From positions 77,263,763 through 77,327,762 of the forward strand of contig JARDYH010000007.1 in NCBI GenBank assembly GCA_029215795.1: 64,000 bases of DNA. Direction: 5' to 3'. A program made the position numbers and the translations under genes. The notes beneath the pieces were generated by a model. It had not been told where the DNA came from and searched no databases. It worked only from the letters and a program-made list of their open reading frames with translations. This document shows positions 1 through 64,000 of the stretch, in pieces (the stretch's first letter is position 1; every line of letters begins with the position of its first letter). This stretch comes from Anniella stebbinsi (taxonomy: Eukaryota; Chordata; Lepidosauria; Squamata; Anniellidae).

Positions 1-281
1 ATGAAGCCAGAACTCTCACTAGAAGCGAAAATGCTGAAACTGACACTATATCCTACTTTGAACATATGAGGAGAAAGGACTCATTAGAAAAGACAATAAT
101 GCTAGGAAAAGCAGAAGGTAGAAGGAAAAGAGGAAGACCAAACAAGAGATGGACGGACTCTGTAAAGGAAGATACAGACATGAAGTTTCAAGATCTAAAT
201 AGGGTGGTTTACAACAGATGCGACTGGAGGTCGCTGATTCATAGGGTTGCCATAAGTCGAAGTCAACTTGAAGGCACATAA
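1..281 (+). repeat. RTE/BovB-like LINE 3' ORF fragment
   Basis: A 71-codon open stretch (66-281) reads like the C-terminal tail of an RTE/BovB-type reverse transcriptase, with an Arg/Lys-rich block (GRRKRGRPNKRW) followed by a conserved Trp and a TAA. The upstream bases 7-60 continue the same homology in another frame, so there is at least one frameshift. It is a dead, truncated copy inside a KDM1A intron. Assignment to BovB rather than another RTE-like clade is from memory of the family's C-terminus and is not certain. Confidence 0.5.
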
Positions 282-4652
<4,371 letters not shown>

Positions 4653-4709
4653 TGAGCACCAGGAAGCAGACATTCAGAAACTGGTTTTACTCTGGCACTT
4701 CGTACCTTG

Positions 4710-5130
4710 AGTGTTTCACTCACACAACACGCTACCCACACTGGCTGAATTCGGACAACTCGATAGTCAATGGTGGGGTAACAATAAACTTTACAGTTGT
4801 TCATCTAAGGGGTACTCCCCACACAACATGGTAATAAATAATCAACTGTGGCGTGGATTAGGATCAGCGCTGAGTTGACTATGGCAGCATTGGGATGACA
4901 CGATAGTCAATACAACTGACGATTGTTCCCCCCCCCCCCCAATTGCTTATTGTGTCGTCCGAATTCAGCCACTTAGTGGTTGAGTGTGGGTTGTTGTTGG
5001 ACTGTGGTTTGTTTGTTCAGCTGTGGGCTAGCATGTTGTCTGAACCCAGGACATTTTCCCCTGGGTGGCTTGTTAACTTTGCAGTGTGGCTTGTTAACCA
5101 CCCCCAAACAACCCAACAGCAAACCTCTTG
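4710..5130. mobile_element. short non-autonomous DNA transposon with another inserted in it
   Basis: The flanks of the inner element join up to a sequence like other copies in this window (29138-29502, 47500-48020): a left end with cacacaacacgcta and a body with gttgagtgtgggttgttgttg and gcatgttgtctgaaccc. It is interrupted at 4743-4970. Outer boundaries are approximate. Confidence 0.6.
4743..4970. mobile_element. 228-bp inverted-repeat element, 3-bp ACT target duplication
   Basis: The termini GGCTGAATTCGGAC and GTCCGAATTCAGCC are perfect inverted repeats, and the element is flanked by ACT on both sides (4740-4742, 4971-4973). A run of 13 C lies near the right end (4928-4940), as in the related elements at 43095 and 49861. 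It has no coding capacity and is nested inside the element at 4710-5130. Confidence 0.85.
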
Positions 5131-5172
5131 TTTGAGAAAAATAATCTGAGATGCAACTTTATAGAGGTATAA

Positions 5173-5397
<225 letters not shown>

Positions 5398-5785
5398 ATG
5401 TTCTAGAAGTGGTGCAGCGGGCTCAGAATGCCTTGCATGGACTTGTCATTAGAAGCAAGCAGGCTTCCTGGTCGGTAGCACTACCAGTTGGAAAGCCTAA
5501 CCAGGAGTCAAAAGCATCACCCCTGTTGGGCGGCCTTCCAAAGACCTCCCATCACCTGAGAATGCAGTTCCAGCCCAATCCCAGTTGATGAGTGGCGCTT
5601 GTGCTGCCCTGGAATCCGGACTCTTGGGTCTCTCTTGAGTGGGATCTGTTTTGGTACAGAGGTGTGTTTGGTTCAGTTTCTTGCCAGGGTTTATACCTCT
5701 TGTAAGTTAGCTGCTGTTAGGAATTAAGATTGTCTTATGTGGATTTTGTTTTGGAAATTAAAAATAAAACTTCCTTTTTTAAAAA
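5398..5785 (+). other. KDM1A: KDM1A 3' UTR
   Basis: A short 3' UTR from the TAA to shortly after the AATAAA at 5763-5768. A short KDM1A 3' UTR is usual in vertebrates. The cleavage point is inferred as 15-20 bases past the signal. Confidence 0.75.
5763..5768 (+). promoter_or_regulatory. KDM1A: KDM1A poly(A) signal AATAAA
   Basis: A canonical hexamer about 365 bases after the stop codon, in an A-rich setting. It is the first AATAAA downstream of the KDM1A stop. Confidence 0.8.
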
Positions 5786-6779
5786 CAAAAATGAAAAACC
5801 CAGCCCACAACCAAAAGCCTTCCTTTTTCTAGGAGTAAGATGGAACTCATGCCTTACTTTTTCCTATGTGCAACTAAGACTATACATTACGCCAGATGTG
5901 CACCCACTCAAATGTGCGGGAATGGAGCTGAGTAACCCATTTCTCCCTCTGCATTGCATTTATACACTGCCTTTCCGCTGAAGCAATTAGAAACGGATCC
6001 TTGTCGATGTGTTGAATCTGGGCCGTTTGCAGTTAAAAGATGGTTCTTGTTAAGAAGCGAAAGGAGTATAATCACGGTTGGTGCAGGCAAAGTTTGAGCT
6101 GGGAGGTTAAAAGAATTATAAGTCATGTTTTGCGTTATGTTCATTCAATGAGATATATCAAAGGCCACAAGAGAGAACTAAGTGGAAGGCCACCAACAAC
6201 TGGAAATCATTGCCCACATTTGTTTTGTTGTGGTATTCTTTCATTCAGAAAAGTAAATTTTATTGATAGGAGTATGTGCTTTCTCTTTGTCAATCGGTAT
6301 TTGGGTGTATGAGAATCCACTTTTAATTTCAAAAACAAAAGCTGTATCTAGCCTTCCTAGAATGCATGTTCGGAAGCATCCGGGCAATCTGAACAGGGGC
6401 AGCATTTATCATTAGTCCTTCACTCACCCCTTGCTGTGGTTCTGAATCCATGAAGGTTTAAGCCAGAGAACTTAATTCAATCCTGCCTCTGGCCAGAAGC
6501 AGGCAGCAAGCTGTATCTGACGTGCACAAAAAGCAAGTGTTCTTGAAAACCCTGTTCCACCATTAGGCTGAGCTTCAGGAATAGCAGTTCTAAAGATGCT
6601 CTAAAAGGGCTAACCGGTTGGCATCAACATAGATCTTGATCAAGTCAATGCAGCTCTCAATACTTGGACTAAATCAGCACGTTGGGGGTGGGGATGTACA
6701 AAACTGGATGTGTTTTTTCTTTCTCTCCCCAGGAAGAAACAAGTTTCTCTTAATTCCCCAAGTAATTCACACATTCAGA
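5786..6779. other. intergenic spacer between convergent KDM1A and LUZP1
   Basis: About 1 kb with no recognised gene, repeat or RNA. It separates the two inferred transcript ends. Confidence 0.55.
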
Positions 6780-6796
6780 TAACATACAAATAGTTT

Positions 6797-6802
6797 TTTA
6801 TT
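6797..6802 (-). promoter_or_regulatory. LUZP1: probable LUZP1 poly(A) signal
   Basis: AATAAA on the minus strand. Downstream on that strand is a T/G-rich stretch (tttgtatgttatctgaatgtgtg), the usual pattern at a cleavage site. It is the last good minus-strand hexamer before KDM1A. A second minus-strand AATAAA lies near 7113-7119. Confidence 0.5.
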
Positions 6803-7716
6803 GATTATGTACTGTAGAACAGACAGCATTAGTCAGAAGATAACATGCGGACAGACGTTTTCTGTTTAAACATAGCATGCAGACGTGTTGCTCTGGGTAA
6901 CTGGCAGGTCAGCACCACTTGCTGTCCAGTACACAGGCAAGTTCGGAAGGTGAAGGGAGGGGGGCTTCCCCCAACTGAACATGCGAGCACCACAGTGCTT
7001 CCTTTTGAGTCTGGTGGGGAGGAGTGATTGGGACAGTGCTGGTAGTCTGCTGGATTTTGGAGGGCTGGCAAATGAGGACCTCATGACACACCTGGCTAAA
7101 TTGCACTTGCTTTTTTTATTAACCTGAAAACGAGTCTGCCTGTAGCACACTCAAGTCAGGTTTTGACAGTCCCTTTCCACCCAGCCTTAATATTAGCATA
7201 TAGAAAAAATATATTTTCATCTCTTAAAAATACATTCCACGCGATCTGAAGGATTCTCAAGTGTTACAAATGGCAGGAAGACCAACATGCCTTCCCCCTT
7301 GTGCAGATGTGGAAGGTGTGCTTGTTCCTCCAACAGCCACAAAAAAGGGCGAGCAATTCCTTTGGTCTCTAGCCAAGAGGAAAGAAAAAGAGGAGGAAGG
7401 ATGACCCCTGCACAGCAGTACCTTCACCCCTTTTCCCTCTTTGGATATCAAGTTGGGGTTTCAACTGAAGCAGCAAAATCTTCTGCGGGGTCCCTTTGTC
7501 CGCTGGTGCCCAGCACGGAGAGGAGGCATCATGTAAGCCTCTCTATGTGACCCATCTCATACTCATTTTGGGAGGGGGGCACCCAAAGCCTGAGAGGCAC
7601 TGCCCTGCTGCATGGGTCCCTTCTGACTGACCTATGGCTAAAACCCTAGATTCTTGGCACTCGGACATCAAATTTATCGCAACATCAGAGGCTCGACTCA
7701 TAAATGGCATACGAAT

Positions 7717-7835
7717 ACACGAAGCTGCCTTCTACTGGGTCATCTAGCCACGTATTGTTTACTCTGGCAGCAGCTCTCTCAGAGAACTTGGGACCTTCTG
7801 CATGCAAAGCACCTGCTCTACGACTAAGCTATGGC
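7717..7835 (-). repeat. tRNA-derived SINE fragment
   Basis: Read on the minus strand it gives a tRNA-like B-box region: agctta-gtcgtagagcaggtgc...gcatgcagaaggtccc. The body then ends in a tract like other copies at 30056, 55880 and 61478. The 5' part is degenerate. Confidence 0.6.
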
Positions 7836-10640
7836 CTGCCTCTTGCACTTGACAGTTTGAGCTGCAGTTTGGCGTTTTGCACTGAAGGGAGGTGAAGGAG
7901 CAGAGCTGCTGCGCTGCAGTTCTACAAGCTGGACACGAGGACAATTCTCCTGACCTCCAGTTGGAAGAAGTTGCATTTTTCGTTTCTTGACAGAAAACGA
8001 AATGAACACATGCAGCACATACAATTACAACATTGGGCTTTTCTTCTTTTTACACGCACATTTTCAGCATTAGAAAATCCCTGGGGGAATTCCCTACTGT
8101 ATTTATATATGCTACAGTTAAAACAAAAAAAAACCCTGGCAAATATTTACAAATACACTTTACAGCTGTTTCTTTTTAAAGTGTGCAACTTGAGCCAAAC
8201 AAGTCTCTGTTCAATAATACAATCAGCTCCTATTGCACTCAGGGTTAGGGTCTCTGTAGGGTTTTATAATCCTCTGATTTTTATGGGGCCATTAGTCAGA
8301 TAACCCCCAGCCTATACTGTAATGGATATTTACATTCATTATCTATGCCTAGTGAAATGTAAGACTATTAAAAGACTCTGGGGACAGCAAGACAGGAAAC
8401 ACTCTACCCTGAAACAGCAAACTGGCTAAAACATAATCAAGGGCAGATCCATCTTTTCTGGAGGCTCCTGCTTTTGATTTCCCCCTTTCTTTCTGGACTC
8501 TATAATGTGTCTACAGAACAGAGGTGGCTACATGATCAATTGGGCCCTATTAAAGAGAGCAGAGGCAGATTATACGTTATAAAAGCTCCCCAACAGATTT
8601 CAAGGGAACGATTCTCAAGGCTCCTCTTCCCAGCTGTTCCAGTATATTGCAAAAAATACAGGCCTAAGAAATACAGGCTTTGTGCCTTTGTGTTTTCCTC
8701 ATGTCAGACTGTGGGCTGTTGGGACAGAAAAGGCCGTTGCTTCCCCCAGCTGAGGTGGAGATGTGCCGCTGTATGTTTGCTGTGTCCGCTTGACAGAGGG
8801 GAAAGGTATCCATCCCATTTTGTAAGAGTTACTCTCTGCCTAGAAACAGCACCGTCTCTCTAGGGCTGCTGCTCCTCGTTGCTCAAATGTGAACCCTCAT
8901 TTTGGAGGGAGGGTAGTTTTTATTGACCTTTCTCAAGCTCTTAGGCCTTGAGCTTGAATCCTGGAGGAAGTGGCAACCATGGGTGCCACCCACAAGTGAT
9001 ATTTGTGTGTGTGTGTTTGGAGTGGGAGTTACACTTGTGAATACAGTAATGGCCAAAAAAAAGCCATTTTAAGTTAAGTGATAGCCCCAAGCAAACTCTT
9101 CTTGCAAACTCAAGTGTTCTTTGGGGAGGAGGAGGTGATTTTTTTGGCCTGGGCCTGTGGGAAAAGCCGTGTAGTGTTGGATGCTGATCATTGTCTTTCT
9201 ATAAGAAAATATAAATCACCTGGGTTGTTATCCTTGCTGTGGGGCACTAGAAAAACACAGACTGGACCCCCAAGTGTTATTGCACAACAAAAATTGTAGC
9301 AATTTCATGATACGGAGAAGGAAAACTGGGATGGGGGTGGGGAACTCATTTAAGGCTGCAATCTTAACTATAATTTCTAAAAAGCAAGTTCCTGGGGACC
9401 TTATTTCCACAGTAATGTGTTTTCGGAAGGAGCTATAAAATCACTTATGAACTAGTGGTCTTGGACTTTGCATCAGCTGCTGCAGCTCACAGAAAATTAC
9501 AGGCATCTATGACTCAGCCAAAGGAATGGCTGGATAGCAGCACAAACCACCGATTTGGTGGTTTGCTTTAATTTTCAAGTAGGCTGAGTTCCAACATCAG
9601 GGCTGCATCCAACTTGAGAGGGATGGAACGGTTTGTGTTATGTCTCAGGTGCTTAAAGTGCTTTCTTGAATCAACAGTGGAATGGGTGTGGGTGTGATGC
9701 CAAAATGCACATCCTGCTTTGGATTAATTTACAAGCCTCGGTTCATCACTGGATGGATAGTTAGCACATGCAGGTTTTATTCATTTAAAATAGCTGCCCC
9801 AGATCTGTTATTACTGAGAGAGCCAGAGACCTTTATTGTAAACATGCTACCTATCAATGGAAGAAAGAGAATTAGCTAAGTGACATGGTTCTCATCGTAA
9901 CTAGTTCATGTGAATTGGCCCTGGGAGAGGGGCACTGCAACATGCCTGTAGTTTTTGAATAAAAACAGGACAGTGTCACTAACTGGAACTTGAAAAACAA
10001 AGTTCTAGACCTCAAGGCTGCGAAGCTAGGTGTAAAAGTGGGTGTGCAATACTTGATATAACCTCAATTGATGAGCAGGCTGTTCAGCAGGCATGGCTTA
10101 TGGCTTCAGTAGCCTCTTCCCAAGAACTAGCAGGTGAACACATCATGCAAACACGTGCAAATATGAATAATCCGTGCAAGCTGCTGAACTTCGCTGTTGT
10201 AAGCACAGGGTTTGGTTTTTTTGGTATGTCGTGTTTAAAAAACAAATAGGACAAAAAAGAAGGTGCACAACCTTCCCACTCATCCACTGTGAGATAAGAG
10301 GTGGGAATAGGACCTTTTCATCAGCCAAACCAGGGGCATGTAAACGATTCGCCCCACCCCACCCCACCAAAAAATTCATGTTTGAAGCCCTGTTTGCTAG
10401 GACGCTTGCAAAAACATTTAAAGGCTTGTCCAACAAAAGGTACTATTGTCCACATTCTGTGCCTCACATGTTCAAGAAACAGATCCGTAAACGCCTTTTT
10501 TAAACCCGTGCTACATAAAAAAAATGGGTTGCAGGGGGAGAGACTAGGAGCCACAGCCAAGCCTCGGTTATGTTTTCTAAAATGTTAAAAGGCAAAGGAG
10601 TGAATGCTGGGCTTTGCAACAGCTGCAGGCTGGACCTAAC

Positions 10641-10643
<3 letters not shown>

Positions 10644-10681
<38 letters not shown>
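10644..10681 (+). repeat. (TG)n microsatellite
   Basis: About 18 TG units. Confidence 0.95.
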
Positions 10682-10682
<1 letters not shown>

Positions 10683-11340
10683 AGAATGAGAAACGGATGT
10701 GGGCTTATGTACCTCTGGCCCTGGCTAGAGAGATGGCTCCACTCAATTTATAAAAGAATATTTAGTTCCTGATGCCTGTTTGTGGGGATTGCAACTGAAA
10801 TGCCTCCAGCATATGTCTGGGTAGGCCGGTTTTTCTAAAAGGAGCAGCGCTGCATCCTTAGGCCGGGCTGCCAGGCCTCCTATCAAAGGAAAACCAGGCA
10901 TGGGGTTGAGGCAGAGGGAGAGAGGCAAAAGGAGGGACGCTGGTACTATGGCTTTGACTCATCTGGAGTGCGCACACAGCTGCCACCTTCCTGAGAATGA
11001 CGAGGGGAGCTGGTAACAGACGGGCGGGCAGGACTGCAGGTGGGGTGAGTGGGTTGTAACGATTTCACCCTTGAGCCGGGAGTTGAAAAGTTGTTCAAGT
11101 TCTAACATTAAAACAGCCTTTGGATGCAAGTCTCGGGGCAGAATGGGACCTCACACCAGGTCAACAGGGCTCTCAAACCTGTGTTTGCTTCCTAATACTA
11201 ATCTGGGAATGGAATGTGTGGGGGGTGGGGGCAGGGAGACAGGCTGTATTTGCAAGGGAGAATTGATGGAAGGGTGATTAAGCCATCCCTTCCGCCTCCC
11301 CCCCCCCGATTCTCCCACCTCCAGAGTAAAAAGAAAAGAA

Positions 11341-11695
11341 GGTCCCCTCTACAAGGATTCACTTTTGCGCCTGGTTAGGCGATTATGCGCATAATTGCTG
11401 AAGCGCATTTACGCTTAATCCCTCTGCACGAGAGGCGGCGAGAGGCGGCGAAGCGCATTAACAGATGTCCAAAATGCGCTTTACAAGTAGTTAATGCGCA
11501 TAAGCGCTTATTCACACAGTCAAAATGCGCTTTAACGGACGGAGCAAAATAAAACTCGCGATTTAACGCGCATTCGATAATGCGCATAACTGGAGAGAGA
11601 ACGCACCTCTACGCCCGATTTGCGCTCCGTTCTTGTAGAGGTAATTTTTTTAATGCGCCTTGAAAGAGCTTTAAATGCCTTTTGTAGAGGCACCC
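11341..11695 (+). mobile_element. 355-bp inverted-repeat element, family A copy 1
   Basis: It begins GGTCCCCTCTACAAG and ends CTTTTGTAGAGGCACCC, and is flanked by GAA at 11338-11340 and 11696-11698. The interior is CpG-rich with repeated atgcgcat motifs and no transposase. Near-identical to the copies at 20050 and 53091, so it inserted recently. Confidence 0.88.
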
Positions 11696-11883
11696 GAATC
11701 CTCATATTTGCTCCCAGTCGCCTGGGCAGGGGGGGTAAACAGAAGTAGCAGTGTGAGTGAGTATAGGCGAGCAGGAGAGAAGTTCAGCATCCCTCCCTCC
11801 CACCTGTTGATCCTCCCCTGCAAATGCCCCCCACCCACTAAACACATGACCCTTCACTGGCCCAGGTGTGCTTGATCCCCAAA

Positions 11884-12066
11884 GGGCCCTTTCCGCACAC
11901 GCAGGTTTGTCGCTTGATGAAGTATGGCGCCTCGAGTCGCTCGCATGTGCGAACTGGGTCCCAGAGATTTAACAGCCTGGCGGGTTCCCCGCTCATCTCA
12001 ACGGCCAGCGCTTTTCAGCGCCGTGAGCTTACATCTCGTGACCTGCGGGCGCGTGTGGACAAAGCC
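11884..12066. mobile_element. 183-bp CpG-rich inverted-repeat element, AAA duplication
   Basis: The left end GGGCCCTTTCCGCACACG and the right end cgcgtgtggacaaagcc are imperfect inverted repeats. AAA flanks both sides (11881-11883, 12067-12069). CpG density is far above the surroundings. The GGGCC start and 3-bp duplication resemble family A. Confidence 0.6.
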
Positions 12067-12617
12067 AAAGAGGAGTGTTCCAAGACGGGGGGGCAGTGGC
12101 CGATGCTGTGCTAGGTGGGACAGAAGACTTCCAGCAGAGCAGCACCTAAGCCTTTTGCGCCAGATGCACGGAGGAAGAAGGAGAGGAGGTGCAGGCGCGG
12201 GTCTGCTAGGGACAGCAACGGCTTCCAAATTCAGTCTGCTGACTCAGCCTGCTGATTGTGAAAGCAGAGGGCAGTCCCCGTGGCTCCGTGGCAGAGTCCC
12301 CGCTGGTCCCTTTGCCCAAGCAATTGAAGAGTGAGGTAGCAGAAATAAAGGAATGCTCTCCCGATGTGTTGGGGTGCTGAGCGAAGGAGACTCAAAATCC
12401 CAGCGAGGGGGAGCAATGCAGCCCACACGGAGACCTCAAGCTCTTAGTTCAAGTAACGCATGGAAGGCCCCTCTGGGAAAGCGAGGCCCCAGGAAGTGCT
12501 CCTGCCTCGGTCTGGGCGACGTTTGGATGGAGGAGGTGGTGAAGCATCTTTGCTCTGATCCATCCCAGCTGGAGTTTGCGCATCTGGATCTTGCTAGCCT
12601 TGACGTCCGAGGAGCCG

Positions 12618-12655
12618 GGTGGTGGTGGTGGTGGTGGTGGTGGTGGTGGTGGTGG
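12618..12655 (+). repeat. (GGT)n microsatellite
   Basis: About 12 GGT units. It produces artefactual poly-Gly, poly-Trp, poly-Val, poly-His and poly-Thr reading frames. Confidence 0.95.
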
Positions 12656-12699
12656 CTCGCAGTCGAGGAAGGAAGCAAGGCCATGGGCACGGGGGATCC

Positions 12700-12792
12700 C
12701 ATGGACAGCCGGTTGGCCACTGTGTGCAAAAAGAATGCGGGATGAGATGGACCCTTGGTCTGATCCAGCAGGGCTCTTCTGATGTTCTCATG
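12700..12792 (+). repeat. CR1 LINE 3' tail
   Basis: Contains ggttggccactgtgtg and gagatggacccttggtctgatcc, ending gggctcttctgatgttctc. This is the 3' end seen in the longer CR1 copies at 14543 and 50463. Confidence 0.75.
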
Positions 12793-12906
12793 AGTCAAGG
12801 AGAGGAGGGCAGCTTCCTCAGCACACAGGCTGCAGAGGGGGAGATGGGTGCCTACAGTGTGGGTTTCATTTTATTGCTTGTGTCCTGGGCTCAGGCAAAT
12901 GTTCTT

Positions 12907-13098
12907 TTACGAGTGGCCAAACCACTGCAGTACAGGCGGAGGTGGGGGTGGAGATGTGGCTGATGTGAAGCAGTGGCTTCCTCTGGCCGAACGATCCCTT
13001 CTGGAGCTGCGTCTCAGGGAGGGCTTGCGGAACTGGGACTTGTGGCATCCAGGTTCCGTGTAAACTGCTTTCAAAAGGCAGAGCAGCCAAAATCCACG
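12907..13098 (-). other. candidate LUZP1 terminal exon, version A
   Basis: After an AG acceptor (attctccgttgcttAG) at 13099-13100 there is a phase-0 frame of 63 codons ending in TAA at 12907-12909. It includes an Arg/Ser/Lys-rich run (RKPSLRRSSRRDRSARG) and a Pro stretch. The large LUZP1 exon also ends in phase 0, so the join is possible. I cannot recognise the peptide as the mammalian LUZP1 C-terminus, so this is only a candidate. Confidence 0.22.
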
Positions 13099-13606
13099 CT
13101 AAGCAACGGAGAATATCGGGATGCCACTGTGTGGCTTCTTGCGTAGAGTCTGGCCTCCTTGCGGCGTGATGATCATAGGTGTCCATTTGCAGTGGTTACT
13201 CCCTCTGCCACCACAAAAAAAAAAAACCAAACCCATCTCTTGCCTCTCTAGGAAATGGCAGAGCAGAAGATGGGAGGTCCTGGCCCTCTGCTCCAAGGAC
13301 CCAAAGTTCCTGGATGCCCTCTCTAGAGATGCGGTTGGTCGCTAGCGAAGGGTCCTGTTGATTCAAGCTTGGTAAGACTGTGGAGTGGGGATTCCCCTGA
13401 GCAAAGTCGCTGCGACCTCCTCCGCGGAGAAGGAAGACGCAAAGCCACCTTTAAAAACAAAACACAAAAATGTCCACCCAAGGCTAGGGAAAACAGAGGG
13501 TGGGAGAGGGAGCCTTGGGCGCTGAAAGGGTTAAAAGTCAGGCACTGTACATGTCCCTGCGGTGGACTGGCTTCAGGGAAGGCCAGTGGAGGGGGAAGGA
13601 TGAAGT

Positions 13607-13645
13607 TCAGCTCCTGGAAGTCATGCAACTGGGGTGGGAAAGACC
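13607..13645 (-). other. candidate LUZP1 terminal exon, version B
   Basis: A very strong acceptor (cttgtttctttttcacctccAG) ends at 13646 on the minus strand. Joined in phase 0 to the large exon it would add GLSHPSCMTSRS and a TGA at 13607-13609, with 3' UTR following. The splice site is better than in version A, but the peptide is short and unrecognised. Mammalian LUZP1 has alternative C-termini, so both versions could exist. Confidence 0.3.
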
Positions 13646-13945
13646 CTGGAGGTGAAAAAGAAACAAGCACAATTAACACTGGACTCTTAGACAACTATCC
13701 ATCTTTTGCACAGATTGCTGTCACCTTCCAAAACCTCAGCATCTCCTTTCCTACTCAGCCTGGTCCAGAGTACCATTTCTCATGACAGCTGGCCAGATGT
13801 CTTTGAGAAGCCCAGAAGCAACTCCTTGCTGCTCCCTTGGGCAGCTGGCAGCCAGTGGCACACTGTGAACTATTTAGTTATGCAAGCTGTTCATAAACCT
13901 ATTCTCTGTGACAGCCTTCTTCAGCCTGGGCCTCTCCCAGTGGAT

Positions 13946-14003
13946 TAGACTACAACTCCCATCAGCCCCAGCCAGCCTTCCCCAAGCTGGAGGGCACCTG
14001 CAC
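13946..14003. repeat. half of a palindromic MITE
   Basis: actacaactcccatcagccccagcc then ccccaagctggagggcacc. One arm and the end of the element described at 52694-52829. Confidence 0.55.
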
Positions 14004-14123
14004 CATGACTTTGTGTCCAAGAGTAGTAATGACTGAACATCGTTTTCTCCAGCAGGAAAGGTGCATCAACATGCTTAACTACAACTTCCCCACTTACTAA
14101 ATTACATGGTTCTACTACAGCAT

Positions 14124-14312
14124 TTTTATCCCACCCTTCTTCAAGGGATTTAACACAGCGAGCGTACATCTTTCTACCCAGCCATTTACCCGTTTTCTCT
14201 TCATGACAACCCGGTGAGGCAGGTCGGGCTCGGAGCGCGTGACTGGCCCAAGGTCACCTAGCAAGCATCACGGCTGAGTGCGGATTTAGTCCTGACCCCT
14301 GACTCCGAATGG
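14124..14312 (+). repeat. MIR-like / old SINE fragment
   Basis: Contains tgactggcccaaggtcacctagcaagc, the conserved block of MIR-type CORE-SINEs, with gtgaggcaggtcgggctcggag before it. Old and degenerate. Confidence 0.45.
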
Positions 14313-14542
14313 GCCATCCTGTGTAAAAGCCAGCTCAGAAGTGATACAGTCAGTGCTGTCTCAGATACGTATGGGGTGAGATGGCTTGTTTAAAAAGAGC
14401 CACACACCAAACTCTCCCCATGGCAAAATGACCATGGCAGGGCCCAACATTTTAACCTGGGGTTGCTTTTCAACAAATTCCTTATGCACGCACACACCTT
14501 CCTGCCAGTGCATAGCTAAGATGGTACAGTCCTGCAGGAACT

Positions 14543-14946
14543 TTCTCCCTCTCCCATAATACTAGAACACGGGGCCATCCCATGAAGCTGATTGGTGGGC
14601 AATTCAGGACAGATAAAAGGAAGGACTTCTTCACACAGTTAAACTATGGAATCCGCTACCACAAGATGTAGTGATGGCTACAAATTTGGATGGCTTTAAA
14701 AGGGGGTTGGATAAATTCCTGGAGGAGAAGGCTATCAGTGGCTACTAGTCCTGATGGCTAGCAATATCAGAGGCAGTAAGACTGTATACACTAATTGTTG
14801 GGGAACATGGGCGGGAGGGTGCTGTTGCACCATGTCCTGCTTGTGGTTCCCTGGTCAACAGCTGGTTGGCCACTGTGTGAACAGAGTGCTGGGCTAGATG
14901 GCCCCTTGGTCTGATCCAGCAGGGCTCTTCTGGTGTTCTTATGTTC
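14543..14946 (+). repeat. CR1 LINE 3' region
   Basis: A 400-bp non-coding 3' end of a CR1-clade LINE: ctcccataatactagaac, cacacagttaaactatggaa, ggctttaaaagggggttgg, ggggaacatgggcgggagg, tctgatccagcagggctcttc, ending ttcttatgttcc. Plus orientation. Confidence 0.85.
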
Positions 14947-15639
14947 CAACTATAGCATGCAGTCTGCTCAATGTTTGAATTAGCTCTTTGGCATTTCTCA
15001 TGAAACAAGGATCTCTCACTAACAAGAACAACCCAAGAATCTGCCTCACCTTCAGCCAGTTCAGTTGTCTTCTGAATACCCTTTGGACCAACGTCTCCGT
15101 TGTTCGTTCTTGCACCCCGGTAGCTGGCGGGGTGGCTCCAGCCTGGCATCCGGCCACTTCCTCGGTGTGTCGGCCCAGGCGAGCTGCTCCGAAGAGCCAA
15201 ACGGTTTTCTTCTGGAACTGGGAACAAAATCTTTGTTTTCCTCCTGTACCGAAACCAGGAAAAAAGGTTGGGTGCTTTAATAGGGTGGAGCCCTGCTGAG
15301 GCCACTTCCGGCCGTGTGGTCTGGGCAAAGCCGTGGGGCTCGGCCCTCCTGCTTCCCCTGTGGTGATTTCCTGCACCCCAAATGCACCGTGGCTTGCCGG
15401 GATAGCTGTGGGGAAAGCTCATCATCGCCTGATTGCCGTGTGGTCAATTTAGAAATGCCAAATGGCAAACAGCCATGGGGAGGTGCCAACATTAGAGGAG
15501 GCACATCAAATTCTACCTAAAGCACCCATGAGGTCGAGCTGCAGCGAGTGGGCCAAAAAATGAGAGGGAAGAAATAGAAATAAAAATACATTAAAAATAG
15601 TCAATATGCAGGCAGAAATATTGGCAGCGGGGAAGAATC

Positions 15640-15842
15640 TCACTGTATGAGTGAGCCTGGGTTCAAATCCCCAGTCAGCTAAAAAGTTTGCTGGGCGATT
15701 CTGGGCCAGTCCCACACTTACTCTCATTCTCCACCCATCCATCTCTTTCTCTCCCTGCCTAACCTACCAGAGAGGGTTGCTCTGAGGGTAAAGGGTAGGA
15801 ACCTGAGCTCCTTGGAGGAAAAGTGGTATAAAAATCAAATGG
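15640..15842 (+). repeat. Sauria-type tRNA SINE
   Basis: The tRNA-like part has B box gggttcaaatcccc. The body follows with ttctgggccagtcccacac and cctaacctaccagagagggttg. The 3' part is gagctccttggaggaaaag then ggtataaaaatcaaat. 5'-truncated. Confidence 0.75.
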
Positions 15843-17139
15843 GTGGAGAGAGAGAAAGGAGGGAGGAAGACACAGCAGTAATCAGGGCTGTGTGTATCCA
15901 AGGATTCTGCCTTACTGGGGCAGATTTTGGTTCTGGGTGAAGAATTCAGCACCTTGAGAATCTCAGTTTTTCTTTCTTGAAAAAGTTAGGCTTCTAGTCC
16001 TTATAACTGCCATCACAGATTTGAAAGTAGCCAAAAGCTAAGTCACTTATTTGGGAGCAAAAGTCTAGCAAAGGTGCACCCCACCTCCAAATCAACAAAG
16101 AAATATCTGAGCTCATTAAGCTAGGTCAGCCCTTTAAACAGGGATATGGCCGAGAAAGACTGAGCCGTCCCCTGGGGAAACTAGACGTTCAGGGCTCGGA
16201 TCCATTCTTAGCCTGCTTTTACCTAACCAAAGTGCAGTGTGCCGCCTTCTCATCAAGCTCTGGTTTAAGATTGGTCGTTCCAATTGGGAGTTGATTTAAA
16301 CAGAAGAAAAAGCCACCTGTGCTTCTGCATACTGCAGGTATCGGGGGGGGGGGGGCATGCTTGATTGCTTCCTCCAGTAGACATGCTTCAAATCTTGCAT
16401 GTCAGCCAGAAGGATTTGAGCCTAGCTTTCTGCCTAGATAACCTCCAAGATCCCATCCAACTCTTAAAACTCTTATGATTCTAATGAACAGATTTGCTAT
16501 GCATGGGCCTGGCTTTATGCCTCTGCTCTGCCAAAGTGGGGATCTCTTTCAACGGCTGACCTGGCTTTACGACCTCAGAAGTTCCCATGTTGGTGATTAG
16601 GGGATGTGCAGTTTGCCAGCTCAAAAATGTTTGGGGAGCATTTGCTACCCTATGGTAGAGATATTGTTTCCCAACTGCTTTACGTTATTAAACTGCTTTG
16701 AGTGGTTCTTAATGTATCAACTATCTTGCCGCGCTTACAGGCTGCTAGCAGCAGAGGGAGCTACATCACAGGCCCAAGACCAATGTCAAACTGACTGCAT
16801 TATCCAAGTACAAACCCTGCAACTATGCTGCCCTCAAAATCAGGTGTCTTAAAAAAAATTTTTTTTTTTAAAGGTACACACATTTTTCAGCATCGCTTTC
16901 TGGTTTTGTGAGCATTTTGGGGACTGTGCTTGGCGTCACGTATTTCCTCTGCCACATGGAATGTATGTTCTATGATATTTCACGGAATGCCACTTTCACC
17001 TGTGCAAGCACTGGTGGACTCGAAAGCTATTCCCACCACAAGCAAAGGTGCCAGGACCTTCTCCAGAGATAATGCTTAGAAGAAACTACCTTTTCAGCCA
17101 GATAAACAAGTCTACAAAGGCTACTAGTCCACAAGAAAA

Positions 17140-17888
17140 ATGCTGTCCATTAACCAGCGTACCCATTCCTATTGTTCCTTGTGCATAAGCACAAGGGATA
17201 ACCTGGCTTCAGTTGTCCATGGTCTGGTAACCTCCAAGTTAGATTACTGCAATGCACTCTACGTGGGGCTGCCTTTGAAGGTGGTTCGGAAGCTGCAGCT
17301 TGTGCAAAATGCAGCGGCCAGTTTGATAACTGGAACCAGAAGGTTCGAGCATATAAGACCTACTCTGGCCCGCTTGCACTGGCTGCCTGTATGTTTCCGA
17401 GCCCGATTCAAAGTGCTGGTTTTAAACTATAAAGCCTTACACGGCTTGGGACCACAATATCTGACGGAACGCCTTTCCCGACATGAACCTACCCAAACAC
17501 TACGTTCAACATCTAAGGCCTTCCTCCGAATGCCTACTCCGAGGGAAGCTCGGAGGTCAGCAACAAGGGAGAGGGCCTTCTCTGTGGTGGCCCCCCAATT
17601 GTGGAACGATCTCCCTGACGAGGCCCGCCTAGCGCCAACATTGTTATCTTTTCGGCGCCAGGTCAAGACTTTCCTCTTCTCTCAGACATTTGGCAATATC
17701 TGAGGAGCCTGGGTTTGTTTTTTGTTTTTTGAGCTTTTTTGGGTTGTTGTAGCAGTTTTAAATGTATGTGTGTATTGTGTGTATGTTGTATGTTTTTGCT
17801 GTTTTAATTTTTGTATATTTTTTAAATTGTTTTAATCCTATGTAAACCGCCCAGAGAGCTTCGTCTATGGGGCAGTATACAAATGTAA

Positions 17889-17927
<39 letters not shown>

Positions 17928-17935
17928 ATGCGGCC
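17140..17935 (+). pseudogene. L2-clade LINE, C-terminal ORF2 fragment and 3' end
   Basis: An open frame of 187 codons to TGA at 17701-17703 encodes the far C-terminal part of an L2-type reverse transcriptase. Its landmarks are LDYCNALYVGLP, LVQNAAASLITG, LARLHWLPV, KALHGLGPQYL, RERAFSVVAPQLWNDLP and FRRQVKTFLF. A T-rich 3' end with gtaaaccgcccagagagct and an AAAT tail follow. Endonuclease and polymerase core are missing (5' truncation). The frame shows no lesion, so insertion is fairly recent. L2 is chosen over CR1 because of the LDYCN...WLPV...LWNDLP pattern. Confidence 0.85.
17888..17929 (+). repeat. (AAAT)n tail of the L2 LINE
   Basis: About ten AAAT/TAAA units forming the 3' tail of the L2 copy. 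Confidence 0.9.
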
Positions 17936-18987
17936 TGAAAGGGGGCAGGGAGAGAACCTGCTGGCTTCCAATTGACAAAGGCTTCCCCTGGAAGTTATTA
18001 GTACTCACCCTAGGCGACTAGGCTGGTTGCTATTTATAGTCCTGGACCTGTAGATTGGAATAGAACGATTTGGAATATCACATTTCTACTCTGAGCCTAT
18101 GAATATCAGGGAAGGGCTATTGGCAAAAGCCGGTCAGAACCCTGTTCCGAAGGAGGCACCCCTGGGGTTTGATGCTGCTGTTTTTGAGTTGCTTCCACTT
18201 CGAGGTTAAAACAGAATTCTGCTCAGAAATGTGTTGAGTGATGTTGCTCTGCAGAGGTCAGCCTTGCCACCTCCTTTCACTGCTCACGGCTGATAACTCA
18301 TACATAGCGCGGCTGCACCATCAGCCACAAAAGCAAGAGGGTTTAATTTGCGACTTCAAGTATTTAAGAGGCTGTTGTCAAAACAAAGAACAAAAAGGAG
18401 TGGAATGGGGCGGGGGAGAGAGAGAGAGCTCATCACTGGCCATTTGCACCAAAAACACCCACTTTTGCTGGAGGCTATGGCAGAAAAGCGAAAAGCGGCT
18501 GTTCCTAGGAGGCTTTTTGGTCCTGCTTGTATATGAAATGAAACCCCTTCGTTAGGGTGGCGTTTGTCCTATTGCCTGTATTGTATGGCAGGGGTTAGCA
18601 GAGGGTAGATCAGCATCAACTGGTAGATCTCTGGGTACTTTTGTAGATCAGCAAGGACTCCCGACCGTTTAAAAAGAGCAGAACCGCTGCAACCACCTTA
18701 AATGATACTGCCAAAATGAAGGAAGCTGCGGCAGAAGCCGGGATGAGGGGGAAGATAATCAGGAGTAGAAGGATTCAGAGCCCTGTTGAGTCCTGGTACG
18801 CAAAACAAATCCCTGTTTTCTGGAGTGTACGTCTTTTGCACCTGGATATGGTGGATCTCAGGGTTCTAATAAAAAAAAAACCCAAAGAATGCAAAGTAGA
18901 TCCTGCAAGCCTGAAATCCGCCCACCGCTCTTATATAGTGATCCAGCCATCGGCTTGAGACCTTCCAATTCTTTTAGGAGACTGGCA

Positions 18988-19160
18988 TGTCATAGAACCA
19001 AAGGACAGTGGAGTTGGAAGGAGCCTGTAAGGCCATCGAGTCCAACCCCCTGCTGAATGCAGGAATCCACCTTAAAGCATACCTGAAAGATGGCTGTCCA
19101 GCTGCATCTTGAAGGCCTCTAATGTGGGAGAACCCATGACCTCTCTAGGTCATTGGTCCC
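18988..19160 (-). repeat. CR1 LINE fragment
   Basis: catagaaccaaaggacagtg, ttggaaggagcctgtaaggcc and ccaaccccctgctgaatgcagg are the familiar CR1 segment seen in birds and reptiles, here in the antisense orientation. Confidence 0.7.
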
Positions 19161-19201
19161 ATGTTTCCAGGTTTGTTTGGTTTTTGCAGCACCCAAATGC
19201 T

Positions 19202-19316
19202 TGCAACCTTCCCCAAACAGGCAACCTTCCCCAAACAGGTGCCCTTCAGATGTACTGGACTACAACTCCCAGCATCCAGCCCAACACATCTAGAAGGCAC
19301 CTGGTTGGGGAAGGCT
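19202..19316. repeat. palindromic MITE with an 18-bp internal tandem repeat
   Basis: The arms cttccccaaacaggtgcccttcagatg and ggcacctggttggggaagg face each other around gactacaactcccagc. The left end is doubled: caaccttccccaaacagg occurs twice in tandem (19204-19239). Confidence 0.65.
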
Positions 19317-20049
19317 GGCTCAAACGAACAACTCAGCAGAGAATCATGAGCTAAAGGCAAGCAATGCACCAACTTTACTGTAGCTAGGCAGGAGTATAGT
19401 CAGGATGCCTTGATTGGAAAACTACCTCGAGGTCCATGGAAGGTGAGCTATAAATGGGATAAACAAAAACTCTCCAGTAGCTAATAGCGAGTGCAGGGCC
19501 TGTTCAAATACTGGATCTTATGCTCATGACGCCCGCTGTTAAAGAGACAGGCTAGCTGAGCACTGTCCTACCGAGCTATGTAATATCCTTGCAGCTGGAT
19601 CATCAAATGGCTATTCGTGGATTGTATTGGTACAACTGATCTATTTTCTAGTATAATTTTAATTTGCAGGTGTTCTCCTTAAAAGTTGCATGACTGCGAC
19701 CTCAGCTTTGTTGTGCTGTGTTCAATCATGATTCTGCCATTATCATTACTTCTGTCTCAAGACTTGCAAAAGACTAATTTTTGATCCTGCCCGGCCTTTT
19801 GGTCTATGTTTTTTGACGTAGGAGAGTCTGCTCTTGTTGTTTGGACATGGCTGCTGTCAGCAGGCATTTATGTTTGTGAAATGTCTGTGCAGCTTTAGGG
19901 AAATGTCTGTTAGGGAATAACAACAACCGTGTCTTACCTGTGACAGTATTGGGGCAATGGAAGGAGTTGTTTAGAAGAGTCACAGGATATTTATAGTGCA
20001 GGTTGAAAAGAGTGTGGGCAGGCAGGAGTACCTATTTGGGTGTGACAAG

Positions 20050-20404
20050 GGTCCCCTCTACAAGGATTCGCTTTTGCGCCCGGTTAGGCGATTATGCGCA
20101 TAATCGCTGAAGCGCATTTACACCTAATACCTCTGCACGAGAGGCAGCGAGAGGCGGCGAAGCGCATTAAAGGATGTCCAAAATGCGGTTTACAAGTAGT
20201 TAATGCGCATAAGCGCATATTCACACAGTCAAAATGCGCTTTAACGGACGGAGCAAAATAAAACTCGCGATTTAACGCACATTCGATAATGCGCATAATC
20301 GGAGAGATAACGCGCCTCTACGCCCCATTTGCGCTCCGCTGGTGTGGAGGTAAATTTTTTAATGAGACTTCAAAGAGCATTAAACCTCTCGTGAAGAGGC
20401 ACCC
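20050..20404 (+). mobile_element. 355-bp inverted-repeat element, family A copy 2
   Basis: Starts GGTCCCCTCTACAAG and ends GAAGAGGCACCC, with AAG at 20047-20049 and 20405-20407. Same orientation and length as copy 1. The two differ at a small number of sites, several of them CpG-type changes. Confidence 0.88.
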
Positions 20405-20531
20405 AAGGACTTCCTGCCTCTCTGTATTCTAGATTTAAAATGCTAAAAAAGTATAAGAAAGGATTAAAATTTCTGTCTCGCTGAAACTCTTCCATAGCAT
20501 TCTGACACTATCCTATTAGCACTGTCTAGCC

Positions 20532-20893
20532 CAGGGGTGGGGAACCTCTAGTCTGGGGCCCAAATCTGGCCCTCCAGGGTTCCCCAGTTGACCATGCCCC
20601 CTCCCCTGGCCCCCTCCCCTTTCCTGCAGCCATCAGCATGTGGGGCAGTTTCCCAGCTTTTGTGCAGTTCTTCCCCTTGTTCTGCAAGGCCAAAATGCAT
20701 CTCCGAACACTTAGTTACTGGCAGTAAGAATTCTCAGCTACAATATGCTGGCAGTTGTTGGATTTTGGCCCCACCTCTTTTCCATTGGCACCACCCCTTT
20801 GCTTTCAGCCCTGCCCACTACCGGAATCCGGTCCCCGAGAGCTTCTCTGAAATTGGATTTGGCCCTCGAGCTGAAAGACTTTCCCCACCACTG
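20532..20893. mobile_element. 362-bp hAT-like element
   Basis: Ends CAGGGGTGGGGAACCT and ccccaccactg, fitting the hAT 5'-YARNG rule. Flanked by gtctagcc (20524-20531) and gtctagtc (20894-20901), a 7-of-8 match to an 8-bp duplication. The interior holds ctggccctccagggttcc and is non-coding. Related copies at 45371 and 57158. Confidence 0.75.
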
Positions 20894-22039
20894 GTCTAGT
20901 CCTATCTCCATCGCGTATTACTTACTATCCCTCAGGTTTTGCATCACCCCCACCACAACAATCATTCAGTAGTCTGTGCCCACTGAGCATGCTCAGTCCT
21001 CACTGGGCTGTTTTTGAGTATGATCGGCTCCCCTCCACCACTGAGGGTTTTTCCCTCCTAAAGATTGTTTTGTACTTCTTTGGTTCCCCTAAGCTCGGTG
21101 ACACCTTGTGCATTGGTGGTGCTATTTTGGCCACCTAAGAGCTGCTACTCAAAGAACTGAGATCGCTGTTTGTACACGTGATTTATACCCCACCTTTTCA
21201 GTCAAGATTGGCTTCCAATGTAAATCTAAACCACGCAACCTGATGTCCTCTAGATGTATTGGGACTACAATTCCTAGCATCCCCCAGCCCGCTGTATCTC
21301 CCCTGCTGCCTCAAGCCCTATTCAGGCTTTCTGTTTCTGTGTGCACTAAAGATGGCAGGAACAGGGGTACTCCAGTCCCGTCCCACCCTTCACACATTTC
21401 TGTCGCCCTGCATTTCTGGAGGGCCAAGACTTTCTGAAGAGGAGAGACGCTTGGATCTAGAGTTGTCAGTCGCATGTGCAGGCTCTCCTCTTCAAAAAGT
21501 CTTGGCCCTCCATGAATACGGGGCAACGGAAAAGTGTGCGAGGTGCGGTGGAGCCGCAGCATTCTCCCTCCTCACATGTTTATGCAGGATACTGGGCTTC
21601 GGGGACCCTCTGAAGCCCTATTTGCACGTTCTGAATGAGGCTTCAGAGGGTGGCCAAAGCCTGGCATGAAGTGACAGATTCAATCCAATATTTCTCTCAG
21701 GTAGCAGAGGATTTGTGGGAAGGGATGGACTCTCGCTTTGGTGCTTGGCTGTGGCGCACTGACAGAGCCGAGAGGGTCTCCTCAACGCCTGAGGGAAACT
21801 GGCAAAGGACTCTGGGGGATTGGCAGAGCCAGCGGCAGCCACAAATAACAGCTGGCTACTGAAAACCAGACAAAATTTGTGGGCCCCTGTGCTCGTGTCT
21901 CACAAACCGAGAGGCAGGCCTGAGGAGAATTCAGTTGTTCTCCCAGGTTCCTCCTCCCCGACTCTGCGGCCACAGCAGGCACTAGAAGCCAGCTCACTAT
22001 CCTAGTACATCATCATAAAAGCCAAGTATACAATCTCTC

Positions 22040-22102
22040 TAAATTTTATTTAAATTCTATACCGCTCCATAGCCAAAGCTCTCTGGGCTGTTCATAACAG
22101 CC
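22040..22102 (-). repeat. L2 LINE 3' tail
   Basis: Minus-strand match to the L2 end found at 17840-17880 (ccgcccagagagct, ctatgg). Confidence 0.6.
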
Positions 22103-22490
22103 GCATGTACCTCTTTACTAGGGCAGTTGCTATGCTGACTTGTACCCCCATCATAAAACAACTGACTGGTCAGGGAGGGCCCAAGATATTTAAATCCAGA
22201 TAGATTTCTTTATCTCCACCCACTCTGCGGGACACAATCCACCAGGAAGCTGCCCCCACTATGAGAAAGCAACTTAATTTAGGGTGCAATCTTATGCACG
22301 TTTAGACAGGAAAAAGTCCTACAACTCCAAGCCTCTCTTATGAATGGCTCTTCACTTGGACTGAGGATCATTTCTCTCTTGTTTCGCAGGCCCCGGGATT
22401 CCTCTCAAGATCCCATGACCCGCAGTCAATAGGTTTTGCGTTGTTAAGAATCCACCACTAAAGCTATCCGGTTGTTCCTTCTGAAGAGTT

Positions 22491-22600
22491 AAGAGGCTGT
22501 GCAAGAGATCTTCCCGACATCTTGAAAATAGTCCAAAACTTTGATAAGGGCAAGGAGGAGCCCACACACCCTAATTCTCTTTCTTTTAGCATAACAATGA
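22491..22600 (-). pseudogene. duplicated fragment of the LUZP1 coding exon
   Basis: ctgtgcaagagatcttcccg, acatcttgaaaatagtcc and aactttgataagggc align with 24895-24965 inside LUZP1 (ctctgcaagagatcttcctg, acttcttgaaatgagcct, gactttgataaagg). The match reaches the ctctttcttt block further on. On the minus strand SRCREDLLHSL corresponds to SRSQEDLLQSH of LUZP1. It lies in the intron just downstream of the parental exon, is diverged, and has no splice context. It is most simply a partial local duplication. Confidence 0.6.
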
Positions 22601-23704
22601 ACAATAATCTCCACCGAGTGATTTTGCTAAGTGCTCAAAATGTCCCCATGCACCTTATCTCAACAGTTCTTAGAAAGCCCTTTGATCCAGCATCTGATGC
22701 CCACACAGGGCCTCCGGTGGAAATCTAGCACAACATGGATCCTACCACCCAGAGGTCTCATTTCCAATGCAGTTTTGGAGCAAGTACAAAATGACAGTGG
22801 TCCCTTCAGAGCAGCACGAGTAACTCCTGCTATCTCTTACCTCCTCACAGCCACTCAAATGAGAGAAGCCCCCACCCCTCTCTCTTACGCCCACTGAAGC
22901 CAGAGAATGCCGAGGAGGGTATTGGTGGCTATGATGTATAATGGCTGGCTGCTACTAAGCCAAGCCCACATTTGTGAACCCGTCCATAAGGTACTTTATC
23001 TTCCACTGTCTGATGTTTTCAAAACCTTTGCAAGCTGCCTTCTAAAGAGTCATGCCAAAAGGCAGAGTGTAAATATATTAACACAGCAATCATGCCTCAC
23101 ATTCAAGGCACGCAGGGTGATGGTGTGAGGTCTGCAGGCACGGGGAATTGCCATTTCCAATGTTCTGCCATTTGGCTGCAACCAGGATGGGACCGCGAGG
23201 GAGCCTTTTCTCCTCCCCTCCCACTGACTGCAATGGGAGGGCCATAACTGGTGTTGGGTTGTTTCTTTGGGCATATTGGGCGGGGGGGGGGGGGGAAATC
23301 CTGGCAAATCCACATCTGCCAATGATGCCTCCAACATGCCCAGATAGTCCCTACACTTCTAGCAAGACATCTACCTGCAGAGCTTGTACCAAGAGACTTC
23401 TAACGGCATAGATGCTGCCCTGCTGGCAGAACTCCCTCTCTCCTGGCAGGGTAGTACTTATGCATCTTCCTAAATTCCCTAATCCTAGAGTTTAGGATAG
23501 CTTCAAAATAAATAAACAAACAAATAAGCCAGTATTATCCTTATCATGTATGAACGAGCTACAACTGAGAAAGGTTGTAACTTTTTCCAAATGCACGTGC
23601 TGACATCCTCAAAAAGTCATCTCCTCTTTGATGTAAAAGAAGAAGCCCCCCCCCCTTGATTTAACAATACAAACGTTTTAAAATAAAATGCAGAACACGC
23701 TTAC

Positions 23705-26700
23705 TGGTAATACTGTGCAATTCCAAGGAGAAGCTGTCACTGGATCACTGACGCAACTCTTCTGGCTGAGCATCTCAGAAGCACCTAAGCTACTTTTGGT
23801 CCTTCTAGAGTCTGATTCTGGCGCAATCCAGGAGTTTATGCCAGCACTGGCCCTTCTGGAACTCTGCTCAATCGCATAAATGCGTGCACTAGTTCCTTCC
23901 GGTTTGGAAGGGTCCGTAGATGACCTATACGGACTCCGAGAGGTTGCGTTTTCAACCACCTTGTTTGCAGAGTCATCCAAAGATAGCAAACCCCGCCTCG
24001 TTCGCCACCCGCTTCTCACTGTGACGTGTTTGGTCTCAGATGAGTTTGTCTCTGAAGAGCCATGGCTCTTCCAGTTGATTGTCTCTACGTGTGGTTCGCT
24101 GTTCCTCTCAATGGATTCAGAAGATTTTATCATAATGCTGCTTTTGGAGATTACTGTGTCCACCCTGCTTCTCAGAACGGAGTCCCCGTTTTTATCAGCC
24201 TCAGGTAACTTCATGGATATATTGCTCTTGTTAATTGAAATCTCGTAAGGTGTGCTAGTTGCGTTCACGCCTGATGAGCTCTCGTGTGGAGTGACCCTAA
24301 TATTGCTGGCGGACACGTGTTGCTGTTCCTTTGGAGCTTCACTTGTGCTGGTCCTTGGAGAAACTGGCTCAGATGGGTAAATAGTGATACTACTTGTCAT
24401 CTTGTGAGACACAGTCTTAAGGACGGGGTGCTGTTTATCAGAGCTGGCTTCTGGCCCTGAGCCTGTGCCACCCATGATTTCCTTCACGTCCTTTTCCACA
24501 ATCGCAGGCTTGATGACTGCTTTAGATCTCAAGGCTTCCCTCGGACTGAATGGCCTTCTGGATTTCAACCCTGTGAGGACGGGAGCTGAAGATGTTCTGG
24601 ATGACCTGCCAAGCTCTTCTTCGCTGCAAGTATTTTTCTCATTTTCAAAGGGAGACGTTCGAACAGCTCCCCTGGAGCTTATGAATTCCCTGGAAAGAGG
24701 TTCCTTTTTTATCCCTAAATCAAGAGTGGTAGGAGTGGCTGCGATTTTGCTTGCCTCTTCGTTAGTACTGAGTTTTTCATAGCTACTGGGATTGAAAGCT
24801 TTGGCTCTCGCAGAAGTGGTCTTTACGGCCATGTTGTTAGAGTTTGCAGCTGAGGCAGTGGTCTGATCAACTTCTTCCTTCCGAGGGACTGGGTGACTCT
24901 GCAAGAGATCTTCCTGACTTCTTGAAATGAGCCTAGACTTTGATAAAGGTGAGGCCTTTGCCATTTCAAGCGGAGCTTCAATAAACTCTCTTTCTTGAGA
25001 GTTCACTATCTTTGGGGAGCTCTCTTCCAAGTGCTGTCTGCGGGATGAGGTCTCCGTCTTTAAGCCGGTGGGCTCAGTGATTAATACTTCTGCAGAAAGA
25101 TAATGCCTATAGGACGAAGCAGCTCCATTGGATGGCCCACGGTTTGTTTTTGAGATGCGAGCCCCTGTCGAAAGAGCAGGCGATTCTGCAGTGTTCTGCG
25201 TCTTAGTTCCCTTTTCAGAAGATGACGGAGCCATTTCTGCTTTGCTGGGCTTGAGTTCGAGTTCATCGGACTTACAGTGATGAGTGTCGTTAAAAGGTTG
25301 GCACACTTTTTCAACTTTGCCCCTCAACGCGCTCTCGTTCTTGGGTTTTGAAGAGGCCTTCCAAGACTTGTGCTCCTGCGCTGCGGGTGGATAGCGGCTA
25401 AGCACGGATGGCTGCTCACGAGTTTTTTTCACTTCTGCTGGAAGGGTAACACCATCTCTCTGTGAGGAAATGTGCACACCAGTGCTTGGTTTGTCTTCCG
25501 TCCGTTTAGCCTCAGTTGCTAAGGAGTCTAATAAAGCTGACGTACTACAAGCTTTGGCTGCCCTCCGGTTCAAGTTAGGGCTTGTCACCCGCTTGCTACC
25601 TTGGCCGTAGCTCTCATTATTAAATGAGAATTCTCGGCTGCGTATCCTCTCCCGTCTGTGCTGAGGAGAAAGCTCCCGAGACTTATGCTTTGAAACTGCT
25701 GACTCAGCTGTGACCGCTCGGTGTTTAGGTCTGTCATGCTTCGCTCGGCTGGGCAAGTTAATTTCCTCCGTTTCTGCCTCGCCGTTCTCCAGCTCTTTCT
25801 GCGTCATCATCTGCGTTTTTATTTCTTCAAGCTGGCCTGTGAGGAGCTTGTTTTTATTCTGCTCACTCAAGTAGCTATCGTGCAGGTCATTATTTTTGGC
25901 TCTCAGAGTTTTCAGTTCTTCTTCTAAAGACTCAAAATGTTTGATCTGGGTCTTCAGCTTCTCGATTTCTTGGTTGAGGTCCTTCACTTTGTTGTCCTCT
26001 TGATTTTTATTCTTCTGGTTTTCCGATTTGTTTCGGGTTTCGTTTTCTGCAAGCTTCAGATAGTCGAGACTCCCTTTCCGTCGGGTTTCTTTCGAAGACG
26101 GTGCCGAAGTGGTCACGTCAACTTCGATCCTCAGGTCGTTTCTCTCAAGGATACTATTGGATGATCTTTCCAGCAGGTTTGACGTGTTTCGGGTTTGATC
26201 AGCCCGGTTCAGCTTGTTATTTTGCTCCAGCTTTTGTGTCAGCTCTTGGATCAACTTCTCGTTCTGCTTCTCCTTTTCAGTGAAGTGTTTCCTTTCGCTA
26301 ACAAAGGCGAGAGCCAAAGATTTCATTTTTTCCAGCTCGCTCACTAAACTCAGCTCGGTTTTATCCAGCCGGTCTTCCGACTGTTCGAGTTCTTTGACTT
26401 TTGCCCTCAGAACTTCCAGTTCCTTCGAGATCTTCGTGGTCAGGTTTTTCTCCTCGTTGAGACTGAGGCACAGCTGCGTACAGTCATTCTTACTCCGGCC
26501 AAAGGCCTCCTCCAGCTTTTCGAGCTCCGCCATTCGCTTCTGGAGCCGCTCGATTTCGGATTTCAGCTCCCGAGTGAGGCTCTCCTCTTCCTCAAGCTTC
26601 TCCTTCATCAGATGGCAGAGCTCTTCCGCTTTCCTGATCTCCTCGTCCTTCCCTTCGATTTTCAGAACTCGCTTCCGCAGGGCTTCCACGTCTGCCAACA

Positions 26701-26878
26701 TGCTGGAGTTGCTGCCTTCCGCCTGGATAACTTTGTCCTGCAGGTCAAGCAGCTCATCTTCAGCTTTTTGGAGGTTTTTGGTGGCCTCCTCTAGTTCATC
26801 AAGGCGGCGGCCGAGACTCTGAAGCTTGAAGCGCAAATGACGATTCGAGGTCTCTTTATAAGCTGAATAATCCGCCAT
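23705..26878 (-). CDS. LUZP1: LUZP1 main coding exon (leucine zipper protein 1), residues 1-1058
   Basis: LUZP1 is a coiled-coil actin-associated protein of stress fibres, centrosome and cilium base, reported to bind filamin and restrain ciliogenesis. One exon encodes MADYSAYKETSNRHLRFKLQ onward. Residues about 10-365 form a near-continuous Glu/Lys/Leu-rich coiled coil with the leucine zippers (RLDELEEATKNLQKAEDELL, ERLQKRMAELEKLEEAF). The rest is Ser-rich and disordered. It has conserved islands at about 400-415 (RELSPQHRRER), 488-510 (REQPSVLSRYPPAAQEH), 770-800 (RPFSPREALRS, EKDVKEIMGG) and 822-840 (SSITIYPSEPVSPR). The start is the ATG at 26876-26878 (aaagATGG context), which aligns with the mammalian N-terminus. 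Three codons upstream is another in-frame ATG, in predicted UTR. The exon ends after WNCTVLP with a GTAAGC donor (23704-23699), phase 0. Human LUZP1 is 1076 residues, so little C-terminus is missing. No stop or frameshift. Confidence 0.95.
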
Positions 26879-26989
26879 CTTTGACACCTGGAGTTTACGT
26901 TCCCTATTCTTCAGATGGAGGCAAGGAATTTTGTAAATGCTTTATTCTTTTCCTCGTTTCATCAAGTTTCTCGGGGAGAGGACTGGTAC
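26879..26989 (-). other. LUZP1: LUZP1 5' UTR part of the main exon
   Basis: On the minus strand a strong acceptor (ctttctgctttctgttttcAG) ends at 26990, so the exon starts at 26989 and carries 111 bases of 5' UTR before the ATG. Further 5' non-coding exons must lie upstream at higher coordinates. Confidence 0.75.
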
Positions 26990-27733
26990 CTGAAAACAGA
27001 AAGCAGAAAGTGAGTATAATGGACAAAAAAGTCGTCTTCCCTGTTACTTTTCCTTTCAAGAGCTGTGAACATAAGAATATAAGAAGAGCCACGCTGGATT
27101 AGCTGTCAAGTCTGGACATACAGAGAATTTCCCCTTCCTCAGGATGTGCCGGAACTTAGGTATCTTTCAGGGACGTGGCAAAGTTCTGGGGGGGGGGGGG
27201 TTGGGGGGGGTGAGTTAAAACTTTCAGAAACCAAGATTAAAGTAGCAGAGGGTTGGGGTTTAATTATTCTTTTATTTGGATTTTATCCAAATAACCCTCA
27301 GTCTATACATGCTGTGGAGCAAGGTGGAAGAATGCTGAAGTACTACAATTTTTTAATACTCCTCTGTGCAAAAACTCCCTGAAAGTAGAACACTAGCGCA
27401 CTGGGGAGAAAAAGTATTTTCCAGTCCTCTCCCTGGTGTTTTAGTTTTCTACTTGCAAGGATGTGTGTCGTTGTTGTTTCATGTAGGGGAGCATTCTATC
27501 AACCACCCCAGCATTCTACCACCAAATTCTGCTGCATCTGCAGACCCGGCCTCCAGTCTGACAAAACCATAGCAGCACTGCCGTCTGTGGGGTACAACAG
27601 TTAAACAAATCACACATGCAGAAAAAAGCACAAACTCTACCATTGCACCACTTGCGATTTTTTCCCAGGCACTCAAGCACACATTCAAGGGAATAGAGTT
27701 GGTTCACACATTACCCTAAACCATGGTAATTTG

Positions 27734-27860
27734 TGGCCCTCCAAGTGTTTTGCCCTACAACTCCCACCATCCCTCGCCACTGACTGTACTAGCTAGGCCT
27801 GATGGGAGTTGTAAGCCAAAACATCTGGAGGGCTGCAAGTTGCCCACCTCTGATTTAGGG
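27734..27860. repeat. palindromic MITE
   Basis: tggccctccaagtgttttg faces caaaacatctggagggctgc around ctacaactcccacc and gatgggagttgta. Same family as 52694-52829. Confidence 0.65.
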
Positions 27861-28169
27861 TTACAAGGACAAGCTATAGCAAGCCTTGAGCTCACATGTT
27901 CCCCTTTCTCCTCTCCATCTCCAGTGTGGCCATGAGGAGGAGATTGGAAGCTTTTGCTTCCATTATGAATTAACCAGTTTAATGTCATGCCAAACCCTAA
28001 ACAGTGGTTAGTCTTACCAGAGGGTTAGTGAAACAAGCCAGCTTCTCAATCAAGGGTATAGTTGGCTTGTTTCAACAAACCATAGTTAAGATTAACGAGT
28101 TTGTTGGGTTCGGACAACACAGCAAGCTGTAATTAATCTAAAATGGAAGCAAATGTTTCCAAACTCCTA

Positions 28170-28262
28170 CCTGGAGATGCCAGGGATTGAACCTAGGACC
28201 TCCTGTATGCAAAGCAGGTGCTATACCACTCTGCCTCCACTCTACCACTTCAGTGCTTTACC
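28170..28262 (-). repeat. tRNA-derived SINE fragment
   Basis: ctggagatgccagggattg, aacctaggacctcctg, gcaaagcaggtgctatacc. This is the antisense of the tRNA-like head (B box gaacctrggac) shared with 7717 and 55880. Confidence 0.65.
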
Positions 28263-28275
28263 GCTGCTTTACTGA

Positions 28276-28690
28276 GAGCCAAAGTGATGTAGTAGTTAGA
28301 TTGGCCCTGTTCAGACAACACATTGAACCATGTTGGTTAAGCATCTTGACCTAAACATTATGGCTTAGCGTATCATGAGAACCAATCCTAACCATGGTGG
28401 CTACATAACTACAGTTTAAACACATTCACTAACCACTTGCTACAAAAGAGTTAGCAGCCTAACCACGGCTTAGTGTGTTGTCTGAACAGGCCCATTGGCA
28501 GACTAGGACCAGGGAGACCTATGTTCAAATCCCCACTCATCAATGAAGCTCACCGGGTGACCTTAGGCCAGCTATATTCCCCCAACCTCGCCTACCTCGC
28601 AGAGTTGTTGCAAGGCTAAAAGGGAAAGAGTACCCATGTATGCCACCATGAGCGTCTTGTGAGGAAAGCTGGGATATAAATGCAATGAAA
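28276..28690 (+). repeat. Sauria-type SINE interrupted by a MITE
   Basis: The head gtgatgtagtagttag (28283-28299) continues after the insertion with cagactaggaccaggg, ttcaaatccccactcatc, gtgaccttaggccagc, cctcgcctacctcgcag and gggatataaatgcaatg. The element at 28303-28493 splits it with an ATT duplication. Confidence 0.8.
28303..28493. mobile_element. 191-bp inverted-repeat element, 3-bp ATT duplication
   Basis: Ends GGCCCTGTTCAGACAACAC and gtgttgtctgaacaggccc, flanked by ATT at 28300-28302 and 28494-28496, inside a SINE. The interior has taaaccatg/catggttta-type repeats. The copy at 38122-38315 is closely similar. Confidence 0.85.
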
Positions 28691-29137
28691 GAAGAATCCT
28701 ACCGTTGTTGTAGAGCAGGCCCAAGTGAGAGAAGGACAGCAGATTTAGGATTTGCTACATTGCCACACAGAATGCCTGACAAAGGCAATACAGAGGTAGC
28801 CAGCGCTTGTGAATTCACCCTCCTGAGGGTCAAAATGGAAAGAGGACACTGTTGGGGGCAGAAAGGGTCACTGCAGCGCCTTGCTATGAAGCCTGTTTGG
28901 AAGTGACTCATATCCCACAGGCAGAAGGTCGTTCAGCAGCAGCTCAGCCAACTGCAGCCTCTGCGCAGGCAGGGCAGGCTCCCTTCCTGAAGGCAGCAGG
29001 AGGCACGGGCTGCGGTCCATGCCTCTAGCCATCTACGGCCAGAATTTCAAGGCCCCGGTTTTGGAAGGCAGAGGGAGGCTGTAATTGTGGAAATGAACAA
29101 AACATTCTCAGCTCGGATCATAACGAGCAACGTTATA

Positions 29138-29502
29138 GCTGGGTTCACACAACACGCTAATACAAGGATATTGTGTTGTCGGAACACAGTGCATTTTCCA
29201 AAGGGTGGGTTATCATGTTGTCTGAACTCAGCATGTTTTCCACAGGGAGGCTTTTTCACCATGCCATGTGGCTTATTTTTCTCAGACAAGCTACCTTGAG
29301 AACTCATGGCTTGTTGTTGGGTTGTTCAGGGTGGTTAACAAGCCACACTGCATAGGGAATGAGCAACCCTGCGGAAAACGCGCTCGGCTCAGACGACATG
29401 ATAACCCACCTTGTGGAAAATGTGCCATGTTCAGACAACACGATAACCCACAGTTCAACAACAACCCACATTGGATGGGTTAGCATGTTGTGTGCACCCA
29501 GC
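29138..29502. mobile_element. about 365-bp inverted-repeat element
   Basis: gctgggttcacacaacacg at the left and catgttgtgtgcacccagc at the right are inverted repeats. The inside repeats short motifs such as acattttccacaggg and gataacccac in both orientations. Same family as the outer elements at 4710 and 47500. The target duplication is not clear. Confidence 0.65.
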
Positions 29503-30055
29503 CAAGGAAGAAGAGGAGAATAAACAATTGAGAAAGCCCCCACAAGAGTGATAAAAAAAAAATCCACCAGACTCTCTGTAACTTCATGATGACATCACAT
29601 ATTTAAGCAAGCCAAAAATGTATATTCCTGTATCCTCCTTTATTTGGCAGTGACATATCCCGGTGCCATCTGTTTTCAAGGCCAAAAACCTTTGCATAAT
29701 CCTCATCCTAGATGAGAATCTCACGCAGGGTCATAACAACAGCCCTCCATTTAGCAAATGGCAGTTTCTGTTTTTCGCCAAGGGGTTAGTAACTTCCTCT
29801 TCCCTATCTATCTCTGAGCGACAACATGGGGCAGGACAATCTACTCTGTGGAGGAAACCAGCCAGCTTTATTGCTTTAGGGCTATAAATGTCAGCAAGGG
29901 ACTCATTTCGATTTGGGGCATGGAGACTGGTCCTGGATTGGAGGCCGGGTTTTCAACCTAGCCACCTCATACTTGCTGTAGCTCAGGGTACGCCTTGAAC
30001 TGGATCACAAAAACAAATTGATCACCATCGAAACTGGTGCAGAACTGGTGCCTTC

Positions 30056-30168
30056 CCCAGCTCGGTGTTAGAGCAGGGGCTCTGGAGGCAAGAGGTCCCA
30101 GGTTCAATTCCAGGAATCTCTCCAAACCTGGAGAGCTGCTGCCAATCAATGTGAAACTGAGCTAATTT
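30056..30168 (+). repeat. tRNA-derived SINE fragment
   Basis: agctcggtgttagagcaggg with gaggtcccaggttcaattcc is a tRNA-like A and B box pair, followed by ctggagagctgctgccaatc. It matches the family at 7717, 55880 and 61478. It is not a functional tRNA gene because it lacks a closing acceptor stem. Confidence 0.7.
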
Positions 30169-30396
30169 CTAACACCTGCCAGAAAGTGTGCAAGCAGCCT
30201 TTGGCACCAGCTGAAGCTCCCGGGTCATCCTCAAGGGGAGCCCCATGTAAAACGTGTTGCAGTAATCAAGTCTCAAATTTACAGAAACATGGACCAGTGT
30301 GCAGCACAGTCTGCCCTGTCCAGAAAAGAGAAAAGCCTCTGAAACAGCCAAAGATGGGGGTGGGGTGGGGGTGGAAATGCTCCTGAATACAACTAC

Positions 30397-30752
30397 GGCC
30401 TCATCTACAAGAATTCAGCTTTATGCCTGGTTAGCCGATTATGCGCATATTCGCAGAAGTGCTTTATCGTAAATGCTTGTATGCAGGAGGTAATTGAGCA
30501 CTCAACAGGTGACTTTACCGGTTGTTTGAAATGCGCTTTACAAGTAGTTAATGCGGAGAATCGCTTGTTCACATAGTCAAAATGCGCTTTAACAGCCGGA
30601 GCAAAATAAAACTCGCTATTTAACGTGCATTCGATAATGCGCATAATCGGAGAGAAAACGCGCCTCTACGCCCGATTTGCGCTCCGTTCTTGTAGAGGTA
30701 AATTTTTTAATGCACCTTGAAAGAGCTTTAAATGCCTCTTGTAGAGGCAGCC
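30397..30752 (+). mobile_element. 356-bp inverted-repeat element, family A copy 3
   Basis: Starts GGCCTCATCTACAAG and ends CTTGTAGAGGCAGCC, with TAC at 30394-30396 and 30753-30755. More diverged than copies 1, 2 and 5, with internal indels, but with the same overall length and order of motifs. Confidence 0.85.
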
Positions 30753-31898
30753 TACGTTCTGGTTCTCTAAAGCAACGCTGGATCCAGGGGCACTCCTAGG
30801 TTGCTTCCAGATGGAGGACCTCCTCGCGCTACCTATCAAGAAGATATTTCAGCAACTGCCTCTTTTTTTCTTTAATGGATTATTTGCGGTAAGTAAAAAA
30901 ACAAAACAGAAGATGCGGTGGGAAAACACGGCAGGGTCACAGGTGAAAGATGTCATCTTCTGGTTCCCCTGTAAAATTTGGTGAATGACGCAGGGCGATG
31001 GCAGTATAAGAGTGCAATCCTATGCATGTTGAGACCAGGGAAAAAAAGTCCTACAACTCCTAGCATTCCCCAGCCAGGTATGAATGATGTCAAATAGTAA
31101 TTTTCTCCCACAATGGGGGATTCCCTATTGGCTGCTCCAGTCACTATCACACAGTTCTCCTGGGAAAAACACGGTGTCAGGAAAGGCCCTTATCCTAGGG
31201 AAATGATAGCAGCAGCAGCAGCAGCAAGGCCTGTTTCTATTAGTACACACACACTTCCTGTGGAATATCGAGGAAGTTATCATACAGGCAGTAACCACTG
31301 AGTCACGCCAGGAAACTTGAGAAGATCAGTCTCCTTGGTTTGATCTCCCAGTTGTGAGTCACACAAGGGTTTGTTTTCAAGATCTAGGTAAAGAGCAAAA
31401 GGGGAAGTCCATTTCCACCAGTGCAGTAGATCCAGTGCAAATATGGGTTCAATCCTGTATTTAAGCACCAAAAGGGAGACTAGGACCCATCCAGCACTGT
31501 ACAGAAGTCATGTCCCCATACTTTCGAAGACTATTTTTGCAGTCTTAGGGACCAGAAACCTGTTTTAAAAAATAAATAATAATGCTCCGGCAGTAAGAAT
31601 GCTGAATGCTGTGCTAGCGCAGTGCGGTCCCAGAAATGTGGGATCCACGCAGAGCCCTGACTGCTGTAAAAAACAACAACACAATCCCTGCAGTTTAAGA
31701 AGTAGAGGATTCTTTGACTGGAAATATTTAAATGCTGCTTTTCTGCCAAACAACAGGCCTCCATGGTGATGTTAAGAGAAAAATAAGGCACAATAATCAT
31801 AACAAGATCAAAAATAAAAATGAGGCAGAGGTAATGGACGAAGGCGCAATGCGGTAGGTGGGGCGACATGCAAAATGTCCTCACCCCAGTCCTTAGAT

Positions 31899-32040
31899 CA
31901 GTCTTCCCCAACCTGGTGCCCTCCAGATGACTTGGACTACAACTCTCATAATACTCAGCCAGCACAGCCAGTTTCTGGCTGAATGACAATGGGAATTATA
32001 GTCCAAACTCATCCGGAAGCTAGCAGGTTGGAGAGGGCTG
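31899..32040. repeat. palindromic MITE
   Basis: cagtcttccccaacctggtg and the opposing ggttggagagggctg flank a central fold with ggactacaactctcat and gggaattatagtcc. Confidence 0.65.
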
Positions 32041-32890
32041 TTTGTTACTGCTGCTGTTCTTTAAATGTTCAATGAGAGCCAAGGGAGACTCCATCCCAGA
32101 GAAAGTGCTACCTAGCTATTTGGGCCAGGTAGCACCAGATGTTTTTTCCCCTAAGCGGCAGGATGTCTCCTCAGCCAGACAGCTGGCCAGTCTGTGACTC
32201 TTCCCTGTAGCAGTGGTGAGTGGAGGCAGTTTTATGGAGAAGTAAAGATGCAAAATGCCCTCTCCCTCCTCCTTAGATATGAATGTTACATTAAGTGATT
32301 ACTCCTGCAACCCTCAATCACAGGACTCCAAGTATGAGTAGTGATCCCTAGGAATGTGGAATGATACAGAATTTATTGTCTTGACCATGTTTGCTCCCCA
32401 TACGCCCCAGTTCTCTAATTGTTTCCTTTCTTATTCTGAAGCACCAGGGGTTAGATCCAGGATCTGCCTTCTGTGAGAGAAAGGGCTCCTCTTGTGGAAG
32501 GTCCCTCTGCCCAGTTTTAGGAGATATCCCCCCCGCCACAGCTCATCCCATTCAACAGGGGTCTCCTGACCCCCCCCCCCCGGTAGCATTTTCAGGAGGT
32601 TGGAGCAGCTGCCATGGGAAGGAGGAAGCGGGAAAGTCCACTTCTGCAAGCGCAGTTGATCCAGAGTAAATCTGGATCCCAAAATTCAACCACTCGTTGA
32701 GTGTAGCTCCTGCAAAAACACAGTGAGACATACCAGAATTCCTACTGATTTGCTGGCTTTCTAGGGAAAAGCAAGCATACATGCTTGTTTCTCCAGCTAT
32801 ACACATAGCTGACCTGACTGGCTGCAGGAAGGACCCCTTTTGGTTAGGCATGTCCAGGTAAACCAGACTGTCAAGAACATAGGGCAGGAT

Positions 32891-32930
32891 GGGAGGGGGG
32901 GAGGCGGGGGGGGGAGGCGGGGGGGGGGAA
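32891..32930 (+). repeat. G-rich purine tract
   Basis: Four or more runs of at least four G separated by GAGGC or A-containing spacers. The pattern allows a G-quadruplex on the plus strand. Confidence 0.6.
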
Positions 32931-33219
32931 GAGAAGGTACTTTCCAGCCACTGGAAATAGACATGAGATATACATCTAATAAAATGAAATTGCCTGGACT
33001 GTTTCCCCAAATGTATTCTTCTCTTAGCACATTCTATTCATTGCTAAATACTGTTCTTGTGAACACAGAGGAGTAGAAACATGTTTGCACAATCAGCTTT
33101 TCTGTGATAACCCCTTAGCTTACTTCAATCTCTATTACACGATCATGGAGTTCAAAGGAATTCAAAAACCTATATGGTCTAGCTTGTGCTGCAAGGCACA
33201 GCCATTGGCCTACTTTGTA

Positions 33220-33473
33220 TGACACAACAGCCCACTGTGGGTTAATTTACCTGTGAAGAGGGCTGCCATTATGAATATGCAAAACCCGGGTGAGGTTTGC
33301 TGTGGATTGTCAGACTGTGGGTTATGCGAGGGTTATTTAACCCTCAAATAACCCCCACCGCTTGTTGTGTCGGATGACACAACAAGCCATGGCAATTGCT
33401 GGGCAAAGCTTGCATGTTCATAAACTTGGATAGCGCCCCAAGGGTTAATTAACCCACGGTGAGCTGTTGTGTC
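33220..33473. mobile_element. 254-bp inverted-repeat element
   Basis: tgacacaacagcccactgtg with gggttaatt at the left mirrors aattaacccacggtgagctg and ttgtgtca at the right. An internal second inverted pair is visible (ttgttgtgtc / gacacaacaag near 33363-33386). Confidence 0.6.
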
Positions 33474-33525
33474 ATTCAAACCGTTGTCTCACACTCCACC
33501 AAATAATCTACGGAATGCAGACTAG

Positions 33526-33701
33526 CATAGCAGAGGCAGTAAGTTTATGGACACCAGTTTGCTGGGGAACATGGGTGGGACAGTGCTGTGGCATTTGTGT
33601 CCTGCTTGTGGGTTCCTGGTCAACAGCTGGTGTGTGAACAGAATGCTGGACTGGATGGATGCTGGGTCTGATCCAGCAGGGCTCTTCTTATGCTCATATG
33701 A
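33526..33701 (+). repeat. CR1 LINE 3' tail
   Basis: gctggggaacatgggtggg, tcctgcttgtgggttcctgg, tctgatccagcagggctctt, ending cttatgctcatatg. Confidence 0.8.
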
Positions 33702-34163
33702 GGGACACAACCAGAGTGCAAGCACCTTTCACATGCCTCAGTCAAACCACTTGGAGGCTTCCAGGGAAAGGCCACAAGCCCACCACCACATTTGGTCAAT
33801 AGCCATATGTGACCAGGACAAATGATCTCCCAACCTCAAGACAGGCCAAGCGGTCAAACCATGAGCACAAGAGTAACCCATTCATGCTGCCAACGGCTGG
33901 CATTGGACAGATGAGAGCAAGGCAGAGGACCTGAAATGACCTCTTTTACGCAGGCAGCTCCTTTTCGTGTACCAAGTGCAAGTTTGGGATTTGAAGCAGT
34001 AACGGCGACAGAGCTGGTCGCTGGCCAGCTTAACGACAGGCCCCCATGGCTTTAAAAAGGTGCATGCAGAGAGAACACCTGTTGGAGCAGAGTGAGGCCC
34101 CATCTAGCTTAGTTTTCCCAACAGTGGCCAACCAGGTGCTTCCAGGAAGACCACAAGCAGCAC

Positions 34164-34520
34164 ATAAGACCATAAAAAAAAATCATGATGGATCAGTCAA
34201 AGGGTCCATGTAGTCCACCACTCTGTTCACAAAGTGGCCAACCAGCTGTGAACCAGAGACCCACAAACAGGACACTGTGCAACAGCACCTTCCCACCCAT
34301 GTTCCCCAGCAACTGGTGTATACAAGCTTACTGCAGGACTAGTAGCCATTGATAGCCTTCTCCTCCAGGAATTCATCTAACCCTCTTTTAAAGCCATCCA
34401 AATTAGAGGCCATCACCAAATCTTGTGGTAGTGAATTCCATAGTTTAACTATGTGCTGTGTGAAGAAGTACTTCCTTTTATCTGTCCTGAATCTCCCACC
34501 AATCAGCTTCAGGGGATTCT
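34164..34520 (-). repeat. CR1 LINE 3' region, proximal half
   Basis: Antisense CR1 3' end from cataagaccat through ccatgttccccagcaactgg and aagccatccaaattagagg to cccaccaatcagcttcagg. It stops abruptly and appears to resume at about 36337 after an inserted block. Confidence 0.8.
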
Positions 34521-34716
34521 AGTATTTCCAGAATTTAAGAAAGCTATAAAGACTGATCCCTTCCGGCAGGCCTACCCAGTCAAATTTTAAGAGTTTTATT
34601 GGTATTTTAACAATGTGTTAGTTTTTATATGTTTTTAATCAGTTTTATGTATTTTATATAATTTGTTTTTAATGTTGTTCCCCGCCTCGATCCAGAGGGA
34701 GAGGCGGGTTAGAAAT
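34521..34716 (+). repeat. L2-like LINE 3' end
   Basis: gaatttaagaaagctataaa then a T-rich stretch and ccgcctcgatccagaggg. This is the 3' terminal module of an L2-like LINE, sense orientation, ending at an ATT microsatellite. Confidence 0.6.
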
Positions 34717-34717
34717 A

Positions 34718-34760
<43 letters not shown>

Positions 34761-34812
34761 TATCATCATCATCATCATCATCATTATTATTATTATTATT
34801 ATTATAATATTA
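34717..34812 (+). repeat. (TTA)n/(TCA)n compound microsatellite
   Basis: TTA units, then seven TCA units, then TTA units again. It lies where the 3' ends of two oppositely oriented LINEs meet. Confidence 0.9.
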
Positions 34813-36286
34813 TCGCTTTCTCGCTTGTGGCAGTTTTTCTAGACGAACGTGATGGGCTTTGCCAAGTCATGCTGTCTTTTATTGATTCAGGAATTTCCTG
34901 ACGATTGAGCATGTTTTAATTATGACTGCTTTCTGGATGTTGGTGTGGATTTATTCTGATAGGCCCAGTTTCTGTAGGTTTTCTGTATATTTTTTTGATG
35001 TGGTGCTGGTGACTGATGTGACTAAAGGGATAATTGTGACCTTTTTCTGTTGCAATAGTTCTTTGACTTCCATGACCAGTGGTGTATATTTGTCTCTCTT
35101 TTCTTCTTCCTTTTCAACAACATTTTTGTCATTCGGTATTGCTATGTCGATGAGGTATGTGTGTTTTTCTTTTTTGTCTATGAACGTTATGTCTGGATGG
35201 TTGCAAGGTATTGTCTTGTCTGTATGAATTGTTCTGTCTCAGTATATTTTATGATCTGCATTTTCCAGGATTGTTTCAGGTGAATATGTATAGTATGGTG
35301 TAGATTGTTTGATAAGGTTGAATTTGATGGCCAGTTGTTGGTGAATTATTTTTGCATATAATTTTGTCCATATAATCCATTCTTGCCAGAATTTTACATC
35401 CTCCTGTTATATGGTCTATTGTTTCTTGGAACTGATTGCATTTCCTACATAGGTCTGTTGTTACACTGTTATCTTTTATGATGTATTTTTGGTAGTTCTT
35501 GGTTGCTATAACTTGATCCTGGATAGCTATTAGGAATCCTTCTGTTTCTGGAAATAGCTCACCCTTCCTGAGCCATTCGAACGATTGTTCTTTGTTTATT
35601 TATGGGTTCTGTATTATGTTGTAGTGCTTCCCACAGAGTGCTTTTTGTGCCCATTTTTCTTCTTTCTCTGCGAGTGTAAGTGGTTGTGTTTGATCTTCAT
35701 TTTGTAGTGCTAGGTTGAGTGGGGTGTAGTTTTTATCTGCTTTTACTATGGCTTTATGAATGGGGGTGTTTTTGGTGTGGAAGAATTCCCTGAGTGATTT
35801 TATCTGTTTAGCATGAATTCTGTTAATATCCAGCAGACCTCTTCCTCCTTCTTTCCTGCTGATTGTTATTCTTTCAATGCATGAGTTGGGATGGAGCATG
35901 TGGTGTTTTGTGAATTCGGTGCAATTGAGTCTGTTTATTTCTTCAAGTTCAGTGTGTGACCAGTGCATGATTCCAAATGAGTATGTGAGGATGGGTATTG
36001 CGTAGGTGTTGATGGCTTTGAAAATGTTTTTAGAGTTGAGTTTAGATTTTAGGATTTGTGATAGGTGAATTTTATATTGCATTCTTAGTTGAGTTTTTAC
36101 TGTGGAGTGATTGATTTTTGTGTTTTGTTGGAATCCTAGGTATTTGTATGTTTCATTTTCTTCCATGGTATCTAATATTTTGTAATTTAGTGTTTCTGAT
36201 GTTGCTTCTTCTTTCCATTTTCCTCTTTCTATGTGTAGCATCTTGCATTTTCCTATCCCAAATTCCATTTCCATGTCTGTCGTCAG
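34813..36286 (-). pseudogene. R4/Dong-like LINE, C-terminal half, degraded
   Basis: On the minus strand an open stretch (36274 to 35600) carries the end of a reverse transcriptase and thumb: FGIGKCKMLHIERGKW, YKYLGF, INTYAIPILTYSFGIM and RKEGGRGLLDI. One in-frame TAA follows. The same frame then gives a CCHC-like knuckle (LCRKCNQFQETIDHITGGCK, about 35475-35410). A frameshift and a TGA follow. A PD-(D/E)XK-type endonuclease segment comes next (PDITFIDKKE...YLIDIAIPND, about 35200-35125). The knuckle followed by a restriction-like endonuclease is typical of R4/Dong and R2-type LINEs rather than APE-type ones. It is 5'-truncated before the catalytic YADD motif. The clade is inferred from motif order. 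Confidence 0.75.
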
Positions 36287-36340
36287 TTGTTATTGTTGTT
36301 GTTGTTGTTGTTGTTGTTATCATCATCATCATCATCATCT
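36287..36340 (+). repeat. (TTG)n(ATC)n compound microsatellite
   Basis: TTG units to 36318, then ATC units, at the 5' junction of the R4-like fragment. Confidence 0.9.
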
Positions 36341-36600
36341 AGAAGAATCTCCCCAGGTTCTAGCATTATGGGAGAGGGAGAAAAATGTCTCCCTATCCAC
36401 ATTGTCCACACCATGCATAATTTTGTACACATCTATCATGTCTCCCCTTAGCCACCAATCCCAGTTGACATCAATAGCCTTCCCATGCTATTTCTCTTAG
36501 ATGTTCACTGCCTCTGAGCATGGAGCTTCCATTTGTTTATCACATCTAATAACAGTTGATAGATAGCTGCTCCTCCATGACTCTGTCCATTTCCCTTTTA
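36337..36600 (-). repeat. CR1 LINE, distal half of the interrupted copy
   Basis: ctccccaggttctagcatta, gagaaaaatgtctcccta, ccacaccatgcataattttg and catctatcatgtctcccc. This is the next CR1 segment expected after 34520 in antisense orientation. Confidence 0.7.
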
Positions 36601-36742
36601 AATAGGATTGAGCTCCATTGGTGGCCTGTGTCTATTGGCTGCATGCTAAAAGCCAATTCTCATATTACATTTTCCCAAACTACAGACATACTCCCATGCA
36701 CAGAAACAGCCAGGCTTGTAACTGTAGTAACTTTGCAGGACT

Positions 36743-36743
<1 letters not shown>

Positions 36744-36781
<38 letters not shown>
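36744..36781 (+). repeat. (TG)n microsatellite
   Basis: About 18 GT units. Confidence 0.95.
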
Positions 36782-38076
36782 CTCTATGTGATATACACAT
36801 AACATATGGGCCCAATTTCTGGCCAACGCACAGTGCGTGTGTGTTGTAGGGGAACCTCTCCATGACAGTATGCTCATGTTTAGGATTTGTGGGGGAAACT
36901 CATTATAGAGAAATGATGCCTAGAATTCCTTGAATACTACTGCTCTCAATCCCCATTCCTACTTATGATTTATTATAAGAATTTCTACCCACCCTATCTG
37001 CAACAAATGTACTCAAATAGGCTTATGAGGATATTCAAAGAAGGAAATCAACCACCAAGCCAAGCCAAAGATAAAACAGCTCGGGAAATAAGCCCACAAA
37101 AGCTATTAGCCTGCAAACAAATTGTTAGTTGCCTGCATGAGGCATGGAGGAGGAATAGTATGCTTCACCGGTCTACCCCACCAGCACGTTTGCCTGCATG
37201 GAATTCCTAATCGCCTATGGCGACCAACCTGATATATATATATAGCATCAGTAAAAATATACAAAAAAATGAGGCCATTAAAATACACACTGGAATGAAG
37301 CCATCGCCTTTCAGAGAGCAACAACAATGGTTTATTCCATAGCATTCTGGACTCTTTTATTTATATTTTAACTGCTGCGATTTATATGTTATTGTTGCAT
37401 TGGCTTGTTTATTAGTTCAATATTCTTGTGAGCTGCCATGCGTTTCGTTGCAGAAAGGGTGGGTCGCACTCTGGTCCTGGATGAACCTCTCGAAACAAGC
37501 TGTTTCAACGCCTGGGTGTCCAAACGGAAAAGGCCACTCATTAGATCTGCCTTGAATCAAGTTGAATCAATGCTATCTTTCAGTCTGGCCAGGGTAGATG
37601 GCAACAACATCTGCAGGGCCACAAGTAGCCCACACTTCCTTTAAAGCAGGAATGCAGATCCTACGGCCTGGGGAGCCAGATGGCCATGCACTGGTTCTCT
37701 GGCCCCACCGCCTTTCCCCCAACCGCCAATCGCTTGGCGACTTCCTGGCTTTTGTGCCGTTTCCCCCCATTCTAACAAGCTGAAGTGCCTCTCCTAAAGT
37801 TCACTTGCTGGCATTAAGAGCTTTAAGCTAAAATATGCTGGTGTTTTGGCCCCACCCCTTTGCCTTTGGCCCTGCCCATCACTGGAATGCAGCCCCCCCC
37901 CCCCGAGCTTGTCCAAAAATTGAATTCAGCCGTCAGGGTAAAAGAGGTTGTGCACTCATGCTTAAAGCAACCCCTTTTGTGTGTGTGTGACTTTGACCAA
38001 GAACCTGCTGGAAGTCTCAATATTCTCTTAGATGTCTAACACAGAGGTGGGAAATTTGGGGAGGTGCAGAGGCCAT

Positions 38077-38079
<3 letters not shown>

Positions 38080-38121
<42 letters not shown>
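38080..38121 (+). repeat. (CA)n microsatellite
   Basis: About 20 CA units, directly abutting the MITE that starts at 38122. Confidence 0.95.
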
Positions 38122-38123
<2 letters not shown>

Positions 38124-38315
38124 CCCTGTTCAGACAACACGCTAAACCATGACAGTTTATAGTATTTTGACCTAAACATTATGGCTTAAGTGTGTCGTGT
38201 GAACCATTCCTAACCATGGCAGCTATGTAACCATGGTTTAAACACACTCACTAACCACTTGCTGCAAAAGGGTGAGTGGCCTAAGCATGGCTTAATGTGT
38301 TGACTGAACAGGACC
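38122..38315. mobile_element. 194-bp inverted-repeat element
   Basis: GGCCCTGTTCAGACAACAC and gtgttgactgaacaggacc ends. The body is nearly the same as 28303-28493. The flanking microsatellite hides a clean target duplication (ACA against ACC). Confidence 0.75.
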
Positions 38316-39836
38316 ACCCACCCACCCAGGCCACAACCTGTGGGACGATCCAATTTTAAAATAACCAAACATTTTAAGGGGTTGGGAACGGTGACTATAA
38401 CTGCCCAAAGGATCGCATTTAGTTTGCTTGCAAGCTAAATTGGACCCTTTCAGTTCTCTGTAACAGCTACAGATGCTGTTTTTCCCCTTTAAAAATATTT
38501 GTTGTGGGGGCTGGCTCAAATTCAGCAGGCAGTGGGGGTGGCAGTAGAGGCCGCCTGCTGCCCACCCCTGTTGGAGCGAGGGTGTCAAAAAACGCAGATT
38601 CCAGGCCTCGCTTTCCTTTTTGCCCAACATGAGCGCCTTGCCTTCTGACACCCACAGTAGGCAGTTGACTCTGAACTGGGAGCAAAGGACAGTCAGAGGG
38701 GACAGGCAAGGCAAGTTATGATTTGCACATCAGGAAACCCTGCCTTCCGAGTTAATCAGAAATGACAGATACCCCACCCATTCCAGCGAGACACTGACTC
38801 ACGGCTAGGCACCTCACCAGGCAAATACCCCTGTGTGATTTCACTGGAATTGCACTTCAGCTAGGGAGCAGACCAAAAATCGTGAGCTGCGGCCAGCAAG
38901 GAAACTGCTGAATCCTTGACACTTTATGGCTATGTGCGCTCTCCGGAACTTGGTCGCTTGGCTCACGGCATTCCACGCTCTGGTTATTGTTCTTAGACTT
39001 CCTCATGGCATTCGAATGCCTATGAGGAAAACAATGCCAGGTCCCTGCAATTCAGCTTGAGGAGATGCAAAACTGAGCTAAGGGCTCAATGACTGGGGCG
39101 ACGCAGACCCACAAGAGTGGTTCACACGACCGTTGCCAGCGCCACACGGGGGAGATCCACAAAGGAATGTGTGCAAACGTTACCTCTGGCGCAACTGATC
39201 TTTGGCTTGGCACTGCCGGGCTGGGTTCTTTTGACTTGCCTGTGAACTAACCAAACAGAAATACGGAATTTGGTATCTGGAGCAAAAGCCGACATCCTGA
39301 AACATTCAGCTTTCATATTTGTTGCTTTGTTTGGTTTCTCCAAAAAGCGGGCTTCTAGCCGGTGCCGTCACTGCTATGCCAACTGCTATGCCGATTCTAT
39401 GACTCCTCCCTCACCCATCCTGGGACCATCAAAGGCGCATATTAAGAATAGCTGCAGACTTTAAAGGGTCCCACTGCTGAAATCCAAAGTCTTCACTACT
39501 CAGACTGCTCCTACCAAGCAGCTATCTTGCCTAATCAAAAACAAAACCCCAAACCTAACATTGTCCACTGTCACGTCTCCAATTTTCTCCTAACCTGCCC
39601 GCAGTATTCAGTGCCTGAATGTGCTGTACTGTGTTAGGCTGCAAGCACAGGGCCAATGAGGACCTGCAAGGGAGCCCTCCCTGAAACTCCAATATCTGGG
39701 TTTTCATCTTGAAAGCGTATGCAATTATTCCATACTAAAAAGGAAACATCATGTGATTTAATGTCATTTTAATAAATTGTCAATGTAATTTGTTTTTGCG
39801 TCCCATCCGGGTTGTGCACAGGGCAGGCGCCCTTAG

Positions 39837-40190
39837 GGCCCCCTCTACAAGAATTCAGTTTGGCGCCTGGTTGTCCAATTATGCGCATCTTCTCACAATT
39901 ACTGTTACGATAATGACTGTACGCGGGAGGCGGTTAAGTGCGTAACTGGTGGCCCAACTGGTTGTTTGAAACGCGCTTTAAAGTGGCTGAAATGCAGAGA
40001 ATCGTTTGTTTACATGGTCAAAATGTGCTTTAACCGCAGAGCAGGAAAACTCACTATTTAACACGCAATCGATAATGCGCATAATCGGAGAGAAAACACG
40101 CCTCTACCCCCGATTTGCGCTCCACTCTTGTAGAGGTAAAAATTTTAATGAGACCTGAAAGAGCTCTAAACCTCTCATGTAGAGGCGCCC
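39837..40190 (+). mobile_element. 354-bp inverted-repeat element, family A copy 4
   Basis: Starts GGCCCCCTCTACAAG and ends CATGTAGAGGCGCCC, with TAG at 39834-39836 and 40191-40193. This is the most diverged copy: many atgcgcat motifs have decayed to TG/CA variants. Confidence 0.85.
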
Positions 40191-40302
40191 TAGGTCCCAA
40201 TTGTGCATGCCACTGGATCGAATGGTGCACTCCAACTTTTCCTGGACTGAACCACTTCAGGCTGCAGATGAGGAGCTCCATGTTTGAACGCTCCTCCATG
40301 GG

Positions 40303-40331
40303 AATGGGGTGGAGTGGGGTGGGGTGGGATG
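40303..40331 (+). repeat. GGGGT-type G-rich tract
   Basis: Several GGGG or GGG runs separated by single T or short spacers. Compatible with a G-quadruplex. Confidence 0.5.
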
Positions 40332-40547
40332 AGAATCCTTTACAGGTGAAAAAACAAACAAACCTCACCTAAACATGCAGCAGAGTGAGATGGTCGAATA
40401 AACATTAAAAACCTCACATGCGTGGTTAAAAAAATCAACAGTGTGACCTGTGTCGCATGTTGTACTTAAGGGTGGGTATCTCCTATGTCTGAATGTTGAA
40501 GGCTACAATGGGGGGGGAGCAGGAAATGGGGGTACATGTGCTCCCCC

Positions 40548-40740
40548 CTGGTATAGCACGTGGTGGTGGGAGCCCCACATCGAAACCCTCACTCAGCCAT
40601 GAAGATCTCTGCCTGCCCTGGATCACCTTATTATCTCTCAACCCAGAAGCTGTTTAAAATAATCGAAACCACCTACATATACCGCCCTGTGCTCCTGGGA
40701 GGAAGAGCCGGGTAAGAACCTGACCCTAAAAAATGAGGTG
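40548..40740 (+). repeat. Sauria-type SINE, degenerate
   Basis: ccctcactcagccatgaaga, tatctctcaaccc, then cctacatataccgccctgtg and ctcctgggaggaagagc. Confidence 0.55.
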
Positions 40741-40936
40741 GAGCACAAAAGGTGGAGTACTGCTAATAACCCCTGTGACACCTACTAGTTTAAAAACCCA
40801 TGGCCTACTTTATCAGTGTTTATAAACTCTGACTAATCGGAATGGAAGTTAGCCATCAAGAGCCGAAGCGGACACCTAATCTATTGTTCCAGTCTCACTG
40901 CTCATTAGCAAGTAATTTTTAAAAATTGCTCTAAGC

Positions 40937-41071
40937 CAGGGGTGGGCCGAAAGTAGATCTCCAGATGTTTTGGATTTCAACCCTTAGCATTCCCGACCAT
41001 TGGCCATGCTGGCAGGGGTTTCTGGGAATTGAAATTCAGAACATGTGGAGATCAACCTTCTGCCCATCCCT
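40937..41071. repeat. short hAT-like MITE
   Basis: caggggtgggccgaaagtag and caaccttctgcccatccct ends. The centre is a fold of ccagatgttttggatttcaa and ttgaaattcagaacatgtgg. Flanks ctctaagc and ctctagga are similar. Confidence 0.65.
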
Positions 41072-41304
41072 CTCTAGGACATCCCTCCTCAACATGGTAC
41101 CTGCTAGATGAGTTGAACTGCAACCCCCATCAACCCCTGCCAACATGGCCAGGTACATAAACAGGAATTGGGACATCCTCACCACAAATGCTTTCTTGTC
41201 ACCCCCTCCATTGCCTTTGTTGCCCCATGGCGGTTGGGGGCTTCAAGATGAGAGAAGGGACATCAAGGTAAGGAAAGAAAGTGCCCCCATCCTCAGCTTG
41301 GCAG

Positions 41305-41467
41305 TAAGCCTATATACACCAGTTGCTGGGGAACATGGGTGGGAGGGTGCTGTCACACTCCTGTCCTGCTTGTGGGTCCCTGATCGTCAGCTGGTTGGCC
41401 ACTGTGTGAACAGAGTGCTGGACTAGATGGACCCTTGGTCTGATCCAACAGGGCTCTTATGTTCTTA
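41305..41467 (+). repeat. CR1 LINE 3' tail
   Basis: gtaagcctatatacaccagt, ggggaacatgggtgggaggg, gaccсttggtctgatccaac, ending ttatgttctta directly at the start of a SINE. Confidence 0.8.
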
Positions 41468-41672
41468 CAGTGGTTAGAGTGTTAGACCAGGAGCAGGAGG
41501 ACGTGAGTTCAAATCTCCTCTTAGCCACAAAGGTCACTGAGTAAGCTTGGGGCAGTTACCATCTCTCCGTCTATCTACCTCGCAGGCTCGTTGTCAGGAT
41601 AAAATAGGGAAGAACCACATATACTGCCCCAGAGCTCCTTGAAGGAAAAGCAGGATATAAATTTAACAAATG
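41468..41672 (+). repeat. Sauria-type SINE
   Basis: cagtggttagagtgttagac (A-box side), gtgagttcaaatctcctc (B box), cgcaggctcgttgtcaggat, agctccttgaaggaaaagc, ggatataaatttaacaaatg. A nearly complete copy. Confidence 0.8.
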
Positions 41673-41770
41673 ACTATGGAAGAATTGGAAGCATATGGCT
41701 ATCGTGAAGTAGCAGAGCCAGGGAAACTGCAGTAGAGAGGTGGCTTCTGAACGTTTGCACGTCTTAACTG

Positions 41771-41905
41771 AGGGATGGGCAGAAAACAGGTTTCCAGATG
41801 TTTGGGATTTCATCTCACAGCATTCCGACCATTGGCCATGCTGGCAGGGGTTTCTGGGAATTGAATTCCAAAACACCTGGAGATCTACCTTCTGCCTTCT
41901 CCTGC
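41771..41905. repeat. short hAT-like MITE with 8-bp duplication
   Basis: Same family as 40937. Flanked by cttaactg (41763-41770) and cttagctg (41906-41913), 7 of 8 matching, which supports hAT. Confidence 0.7.
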
Positions 41906-43094
41906 CTTAGCTGATGAAAGGAGGAGCGCAAAAGTATTTACAGTCTATAAAACAGGGCGGTTAGTGCAGGGCTGTTGTTTGCTTCTCTTGCAAGGTGACC
42001 ACAGCTTCAGCCTGCCTTAGCACTGCAAATGATAGCTGCGCTTCTCATCAAAATTATTGTTTCCTGGTTTTGTTCTTCCTGCAGTGTCTGCTTTGCTAAA
42101 AAAAAAAAAAATGACTGTTTTAAGTGCCGCTCGTGTGTTTATGCAATTCAAAGTTGAGAAAAGGACACAACAATATTTCTTTTTCGAGGTCGAAATACTT
42201 CTTTGGGGAGATAGATGGGGGAGGGAGATGAATTCATGGAGGCACCAGTGCCGTCCCAAATGCACTAATGCACAGCTGGCTTCTGTCTGCAAACTAGCTC
42301 AACTGGTTTTCCTTGAGCTCGATCCTCAGGAGAAGATTTAATATCTGAACAAAACACAGTGAGCATACCTTCATGGTAGCTCTCCTGTTCAAGTGGAATT
42401 TATCTGCACCAGGGCTGCAGGAAGTGTGGCCCATGTATCACATGCGGCCCGCCAAGTCTTTCCTAGTGGCCTGACAGATGGCCCTGCATCTGCCACTTCC
42501 ACAGTACCATCTAGGGTTTCTTGTGCTAGCAAGGGAATCCCTTCCTTATCTCCAATCCTGCTGGCAATAGCAAGAGAAAACCCAAGGATTCCCTTGCCAG
42601 CAGTAATGCTAGCATGGAAACCATCAGTCTTGGGTCTGCGTTTGTGTGTCTGCAAGCACACATGCACAGCTGCGGCCCCCTGACGCAGCCCCCCGGAGCA
42701 AAAACAAAAAACCAAGCTTGTGCACCCTTGATCTACACCAATTGTGCAGCTCACCCTGCTCTGGGGAATCAAAACAGACAGCCTACTCAGTTGAAAAAAA
42801 TATGTGATCAAAGCGTTTCCATCCCAGTCATGGATTAGCCAGTTACATTACTCTTTACCTTTGCGAGCTTGGAAAAAAATACTTTCTATCCATGGTCTCA
42901 AACTAGAAAGCCATTACAAAGATGACAATGCAAACGGCCTTTGCCTCCAAGCCGTCAAAAGCAAAATGATTCCGCTCTGCGCTTCCATCTTCCCTTACAG
43001 CCCCCTTACAGCGTTTGCTGCACCGTCAAAGATAGTCGTGATCAAAACTAGATGGCTGATGCCATCCTGCATTTCGGCCAAAGACTGACTCTGT

Positions 43095-43604
43095 GGCTCA
43101 GTTCGGACGACACATTAGGCAATGGGGGGGGGGGGGGAACAATCGTCAGTTGTGTTGCTTATTGTGTCGTCTGGAGGGCAACTCACAACACACACACAAC
43201 TGACAGTACGTTAATCAGGCACTTTAAACAACGGAGCGAAACAACGGGCTTGCACGTTGTTTAGCCCGAAGCCTCGTTGTTTAAAGTGTCGTCCGAATTC
43301 AGCCCCCCCTCTCTCCGTGGACTATTCCATTTCGGAATGGAGTTCTGCTGCCTAGAGCAGCCAAAAAACCCCAGCCGCTCTATGCAGCCGGTAGAACTCA
43401 CGGTGCATGCTGGGATACGGCTGGGGGACACACGGAGGAGAGGCTGCAACCAAAATGGCCGCCGAAAGTTCCTTGCAGCCGGGGCGTTTGCCGGTTCTGA
43501 GCAGCGCCGGCTGCAGTGTGTCATCTGTGGAGCTCCTCCTGCCTAACGCACAGTCAGTACGTTATTTACCCCTCCATTGCCTAATATGTCGTCTGAACTG
43601 AGCC
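43095..43604. mobile_element. 510-bp inverted-repeat element with CpG-rich core
   Basis: Ends GGCTCAGTTCGGACGACAC and gtcgtctgaactgagcc. A run of 14 G is at 43124-43137, next to aacaatcgtcagttgtgttg. The middle (about 43330-43540) is CpG-rich with gcatgctggga and aaaatggccgccg. Same family as 4743 and 49861. No clear 3-bp duplication (TGT against ACT). Non-coding. Confidence 0.75.
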
Positions 43605-43699
43605 ACTAAGTGTGAATTTAAACAAGGCAAGAGCTAGACGGAGGAAAAGAATGGATTGTTGACCCTTTGGTATGACTAGCAACTAATACAATGACGGGG

Positions 43700-44492
43700 T
43701 CTGAAATTTCATGTTGGGGATCATTAGGAAAGGAATCCAAGATAAAACCGCCAATATCAAAATGGTTTTATACAAATCTATGGTGGGACCACACACGGAA
43801 TACTGTGTATAGTTCTGGTCATCGCACCTTGAAAAGGATATTATAGCACTGGAAAAGGCGCGGAAAAGGCTAGCCAAAATAATAAAGGGGTTGGAGCAAC
43901 TCCCCTATCAGGAAAGGTTACAACGTTTGGGGCTTTTAGCTTAGAAAAAATGAAAGGGACATGATAGAAGTGTATAAAATAAACATGTATAAAAAATCAT
44001 GTTTTGGAGAAATTGGATAGGGAGAAAGGTCTCTCTCTCTCTCTCAATTTTTATTATGTTGTATTCTGTATTTTTATGAATTGTTGTAAACTGCCCAGAG
44101 AGCTTTGGCTATGGGATGGGATGGAAGTCATCATCATCATCATCGAACCATGAAGCTGAATGGCAGGAGATTCAGGACAGGGAGAAGGAAGGACTTCTTC
44201 ACACAGCACATCTTCAAACTATGGAATTGGCTACCACAAGCTGTAGTGATGGTCACCAACTTGGACAGCATTTAAAGGGGATTAGAGGAATTCAAAAAAG
44301 ATAAGGTTGTCGATGGCTATGAGTCATGATGGTTATATATTACCTCCAGTATCAGCGCCTGTAGGGCGGGGTGCTACCGCACTCATGTTCCCCATTGGGG
44401 GTATCTGGTTGACTACTGCGGGAACAGAACGCTGGACTGGATGGGCCTTTCAGCTGATCCAACAGGGCTCTTCTTATACTCTTAAATACAGG
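43700..44492 (+). pseudogene. CR1 LINE ORF2 end and 3' region with an L2 tail inside
   Basis: Bases 43780-43940 decode in shifting frames to the CR1 ORF2 C-terminus (LEKDIIALEKARKRLAKIIK, then GLEQLPYQERLQRLGLL) with stops. The 3' region follows: ccatgaagctgaatggcagg, cttggacagcatttaaaggg, ctgatccaacagggctcttc. A foreign L2-type tail (gtaaactgcccagagagct) with an ATC run interrupts it at about 44044-44146. Confidence 0.75.
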
Positions 44493-44935
44493 CCTCCCAC
44501 AATACCAGAGCTAGGCTTTGGGTGATTCTGCAGGGGGTCCAAACACCATCAGTAGTAGCAAATAGCAAGTTCAGACAGGTTAACTGCAACAGATAATGCC
44601 CCCTCCTGAGTCATTAGAGGAGAAGGAACCTTGTTTTGAGCAGAGACAGGAAGTGTACAGAATCTGGCTTGAGGCAAGATATGTCTACAAACCAAATTGT
44701 TCTTTAATTGAGGAAAGTTAGTTCTCTGATAAAAGGGAAGAGGTTGGCTTAAGCTGTATTTCATATTTGTAAGATGCCTACTATTTGCCTCCAGATAATA
44801 TCTTTAACCTCTGGTTTCTTTTATACTCCCAATTTCCTTCCTAGGCCCATCTGAAAGCATCAAGGGTTGCCTCTAAGGGGGGGAAATCAGACAGAGAAGT
44901 AAGACAGGATGTTCCTCCTCCATCAGCCTGGCTAT

Positions 44936-45027
44936 GGGTGCAACCCAATGCATGTTTAGACAGAAAAAGTCCTATAACTCCCAGCATTCTCAGCCAGTCT
45001 AAACATGCGTAGGATTGTGCCCTACGA
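44936..45027. repeat. small palindromic MITE
   Basis: gggtgcaacccaatgcatg, tttagacagaaaaagtcc and the mirrored ctaaacatgcgtaggattg, tgccct. Half copies occur at 22281-22346 and 31011-31085. Confidence 0.55.
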
Positions 45028-45370
45028 CCAATTGCTGTGTAGCTCCTCCCCTCCCAGGACTGGCTCCATCAGGGCCAATTCCATGTAGCTGCATCTGAAG
45101 GAGAGGCAAAGTCCCCCCCCCCCATCAGCCTGGTTGGGACTAAAGGACATTGGCCTCCACCCTCCCCAAATTGTCATCGCGTAAGTCCATTATATAATGG
45201 TATGAACATTTTTGGTACTTATATTGACTTATTTTCCTCTTCCCTCCCCAGTCCTTTTTCCTTTAGTATCACATCTCTGGGATTGTAAAATTGTTGTTTT
45301 TAACTGAAAACCACCTTGATTTGCTTTGGCAGAAATAAAGTATATCAATGAAACATATCTCCTGTTAGAA

Positions 45371-45735
45371 CAGGGGTGGGGAATCTCTTTGAGCCAAAGG
45401 GCTGAATTCAATTTCAGAGAAGCTATCAGAGGCTGCATTTCAATGGTGGTGGTACGGGTGTGAAGGTAAGGTGGGGACGATAAAGCCAAAAAGGTGGGGG
45501 GCAAAAATGCAAATAATACCAATATATTTGTGGCTTACAGCTGTTACTGCCAGGAACTAAGCCTTAGGACTTATTTCAACCTTTTAGAATGGGGGGAAAA
45601 ACTGCTACAAAACCGGGGAACCGCCAAACGATTGGTGCGTGGGGGAAAGGGGTGGGGCCATGAGAAGGGGGCGTGGCTGTCTGGGGAACTCCAGAGGGCA
45701 GACGGCGACTGCAGGAGGGCCAGATTTCCCACCCA
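45371..45735. mobile_element. 365-bp hAT-like element
   Basis: Starts CAGGGGTGGGGAATCT and ends gatttcccaccca. Flanked by tgttagaa and agttagag (6 of 8). It shares gggctgaattcaatttcaga with 57158. Confidence 0.65.
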
Positions 45736-45878
45736 AGTTAGAGGATCCTTTCCCAGACTACGGAATTATTAAACGAGCCTACCAAAGTGATCCACCATTT
45801 CTTGATATCCATCATGCACTACCTAATCCCAATCAGCCACATCCAGAATCTAGATTGTCTTTTACAGTATTCTTACAG

Positions 45879-45966
45879 TGCAATCCTATATGTGTCTACT
45901 CAGAAGTAACTCTCATTGAGTTCAATGGGGCTTTCTCCCAAATAAATATGTATAGGATTACAGCCT
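45879..45966. repeat. small palindromic MITE
   Basis: cagtgcaatcctatatgtg and tatgtataggattacagcc form the ends, around tactcagaagtaactctcat and tgagttcaatggggctttc. Confidence 0.6.
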
Positions 45967-46032
45967 TGGTCACATAAAAGTGAAGCATTTTCCTCAAACA
46001 TATTCATCTGCTAAAAAATTTTAAAAAATAAA

Positions 46033-46108
46033 ATCGGCAATTTCATTACTATGTTGGGTGTGTTCCAACAATCGGCAACTTCATTACTATTTTGGGTGCA
46101 TTCCAATG
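46033..46108 (+). repeat. two-copy tandem repeat, 38-bp unit
   Basis: atcggcaatttcattactat followed by gttgggtgtgttccaaca is repeated once from 46071 with a few changes. Confidence 0.85.
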
Positions 46109-47499
46109 TTTTTCCATCACTTGACTGCAATCTCAAGTGATGACACATATGTGTGAAGTAGCCATCTTAGATTCAACACCTCACATCATCACCTCAAAGA
46201 GTGCTTTTCTAAGGAGGCCATACACATCCATGGCTGCGAGTCATCAAGTGGTGAGGCATCAACTAATGTATGCTTATGTATGAATCAGCCTTTCATTATG
46301 ACCAATTCAACCAATTGTTCTCATGGTGATATAGGGGTGGGACCCATTGTCCTATTTCTGGATACACACACAGCTGATACCACCCTAACTCGGCTCTGTG
46401 GCGGAGCGAGGCAGGAAAGCCAGGCAACTGTTAGATCATGACACATTAAATGTACCCGTAAGTGGAGGTGGAGATGGGACGAGGTGGCCACATGCTCATG
46501 AACTGTATAGCCCTTCACGGATTTCAGGAGCTGCGTCCGTAATGAAAACTTCTCCTAGATGGAATTTGTTCACACTTTTCTGCCTTGAGTTATGTACCAA
46601 AAATGGCACAATCCATGCACAAGAGCGAGGTATCAGCGGGCTCAGGAAAAAATCCAGGTTTGCACAAGGACAAAAACAAAACCTTGAAGAAAAAATGCTA
46701 AGGAAGGGACACCCCCACCCCAATTACCCAGTGAGTACTGGGTGGGCTCAGTGGCCATGGTATGTTGAGTGTTGGTAGGTGGGGGCTGGCAGTGGAAAAC
46801 AGGGTGGGGGAAGGAAAATGGAACAGATTATCTTGAATAGGAGCACAGCATTTCCCCCCAAATCCTACTTGCAACATCCTAACGGACAGGAGTCCATTGC
46901 GCATGAATGGCGAATCACAGAGATTGTATACTCCACTCTGAATTAACTGATTATCCCCTTTGTCAATTAAGCACAATCTATACCACCATTAAGTCATGTC
47001 TTATGAACAGCCAGATAGAAAAATCTGTTATCATTCCTACCCACTCTGAAAGCAGAAATTACTTGTAACACTAGATAATGGTGACCAGTTTTCAAGGGAA
47101 TATCTACCACCCAGGGAACCCTGAGAACTGCAGCTCTTTGGGGATGTCAGGTGAGGATCGCTAGTACAAAATTCTCATTGCCTTCAAAACAGCAGTTCCC
47201 AAGATTATTGGGAACAGGTAAAATGGAGGTGTCTGTGATAATTCACTTGGCTTTAAAGACCTTGCTTTATTTTAAGGATATTACTGGGTTATATTCCAGC
47301 AGAGATAGATGCTGCAATATTTTAAATAGCCAAATGGCTAGTTTTACAACATGGGAAAGAAAGCAAGATCTATGCCATCAATACAATCGATGAATTGAGA
47401 ATTTATTTCCCATGTTGCTCTATGAACTGCCAGTTGTCATTAACAGCAACGTATGGATACATAAACTGCCATTTTGTCAGCCTTCACACACAGTGGGAT

Positions 47500-48020
47500 T
47501 ATTCACACAACATGCTAATGTAGGCTGACCAGATAAAATCCAGGTCAGGGCTCATATAACTTTAACAGTTGTGGAGAAAAGGGAATTTCAGCCAGTGTCA
47601 TTTGTATGCAATTAGTTCCTGGTGATATTCCCTCTTCATCACAACAGTTAAAGTTGCAGGGGCCCTGCTTTCTTTTGTATCTAGTCACTCTAGTATAGTG
47701 AATGCACCTTTAACTGTTGTGATGAAGAGGGAATATCATCAGGAACTAAATGCATACAAATGACACTGGCTGAAATTCCCTTTTCTCCACAACTGTTAAA
47801 GTTATATGAGCCCTGACCTGGATTTTATCTGGTCACCCTATGCTAATGCACATTCAGTGGCTTGAGTGTGGGTTGTTTTGAACCGTGGGGGGTTTGTTGA
47901 ACATGGGTTATCATGCTGTCTGAATGCTTCCAGGGTGACTTGTTAACCATGCAGTGTAGTTTATCATCTTGAACAAGCAACCTTGAGAACCCATGGATTA
48001 TTGCTGGGTTAGCTGAAGAT
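47500..48020. mobile_element. inverted-repeat element carrying a nested fold-back
   Basis: ttcacacaacatgctaatg (left) joins cacattcagtggcttgagtg after the nested element is removed. The body matches the families at 4710 and 29138 (gagtgtgggttg, cttgttaaccatgcagtg). Right end approximate. Confidence 0.6.
47521..47840. mobile_element. 320-bp fold-back hAT-like element with perfect 8-bp duplication
   Basis: Ends TAGGCTGACCAGATAAAATC and gattttatctggtcacccta fit the hAT 5'-YARNG rule. TGCTAATG is present at 47513-47520 and 47841-47848. Almost the whole element is two arms of about 130 bp (47521-47653 and 47708-47840) around a loop of about 55 bp. Confidence 0.88.
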
Positions 48021-48057
48021 GGGCCTTTAAGTACCCAGATCCCAAGCTTTATAGTTA

Positions 48058-48508
48058 CAGCTCTCAAACTTTTTGTTTTTGTGCAGACTATCTGAAAATT
48101 GCTGGGGTCTTCGCAGATCCCTTAATAATTTTGTGTTCTACAAATTGAACCACATACATAGTTCATTTTTAAAAATAAAATTGCTTTAATGCTAGCATCA
48201 TCAGCAAAACCAGCACTGTATTGTGAAAATCACAGGCCTTCTGGCAGACTAGTGAGAAGAACCCTTTAACTGGTAAATGTTTAGGAGAAAGTTAGCAGAC
48301 TGAACCAGCGCCGTAATACAAAAGTCATGTGCCCTTGCCCTGGGCCATCTTAACCTGTTCGATAATCCGACCCTGGTCAAAAGAGCCTCGGTCTCCACCG
48401 TCAGAAAAAGTAAGTCAAGTGCAGGCCAAGTATAGATAGTCTTGACTGTTACACAAACTTTCTATGGACCACCTAAATAGAGTTCGGACTGTCGTTTGAG
48501 AACCGCTG
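48058..48508. mobile_element. hAT-Charlie-like element
   Basis: CAGctCTCAAACTTTTTG and gtttgagaaccgctg resemble the Charlie-type CAGTGGTTCTCAAACTT terminus. No coding capacity. The 8-bp duplication is not preserved. Confidence 0.6.
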
Positions 48509-48578
48509 CTTTGTCGGTGAGCAGCAGCACTTTGCATTGTGCCTAGAAACAGCCCAGTGAGTAGTTTAAGAAACATCA

Positions 48579-48833
48579 GGCCTGTTCAGGCAACACTTGA
48601 GGCTCTGTGGTTAGAGAAACTGTGGTTCTCTGGAGTTAGCAGTAATCACACGCCCTGCTGCCGCACACAACACTTTAAGCCATGGTTAGAGCCGCTAACC
48701 CTGCTGCAGACGGTCTGACTGTGGTTAGCGAGTGAGCAGGGTTTAGCAAAACGCATTGCACAAGTCACTTTAAACCCTGCTGCTTAACCAAAAGCCTTAA
48801 CTGGCAGGGTTTAAGGTGTCTTCTCAACAGACC
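48579..48833. mobile_element. 255-bp inverted-repeat element
   Basis: GGCCTGTTCAGGCAACACTT and gtgtcttctcaacagacc ends, with internal ttaaaccctgctgcttaacc and gttagagccgctaaccctgc palindromic blocks. Related by ends to 28303. Confidence 0.6.
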
Positions 48834-49837
48834 TATTGAGATATAGCTAGGCCCAGTTAGTAACCTAAGTGTTGCATACTAACAAGTTTCCAGGTAATCT
48901 TCAAAGGTAGCCCCATGTACAACATATTGCAGTCTTTTTAACACAGAGGTTACCAGGTGACCTCTGTGCTGTTGTCCGTCCAGAGCTGCCAGAAAAAACT
49001 TATATTAGCCGTAACGCTCGCTCAGAACTTCCTGGATTGGAAGAGAATTCCTCGGCCCAAGCCAAGGACCTTCACCTGTAAACCGAACAGACAGAATGAT
49101 TTCGCAAACCAGAGCAGAATCATTTCCCCCCAACAGAAGACAAAACCAAACCAAAAAGGCCTGTCCAGATTATGAATGACAACGATGGGGGGGGGGGGGG
49201 GGAATGAAAGATGGCTCACTTTCTGCTCTGCTTTCTCCTCTGGTATGTTTCGCTAAGGTACCACATGTAACAACAAGTTCACAAAGACATTTCGTCAGAC
49301 TCCACCCCCCACCCCCGCCTTCCCTTTCAAGCTTGCTTCGCACACTCCCATGAGAAAGGGGATGGGCCAAGAAGACATGAGCGAGCTGAAAAAGTGCTGC
49401 AACGGAATCAGGTGACCTGCTTGAATTTCCAGTGTCTGCAATCACCTCTACTGAGAAAGTATCTCTCTCTCCCTCTCTCCCGCCCCTAATCACACAAGCA
49501 GCATTCCTTGGCTTTTGGAAGACAAGGTCTATTAAAAACAACTAAACCCATAGATGGATAAAAGTGAAATAATAATAATTTAAAAAAAAACCAACAAGGG
49601 CAGACACTGGCATGGGACACCAGAACCCCACAGTACGGCAGCAAAATAATAATAAAACATAAATGCCATTCAGAACACTAAACTGTGTTGCTCAGAGCAG
49701 CAGACGTACAGCAGGCTAAGAGAACAGTCAGCAGTCAGCAGTCAACAGCGCCTGTATAGCCAGAGAAGGACACTGCCTCTACATCTGCCAGCCATTTACA
49801 GGTGAGGTTTGCTGTTATCAGTCTGTCTGTATCTGCA

Positions 49838-50460
49838 GCTTGGTGTAGTGGCTACACAGTGGCTGCATTCGGACAACACATTAGTCAATGGTGGGTTGAG
49901 TAGCCAACTCACAGTTGGTTATTTTGTGGGTACTCCCCACACAACATATTCCTACACAACTGTGAGTGGTTGGGGCTGGCGTTGAGTGGACTAATAGTCA
50001 ACCCAGCATTTGACTGACACAGCCCCCACCCTCCCTCCTCCCTCAATCCTCCCAGTTCTATCCCAGCAGCCTTTGCAAGTTGCACCATTTGTAGCAGAGT
50101 GGCAGCCGTCGCTCTATGGGCTTGTGTTTTAACCCACTCACCCCTCCACACAACACTTTAAACAACTGGCTTTCAGCTAAACTACTTGCAAGCCAGTTGT
50201 TTCTCTCAGTTGCTTATTTGGGCGGAACAGCATACCGTCAGTAGTTTGTGAGCGGCGTGTTACCCTCCACACAACACAATAAGCAACACAACTGATGATT
50301 GTTCCCCCCCCCCCCCCGGTTGCTTAATGTGTTGCCCAAAACCAGCCTGTGTCGGACCGGGAGTGGGGAGATCCAGGTTCAAATCCCTGCTCGGCCATGA
50401 AGATCACTGCCTGTGATGTTGGAGTGGTCAACTCTTTTTCTCTCTTAACCTAACCTGCCA
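49838..50460 (+). repeat. Sauria-type SINE split by a DNA element
   Basis: cagcttggtgtagtggctac (49836-49855) continues after 50347 with gtcggaccgggagtggggag, tccaggttcaaatccctgct and tctctcttaacctaacctgc, then a CR1 copy begins. Confidence 0.75.
49861..50347. mobile_element. 487-bp inverted-repeat element inserted in a SINE
   Basis: Starts GGCTGCATTCGGACAACAC and ends gtgttgcccaaaaccagcc. Flanking triplets are AGT and TGT (one mismatch). A run of 14 C at 50304-50317 lies after gatgattgtt, exactly as in 4743-4970. Non-coding. Confidence 0.78.
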
Positions 50461-50462
50461 CA

Positions 50463-50880
50463 CTTTTCTCCTTCTCCTACAATGCTAGAACCCGAGGTCA
50501 TCCCATGAAGCTGATTGTTGGGAGACTCAGGACAAATGTAAGGAAGTACTCATTCGCACTGCGCATAGTTAAACTATGAAATTCACTACCACAAGATGTG
50601 GTGATGGCCACCAATTTGGATGGCTTTAAAAGGGGGTTGGATAAATTCCTGGAGGAGAAGGCTATCCATGGCTACTAGCCCTGATGGCTATGTGCTACCT
50701 CCAGTATCTGAGACAGTAAGCCTGGATGCACCAGTTGCTGGGGAACATGGATGGAAGGGTGCACCATGTCCTGCTTTGTTGGTCCCTGACCGACAGCTGT
50801 TTGGCCACCGTGTGAACTGTGTGCTGGACTAGATGGACCCTCGGTTTGATCCAGCATGGCTCTTCTTATGTTCTTATGTG
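50463..50880 (+). repeat. CR1 LINE 3' region
   Basis: ctcctacaatgctagaaccc to catggctcttcttatgttct. A 3' end of about 415 bp in the sense orientation. Confidence 0.85.
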
Positions 50881-52097
50881 ATAAATAGCGTTGTGGGTGA
50901 GGAGTGCCTTTAATACCCTCCCAGTAGTCACCTTTGCAGGGCCACCGAGAGGCTTAATGGGGCAGGTGTGATGTTGGCGTCCTCCTGAATTGGCATCCTG
51001 GGCAATCACCCAGTGTGCCCACCCCTAAGGCCTGCTTGTGAGCATAAAGTAGGGAAGGCGACCATGGATATTACCCTGGGTTCCTTGGCAGAAGGGAGGA
51101 TTTAAAAACATAATAATGACTGAAACTGAACAAACAGCACAATATTTTGCTGTGGCTATTAAAATGAGATTGCAATTCATTAATGCCCAACAGTCCTTGG
51201 GAGAGAAATGGTATGAGCATTGTTTACAATGCAAAGTTGGTTGCTGGTATTATGTTATGTTTCTAATTATTCTCTTCATGGTTAGTTGGATCGTATATAT
51301 GTTCTTTTTCACGTTTTAATTTAGCCTGGTTTTATTATTTGGCTTTAATATCTGTTTTTATGTACTAGATATGTGGAAAGTTCTATGGACTACTAAATAC
51401 ATTGGTTTGAATAATGATGTATTTTAAAAAGCAGCCTTGAGCTACGTGGAAAAAAGGTGGGATAAAAGTATAATATATCAATGCACTAAAATGTAAAAGA
51501 GCCATGAAGTTCTGAATATAACTAAACTGCTTTAGGGCATCCCTACACCTGCTAAGCCAGGATCAACCTGGTTTAGCTGTCTCAAATCTCAATCAAAGAG
51601 CTCTGGAAATTATAAGTTTTGCAAAGGATCTTAAGGAAGTCTCGACATCCCTGCAAGACTATAATTGCCAGGGTCCTTTGGAAAAAGTCATGACAGTGAG
51701 ACAGGATTCAAAGCAGCTGATGTAGTGCAGAGGTGTGCCACAGAGATGAAACAAGTTGCTTCCAAAAATAATAATTACTTTTCTCCTGATGTTTTGGCAT
51801 TCTTTCTTATTCCTAGATTTTTCATTCTGGTGCAGTGTTTATCCATGTAATACCAAAAAGCATTCTCACGGCGAGGGGGGAAAACTCACCCTGGCAGAAC
51901 CAGCTCTGAGCCCGTTAGTTTGAGGTTTTAATCAAATTTGCAACCCTCTCCAAGCAAAGATGGCACCAACCCTTCTCAGAGAACCTCACTCTTCTCATCT
52001 TGGATTCGCTTTGCCTCTTTCCAGGTTAGGCTGGCTCACTGGCTGGCATTCTCCCATGACATCAGGAGCCCATTTGGTGTAATTTTGACTTCACATG

Positions 52098-52179
52098 CCA
52101 CCTCAGGAGTAAAATACATCTACGAATGTACACAGTTCAAGTACTTCCCTTACTTCCACCTCAGGAGTAAAATACATCC
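52098..52179 (+). repeat. short direct repeat, 58-bp period
   Basis: ccacctcaggagtaaaatac with atc occurs at 52098 and again at 52156. Confidence 0.8.
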
Positions 52180-52693
52180 CTTACAAAATGTTATATGTTA
52201 TATTTGAAGGAGGGAGTGGGCTGGGGACAAGACCCCCCCCCCCGGGTCTGTGGTGTCTAAGCTGTGTCTTCTACATAAAAGTCACTTGTCTTGTGGCAGG
52301 CATTTGTTCCCATGTAACATCATGGTTTAGCGCTATGTGCATAGGAAGGAAGGAGGTAGCCACAAGCCTAAAGTTTGCATTCACACCTCTTCCCTTCTTC
52401 TCCCACATGGTCAGGAGGACCTTGGCTGTATTTAGTTTTCCTTTCAAAGGATCTAGGCTTTCCGTTGTATACAAACAAGAGATTAAAGTTTAAAACAAAC
52501 TCTGGTCAGTTTCAAAACAAGCCAACATCAAACCATGGATTATGAAACTGGAGTGTTAAACTAACCAGAGCTTGCTATAAACCACAATCTCTGGTTTATA
52601 TGCAACAACAGGCTGAGATTCTGTGAGAGCAAACCTAAATGCAGCCAAAGGGCACAAGCCCAAGGCTTTTGCTTGTGTCATGTCTTGCTAAAC

Positions 52694-52829
52694 CAGCCTT
52701 TCTTGACCTGGTGCCCTCTAAGTGTTTTGTACTACAATTCCCATCAGCTTGAGCCAGCATGACCGGTGGGCAGGAATGATGGGAGCTGTAATCAAAAACA
52801 TCTGGAGGGCACCAGGTTGGGAAAGGCTG
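52694..52829. mobile_element. 136-bp palindromic MITE with 8-bp duplication
   Basis: CAGCCTTTCTTGACCTGG and the mirrored ccaggttgggaaaggctg enclose ttttgtactacaattcccat and atgggagctgtaatcaaaa. Flanks tgctaaac and tgctaagc match at 7 of 8, so it behaves like a hAT element. Reference copy for the palindromic family in this window. Confidence 0.75.
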
Positions 52830-53090
52830 TGCTAAGCTATTGTTTAGTGTGACATGTGAACCAGTTAAGTGATGGACACAAATGTGTGAATTCTCCTTAG
52901 AATTCAGTAAATTCACCCTCACTTCCCTAATTTGCACCAAAACAAAAGTGGGGGGAGGGGAAAGGTGACCTACCTTCCAGGGATACTGTGTCATCAATCT
53001 CAATCTCTTGTTACAGGATGGTCTGTAAGTCTAAACAACATTCCTGACACTCCTTTGAGACAAACGCAGGGAACATCCTGTTCTCTCTGA

Positions 53091-53445
53091 TGGTGCCTCT
53101 ACAAGAGGCATTTAAAGCTCTTTCAAGGCGCATTAAAAAAATTACCTCTACAAGAACGGAGCGCAAATCGGGCGTAGAGGCGCATTATCTCCCCGATTAT
53201 GCGCATTATCGAATGCACGTTAAATCGCGAGCTCTATTTTGTTCCGTCCGTTAAAGCGCATTTTGACTGTGTGAATAAGCGCTTATGCGCATTAACTACT
53301 TGTAAAGCGCATTTTGGACATCTGTTAATGCGCTTCGCCGCCTCTCGCCGCCTCTCGTGCAGAGGGATTAGGCGTAAATGCGCTTCTGCGATTATGCGCA
53401 TAATCGCCTAACCAGGCGCAAAAGCGAATCCTTGTAGAGGGGACC
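53091..53445 (-). mobile_element. 355-bp inverted-repeat element, family A copy 5
   Basis: Opposite orientation to the others: tGGTGCCTCTACAAGAGG at the left, CTTGTAGAGGGGACC at the right, TGA at 53088-53090 and 53446-53448. Nearly identical to copy 1, with CpGs retained. Confidence 0.88.
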
Positions 53446-53945
53446 TGAGATCTGACAAGCAGGGACTAAAGTTGTTTCAACAAAGGTAATTGCCCCCTCC
53501 CCAACTGAAAGCAGAAGACTGGTGTTTGTGCCCACCCCCCACCCCCCCAAAAACAAGTATCTCTAAACTACGAGTTACTTCTCCATGCATTATGATTTAT
53601 AAATTTGCGCTGAACCATGCAAAAAGTGGGGTGGGCATGACCCAACCACAATTTAATACTTTGAATTCCCCTTGATTTCAGTGGGGAAGGTATGGAAGAC
53701 ACATGTTACGTTGTCTGGTGGAAATGAGTGGGACTTCAAACCCTAGTTGAAACATGCCCTATGTATTTTATATGTGTACTTCAACCAATACCACTTTCCA
53801 TGCAGTTCAAATTAGCTAGTAAAGATAAAAACAAGCAAACCTGGCAGCAGGCGGAACAAAAGGCCCAGAGCAGGGCCCAATTGCAGGGGGATCAAAGGAG
53901 ACTTGACCCCTTTAGCTGCTGCTTTTAGAAGGCAACAGCGCAGGC

Positions 53946-54015
53946 CAATCTTCCACAACCTGGAGTTCCCCCGGATGTTTTGGACTGCAACTACCAGGAT
54001 CCCCCAGTCAGCATG
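53946..54015. repeat. half of a palindromic MITE
   Basis: cttccacaacctggagttcc, cggatgttttggactgcaac. The second arm is missing. Confidence 0.55.
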
Positions 54016-54841
54016 CCTTGACTAAAATTAGGAGGAGGAGTCATGACATGGCTAAAATTTGGGGGAAGGAGTCAGAATATGGGAGTCATAGTTTTCATTA
54101 AGCCCCTCCAAACACACACACACATACTTTCATCCTTAGGTTGAACAAAGGCACAGAGGACGGTGGATACCTCATTGAGTTTCTATGCAACACTACGGAA
54201 TTATACAGAATGAAATCAGAAAACTACAGGTATGCAGGTGCTGAGTTAACCTGGCCCTCCGCACTTTCTGCTGATGAAGACCCAACGCCCAATAAGTGAA
54301 GGGAGCTCAGCTGAGGTTTGGCTCAAGCACGCAGCAGAATGAGGTGAGAATAAGACACCGGAATGAACTGCATTGCTTCAGACGGCAAGTGGGAGATACC
54401 ATTTTCAAACGCCCGCCTATGTTAGTTTGTTTTTAACTCTGTAAATAGAAAGCCAGCAGAGCAGGCAAAGGGCTGAGAATGAACCTTTCCCCCTGACATC
54501 CTACTTTTCTACTTGCAGGGAGTGTCATTCAGACCACCGCTCCAACATACACACACACTTCTACCATCTTAAGACTCCTGCACCATATCCTCCTGCATAT
54601 CTAGACTAGCCTGGATACTGGCATGTTCAGGAAGAGGTAGAGGAGTGGGGAACAACCCTCTTAAAATTGCACTTCTCTCAGGCAGTTATGGAACAGTCGG
54701 TTACTGGCTGTGAGTGAACAACTCATCTACTGCTATTCGCTTTTACTGTCTCCCTAGCTCTGGACAGACTTCACAAAACGCATTCCTAGTTTTAGGCAAA
54801 TATCTTAGGAGCAGTCTGGATGCCCGCTGGCCTAGCATAGG

Positions 54842-54966
54842 AGGTGGAGGAATCTGTGGCCCTCCAGATGTTGTTGGACTCCAACTCCTTTCAGCCTCAG
54901 CCAGCATGGCCAATAATCAGGGATGATGGGACTTGTAGTCCAACAGTGCCTGGAGGACCCCAGGTT
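54842..54966. repeat. palindromic MITE
   Basis: tggccctccagatgttgttg faces tccaacagtgcctggaggac around the gactccaactcctttcag / gggacttgtagtc fold. Confidence 0.65.
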
Positions 54967-55654
54967 CCTGAAGCCTGGTGAAGCGCTCACAAAGGGTGCG
55001 TCCGGACGAGGATTTTATCCTGCTATCGCCCTGCCTCGTTCACAGAACTTTATGGGCAGGTCCAGATGATGATGTCTTCTATGTGTAGCCTTCCCGTGTT
55101 TTCCCATCGTTTCTTAAATCTTTTTTCTTACCAGGAAAAAAATAATGGTTCGGGAGGAAATGACAGAAGAGCCGACCTAATGCCTTTTGATTGGTAGTGC
55201 TAGGAAGCACCCAACGAGTCAATGCCCTTGCAAGGCTGTAAAGAGGTATTTGTGTCTCTACTGGAGATGTTAAAAATACAAGCCCGCCTGAAACCAGGGT
55301 GTAGTTCTAAGTAGATAATTAAAAGTAAAGTTTAAAAGATTAATTTTGTGTCAGATTACCAGTGTAAGCCTAAAAGGGCCTATTAAAATCAATTGAGATA
55401 TATTAAATGAGAAAGCCTACTGACTCATATCCTCCATCTGGCTCGTAGGAAGCAGTAGGCCCTTCCCATGCTACATGGCACAAATCATCATCCAATGTGT
55501 GTGGCGCAGGAGCTATGGTCAGGCCAGTATGGTGCAGCCTCAGCCCACTGCCATCCCTGAAATTGATGCTGACAGCAAAGAGTGCAAAATTTCTGTACAA
55601 GAACTGGACCCATGGGCTGATGCAGCAAAGACACCCTTCATAATTCATAATAAT

Positions 55655-55790
55655 AGGTAGTACGATGATACAGTGGCTTGAGTGTTGGTTGCTCTTAAAA
55701 CAGGTGTTGTTGTTGACCCGTGAGTTAGTGTGTTGTCCAAACTCAGGGCATTTTCCGCAGGGTGGCTTGTTAACCACGCAGATCCTGGAT
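55655..55790. repeat. partial MITE
   Basis: cagtggcttgagtgttggtt, gtgtgttgtccaaactcagg and ggtggcttgttaaccacgca match the body of the 4710/29138 family. Confidence 0.55.
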
Positions 55791-55879
55791 CCAACCCAAA
55801 ATAAGTTACCACTTCTGCATCATCTGTCCAGCCCACACACCACTACACACATGCCAGCGACTGAATGAAGAAAGAGTGA

Positions 55880-56072
55880 ACATATGGAGGTGTCTTATAC
55901 TGAATCAGGCCAACGGTCAACCTAGCTCAGCTTTCTCTACACTGGCACAAGAAAGGCAGAAAAAGACCTTTGCCGGCACCTGCTACCAGATCACCTTAGC
56001 TAGAAATGACAAGGAGTGAACCTGGGACCTTTAGCATGCAACACGATGGCTCTAGCACTGAGCTACTGGGAC
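55880..56072 (-). repeat. tRNA-derived SINE
   Basis: Antisense copy: ggtgtcttatactgaatcag (tail side), then gtgaacctgggacctttagc and ctctagcactgagctact (tRNA-like B and A boxes). The most complete copy of this SINE in the window. Confidence 0.7.
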
Positions 56073-56578
56073 ACAACAACATGATAAGGTGATTGCCTTT
56101 GTGACCTACGCACCCTCCCAAAATTCTCTGAACACACACCCAAGATCAACACATCAGATGCAGGGCTTCCGTTTTCAAATTGGGGCTGGAAAAAATATGG
56201 ATGCAGCCTGGATGCTTACGTTTCATGGAATGAACAAAGTACAAATTCATCTCCAGCTACTTCCAAATGCATCAACTACTGTGAAGTGCTCTTTCTTAGC
56301 CCTGAATAGAAGAATGTCATGTTCTGAGAGATGTCGTCTGTTGCATGTGAATGAACTAGTACGGTTATCGGCTGAAAGGCTTGAATGCACAAGGAGTGGC
56401 TGAAAATAAACACACTACATTCGAGAGGTTCACTACCAGAGCTATGACAAGAAAACAAGAAAGAGGTCAATGTAGTTGACCTTAATCGAAACCTATGTTA
56501 AATCTAATGAAATCGTCATGACTGCAACACATTTTTGTCATTATCGGGAGGTAAACTATAGTGCCATACAGGCGGAGA

Positions 56579-56672
56579 CATAAGAATATAAGAAGAGCCA
56601 TGCTCTATCAGACCAAAAACCTACTTAGTCCCCCTTTCTGGCCAATCAGGTGCCAGGGCTCTTCTTATACTC
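56579..56672 (-). repeat. CR1 LINE 3' tail
   Basis: acataagaatataagaagag, ccatgctctatcagacc, ending near a second inverted tail piece (gggctcttcttatactctta). Confidence 0.6.
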
Positions 56673-56677
56673 TTAAG

Positions 56678-56805
56678 CAGCCTTCCCGAACCTGGTACCC
56701 TCCAGGTGTTCTAGAATAAAAACCCCAGCATCCCTAGACAGCTGGCTGAGGATGCTGGGAGTTGTAGTCCAAAATACTTGGAAGGCACCACATTGGGAAG
56801 GCTAT
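56678..56805. repeat. palindromic MITE
   Basis: cagccttcccgaacctggta and cattgggaaggct ends around the cagcatccc / ggatgctgggagttgtagtc fold. Confidence 0.65.
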
Positions 56806-57013
56806 TTCTACCAGTTATGGCCTGTCCTTCAGTACAACCAGCACTGATTTCTCAAATTAGAGCAGCACATAATTTACAGCCGACACCATCCTGTGAATCA
56901 CTACAGACCAAAGAATATTTCCTTTGACGGGAGTTTCCAAGGCAGCTTTTAAATGATGATCAGAAAAGAACATCTGAGGACAATCAGACCTGATCGTGCC
57001 TTGCAGTGCCTTG

Positions 57014-57149
57014 CAGCTTTCCCCAAACTGGAGCCCTCCAGGTGTTTTGGACCACAACTTCCAGAATTCCTGGACATTGACCATACTGTCTGCAGATGGT
57101 GGAGGTTGAAATCCAAAACATCTGGAGGTCACCAGGTTAGGGAAGGCTG
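57014..57149. repeat. palindromic MITE
   Basis: cagctttccccaaactggag and ccaggttagggaaggctg ends, same family and length (136 bp) as 52694-52829. Confidence 0.7.
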
Positions 57150-57157
57150 GTATTGTG

Positions 57158-57427
57158 CAGGGGTGGGGAACCTCTTTCAGCCCAATGGCTGAATTCAGTT
57201 TCAGAGAAGCTTTCGGTGTGCGGAGCTGAAGGCAAAGGAGGAAAAAGCTAACAGCAAAAGAGGTGGGGTCAAAATATATTTTAAAAATACTAGCACATTG
57301 TAGCTTAAAGGTCTTACTGCCAATAACTAAGTCATAGGAGCGGAAGGAGGCTTGGCCATCTGGTAAACTCTGGATTTGGACCACAGAAAGGTCAGATTGG
57401 CTCCCAGGTCTGAGATTCCCCACCCCA
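57158..57427. mobile_element. 270-bp hAT-like element
   Basis: CAGGGGTGGGGAACCTC and gagattccccacccca ends, with the internal gctgaattcagtttcagaga shared with 45371. The flanking duplication is not clear. Confidence 0.65.
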
Positions 57428-58392
57428 GCTTATACAACAGCAGCACAATGAAATAAGAAAATGCCAACATTTAAAATATTACTACTACAATAGATCAGCC
57501 TTGTCTTTAAGCACCAAACAGGTAGCCATAGGCGACAAGGAACGGCATGTAGGCGAGTGTATAGAATTCCATGCAGGCAAGAGAGCAGACTGGAAGAGCA
57601 GGGACAAAGTGCTCTATCCTTCCTCTGCGTCCAGCATAAAAATCAAGAGGGAAGAGAGGAGAAGAGGGAAGCCTCCATCTCTGCGCTCATTACAGAAATG
57701 CAGCAGGCCACCTTATGAACCAGGACAAAGCTGTCCACCCCTCCACAGCCAGCCCTTCAGCAGGCAAGTCACATTTTTGCAGGTTAGTAACTTTTGTGGG
57801 CATATTTACACAGCTACAATAAAAACAGCAGAAGATGTGTATTCCTCAAAAGTCTGGCAGCAAAGGGAAGGGTTTAACCCATTCTTTGAAAAATAAATTG
57901 AACAAACTAGCAAGATGGGACTGCTAGGGAACAGCATTCCTTAAGTAGGGTGCCACCACTAAAAAAGATCTGTTCCTTATACGTACCAATGTCATCTCAG
58001 CCAGAGACAGCACCATTAAAATATCTCAATGCCAAATGAAGTTCCTAGAGGAGGAAGGCGTCTACTCTAAGGTACCTTGGTCCCAAGCCATTTAGGGCTC
58101 TAAAAGGCCACACCAGTTCTTTGAGTTTAGCTCAATAATAAAATGGCAGCCAAAATGGCAACTCTCTTGCACTGGCATGATATGATCCACACAGAACCAG
58201 TTAGAATTTGTGCAGCATTTGGGACCAATTGAACTTCCCAAACTATCTCCAAGGGCAGCCCCATGTAGAATTTCTATCATATGTAAGTTACCAAAGTTGA
58301 TGTAAGTTGATGGTAACAATGTCCCCCTTTTCCAAGAGTTGGTGCCACCAGGAACTCAGCAACAGCTGATGAGACACTCTAGGAAACATAAA

Positions 58393-58532
58393 CAATGACC
58401 TGGAAGACCAAGATCAAATCCCTGCTCAGCCACGAACTGATAGGCAAGTCAAAACCTCTCTGCTCCAACCAATAATATGTGAATAACAATAATATGGGGC
58501 TGCTGTACAGGGTTGTTGTAAGAACATCAAGC
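58393..58532 (+). repeat. Sauria-type SINE fragment
   Basis: accaagatcaaatccctgct, cagccacgaactgatagg and tgtacagggttgttgtaaga. Confidence 0.55.
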
Positions 58533-59047
58533 CCTGCAAGATTCCTCTTCTTAAAATGTCATGAACAGTTCACATCTTCACTAAACAATGAATTTAAAGT
58601 ACACTTTTTCTTCCAGCAGTTAATTAGCTTAATTATAAACTCTAGAGTAAAGGTTTCTGCTTTTGATTCTGCCCCTTCACCCCGACAAGTTCAGTAATAT
58701 ACCATCTTCATTTTCCGAAGAGATTACGCAACAAATACCAGAAGCATTGTGTGACTCGCATTACTACAGCCAGGATTGAAAAGCAATAAAGTGAAAATGG
58801 GAAGATCGTGTTACATAGACCCAGGGTGAGATGAAAAACACATGAGAAAATATGGGCCCCGATCCACAGAAAGGCCTCCCTTCTAGGCTTCTGAAACAAA
58901 TTAAAGTTGGGCAAGATCACGGTTCTGTGCTGTTTGGATCAGATCAATGCCCTATCCCATCTACCATCCCTTTTCACCCACTGGCCAACTGGATACCTGT
59001 GGGAAAACCCAAAGCAGAACATGAGGGCAATGGCCCTCTCTTGCTGT

Positions 59048-59340
59048 TGTCTAGCTCCTTTTTAAAGCCATCCAAGTTGGTGGCAAATCCCCAAATGTGT
59101 CTATGTGCTGTGTGAAGGACTTCATTTCGTCTGTCCTGAATCACACACACCCTGTTCAGCTTCACTGGATGACCCCAGGTTTTAGTATTATGAGAAAGGA
59201 AAATGTCTCCCTAATCCACTTTCTGCACAGTCTGTATAATTTTTATTCACCATTTTTCTGAGCTAAATAGCCCCAAAGAGCTCTATACTATCCTCTTTAA
59301 GATGTGATGTCCATAACTGTACACAGTATTCCTCTACAGA
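59048..59340 (-). repeat. CR1 LINE fragment
   Basis: ttttaaagccatccaagttg, aggttttagtattatgagaa, gaaaatgtctccctaatcc. Antisense CR1 3' region running into further ORF-side sequence. Confidence 0.7.
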
Positions 59341-59380
59341 TTTCTATAGAGGCATTACAATACTGGCTTTGCATCGATAG

Positions 59381-59510
59381 AGGGCAGAAAGTAGATCTCC
59401 AGATGTTTTGGATTTCACTTCCCAGCATTCCTGATTGTTGGCCATGCTAGTAAGGGTTTCTGGGAGTTGAAGTTGAAAACATCTGGAGACCTACCTTCTG
59501 CCCACCCCTG
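59381..59510. repeat. short hAT-like MITE
   Basis: agggcagaaagtagatctcc and ctaccttctgcccacccctg ends. Third copy of the 40937 family. Confidence 0.65.
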
Positions 59511-59964
59511 TTGAACAGCACCACTAACAGTGATGAAACGGCAAGCCCGATAATGCAGGATTGGTATGTGTAAAGAACGATAGGACAGGTTCAGTTTAGG
59601 CGGAATCTGGAGTTTTCTTTAAACCACAGGCTCAGAGTAAGAAAGAAATGTCTGTGAAGCCTTGAAAAATGAATATTGAAAAGATGTTGCATCAGCTTTC
59701 AATTGCCTTGGTACAGATGGAAACATTAATTGCTGCTGTTCCTAGATGAGTTGGCAGGGAGTAGTGACGTTCTTCAGGTATCAGTCATGGATCTGTTTTA
59801 CTCAAACACTTTACTAATGGCCTCATGAAGGGACGTAGGTCTGTTGAAATCTGCAGGGGACACCAAGCTTGTAGGTGGTGCTTTCTGGCACAGAAAGGGA
59901 TCAGAAGGTTATATCCAGCAAACTGGGTGATCTCACAAATGGAAAAACAACAACACAGAGTACA

Positions 59965-60205
59965 GGTTGAGTATGGGTTAAATCATGGGTTGTTGTTACT
60001 TGTGAACCCTGCACTATGGTTTGACTATGGGTTCTTAACCACATACAACCCAGAGTTCACAACCCAACAACAAACCATGAGTTCTCTTCCTGGATTGTTT
60101 GTGGTTACCAAACCATTGTTAAATCATGTAACAATAACCCATGGTTGAACAATAACCCATATTCAACCCAAACTCTGGCTTGTCGTCATATATGTGAACC
60201 AGACC
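59965..60205. mobile_element. inverted-repeat element rich in (a)acccatg motifs
   Basis: ggttgagtatgggttaaatc and the facing attcaacccaaactc. The inside repeats catgggttgttgtt / aacaataacccatg several times. Boundaries approximate. Confidence 0.5.
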
Positions 60206-60906
60206 TGGGAGTCCTACCTGATAACAGTCAAGTTTCCTACGTTTGGGGAAACTGCAGGGGTCAGCACACCCAGAGGGTAATGACTGAGCCTCAACCTTCA
60301 TGATCATGGTGTCTACCCTGCCAGATAAGTATATATTGTACATTTTGTAATTTTTGTATAGTTTTTATTAATGGCCTTTAAGCTTGCAAATAATAAATCA
60401 CATCAATTGATCAGATAATATGACAACTATGGGCTGATTCACACAAACACCATGTCCTGTCTTCATATAGTGAGATGTGAAAATGAACTTGGGAGGAAAG
60501 GCAGATGTGAGCCCTGCACAGAACATGTGGCATATACACCTGTGTGCACACAGGTCTCACTCATGAGATCCAGCAATCCCTTTTATGAACATCATGATTT
60601 ACTACAATTCCTCAATGATTCAAAACAAAACGAGGGGAACCCTCAGCTAAAGTCACTAACTAGATCATTGTGACTTCCTACAATTCCTGCCAGATGGAAT
60701 AACCTGCAGCTCTATTCCCTAATGCCTCTAGCAGAAATGAACATTCTTTAGATTTCATGGTTAGAGTGAGGGGTCTGGCAATGTGAAACAAAGTGTGATA
60801 AGAACGAAACACATTATCAAACAAGCCAAAATCATTACGCTTATTTCAGATCCGTGATTTTCCAAAGCCAACTCAATGGTTTGCACATTTGAAGTTATTT
60901 CAGAAT

Positions 60907-60985
60907 AAGAAATTGATTGATTGACTGATTGATTGAACTTTTAAACTGCTCAATAACCAAAGTTCTCTGGGCAGGGTACAATATA
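60907..60985 (-). repeat. L2 LINE 3' tail with ATTG simple repeat
   Basis: attgattgattgactgattg precedes the antisense L2 end (aaccaaagttctctgggcag). Confidence 0.6.
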
Positions 60986-61477
60986 TCAAAAACATAATAG
61001 GTACACTAAAATAAAAGATAAAAATGAAACGGAATAAAATCAACATTGTTACAGAACAAAGACAATGTGTCCACCAACTCTGTTTAATGTAGTCACAAAA
61101 CCTCATCAATCAATGGAGGCCCTGAGCATGCAACGGAATACCTTTTGAAATGGCTACCCTTCATGAATGTGGTGGTGTAGCCAGGCCCATACAATTCTTT
61201 CAATAAGGCTTACTTTGAAATAAGTGTGTTCCATAACGGACGATTCACAACTTTCACCCTTGCTCATTAGGCCTATGTGCCTCTCCACCCCCACATTGGT
61301 GTAGGCAACAAAACCCTGGAAAAAAAACAAGGCATGCCTGAGAGCCAGAGAGACTGCAGTCCCAGAACAACCCGACAGCGCTTCCCCATTCCTGCCTGTG
61401 AAGTTTTGCAACTGGTCGGACCAGTTACAACAGCCTCCAGTCTGGGAATCGGATGCCGCAGGGCTGCAGCTCCTGGC

Positions 61478-61660
61478 CACAGTACCATAGAGCAGATGCT
61501 TTGCAAACAGAAGGTCCCAGGTTCACTACCTGGCACCTGTGGTTAAAAAAAGAGATCAGGTGGTAGGTGATGGAAAGGACCTCTCCCTGAAGCCCTTGGA
61601 GAGCCTTCATCAATCAGAGCAGGCAATATTGGGCTTGATGGATGAATGATATTTGGCCGG
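61478..61660 (+). repeat. tRNA-derived SINE
   Basis: catagagcagatgctttgca and gaaggtcccaggttcactac (tRNA-like boxes), then cccttggagagccttcatca and aatattgggcttgatgg. Confidence 0.65.
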
Positions 61661-61842
61661 GAATATGGCAGGTTTCCAGGTTCCTAACAATGTTACTGGA
61701 GGTTGTGCAGCCTCTGAACCCCAAATACAGCTGGGATTGGCTAGGGAAAGGGGTATCACCAGCACAGTGTCGCCAGGGCTGCATGGGACCACAGAGCTCT
61801 GGATCATGGCCTAAGGTTTGCGTTTGGTGTTATCCGTAAACT

Positions 61843-61978
61843 CTGGCCAGATCTACACCAAGCCGGATATAACACTCTGAAAAGGGTTTGAAAACTGTAT
61901 ATGGAGTGTGTCATGGGCCGCAACAGATGTCAAAACCACTATAACCCGATTTAAAACAGTAGTATAGATCTTGCCCCG
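61843..61978. repeat. small inverted-repeat element
   Basis: tggccagatctacaccaag and agtatagatcttgcccc ends with ggatataacactc / cactataacccg inside. Duplication not clear. Confidence 0.5.
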
Positions 61979-62249
61979 TTGCTTCGTTCAAGCATTCACT
62001 TTCCAACATGATTAATGTATACATCAAAAAAACTCATAGATTCTTGCACAAATTATAATGAGGCATTTGAGGAAATAGTTTTAGATTTCTCTCTTGCGGC
62101 CTTCCCATGACGAATGGGAACTTTGACTGCAGCTAGCATGAGAGATTCACTTGAGCTTGGTTAGGGCCTTCTAAGATGTGCTTTTATTGCTGATGTTTAC
62201 TGCTGAGCCTTATTTTAGGGCTGTGTTTTACAGAGCAATCTTAAGTGTG

Positions 62250-62251
<2 letters not shown>

Positions 62252-62292
<41 letters not shown>
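62252..62292 (+). repeat. (TG)n microsatellite
   Basis: About 20 GT units. Confidence 0.95.
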
Positions 62293-62293
<1 letters not shown>

Positions 62294-62690
62294 AGGGGGT
62301 GGGGGTTACATGGCAGATGATCCACCACTTCCAAAGTCCTGTTGGCACTCTGTAGCCAGAGGGGAGACGGGTTTTCCTCCCAAATATTTGTAATGTGATT
62401 CCTATTATATTTTTCTGTTGTCTACTTTGGTGCCTCTTATGATCTTCTGTTGTTATTAATAGCTCTCTCCTTTCTTCTGAATGTTTCAATGTTGCTGGAA
62501 ATTTTTGGATATTTTTTTTTTAAGTGCGATCGACCCCCCACCCCCACCCCTGAAATCCTCTAATGCTTTCCTCCCATCCTCTGTGAAAATTGGCACTTCA
62601 ACTATAACTGTTTCCTACTCCTTCCCACCTCCTCCATTTCAAACCATTTATTAAATTGAAATGGAATTCCTTGATAATTAGGGCATAGCA

Positions 62691-62815
62691 CAGCCTTCCA
62701 CAACTTGGCACCCTCCAGATGTTTTGGACTACAGCTCCCATTAGCCCCAGCCAACATGTCCAATGGTCAGGGATGATGGAAGCTGTAGTCCAAACATCTG
62801 GAGGGCTCCAGGCTG
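62691..62815. repeat. palindromic MITE
   Basis: cagccttccacaacttggca and gagggctccaggctg ends around ttttggactacagctccc / gaagctgtagtccaaa. Confidence 0.7.
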
Positions 62816-63043
62816 CCCTAAAACATGCACCAAAATCCTTTACAGTGCACAAGGATTCGGAGGTAGACATACCAGTGTGGAAAGTGTCCCTGAAGGTACA
62901 CAAATTCTTCTTTCCTTCAGACAGTTTGTGCTGACGCCTCCCCCACCATCCACAACAACAACTGACCACGTTAGCTTAGAGAAGAAATTCCAAAAATCTA
63001 CCTATTAGTCAGCTACAGAAAAGAGATTTATTGGACTTTAGAA

Positions 63044-63175
63044 TGGGTCAGATCCAGACTAAGTTAGCCACAGTTGGTTTCCACTGAAATCAATGAGGTA
63101 AGTTAGTTGTTTCTAACTTTTTACACTGATCTCAACCGGACCTAAGTGTACCTAACTTAGCCCGGATCCAACCCA
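63044..63175. repeat. 132-bp inverted-repeat element
   Basis: tgggtcagatccagactaag and cttagcccggatccaaccca are inverted repeats. AGAA stands on both sides (63040-63043, 63176-63179). Confidence 0.6.
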
Positions 63176-64000
63176 AGAAGTCTGCAAAGTCTTTAAGATC
63201 CCACAAAACTCTTTTTGTGCATTTCGATAGGGAAGTCCATCAAATGCATTTAAAAACAATGCAGTTAGGCCATGTGTATGACAGACACACATCCTCATAT
63301 CTCAATTGACTTTTCTATGCATATTGCTATTTCAATCACTTCATTGTTTGATGGACTTGAAAAGAGATGGAGCCTTTAACAGTTACTGGTATTGACCTAT
63401 TAAAATCTGATCCTTGAAAAGCTAGCAGCAGTACACTTTAAGAGCTCATCTGGGTTTCTTTAATTTGATTTATAAGCTCCATTGACAGGACAATTACAAA
63501 TTCTAACCAAAAGCAGAGGGAATAAATTTGAACACTTTTCTAATTATAATCTCCCAAAGATTTAGCAAAAGCTGAGAGTATATTCATTGTTAAACTATCC
63601 TCAAACCTGGCCTGTACCCTAAGTTTCTTTTCTACAAAAATGTTGTGTCAAAAGGATAAAATGTAATCTGGGAATGGCTACATCTGTCTATCTAGCTCGT
63701 GATTTTTGTATTTATATATGGAGACAGAGGCATTTATTAAACCCTATATCAGAAAAAAAAATAACATGAGAAAGAACTCTGAGAAAAACATGATTTCACT
63801 GTCCAATATGGGAAAGCCAATTCTAACAGAAAAGGCATGTGATACAGTCCTCCAAGAAGAATACTACCTCAGAAGAAATATTTGGGGATCTAGGGATGTG
63901 GATGGAGAATCACACACTTGATTTCTCTCAAAATTTATCTGGAAAGCTAACAAGGAAAATAGTTCCAGCCTCCTCCTTATATGTGCAGCTTTCCAAATTC

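Follow-up and report, generated by a model that had tools for sequence, protein, structure and literature searches.

The window, a 64,000-nucleotide stretch of Anniella stebbinsi DNA analysed at its full length, contains five complete copies of an inverted-repeat element, here called Family A. They are listed below with strand, length, type of 5′ and 3′ end (A or B) and flanking triplet.

Copy 1: 11341..11695 (+), 355 bp, 5′ A and 3′ A, GAA at 11338-11340 and 11696-11698
Copy 2: 20050..20404 (+), 355 bp, 5′ A and 3′ B, AAG at 20047-20049 and 20405-20407
Copy 3: 30397..30752 (+), 356 bp, 5′ B and 3′ A, TAC at 30394-30396 and 30753-30755
Copy 4: 39837..40190 (+), 354 bp, 5′ B and 3′ B, TAG at 39834-39836 and 40191-40193
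Copy 5: 53091..53445 (-), 355 bp, A/A in reversed orientation, TGA at 53088-53090 and 53446-53448

The coordinates and lengths (354-356 bp) of the initial annotation were confirmed, as were the exact triplets on both sides of all five copies. The flanks agreed over three bases in 5/5 copies and over four bases in 0/5, and a triplet matches by chance at the same spacing with a frequency of 0.0187 in the window, giving about 2e-9 for five of five at fixed ends. The terminal inverted repeats are short, approximately 15-16 bp, and imperfect, and the ends start with GGTCCCC or GGCCCCC/GGCCTCA. GG is found at both ends save for one base in copy 5, where the terminal base is T for G. Pairwise identity between the copies ranged from 73 to 95.5%, copies 5 and 1 being 95.5% identical and copy 4 the most diverged. 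A profile scan of the window revealed no sixth full copy, no empty insertion sites were found for any of the five, and three ORFs of the window had no Pfam match.

Searches with copies 1, 2, 3 and 4 each gave 39 further genome copies, at 96-97%, 97-99%, 95-97% and 91-94% identity among the best 40 of 3067, 3352, 3411 and 7431 first-look candidates, respectively, and the four lists of 40 had no start coordinate in common when exact starts were compared. These candidate numbers, like those of 1746 and 1774 for the coding genes below, are unconfirmed as copies and possibly overlapping. Target duplications were tabulated for 49 copies outside the window, a nonrandom sample of best matches to copy 1 (20/39) and copy 4 (29/39). 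The exact 3-bp duplication claimed for Family A was present in 30/49 at the ends given by the search and in 33/49 when the ends could be shifted by up to three bases onto GG/CC, a rule that prefers a triplet match among equally good ends and is biased toward duplications; the remaining 16/49 lacked it even so. With the window copies included, the shiftable-end rule gave exact duplications in 37/54, or 38/54 with copy 5 at the ends listed above, where it passes, its altered terminal base being the cause of its failure under the rule. Eight of the 54 were off by one base and nine, including copy 5, by more. Four of the 54 interrupt other repeats, and for these a relative that continues unbroken across the junction supplies the empty site. 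The copies are DNA transposons of a squamate, non-autonomous and bounded by inverted repeats and 3-bp duplications, and the exclusion of hAT, Tc1 and piggyBac was upheld.

For LUZP1, the nearest named sequence was that of Elgaria (91%). A search for the Harbinger transposase domain in the Anniella stebbinsi genome (1.89 Gb) gave 1746 candidates. The locus L031 (G000:C4:99494653-99505777), the sole long element covered end to end, other long copies being seen at their ends, is 11,125 bp long with a CTC duplication on both sides, encodes a DDE_Tnp_4 transposase (PF13359 at 2.3e-35) and has two Myb/SANT-like ORFs (Myb_DNA-bind_4, PF13837, at 5e-19 and 2e-9) that are 24% identical to each other. 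When 150 scored transposase matches (best of 1746) were compared with 150 scored matches to the second Myb ORF (best of 1774), the latter was found 5.4-14.0 kb downstream of the transposase and on the opposite strand in 115 pairs, and in another arrangement in 2. Nine long copies with both ends in view measured 9.2-11.7 kb, six with exact 3-bp duplications and three without; their 3′ ends were placed by means of the second-Myb matches, a prediction from length alone having hit 0/5. The loci L037 and L038 have an identical 3′ flank, and segmental duplication, not separate insertion, may therefore account for some of the long copies.

Both ends of Family A are homologous to this long element, as exemplified by two modules of copy 1.

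5′ end module: 11341..11460 (+), first 120 bp of copy 1, matching the 5′ end of the long Harbinger (L031 13-132) at 82.5% and that of a further Harbinger copy, L029, at 91% over 124 bp
3′ end module: 11513..11690 (+), copy 1 positions 173-350, matching the 3′ end of the long Harbinger (h1 10955-11132) at 78.7%

Over positions 1-120, copies 1, 2 and 5 matched the first 120 bp of L031 at 82-85% (E down to 3e-35), and copy 4 matched the same end over 51 bp. From position 170/176 to 349/351, all five copies matched h1 10951-11132, near the 3′ end of L031, at 78-83% (E down to 9e-49), the L031 region concerned being its last ~187 bp. In 18 of 30 Harbinger loci fetched the match begins at bases 1-3 of copy 1, and L029 was the closest of the 30 (copy 2 at 94% and copy 5 at 93.5% over 120-124 bp); 7/30 are of other lineages, and their 1.5-kb flanks contain no Family A end. 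Other Harbinger lineages of the genome, approximately 70-73% identical, comprise L009-L011, L016 and L019-L021. No donor of the 5′ end of copies 3 and 4 was found among the long elements compared, which at this end match the two copies only up to 51-69 bp from the start (copy 3 at 72-75%). A central stretch of the MITE, approximately 50 bp long, is without a clear counterpart in L031. The end of the youngest long elements, GGCCCCCTCCACAAGG, differs slightly from that of the MITE, GGTCCCCTCTACAAGG, and because of this and of the mere 82-85% likeness the youngest long elements are not the direct parents of the MITEs. The long transposase-bearing relative envisaged in the initial annotation does exist in L031, in which both ends match and DDE_Tnp_4 is encoded.

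Family A is, with a probability of about 95%, a MITE family derived from a PIF/Harbinger DNA transposon by internal deletion and presumably moved in trans by longer relatives. The DDE_Tnp_4 transposase, the Myb/SANT-like partner, the 3-bp duplication, the TWA-type palindromic target (as a preference) and the short terminal repeats starting with G are all found, and so are the features of a Harbinger-derived MITE, a short internal-deletion derivative in many copies with both ends homologous to the coding element. The repeat that could previously not be named is thereby assigned to PIF/Harbinger, with a candidate transposase source in the same genome. Duplications of 3 bp are also made by other superfamilies, and a merely Harbinger-like MITE of CACTA/Chapaev3, Zator or Academ would agree with the absence of TWA from the five window triplets. 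This origin is scarcely credible, since both ends match an element with DDE_Tnp_4, two Myb/SANT-like proteins and its own 3-bp duplication, which would then have to be a chance composite, against the evidence of the 115 paired matches. CACTA/Chapaev3 elements have CACT/CACTG ends and were rejected on the GG ends of Family A; Zator and Academ were rejected on the Harbinger transposase found, the comparison of ends covering CACTA alone. The G(N)5GTT end motif used for plant elements (PMC2213677) is absent from Family A; it is a search criterion for plants and does not define the superfamily.

Internal deletion of a Harbinger would have left approximately 120 bp at the 5′ side and at least approximately 180 bp at the 3′ side, which contain the terminal repeats and repeated TGCGC-bearing motifs, in a remnant too short for a transposase gene. 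Longer relatives in the same genome would then provide, in trans, the Harbinger transposase and its Myb/SANT-like partner to excise the MITE, probably with binding of the internal motifs. The excised MITE would be pasted into palindromic C-NNN-G targets with duplication of the central 3 bp and a mild preference for TWA.

The target preference was seen in the 37 exact duplications. C in position -1 or G in position +3 occurred in 55/74 half-sites (p 1e-20, a value that is too small as the half-sites of one target are nonindependent), T/A at the outer bases of the duplication in 38/74 equally nonindependent half-sites, and W in its centre in 29/37, while TAA/TTA made up 7/37. Family A targets are palindromic, with C-NNN-G strongly and TWA modestly preferred, and this is a preference and no rule. 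The proposal, drawn from the five triplets, that the target departs from the PIF/Harbinger standard found no support, the coding relative being a Harbinger and the 37 exact duplications favouring C-NNN-G and modestly TWA; five triplets were too small a sample and hid the preference. The target motif of maize PIF is CWCTTAGWG.

The five copies represent four amplified subfamilies, in which two 5′ ends and two 3′ ends occur in all four combinations. Among 43 informative sites, 31 group copies 3 and 4, all at or before column 224, and 6 group copies 2 and 4, all from column 294 on. Such tight clustering of the conflicting sites was obtained in 0/10,000 permutations. An alignment with L031 further shows a 5′ end like type A and a 3′ end like type B in this element, resembling copy 2. 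Lineages residing together in the genome have probably exchanged ends, through recombination or through template switching. The mosaic could also arise without recombination, if the end sequences were under selection or mutated repeatedly, given that the 3′ split rests on six sites only, that copies 2 and 4 could retain the ancestral 3′ end and that a further 6/43 sites agree with neither grouping. We consider this unlikely, since the two sets of conflicting sites occupy cleanly distinct parts of the element, the long Harbinger itself carries the pairing of copy 2, and shared ancestry yields four combinations only if an exchange or a repeated change took place at least once. With four end combinations, end exchange among MITEs becomes testable by counting. 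One recent burst for all five copies, as suggested in the initial annotation from their density, is contradicted by the subfamily split and by the pairwise identities of 73-95.5%; a burst fits the long relative instead.

The CpG observed/expected ratio was 1.0-1.5 in the copies against 0.35 in the window, RNA folding of copy 1 gave z-scores of -4.5 for one strand and -3.1 for the other, and for 11/105 predicted pairs there is a sequence changed on both sides with the pair kept, all of which would suit the preservation of the elements as CpG-rich units of regulation or structured RNA. Retention of this kind is nevertheless very improbable. CpG sites decayed 6 times faster than other C/G sites in 20 type-A copies and 16 times faster in 29 type-B copies, which is the behaviour of methylated, unprotected DNA; retention as protected CpG islands was rejected for this reason. 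Folding also weakens with divergence, the DNA z-scores being -4.8, -2.5 and -0.6 for copies 1, 3 and 4, and the covariation term was unfavourable (+3.16).

The recent burst is that of the long element, as 146/150 scored second-Myb ORFs (best of 1774 candidates) are 100% identical in protein. There is in our judgement an even chance that this represents a very recent, possibly current, explosion in a land vertebrate of an unusually long three-gene Harbinger of 9-12 kb with internal tandem arrays, encoding a transposase and two highly diverged Myb/SANT proteins, one per strand, with MITE satellites that diversify by way of 5′ and 3′ ends swapped among Harbinger lineages that reside together, each combination then amplifying. 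A burst of near-identical long Harbingers in an anguid-like lizard bears on horizontal transfer, and a Harbinger transposition system for vertebrates would naturally start from these more than 100 near-identical coding loci.

Literature searches for squamate MITEs with 3-bp duplications and for lizard or gecko Harbinger with Myb and MITE found none, a paper search with part of the terminal sequence gave nothing relevant by title, and an exact pattern scan of viral contigs gave no match. Among the nearest systems by description is Harbinger-Snek of sea kraits (Laticauda), a squamate PIF/Harbinger with a transposase, one Myb-like protein and an explosive recent expansion (PMC8437027). It is likewise described with many short non-coding variants sharing ends and duplications, but with one Myb-like protein where the lizard element has two Myb/SANT-like ORFs (PMC8437027). 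The Tourist-type MITEs of the mPing/Ping system are also gene-less short derivatives moved by PIF/Harbinger, with a 3-bp duplication and a target preference described as reaching approximately 3 bp to either side of it, although the duplication of mPing is usually TAA/TTA (PMC2836001). The TWA preference of Family A is weaker, with TAA/TTA in 7/37 exact duplications. PIF/Harbinger elements of Medicago, as described, comprise long members (2.2-25.3 kb) and short derivatives, have short terminal repeats starting with GG and in some cases internal tandem repeats, but are plant elements with TTA/TAA duplications and the G(N)5GTT end motif (PMC2213677).

The five members of Family A, a short inverted-repeat element, lie in the window where the initial annotation had placed them, are 354-356 bp long and are each flanked by an identical triplet on both sides. 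The window itself was placed by genome search at G000:C7:77263763-77327762 of the 1.89-Gb assembly, and a profile scan of it gave no sixth full copy.

11341-11695, plus strand: copy 1, triplet GAA, 5'/3' end types A/A
20050-20404, plus strand: copy 2, AAG, A/B
30397-30752, plus strand: copy 3, TAC, B/A
39837-40190, plus strand: copy 4, TAG, B/B
53091-53445, minus strand: copy 5, TGA, A/A

With the ends fixed, the flanks match in 5/5 window copies at 3 bp and in 0/5 at 4 bp, and the probability of five triplet matches by chance at that spacing is about 2e-9. Identity among the five ranges from 73% (copy 4 versus copies 1, 2 and 5) to 95.5% (copy 1 versus copy 5). The terminal repeats are imperfect and about 15-16 bp long, and TGCGC occurs 5-14 times per copy, both strands counted.

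A longer element with Family A ends and a transposase, which the initial annotation had proposed to look for, was found at locus L031 (G000:C4:99494653-99505777), a long Harbinger with matching ends that encodes DDE_Tnp_4. A genome search with PF13359, the Harbinger transposase domain, yielded 1746 candidates, and among the best 150 scored, 149 were without a stop in the match and 127 had one common score. A match beginning at bases 1-3 of copy 1 was present in 18 of the 30 fetched Harbinger loci, and sixteen 5' ends, drawn from fifteen loci, were examined. L031, the one locus read through to its opposite end, spans 11,125 bp with CTC on both sides. Its first 120 bp are matched by copies 1, 2 and 5, and copy 4 matches over the first 51 bp; copy 3 gave nothing above threshold at this end, and the 3' end is matched by all five (copy positions 170/176 to 349/351). 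As judged from these alignments, the MITE (a miniature, gene-less element) is two Harbinger ends with the middle lost; about 50 bp between its end modules had no clear placement in L031. Family A is of a known kind but is a new MITE family, and a coding relative has been found for it. What stands out most is that the long element has three genes and that end types occur in four combinations.

The long-element transposase occupies at least two ORFs, L031 688-1329, without Pfam match, and L031 1453-2169, which holds DDE_Tnp_4. One Myb/SANT-like ORF lies on the strand of the transposase (334-669 in locus L089) and another near the 3' end on the opposite strand (2752-3270 in locus L093), the two proteins being 24% identical across 96 residues. 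With 150 matches scored for each, transposase and second Myb were paired in the order and orientation of L031 115 times, 5.4-14.0 kb apart, and in a different arrangement twice. Nine further long copies were tried and both ends recovered for eight, the expected 5' end being absent in L038. Long copies with both ends measure 9.2-11.7 kb, and exact 3-bp duplications were seen in 5/8, or 6/9 including L031. Other Harbinger lineages of this genome (L009, L010, L011, L016, L019, L020 and L021) share about 70-73% identity with L031 across the transposase region, and no Family A end was found within 1.5 kb of them.

The initial annotation had objected to PIF/Harbinger on the grounds that the triplets are not TWA. 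This objection falls because the 37 copies with exact duplications (74 half-sites) prefer C before or G after the triplet (55/74 half-sites, binomial p 1e-20), T/A as outer triplet bases (38/74, binomial p 8e-6) and A or T in its centre (29/37, binomial p 0.002), with TAA/TTA as the commonest triplet (7/37). In the five window copies alone the preference is a hint at most (max-position p 0.07). Target preferences of characterised PIF/Harbinger members reach past the 3 bp, according to PMC2836001.

Genome searches with copies 1, 2, 3 and 4, each with the best 40 candidates scored and the window copy among them, gave 39 other matches of 96-97%, 97-99%, 95-97% and 91-94% identity, respectively, all full length or a few bases short or long of it. 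The four lists have no start coordinate in common. Median pairwise identity was 97.7% for 20 fetched copies from the copy-1 list and 93.8% for 29 from the copy-4 list. Exact triplet duplications were present in 30/49 fetched copies at the ends given by the search, and in 33/49 once each end could be moved onto GG/CC within 3 bases. Of these 49 and the five window copies, four (L049, L051, L053 and L068) are inserted in other repeats with uninterrupted relatives, each with at least one ungapped alignment spanning the insertion junction. Family A copies also adjoin or lie inside Harbinger copies (L026 2246-2595, L029 2424-2781).

Informative sites, defined as two-state positions where neither state is confined to a single one of the five copies, numbered 43. 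Copies 3 and 4 were grouped by 31 of these (columns 3-224) and copies 2 and 4 by six (columns 294-342), while six fit neither grouping; this clustering along the element was not attained in 10,000 permutations. With the groupings split along the element, the window copies therefore pair 5' types A/B with 3' types A/B in all four ways. Each combination has 39 further close genome copies (best 40 scored) when grouped by overall match, and in the alignment L031 reads as A-like at the 5' end and B-like at the 3' end, the same pairing as copy 2. From these patterns we infer that co-resident lineages exchanged ends before amplification.

Five loci (L014, L025, L028, L036 and L037) are 99.6-99.8% identical to L031 across 2.3-3.5 kb, the remaining fetched loci of its lineage are less similar, many 91-99%, and 146 of 150 scored second-Myb ORFs are 100% identical in protein. 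The fetched MITE copies, being less alike than the long Harbinger copies, would on the whole be older. CpG observed/expected is 1.0-1.5 in Family A versus 0.35 for the window. In the two fetched copy sets the rate of change at CpG sites exceeds that at other C/G sites 6-fold and 16-fold, so the richness reflects the source sequence rather than protection.

Among the 120 matches listed of 414, the named protein closest to the transposase came from Elgaria (59%), followed by geckos, other lizards and turtles at mostly 43-59%. Since gene annotation often masks transposons, the 59% match is no proof of absence from Elgaria. The closest described case is Harbinger-Snek, for which PMC8437027 describes a squamate Harbinger burst and short non-coding variants. 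The same paper states that Harbingers were unreported in solely terrestrial vertebrates, which the transposase matches in geckos and other lizards qualify.

The window also contains the following features.

23678-26887, minus strand: LUZP1, large ORF/exon, top named relative Elgaria multicarinata webbii (91%)
27728-27860, 31892-32041, 40931-41072, 41765-41910, 52689-52837, 54839-54983, 56672-56803, 57013-57150, 59370-59510, 62683-62829: second repeat family, about 110-150 bp, in at least 10 places
14531-14944, 33522-33702, 34161-34517, 41300-41467, 44148-44484, 50454-50879: dispersed 170-430 bp family, about 66-88% between copies
47520-47840: repeat of about 320 bp, matches in both orientations
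17140-17703, plus strand, and 35600-36274, minus strand: ORFs without Pfam match
28172-28243, minus strand: Rfam tRNA match (35.9 bits), from either a tRNA gene or a repeat derived from tRNA

The LUZP1 match points to an anguid-like lizard, close to Elgaria, as the host. Many pairs of the second repeat family align in both orientations, and the family is therefore probably palindromic. The two ORFs look like LINE reverse transcriptase remnants. At L053, Family A is inserted in a relative of the dispersed 170-430 bp family. The long Harbinger contains tandem units of about 148 bp (L091, L093); they are similar to a repeat flanking L068, and that flanking repeat also matches the window repeat of about 320 bp.
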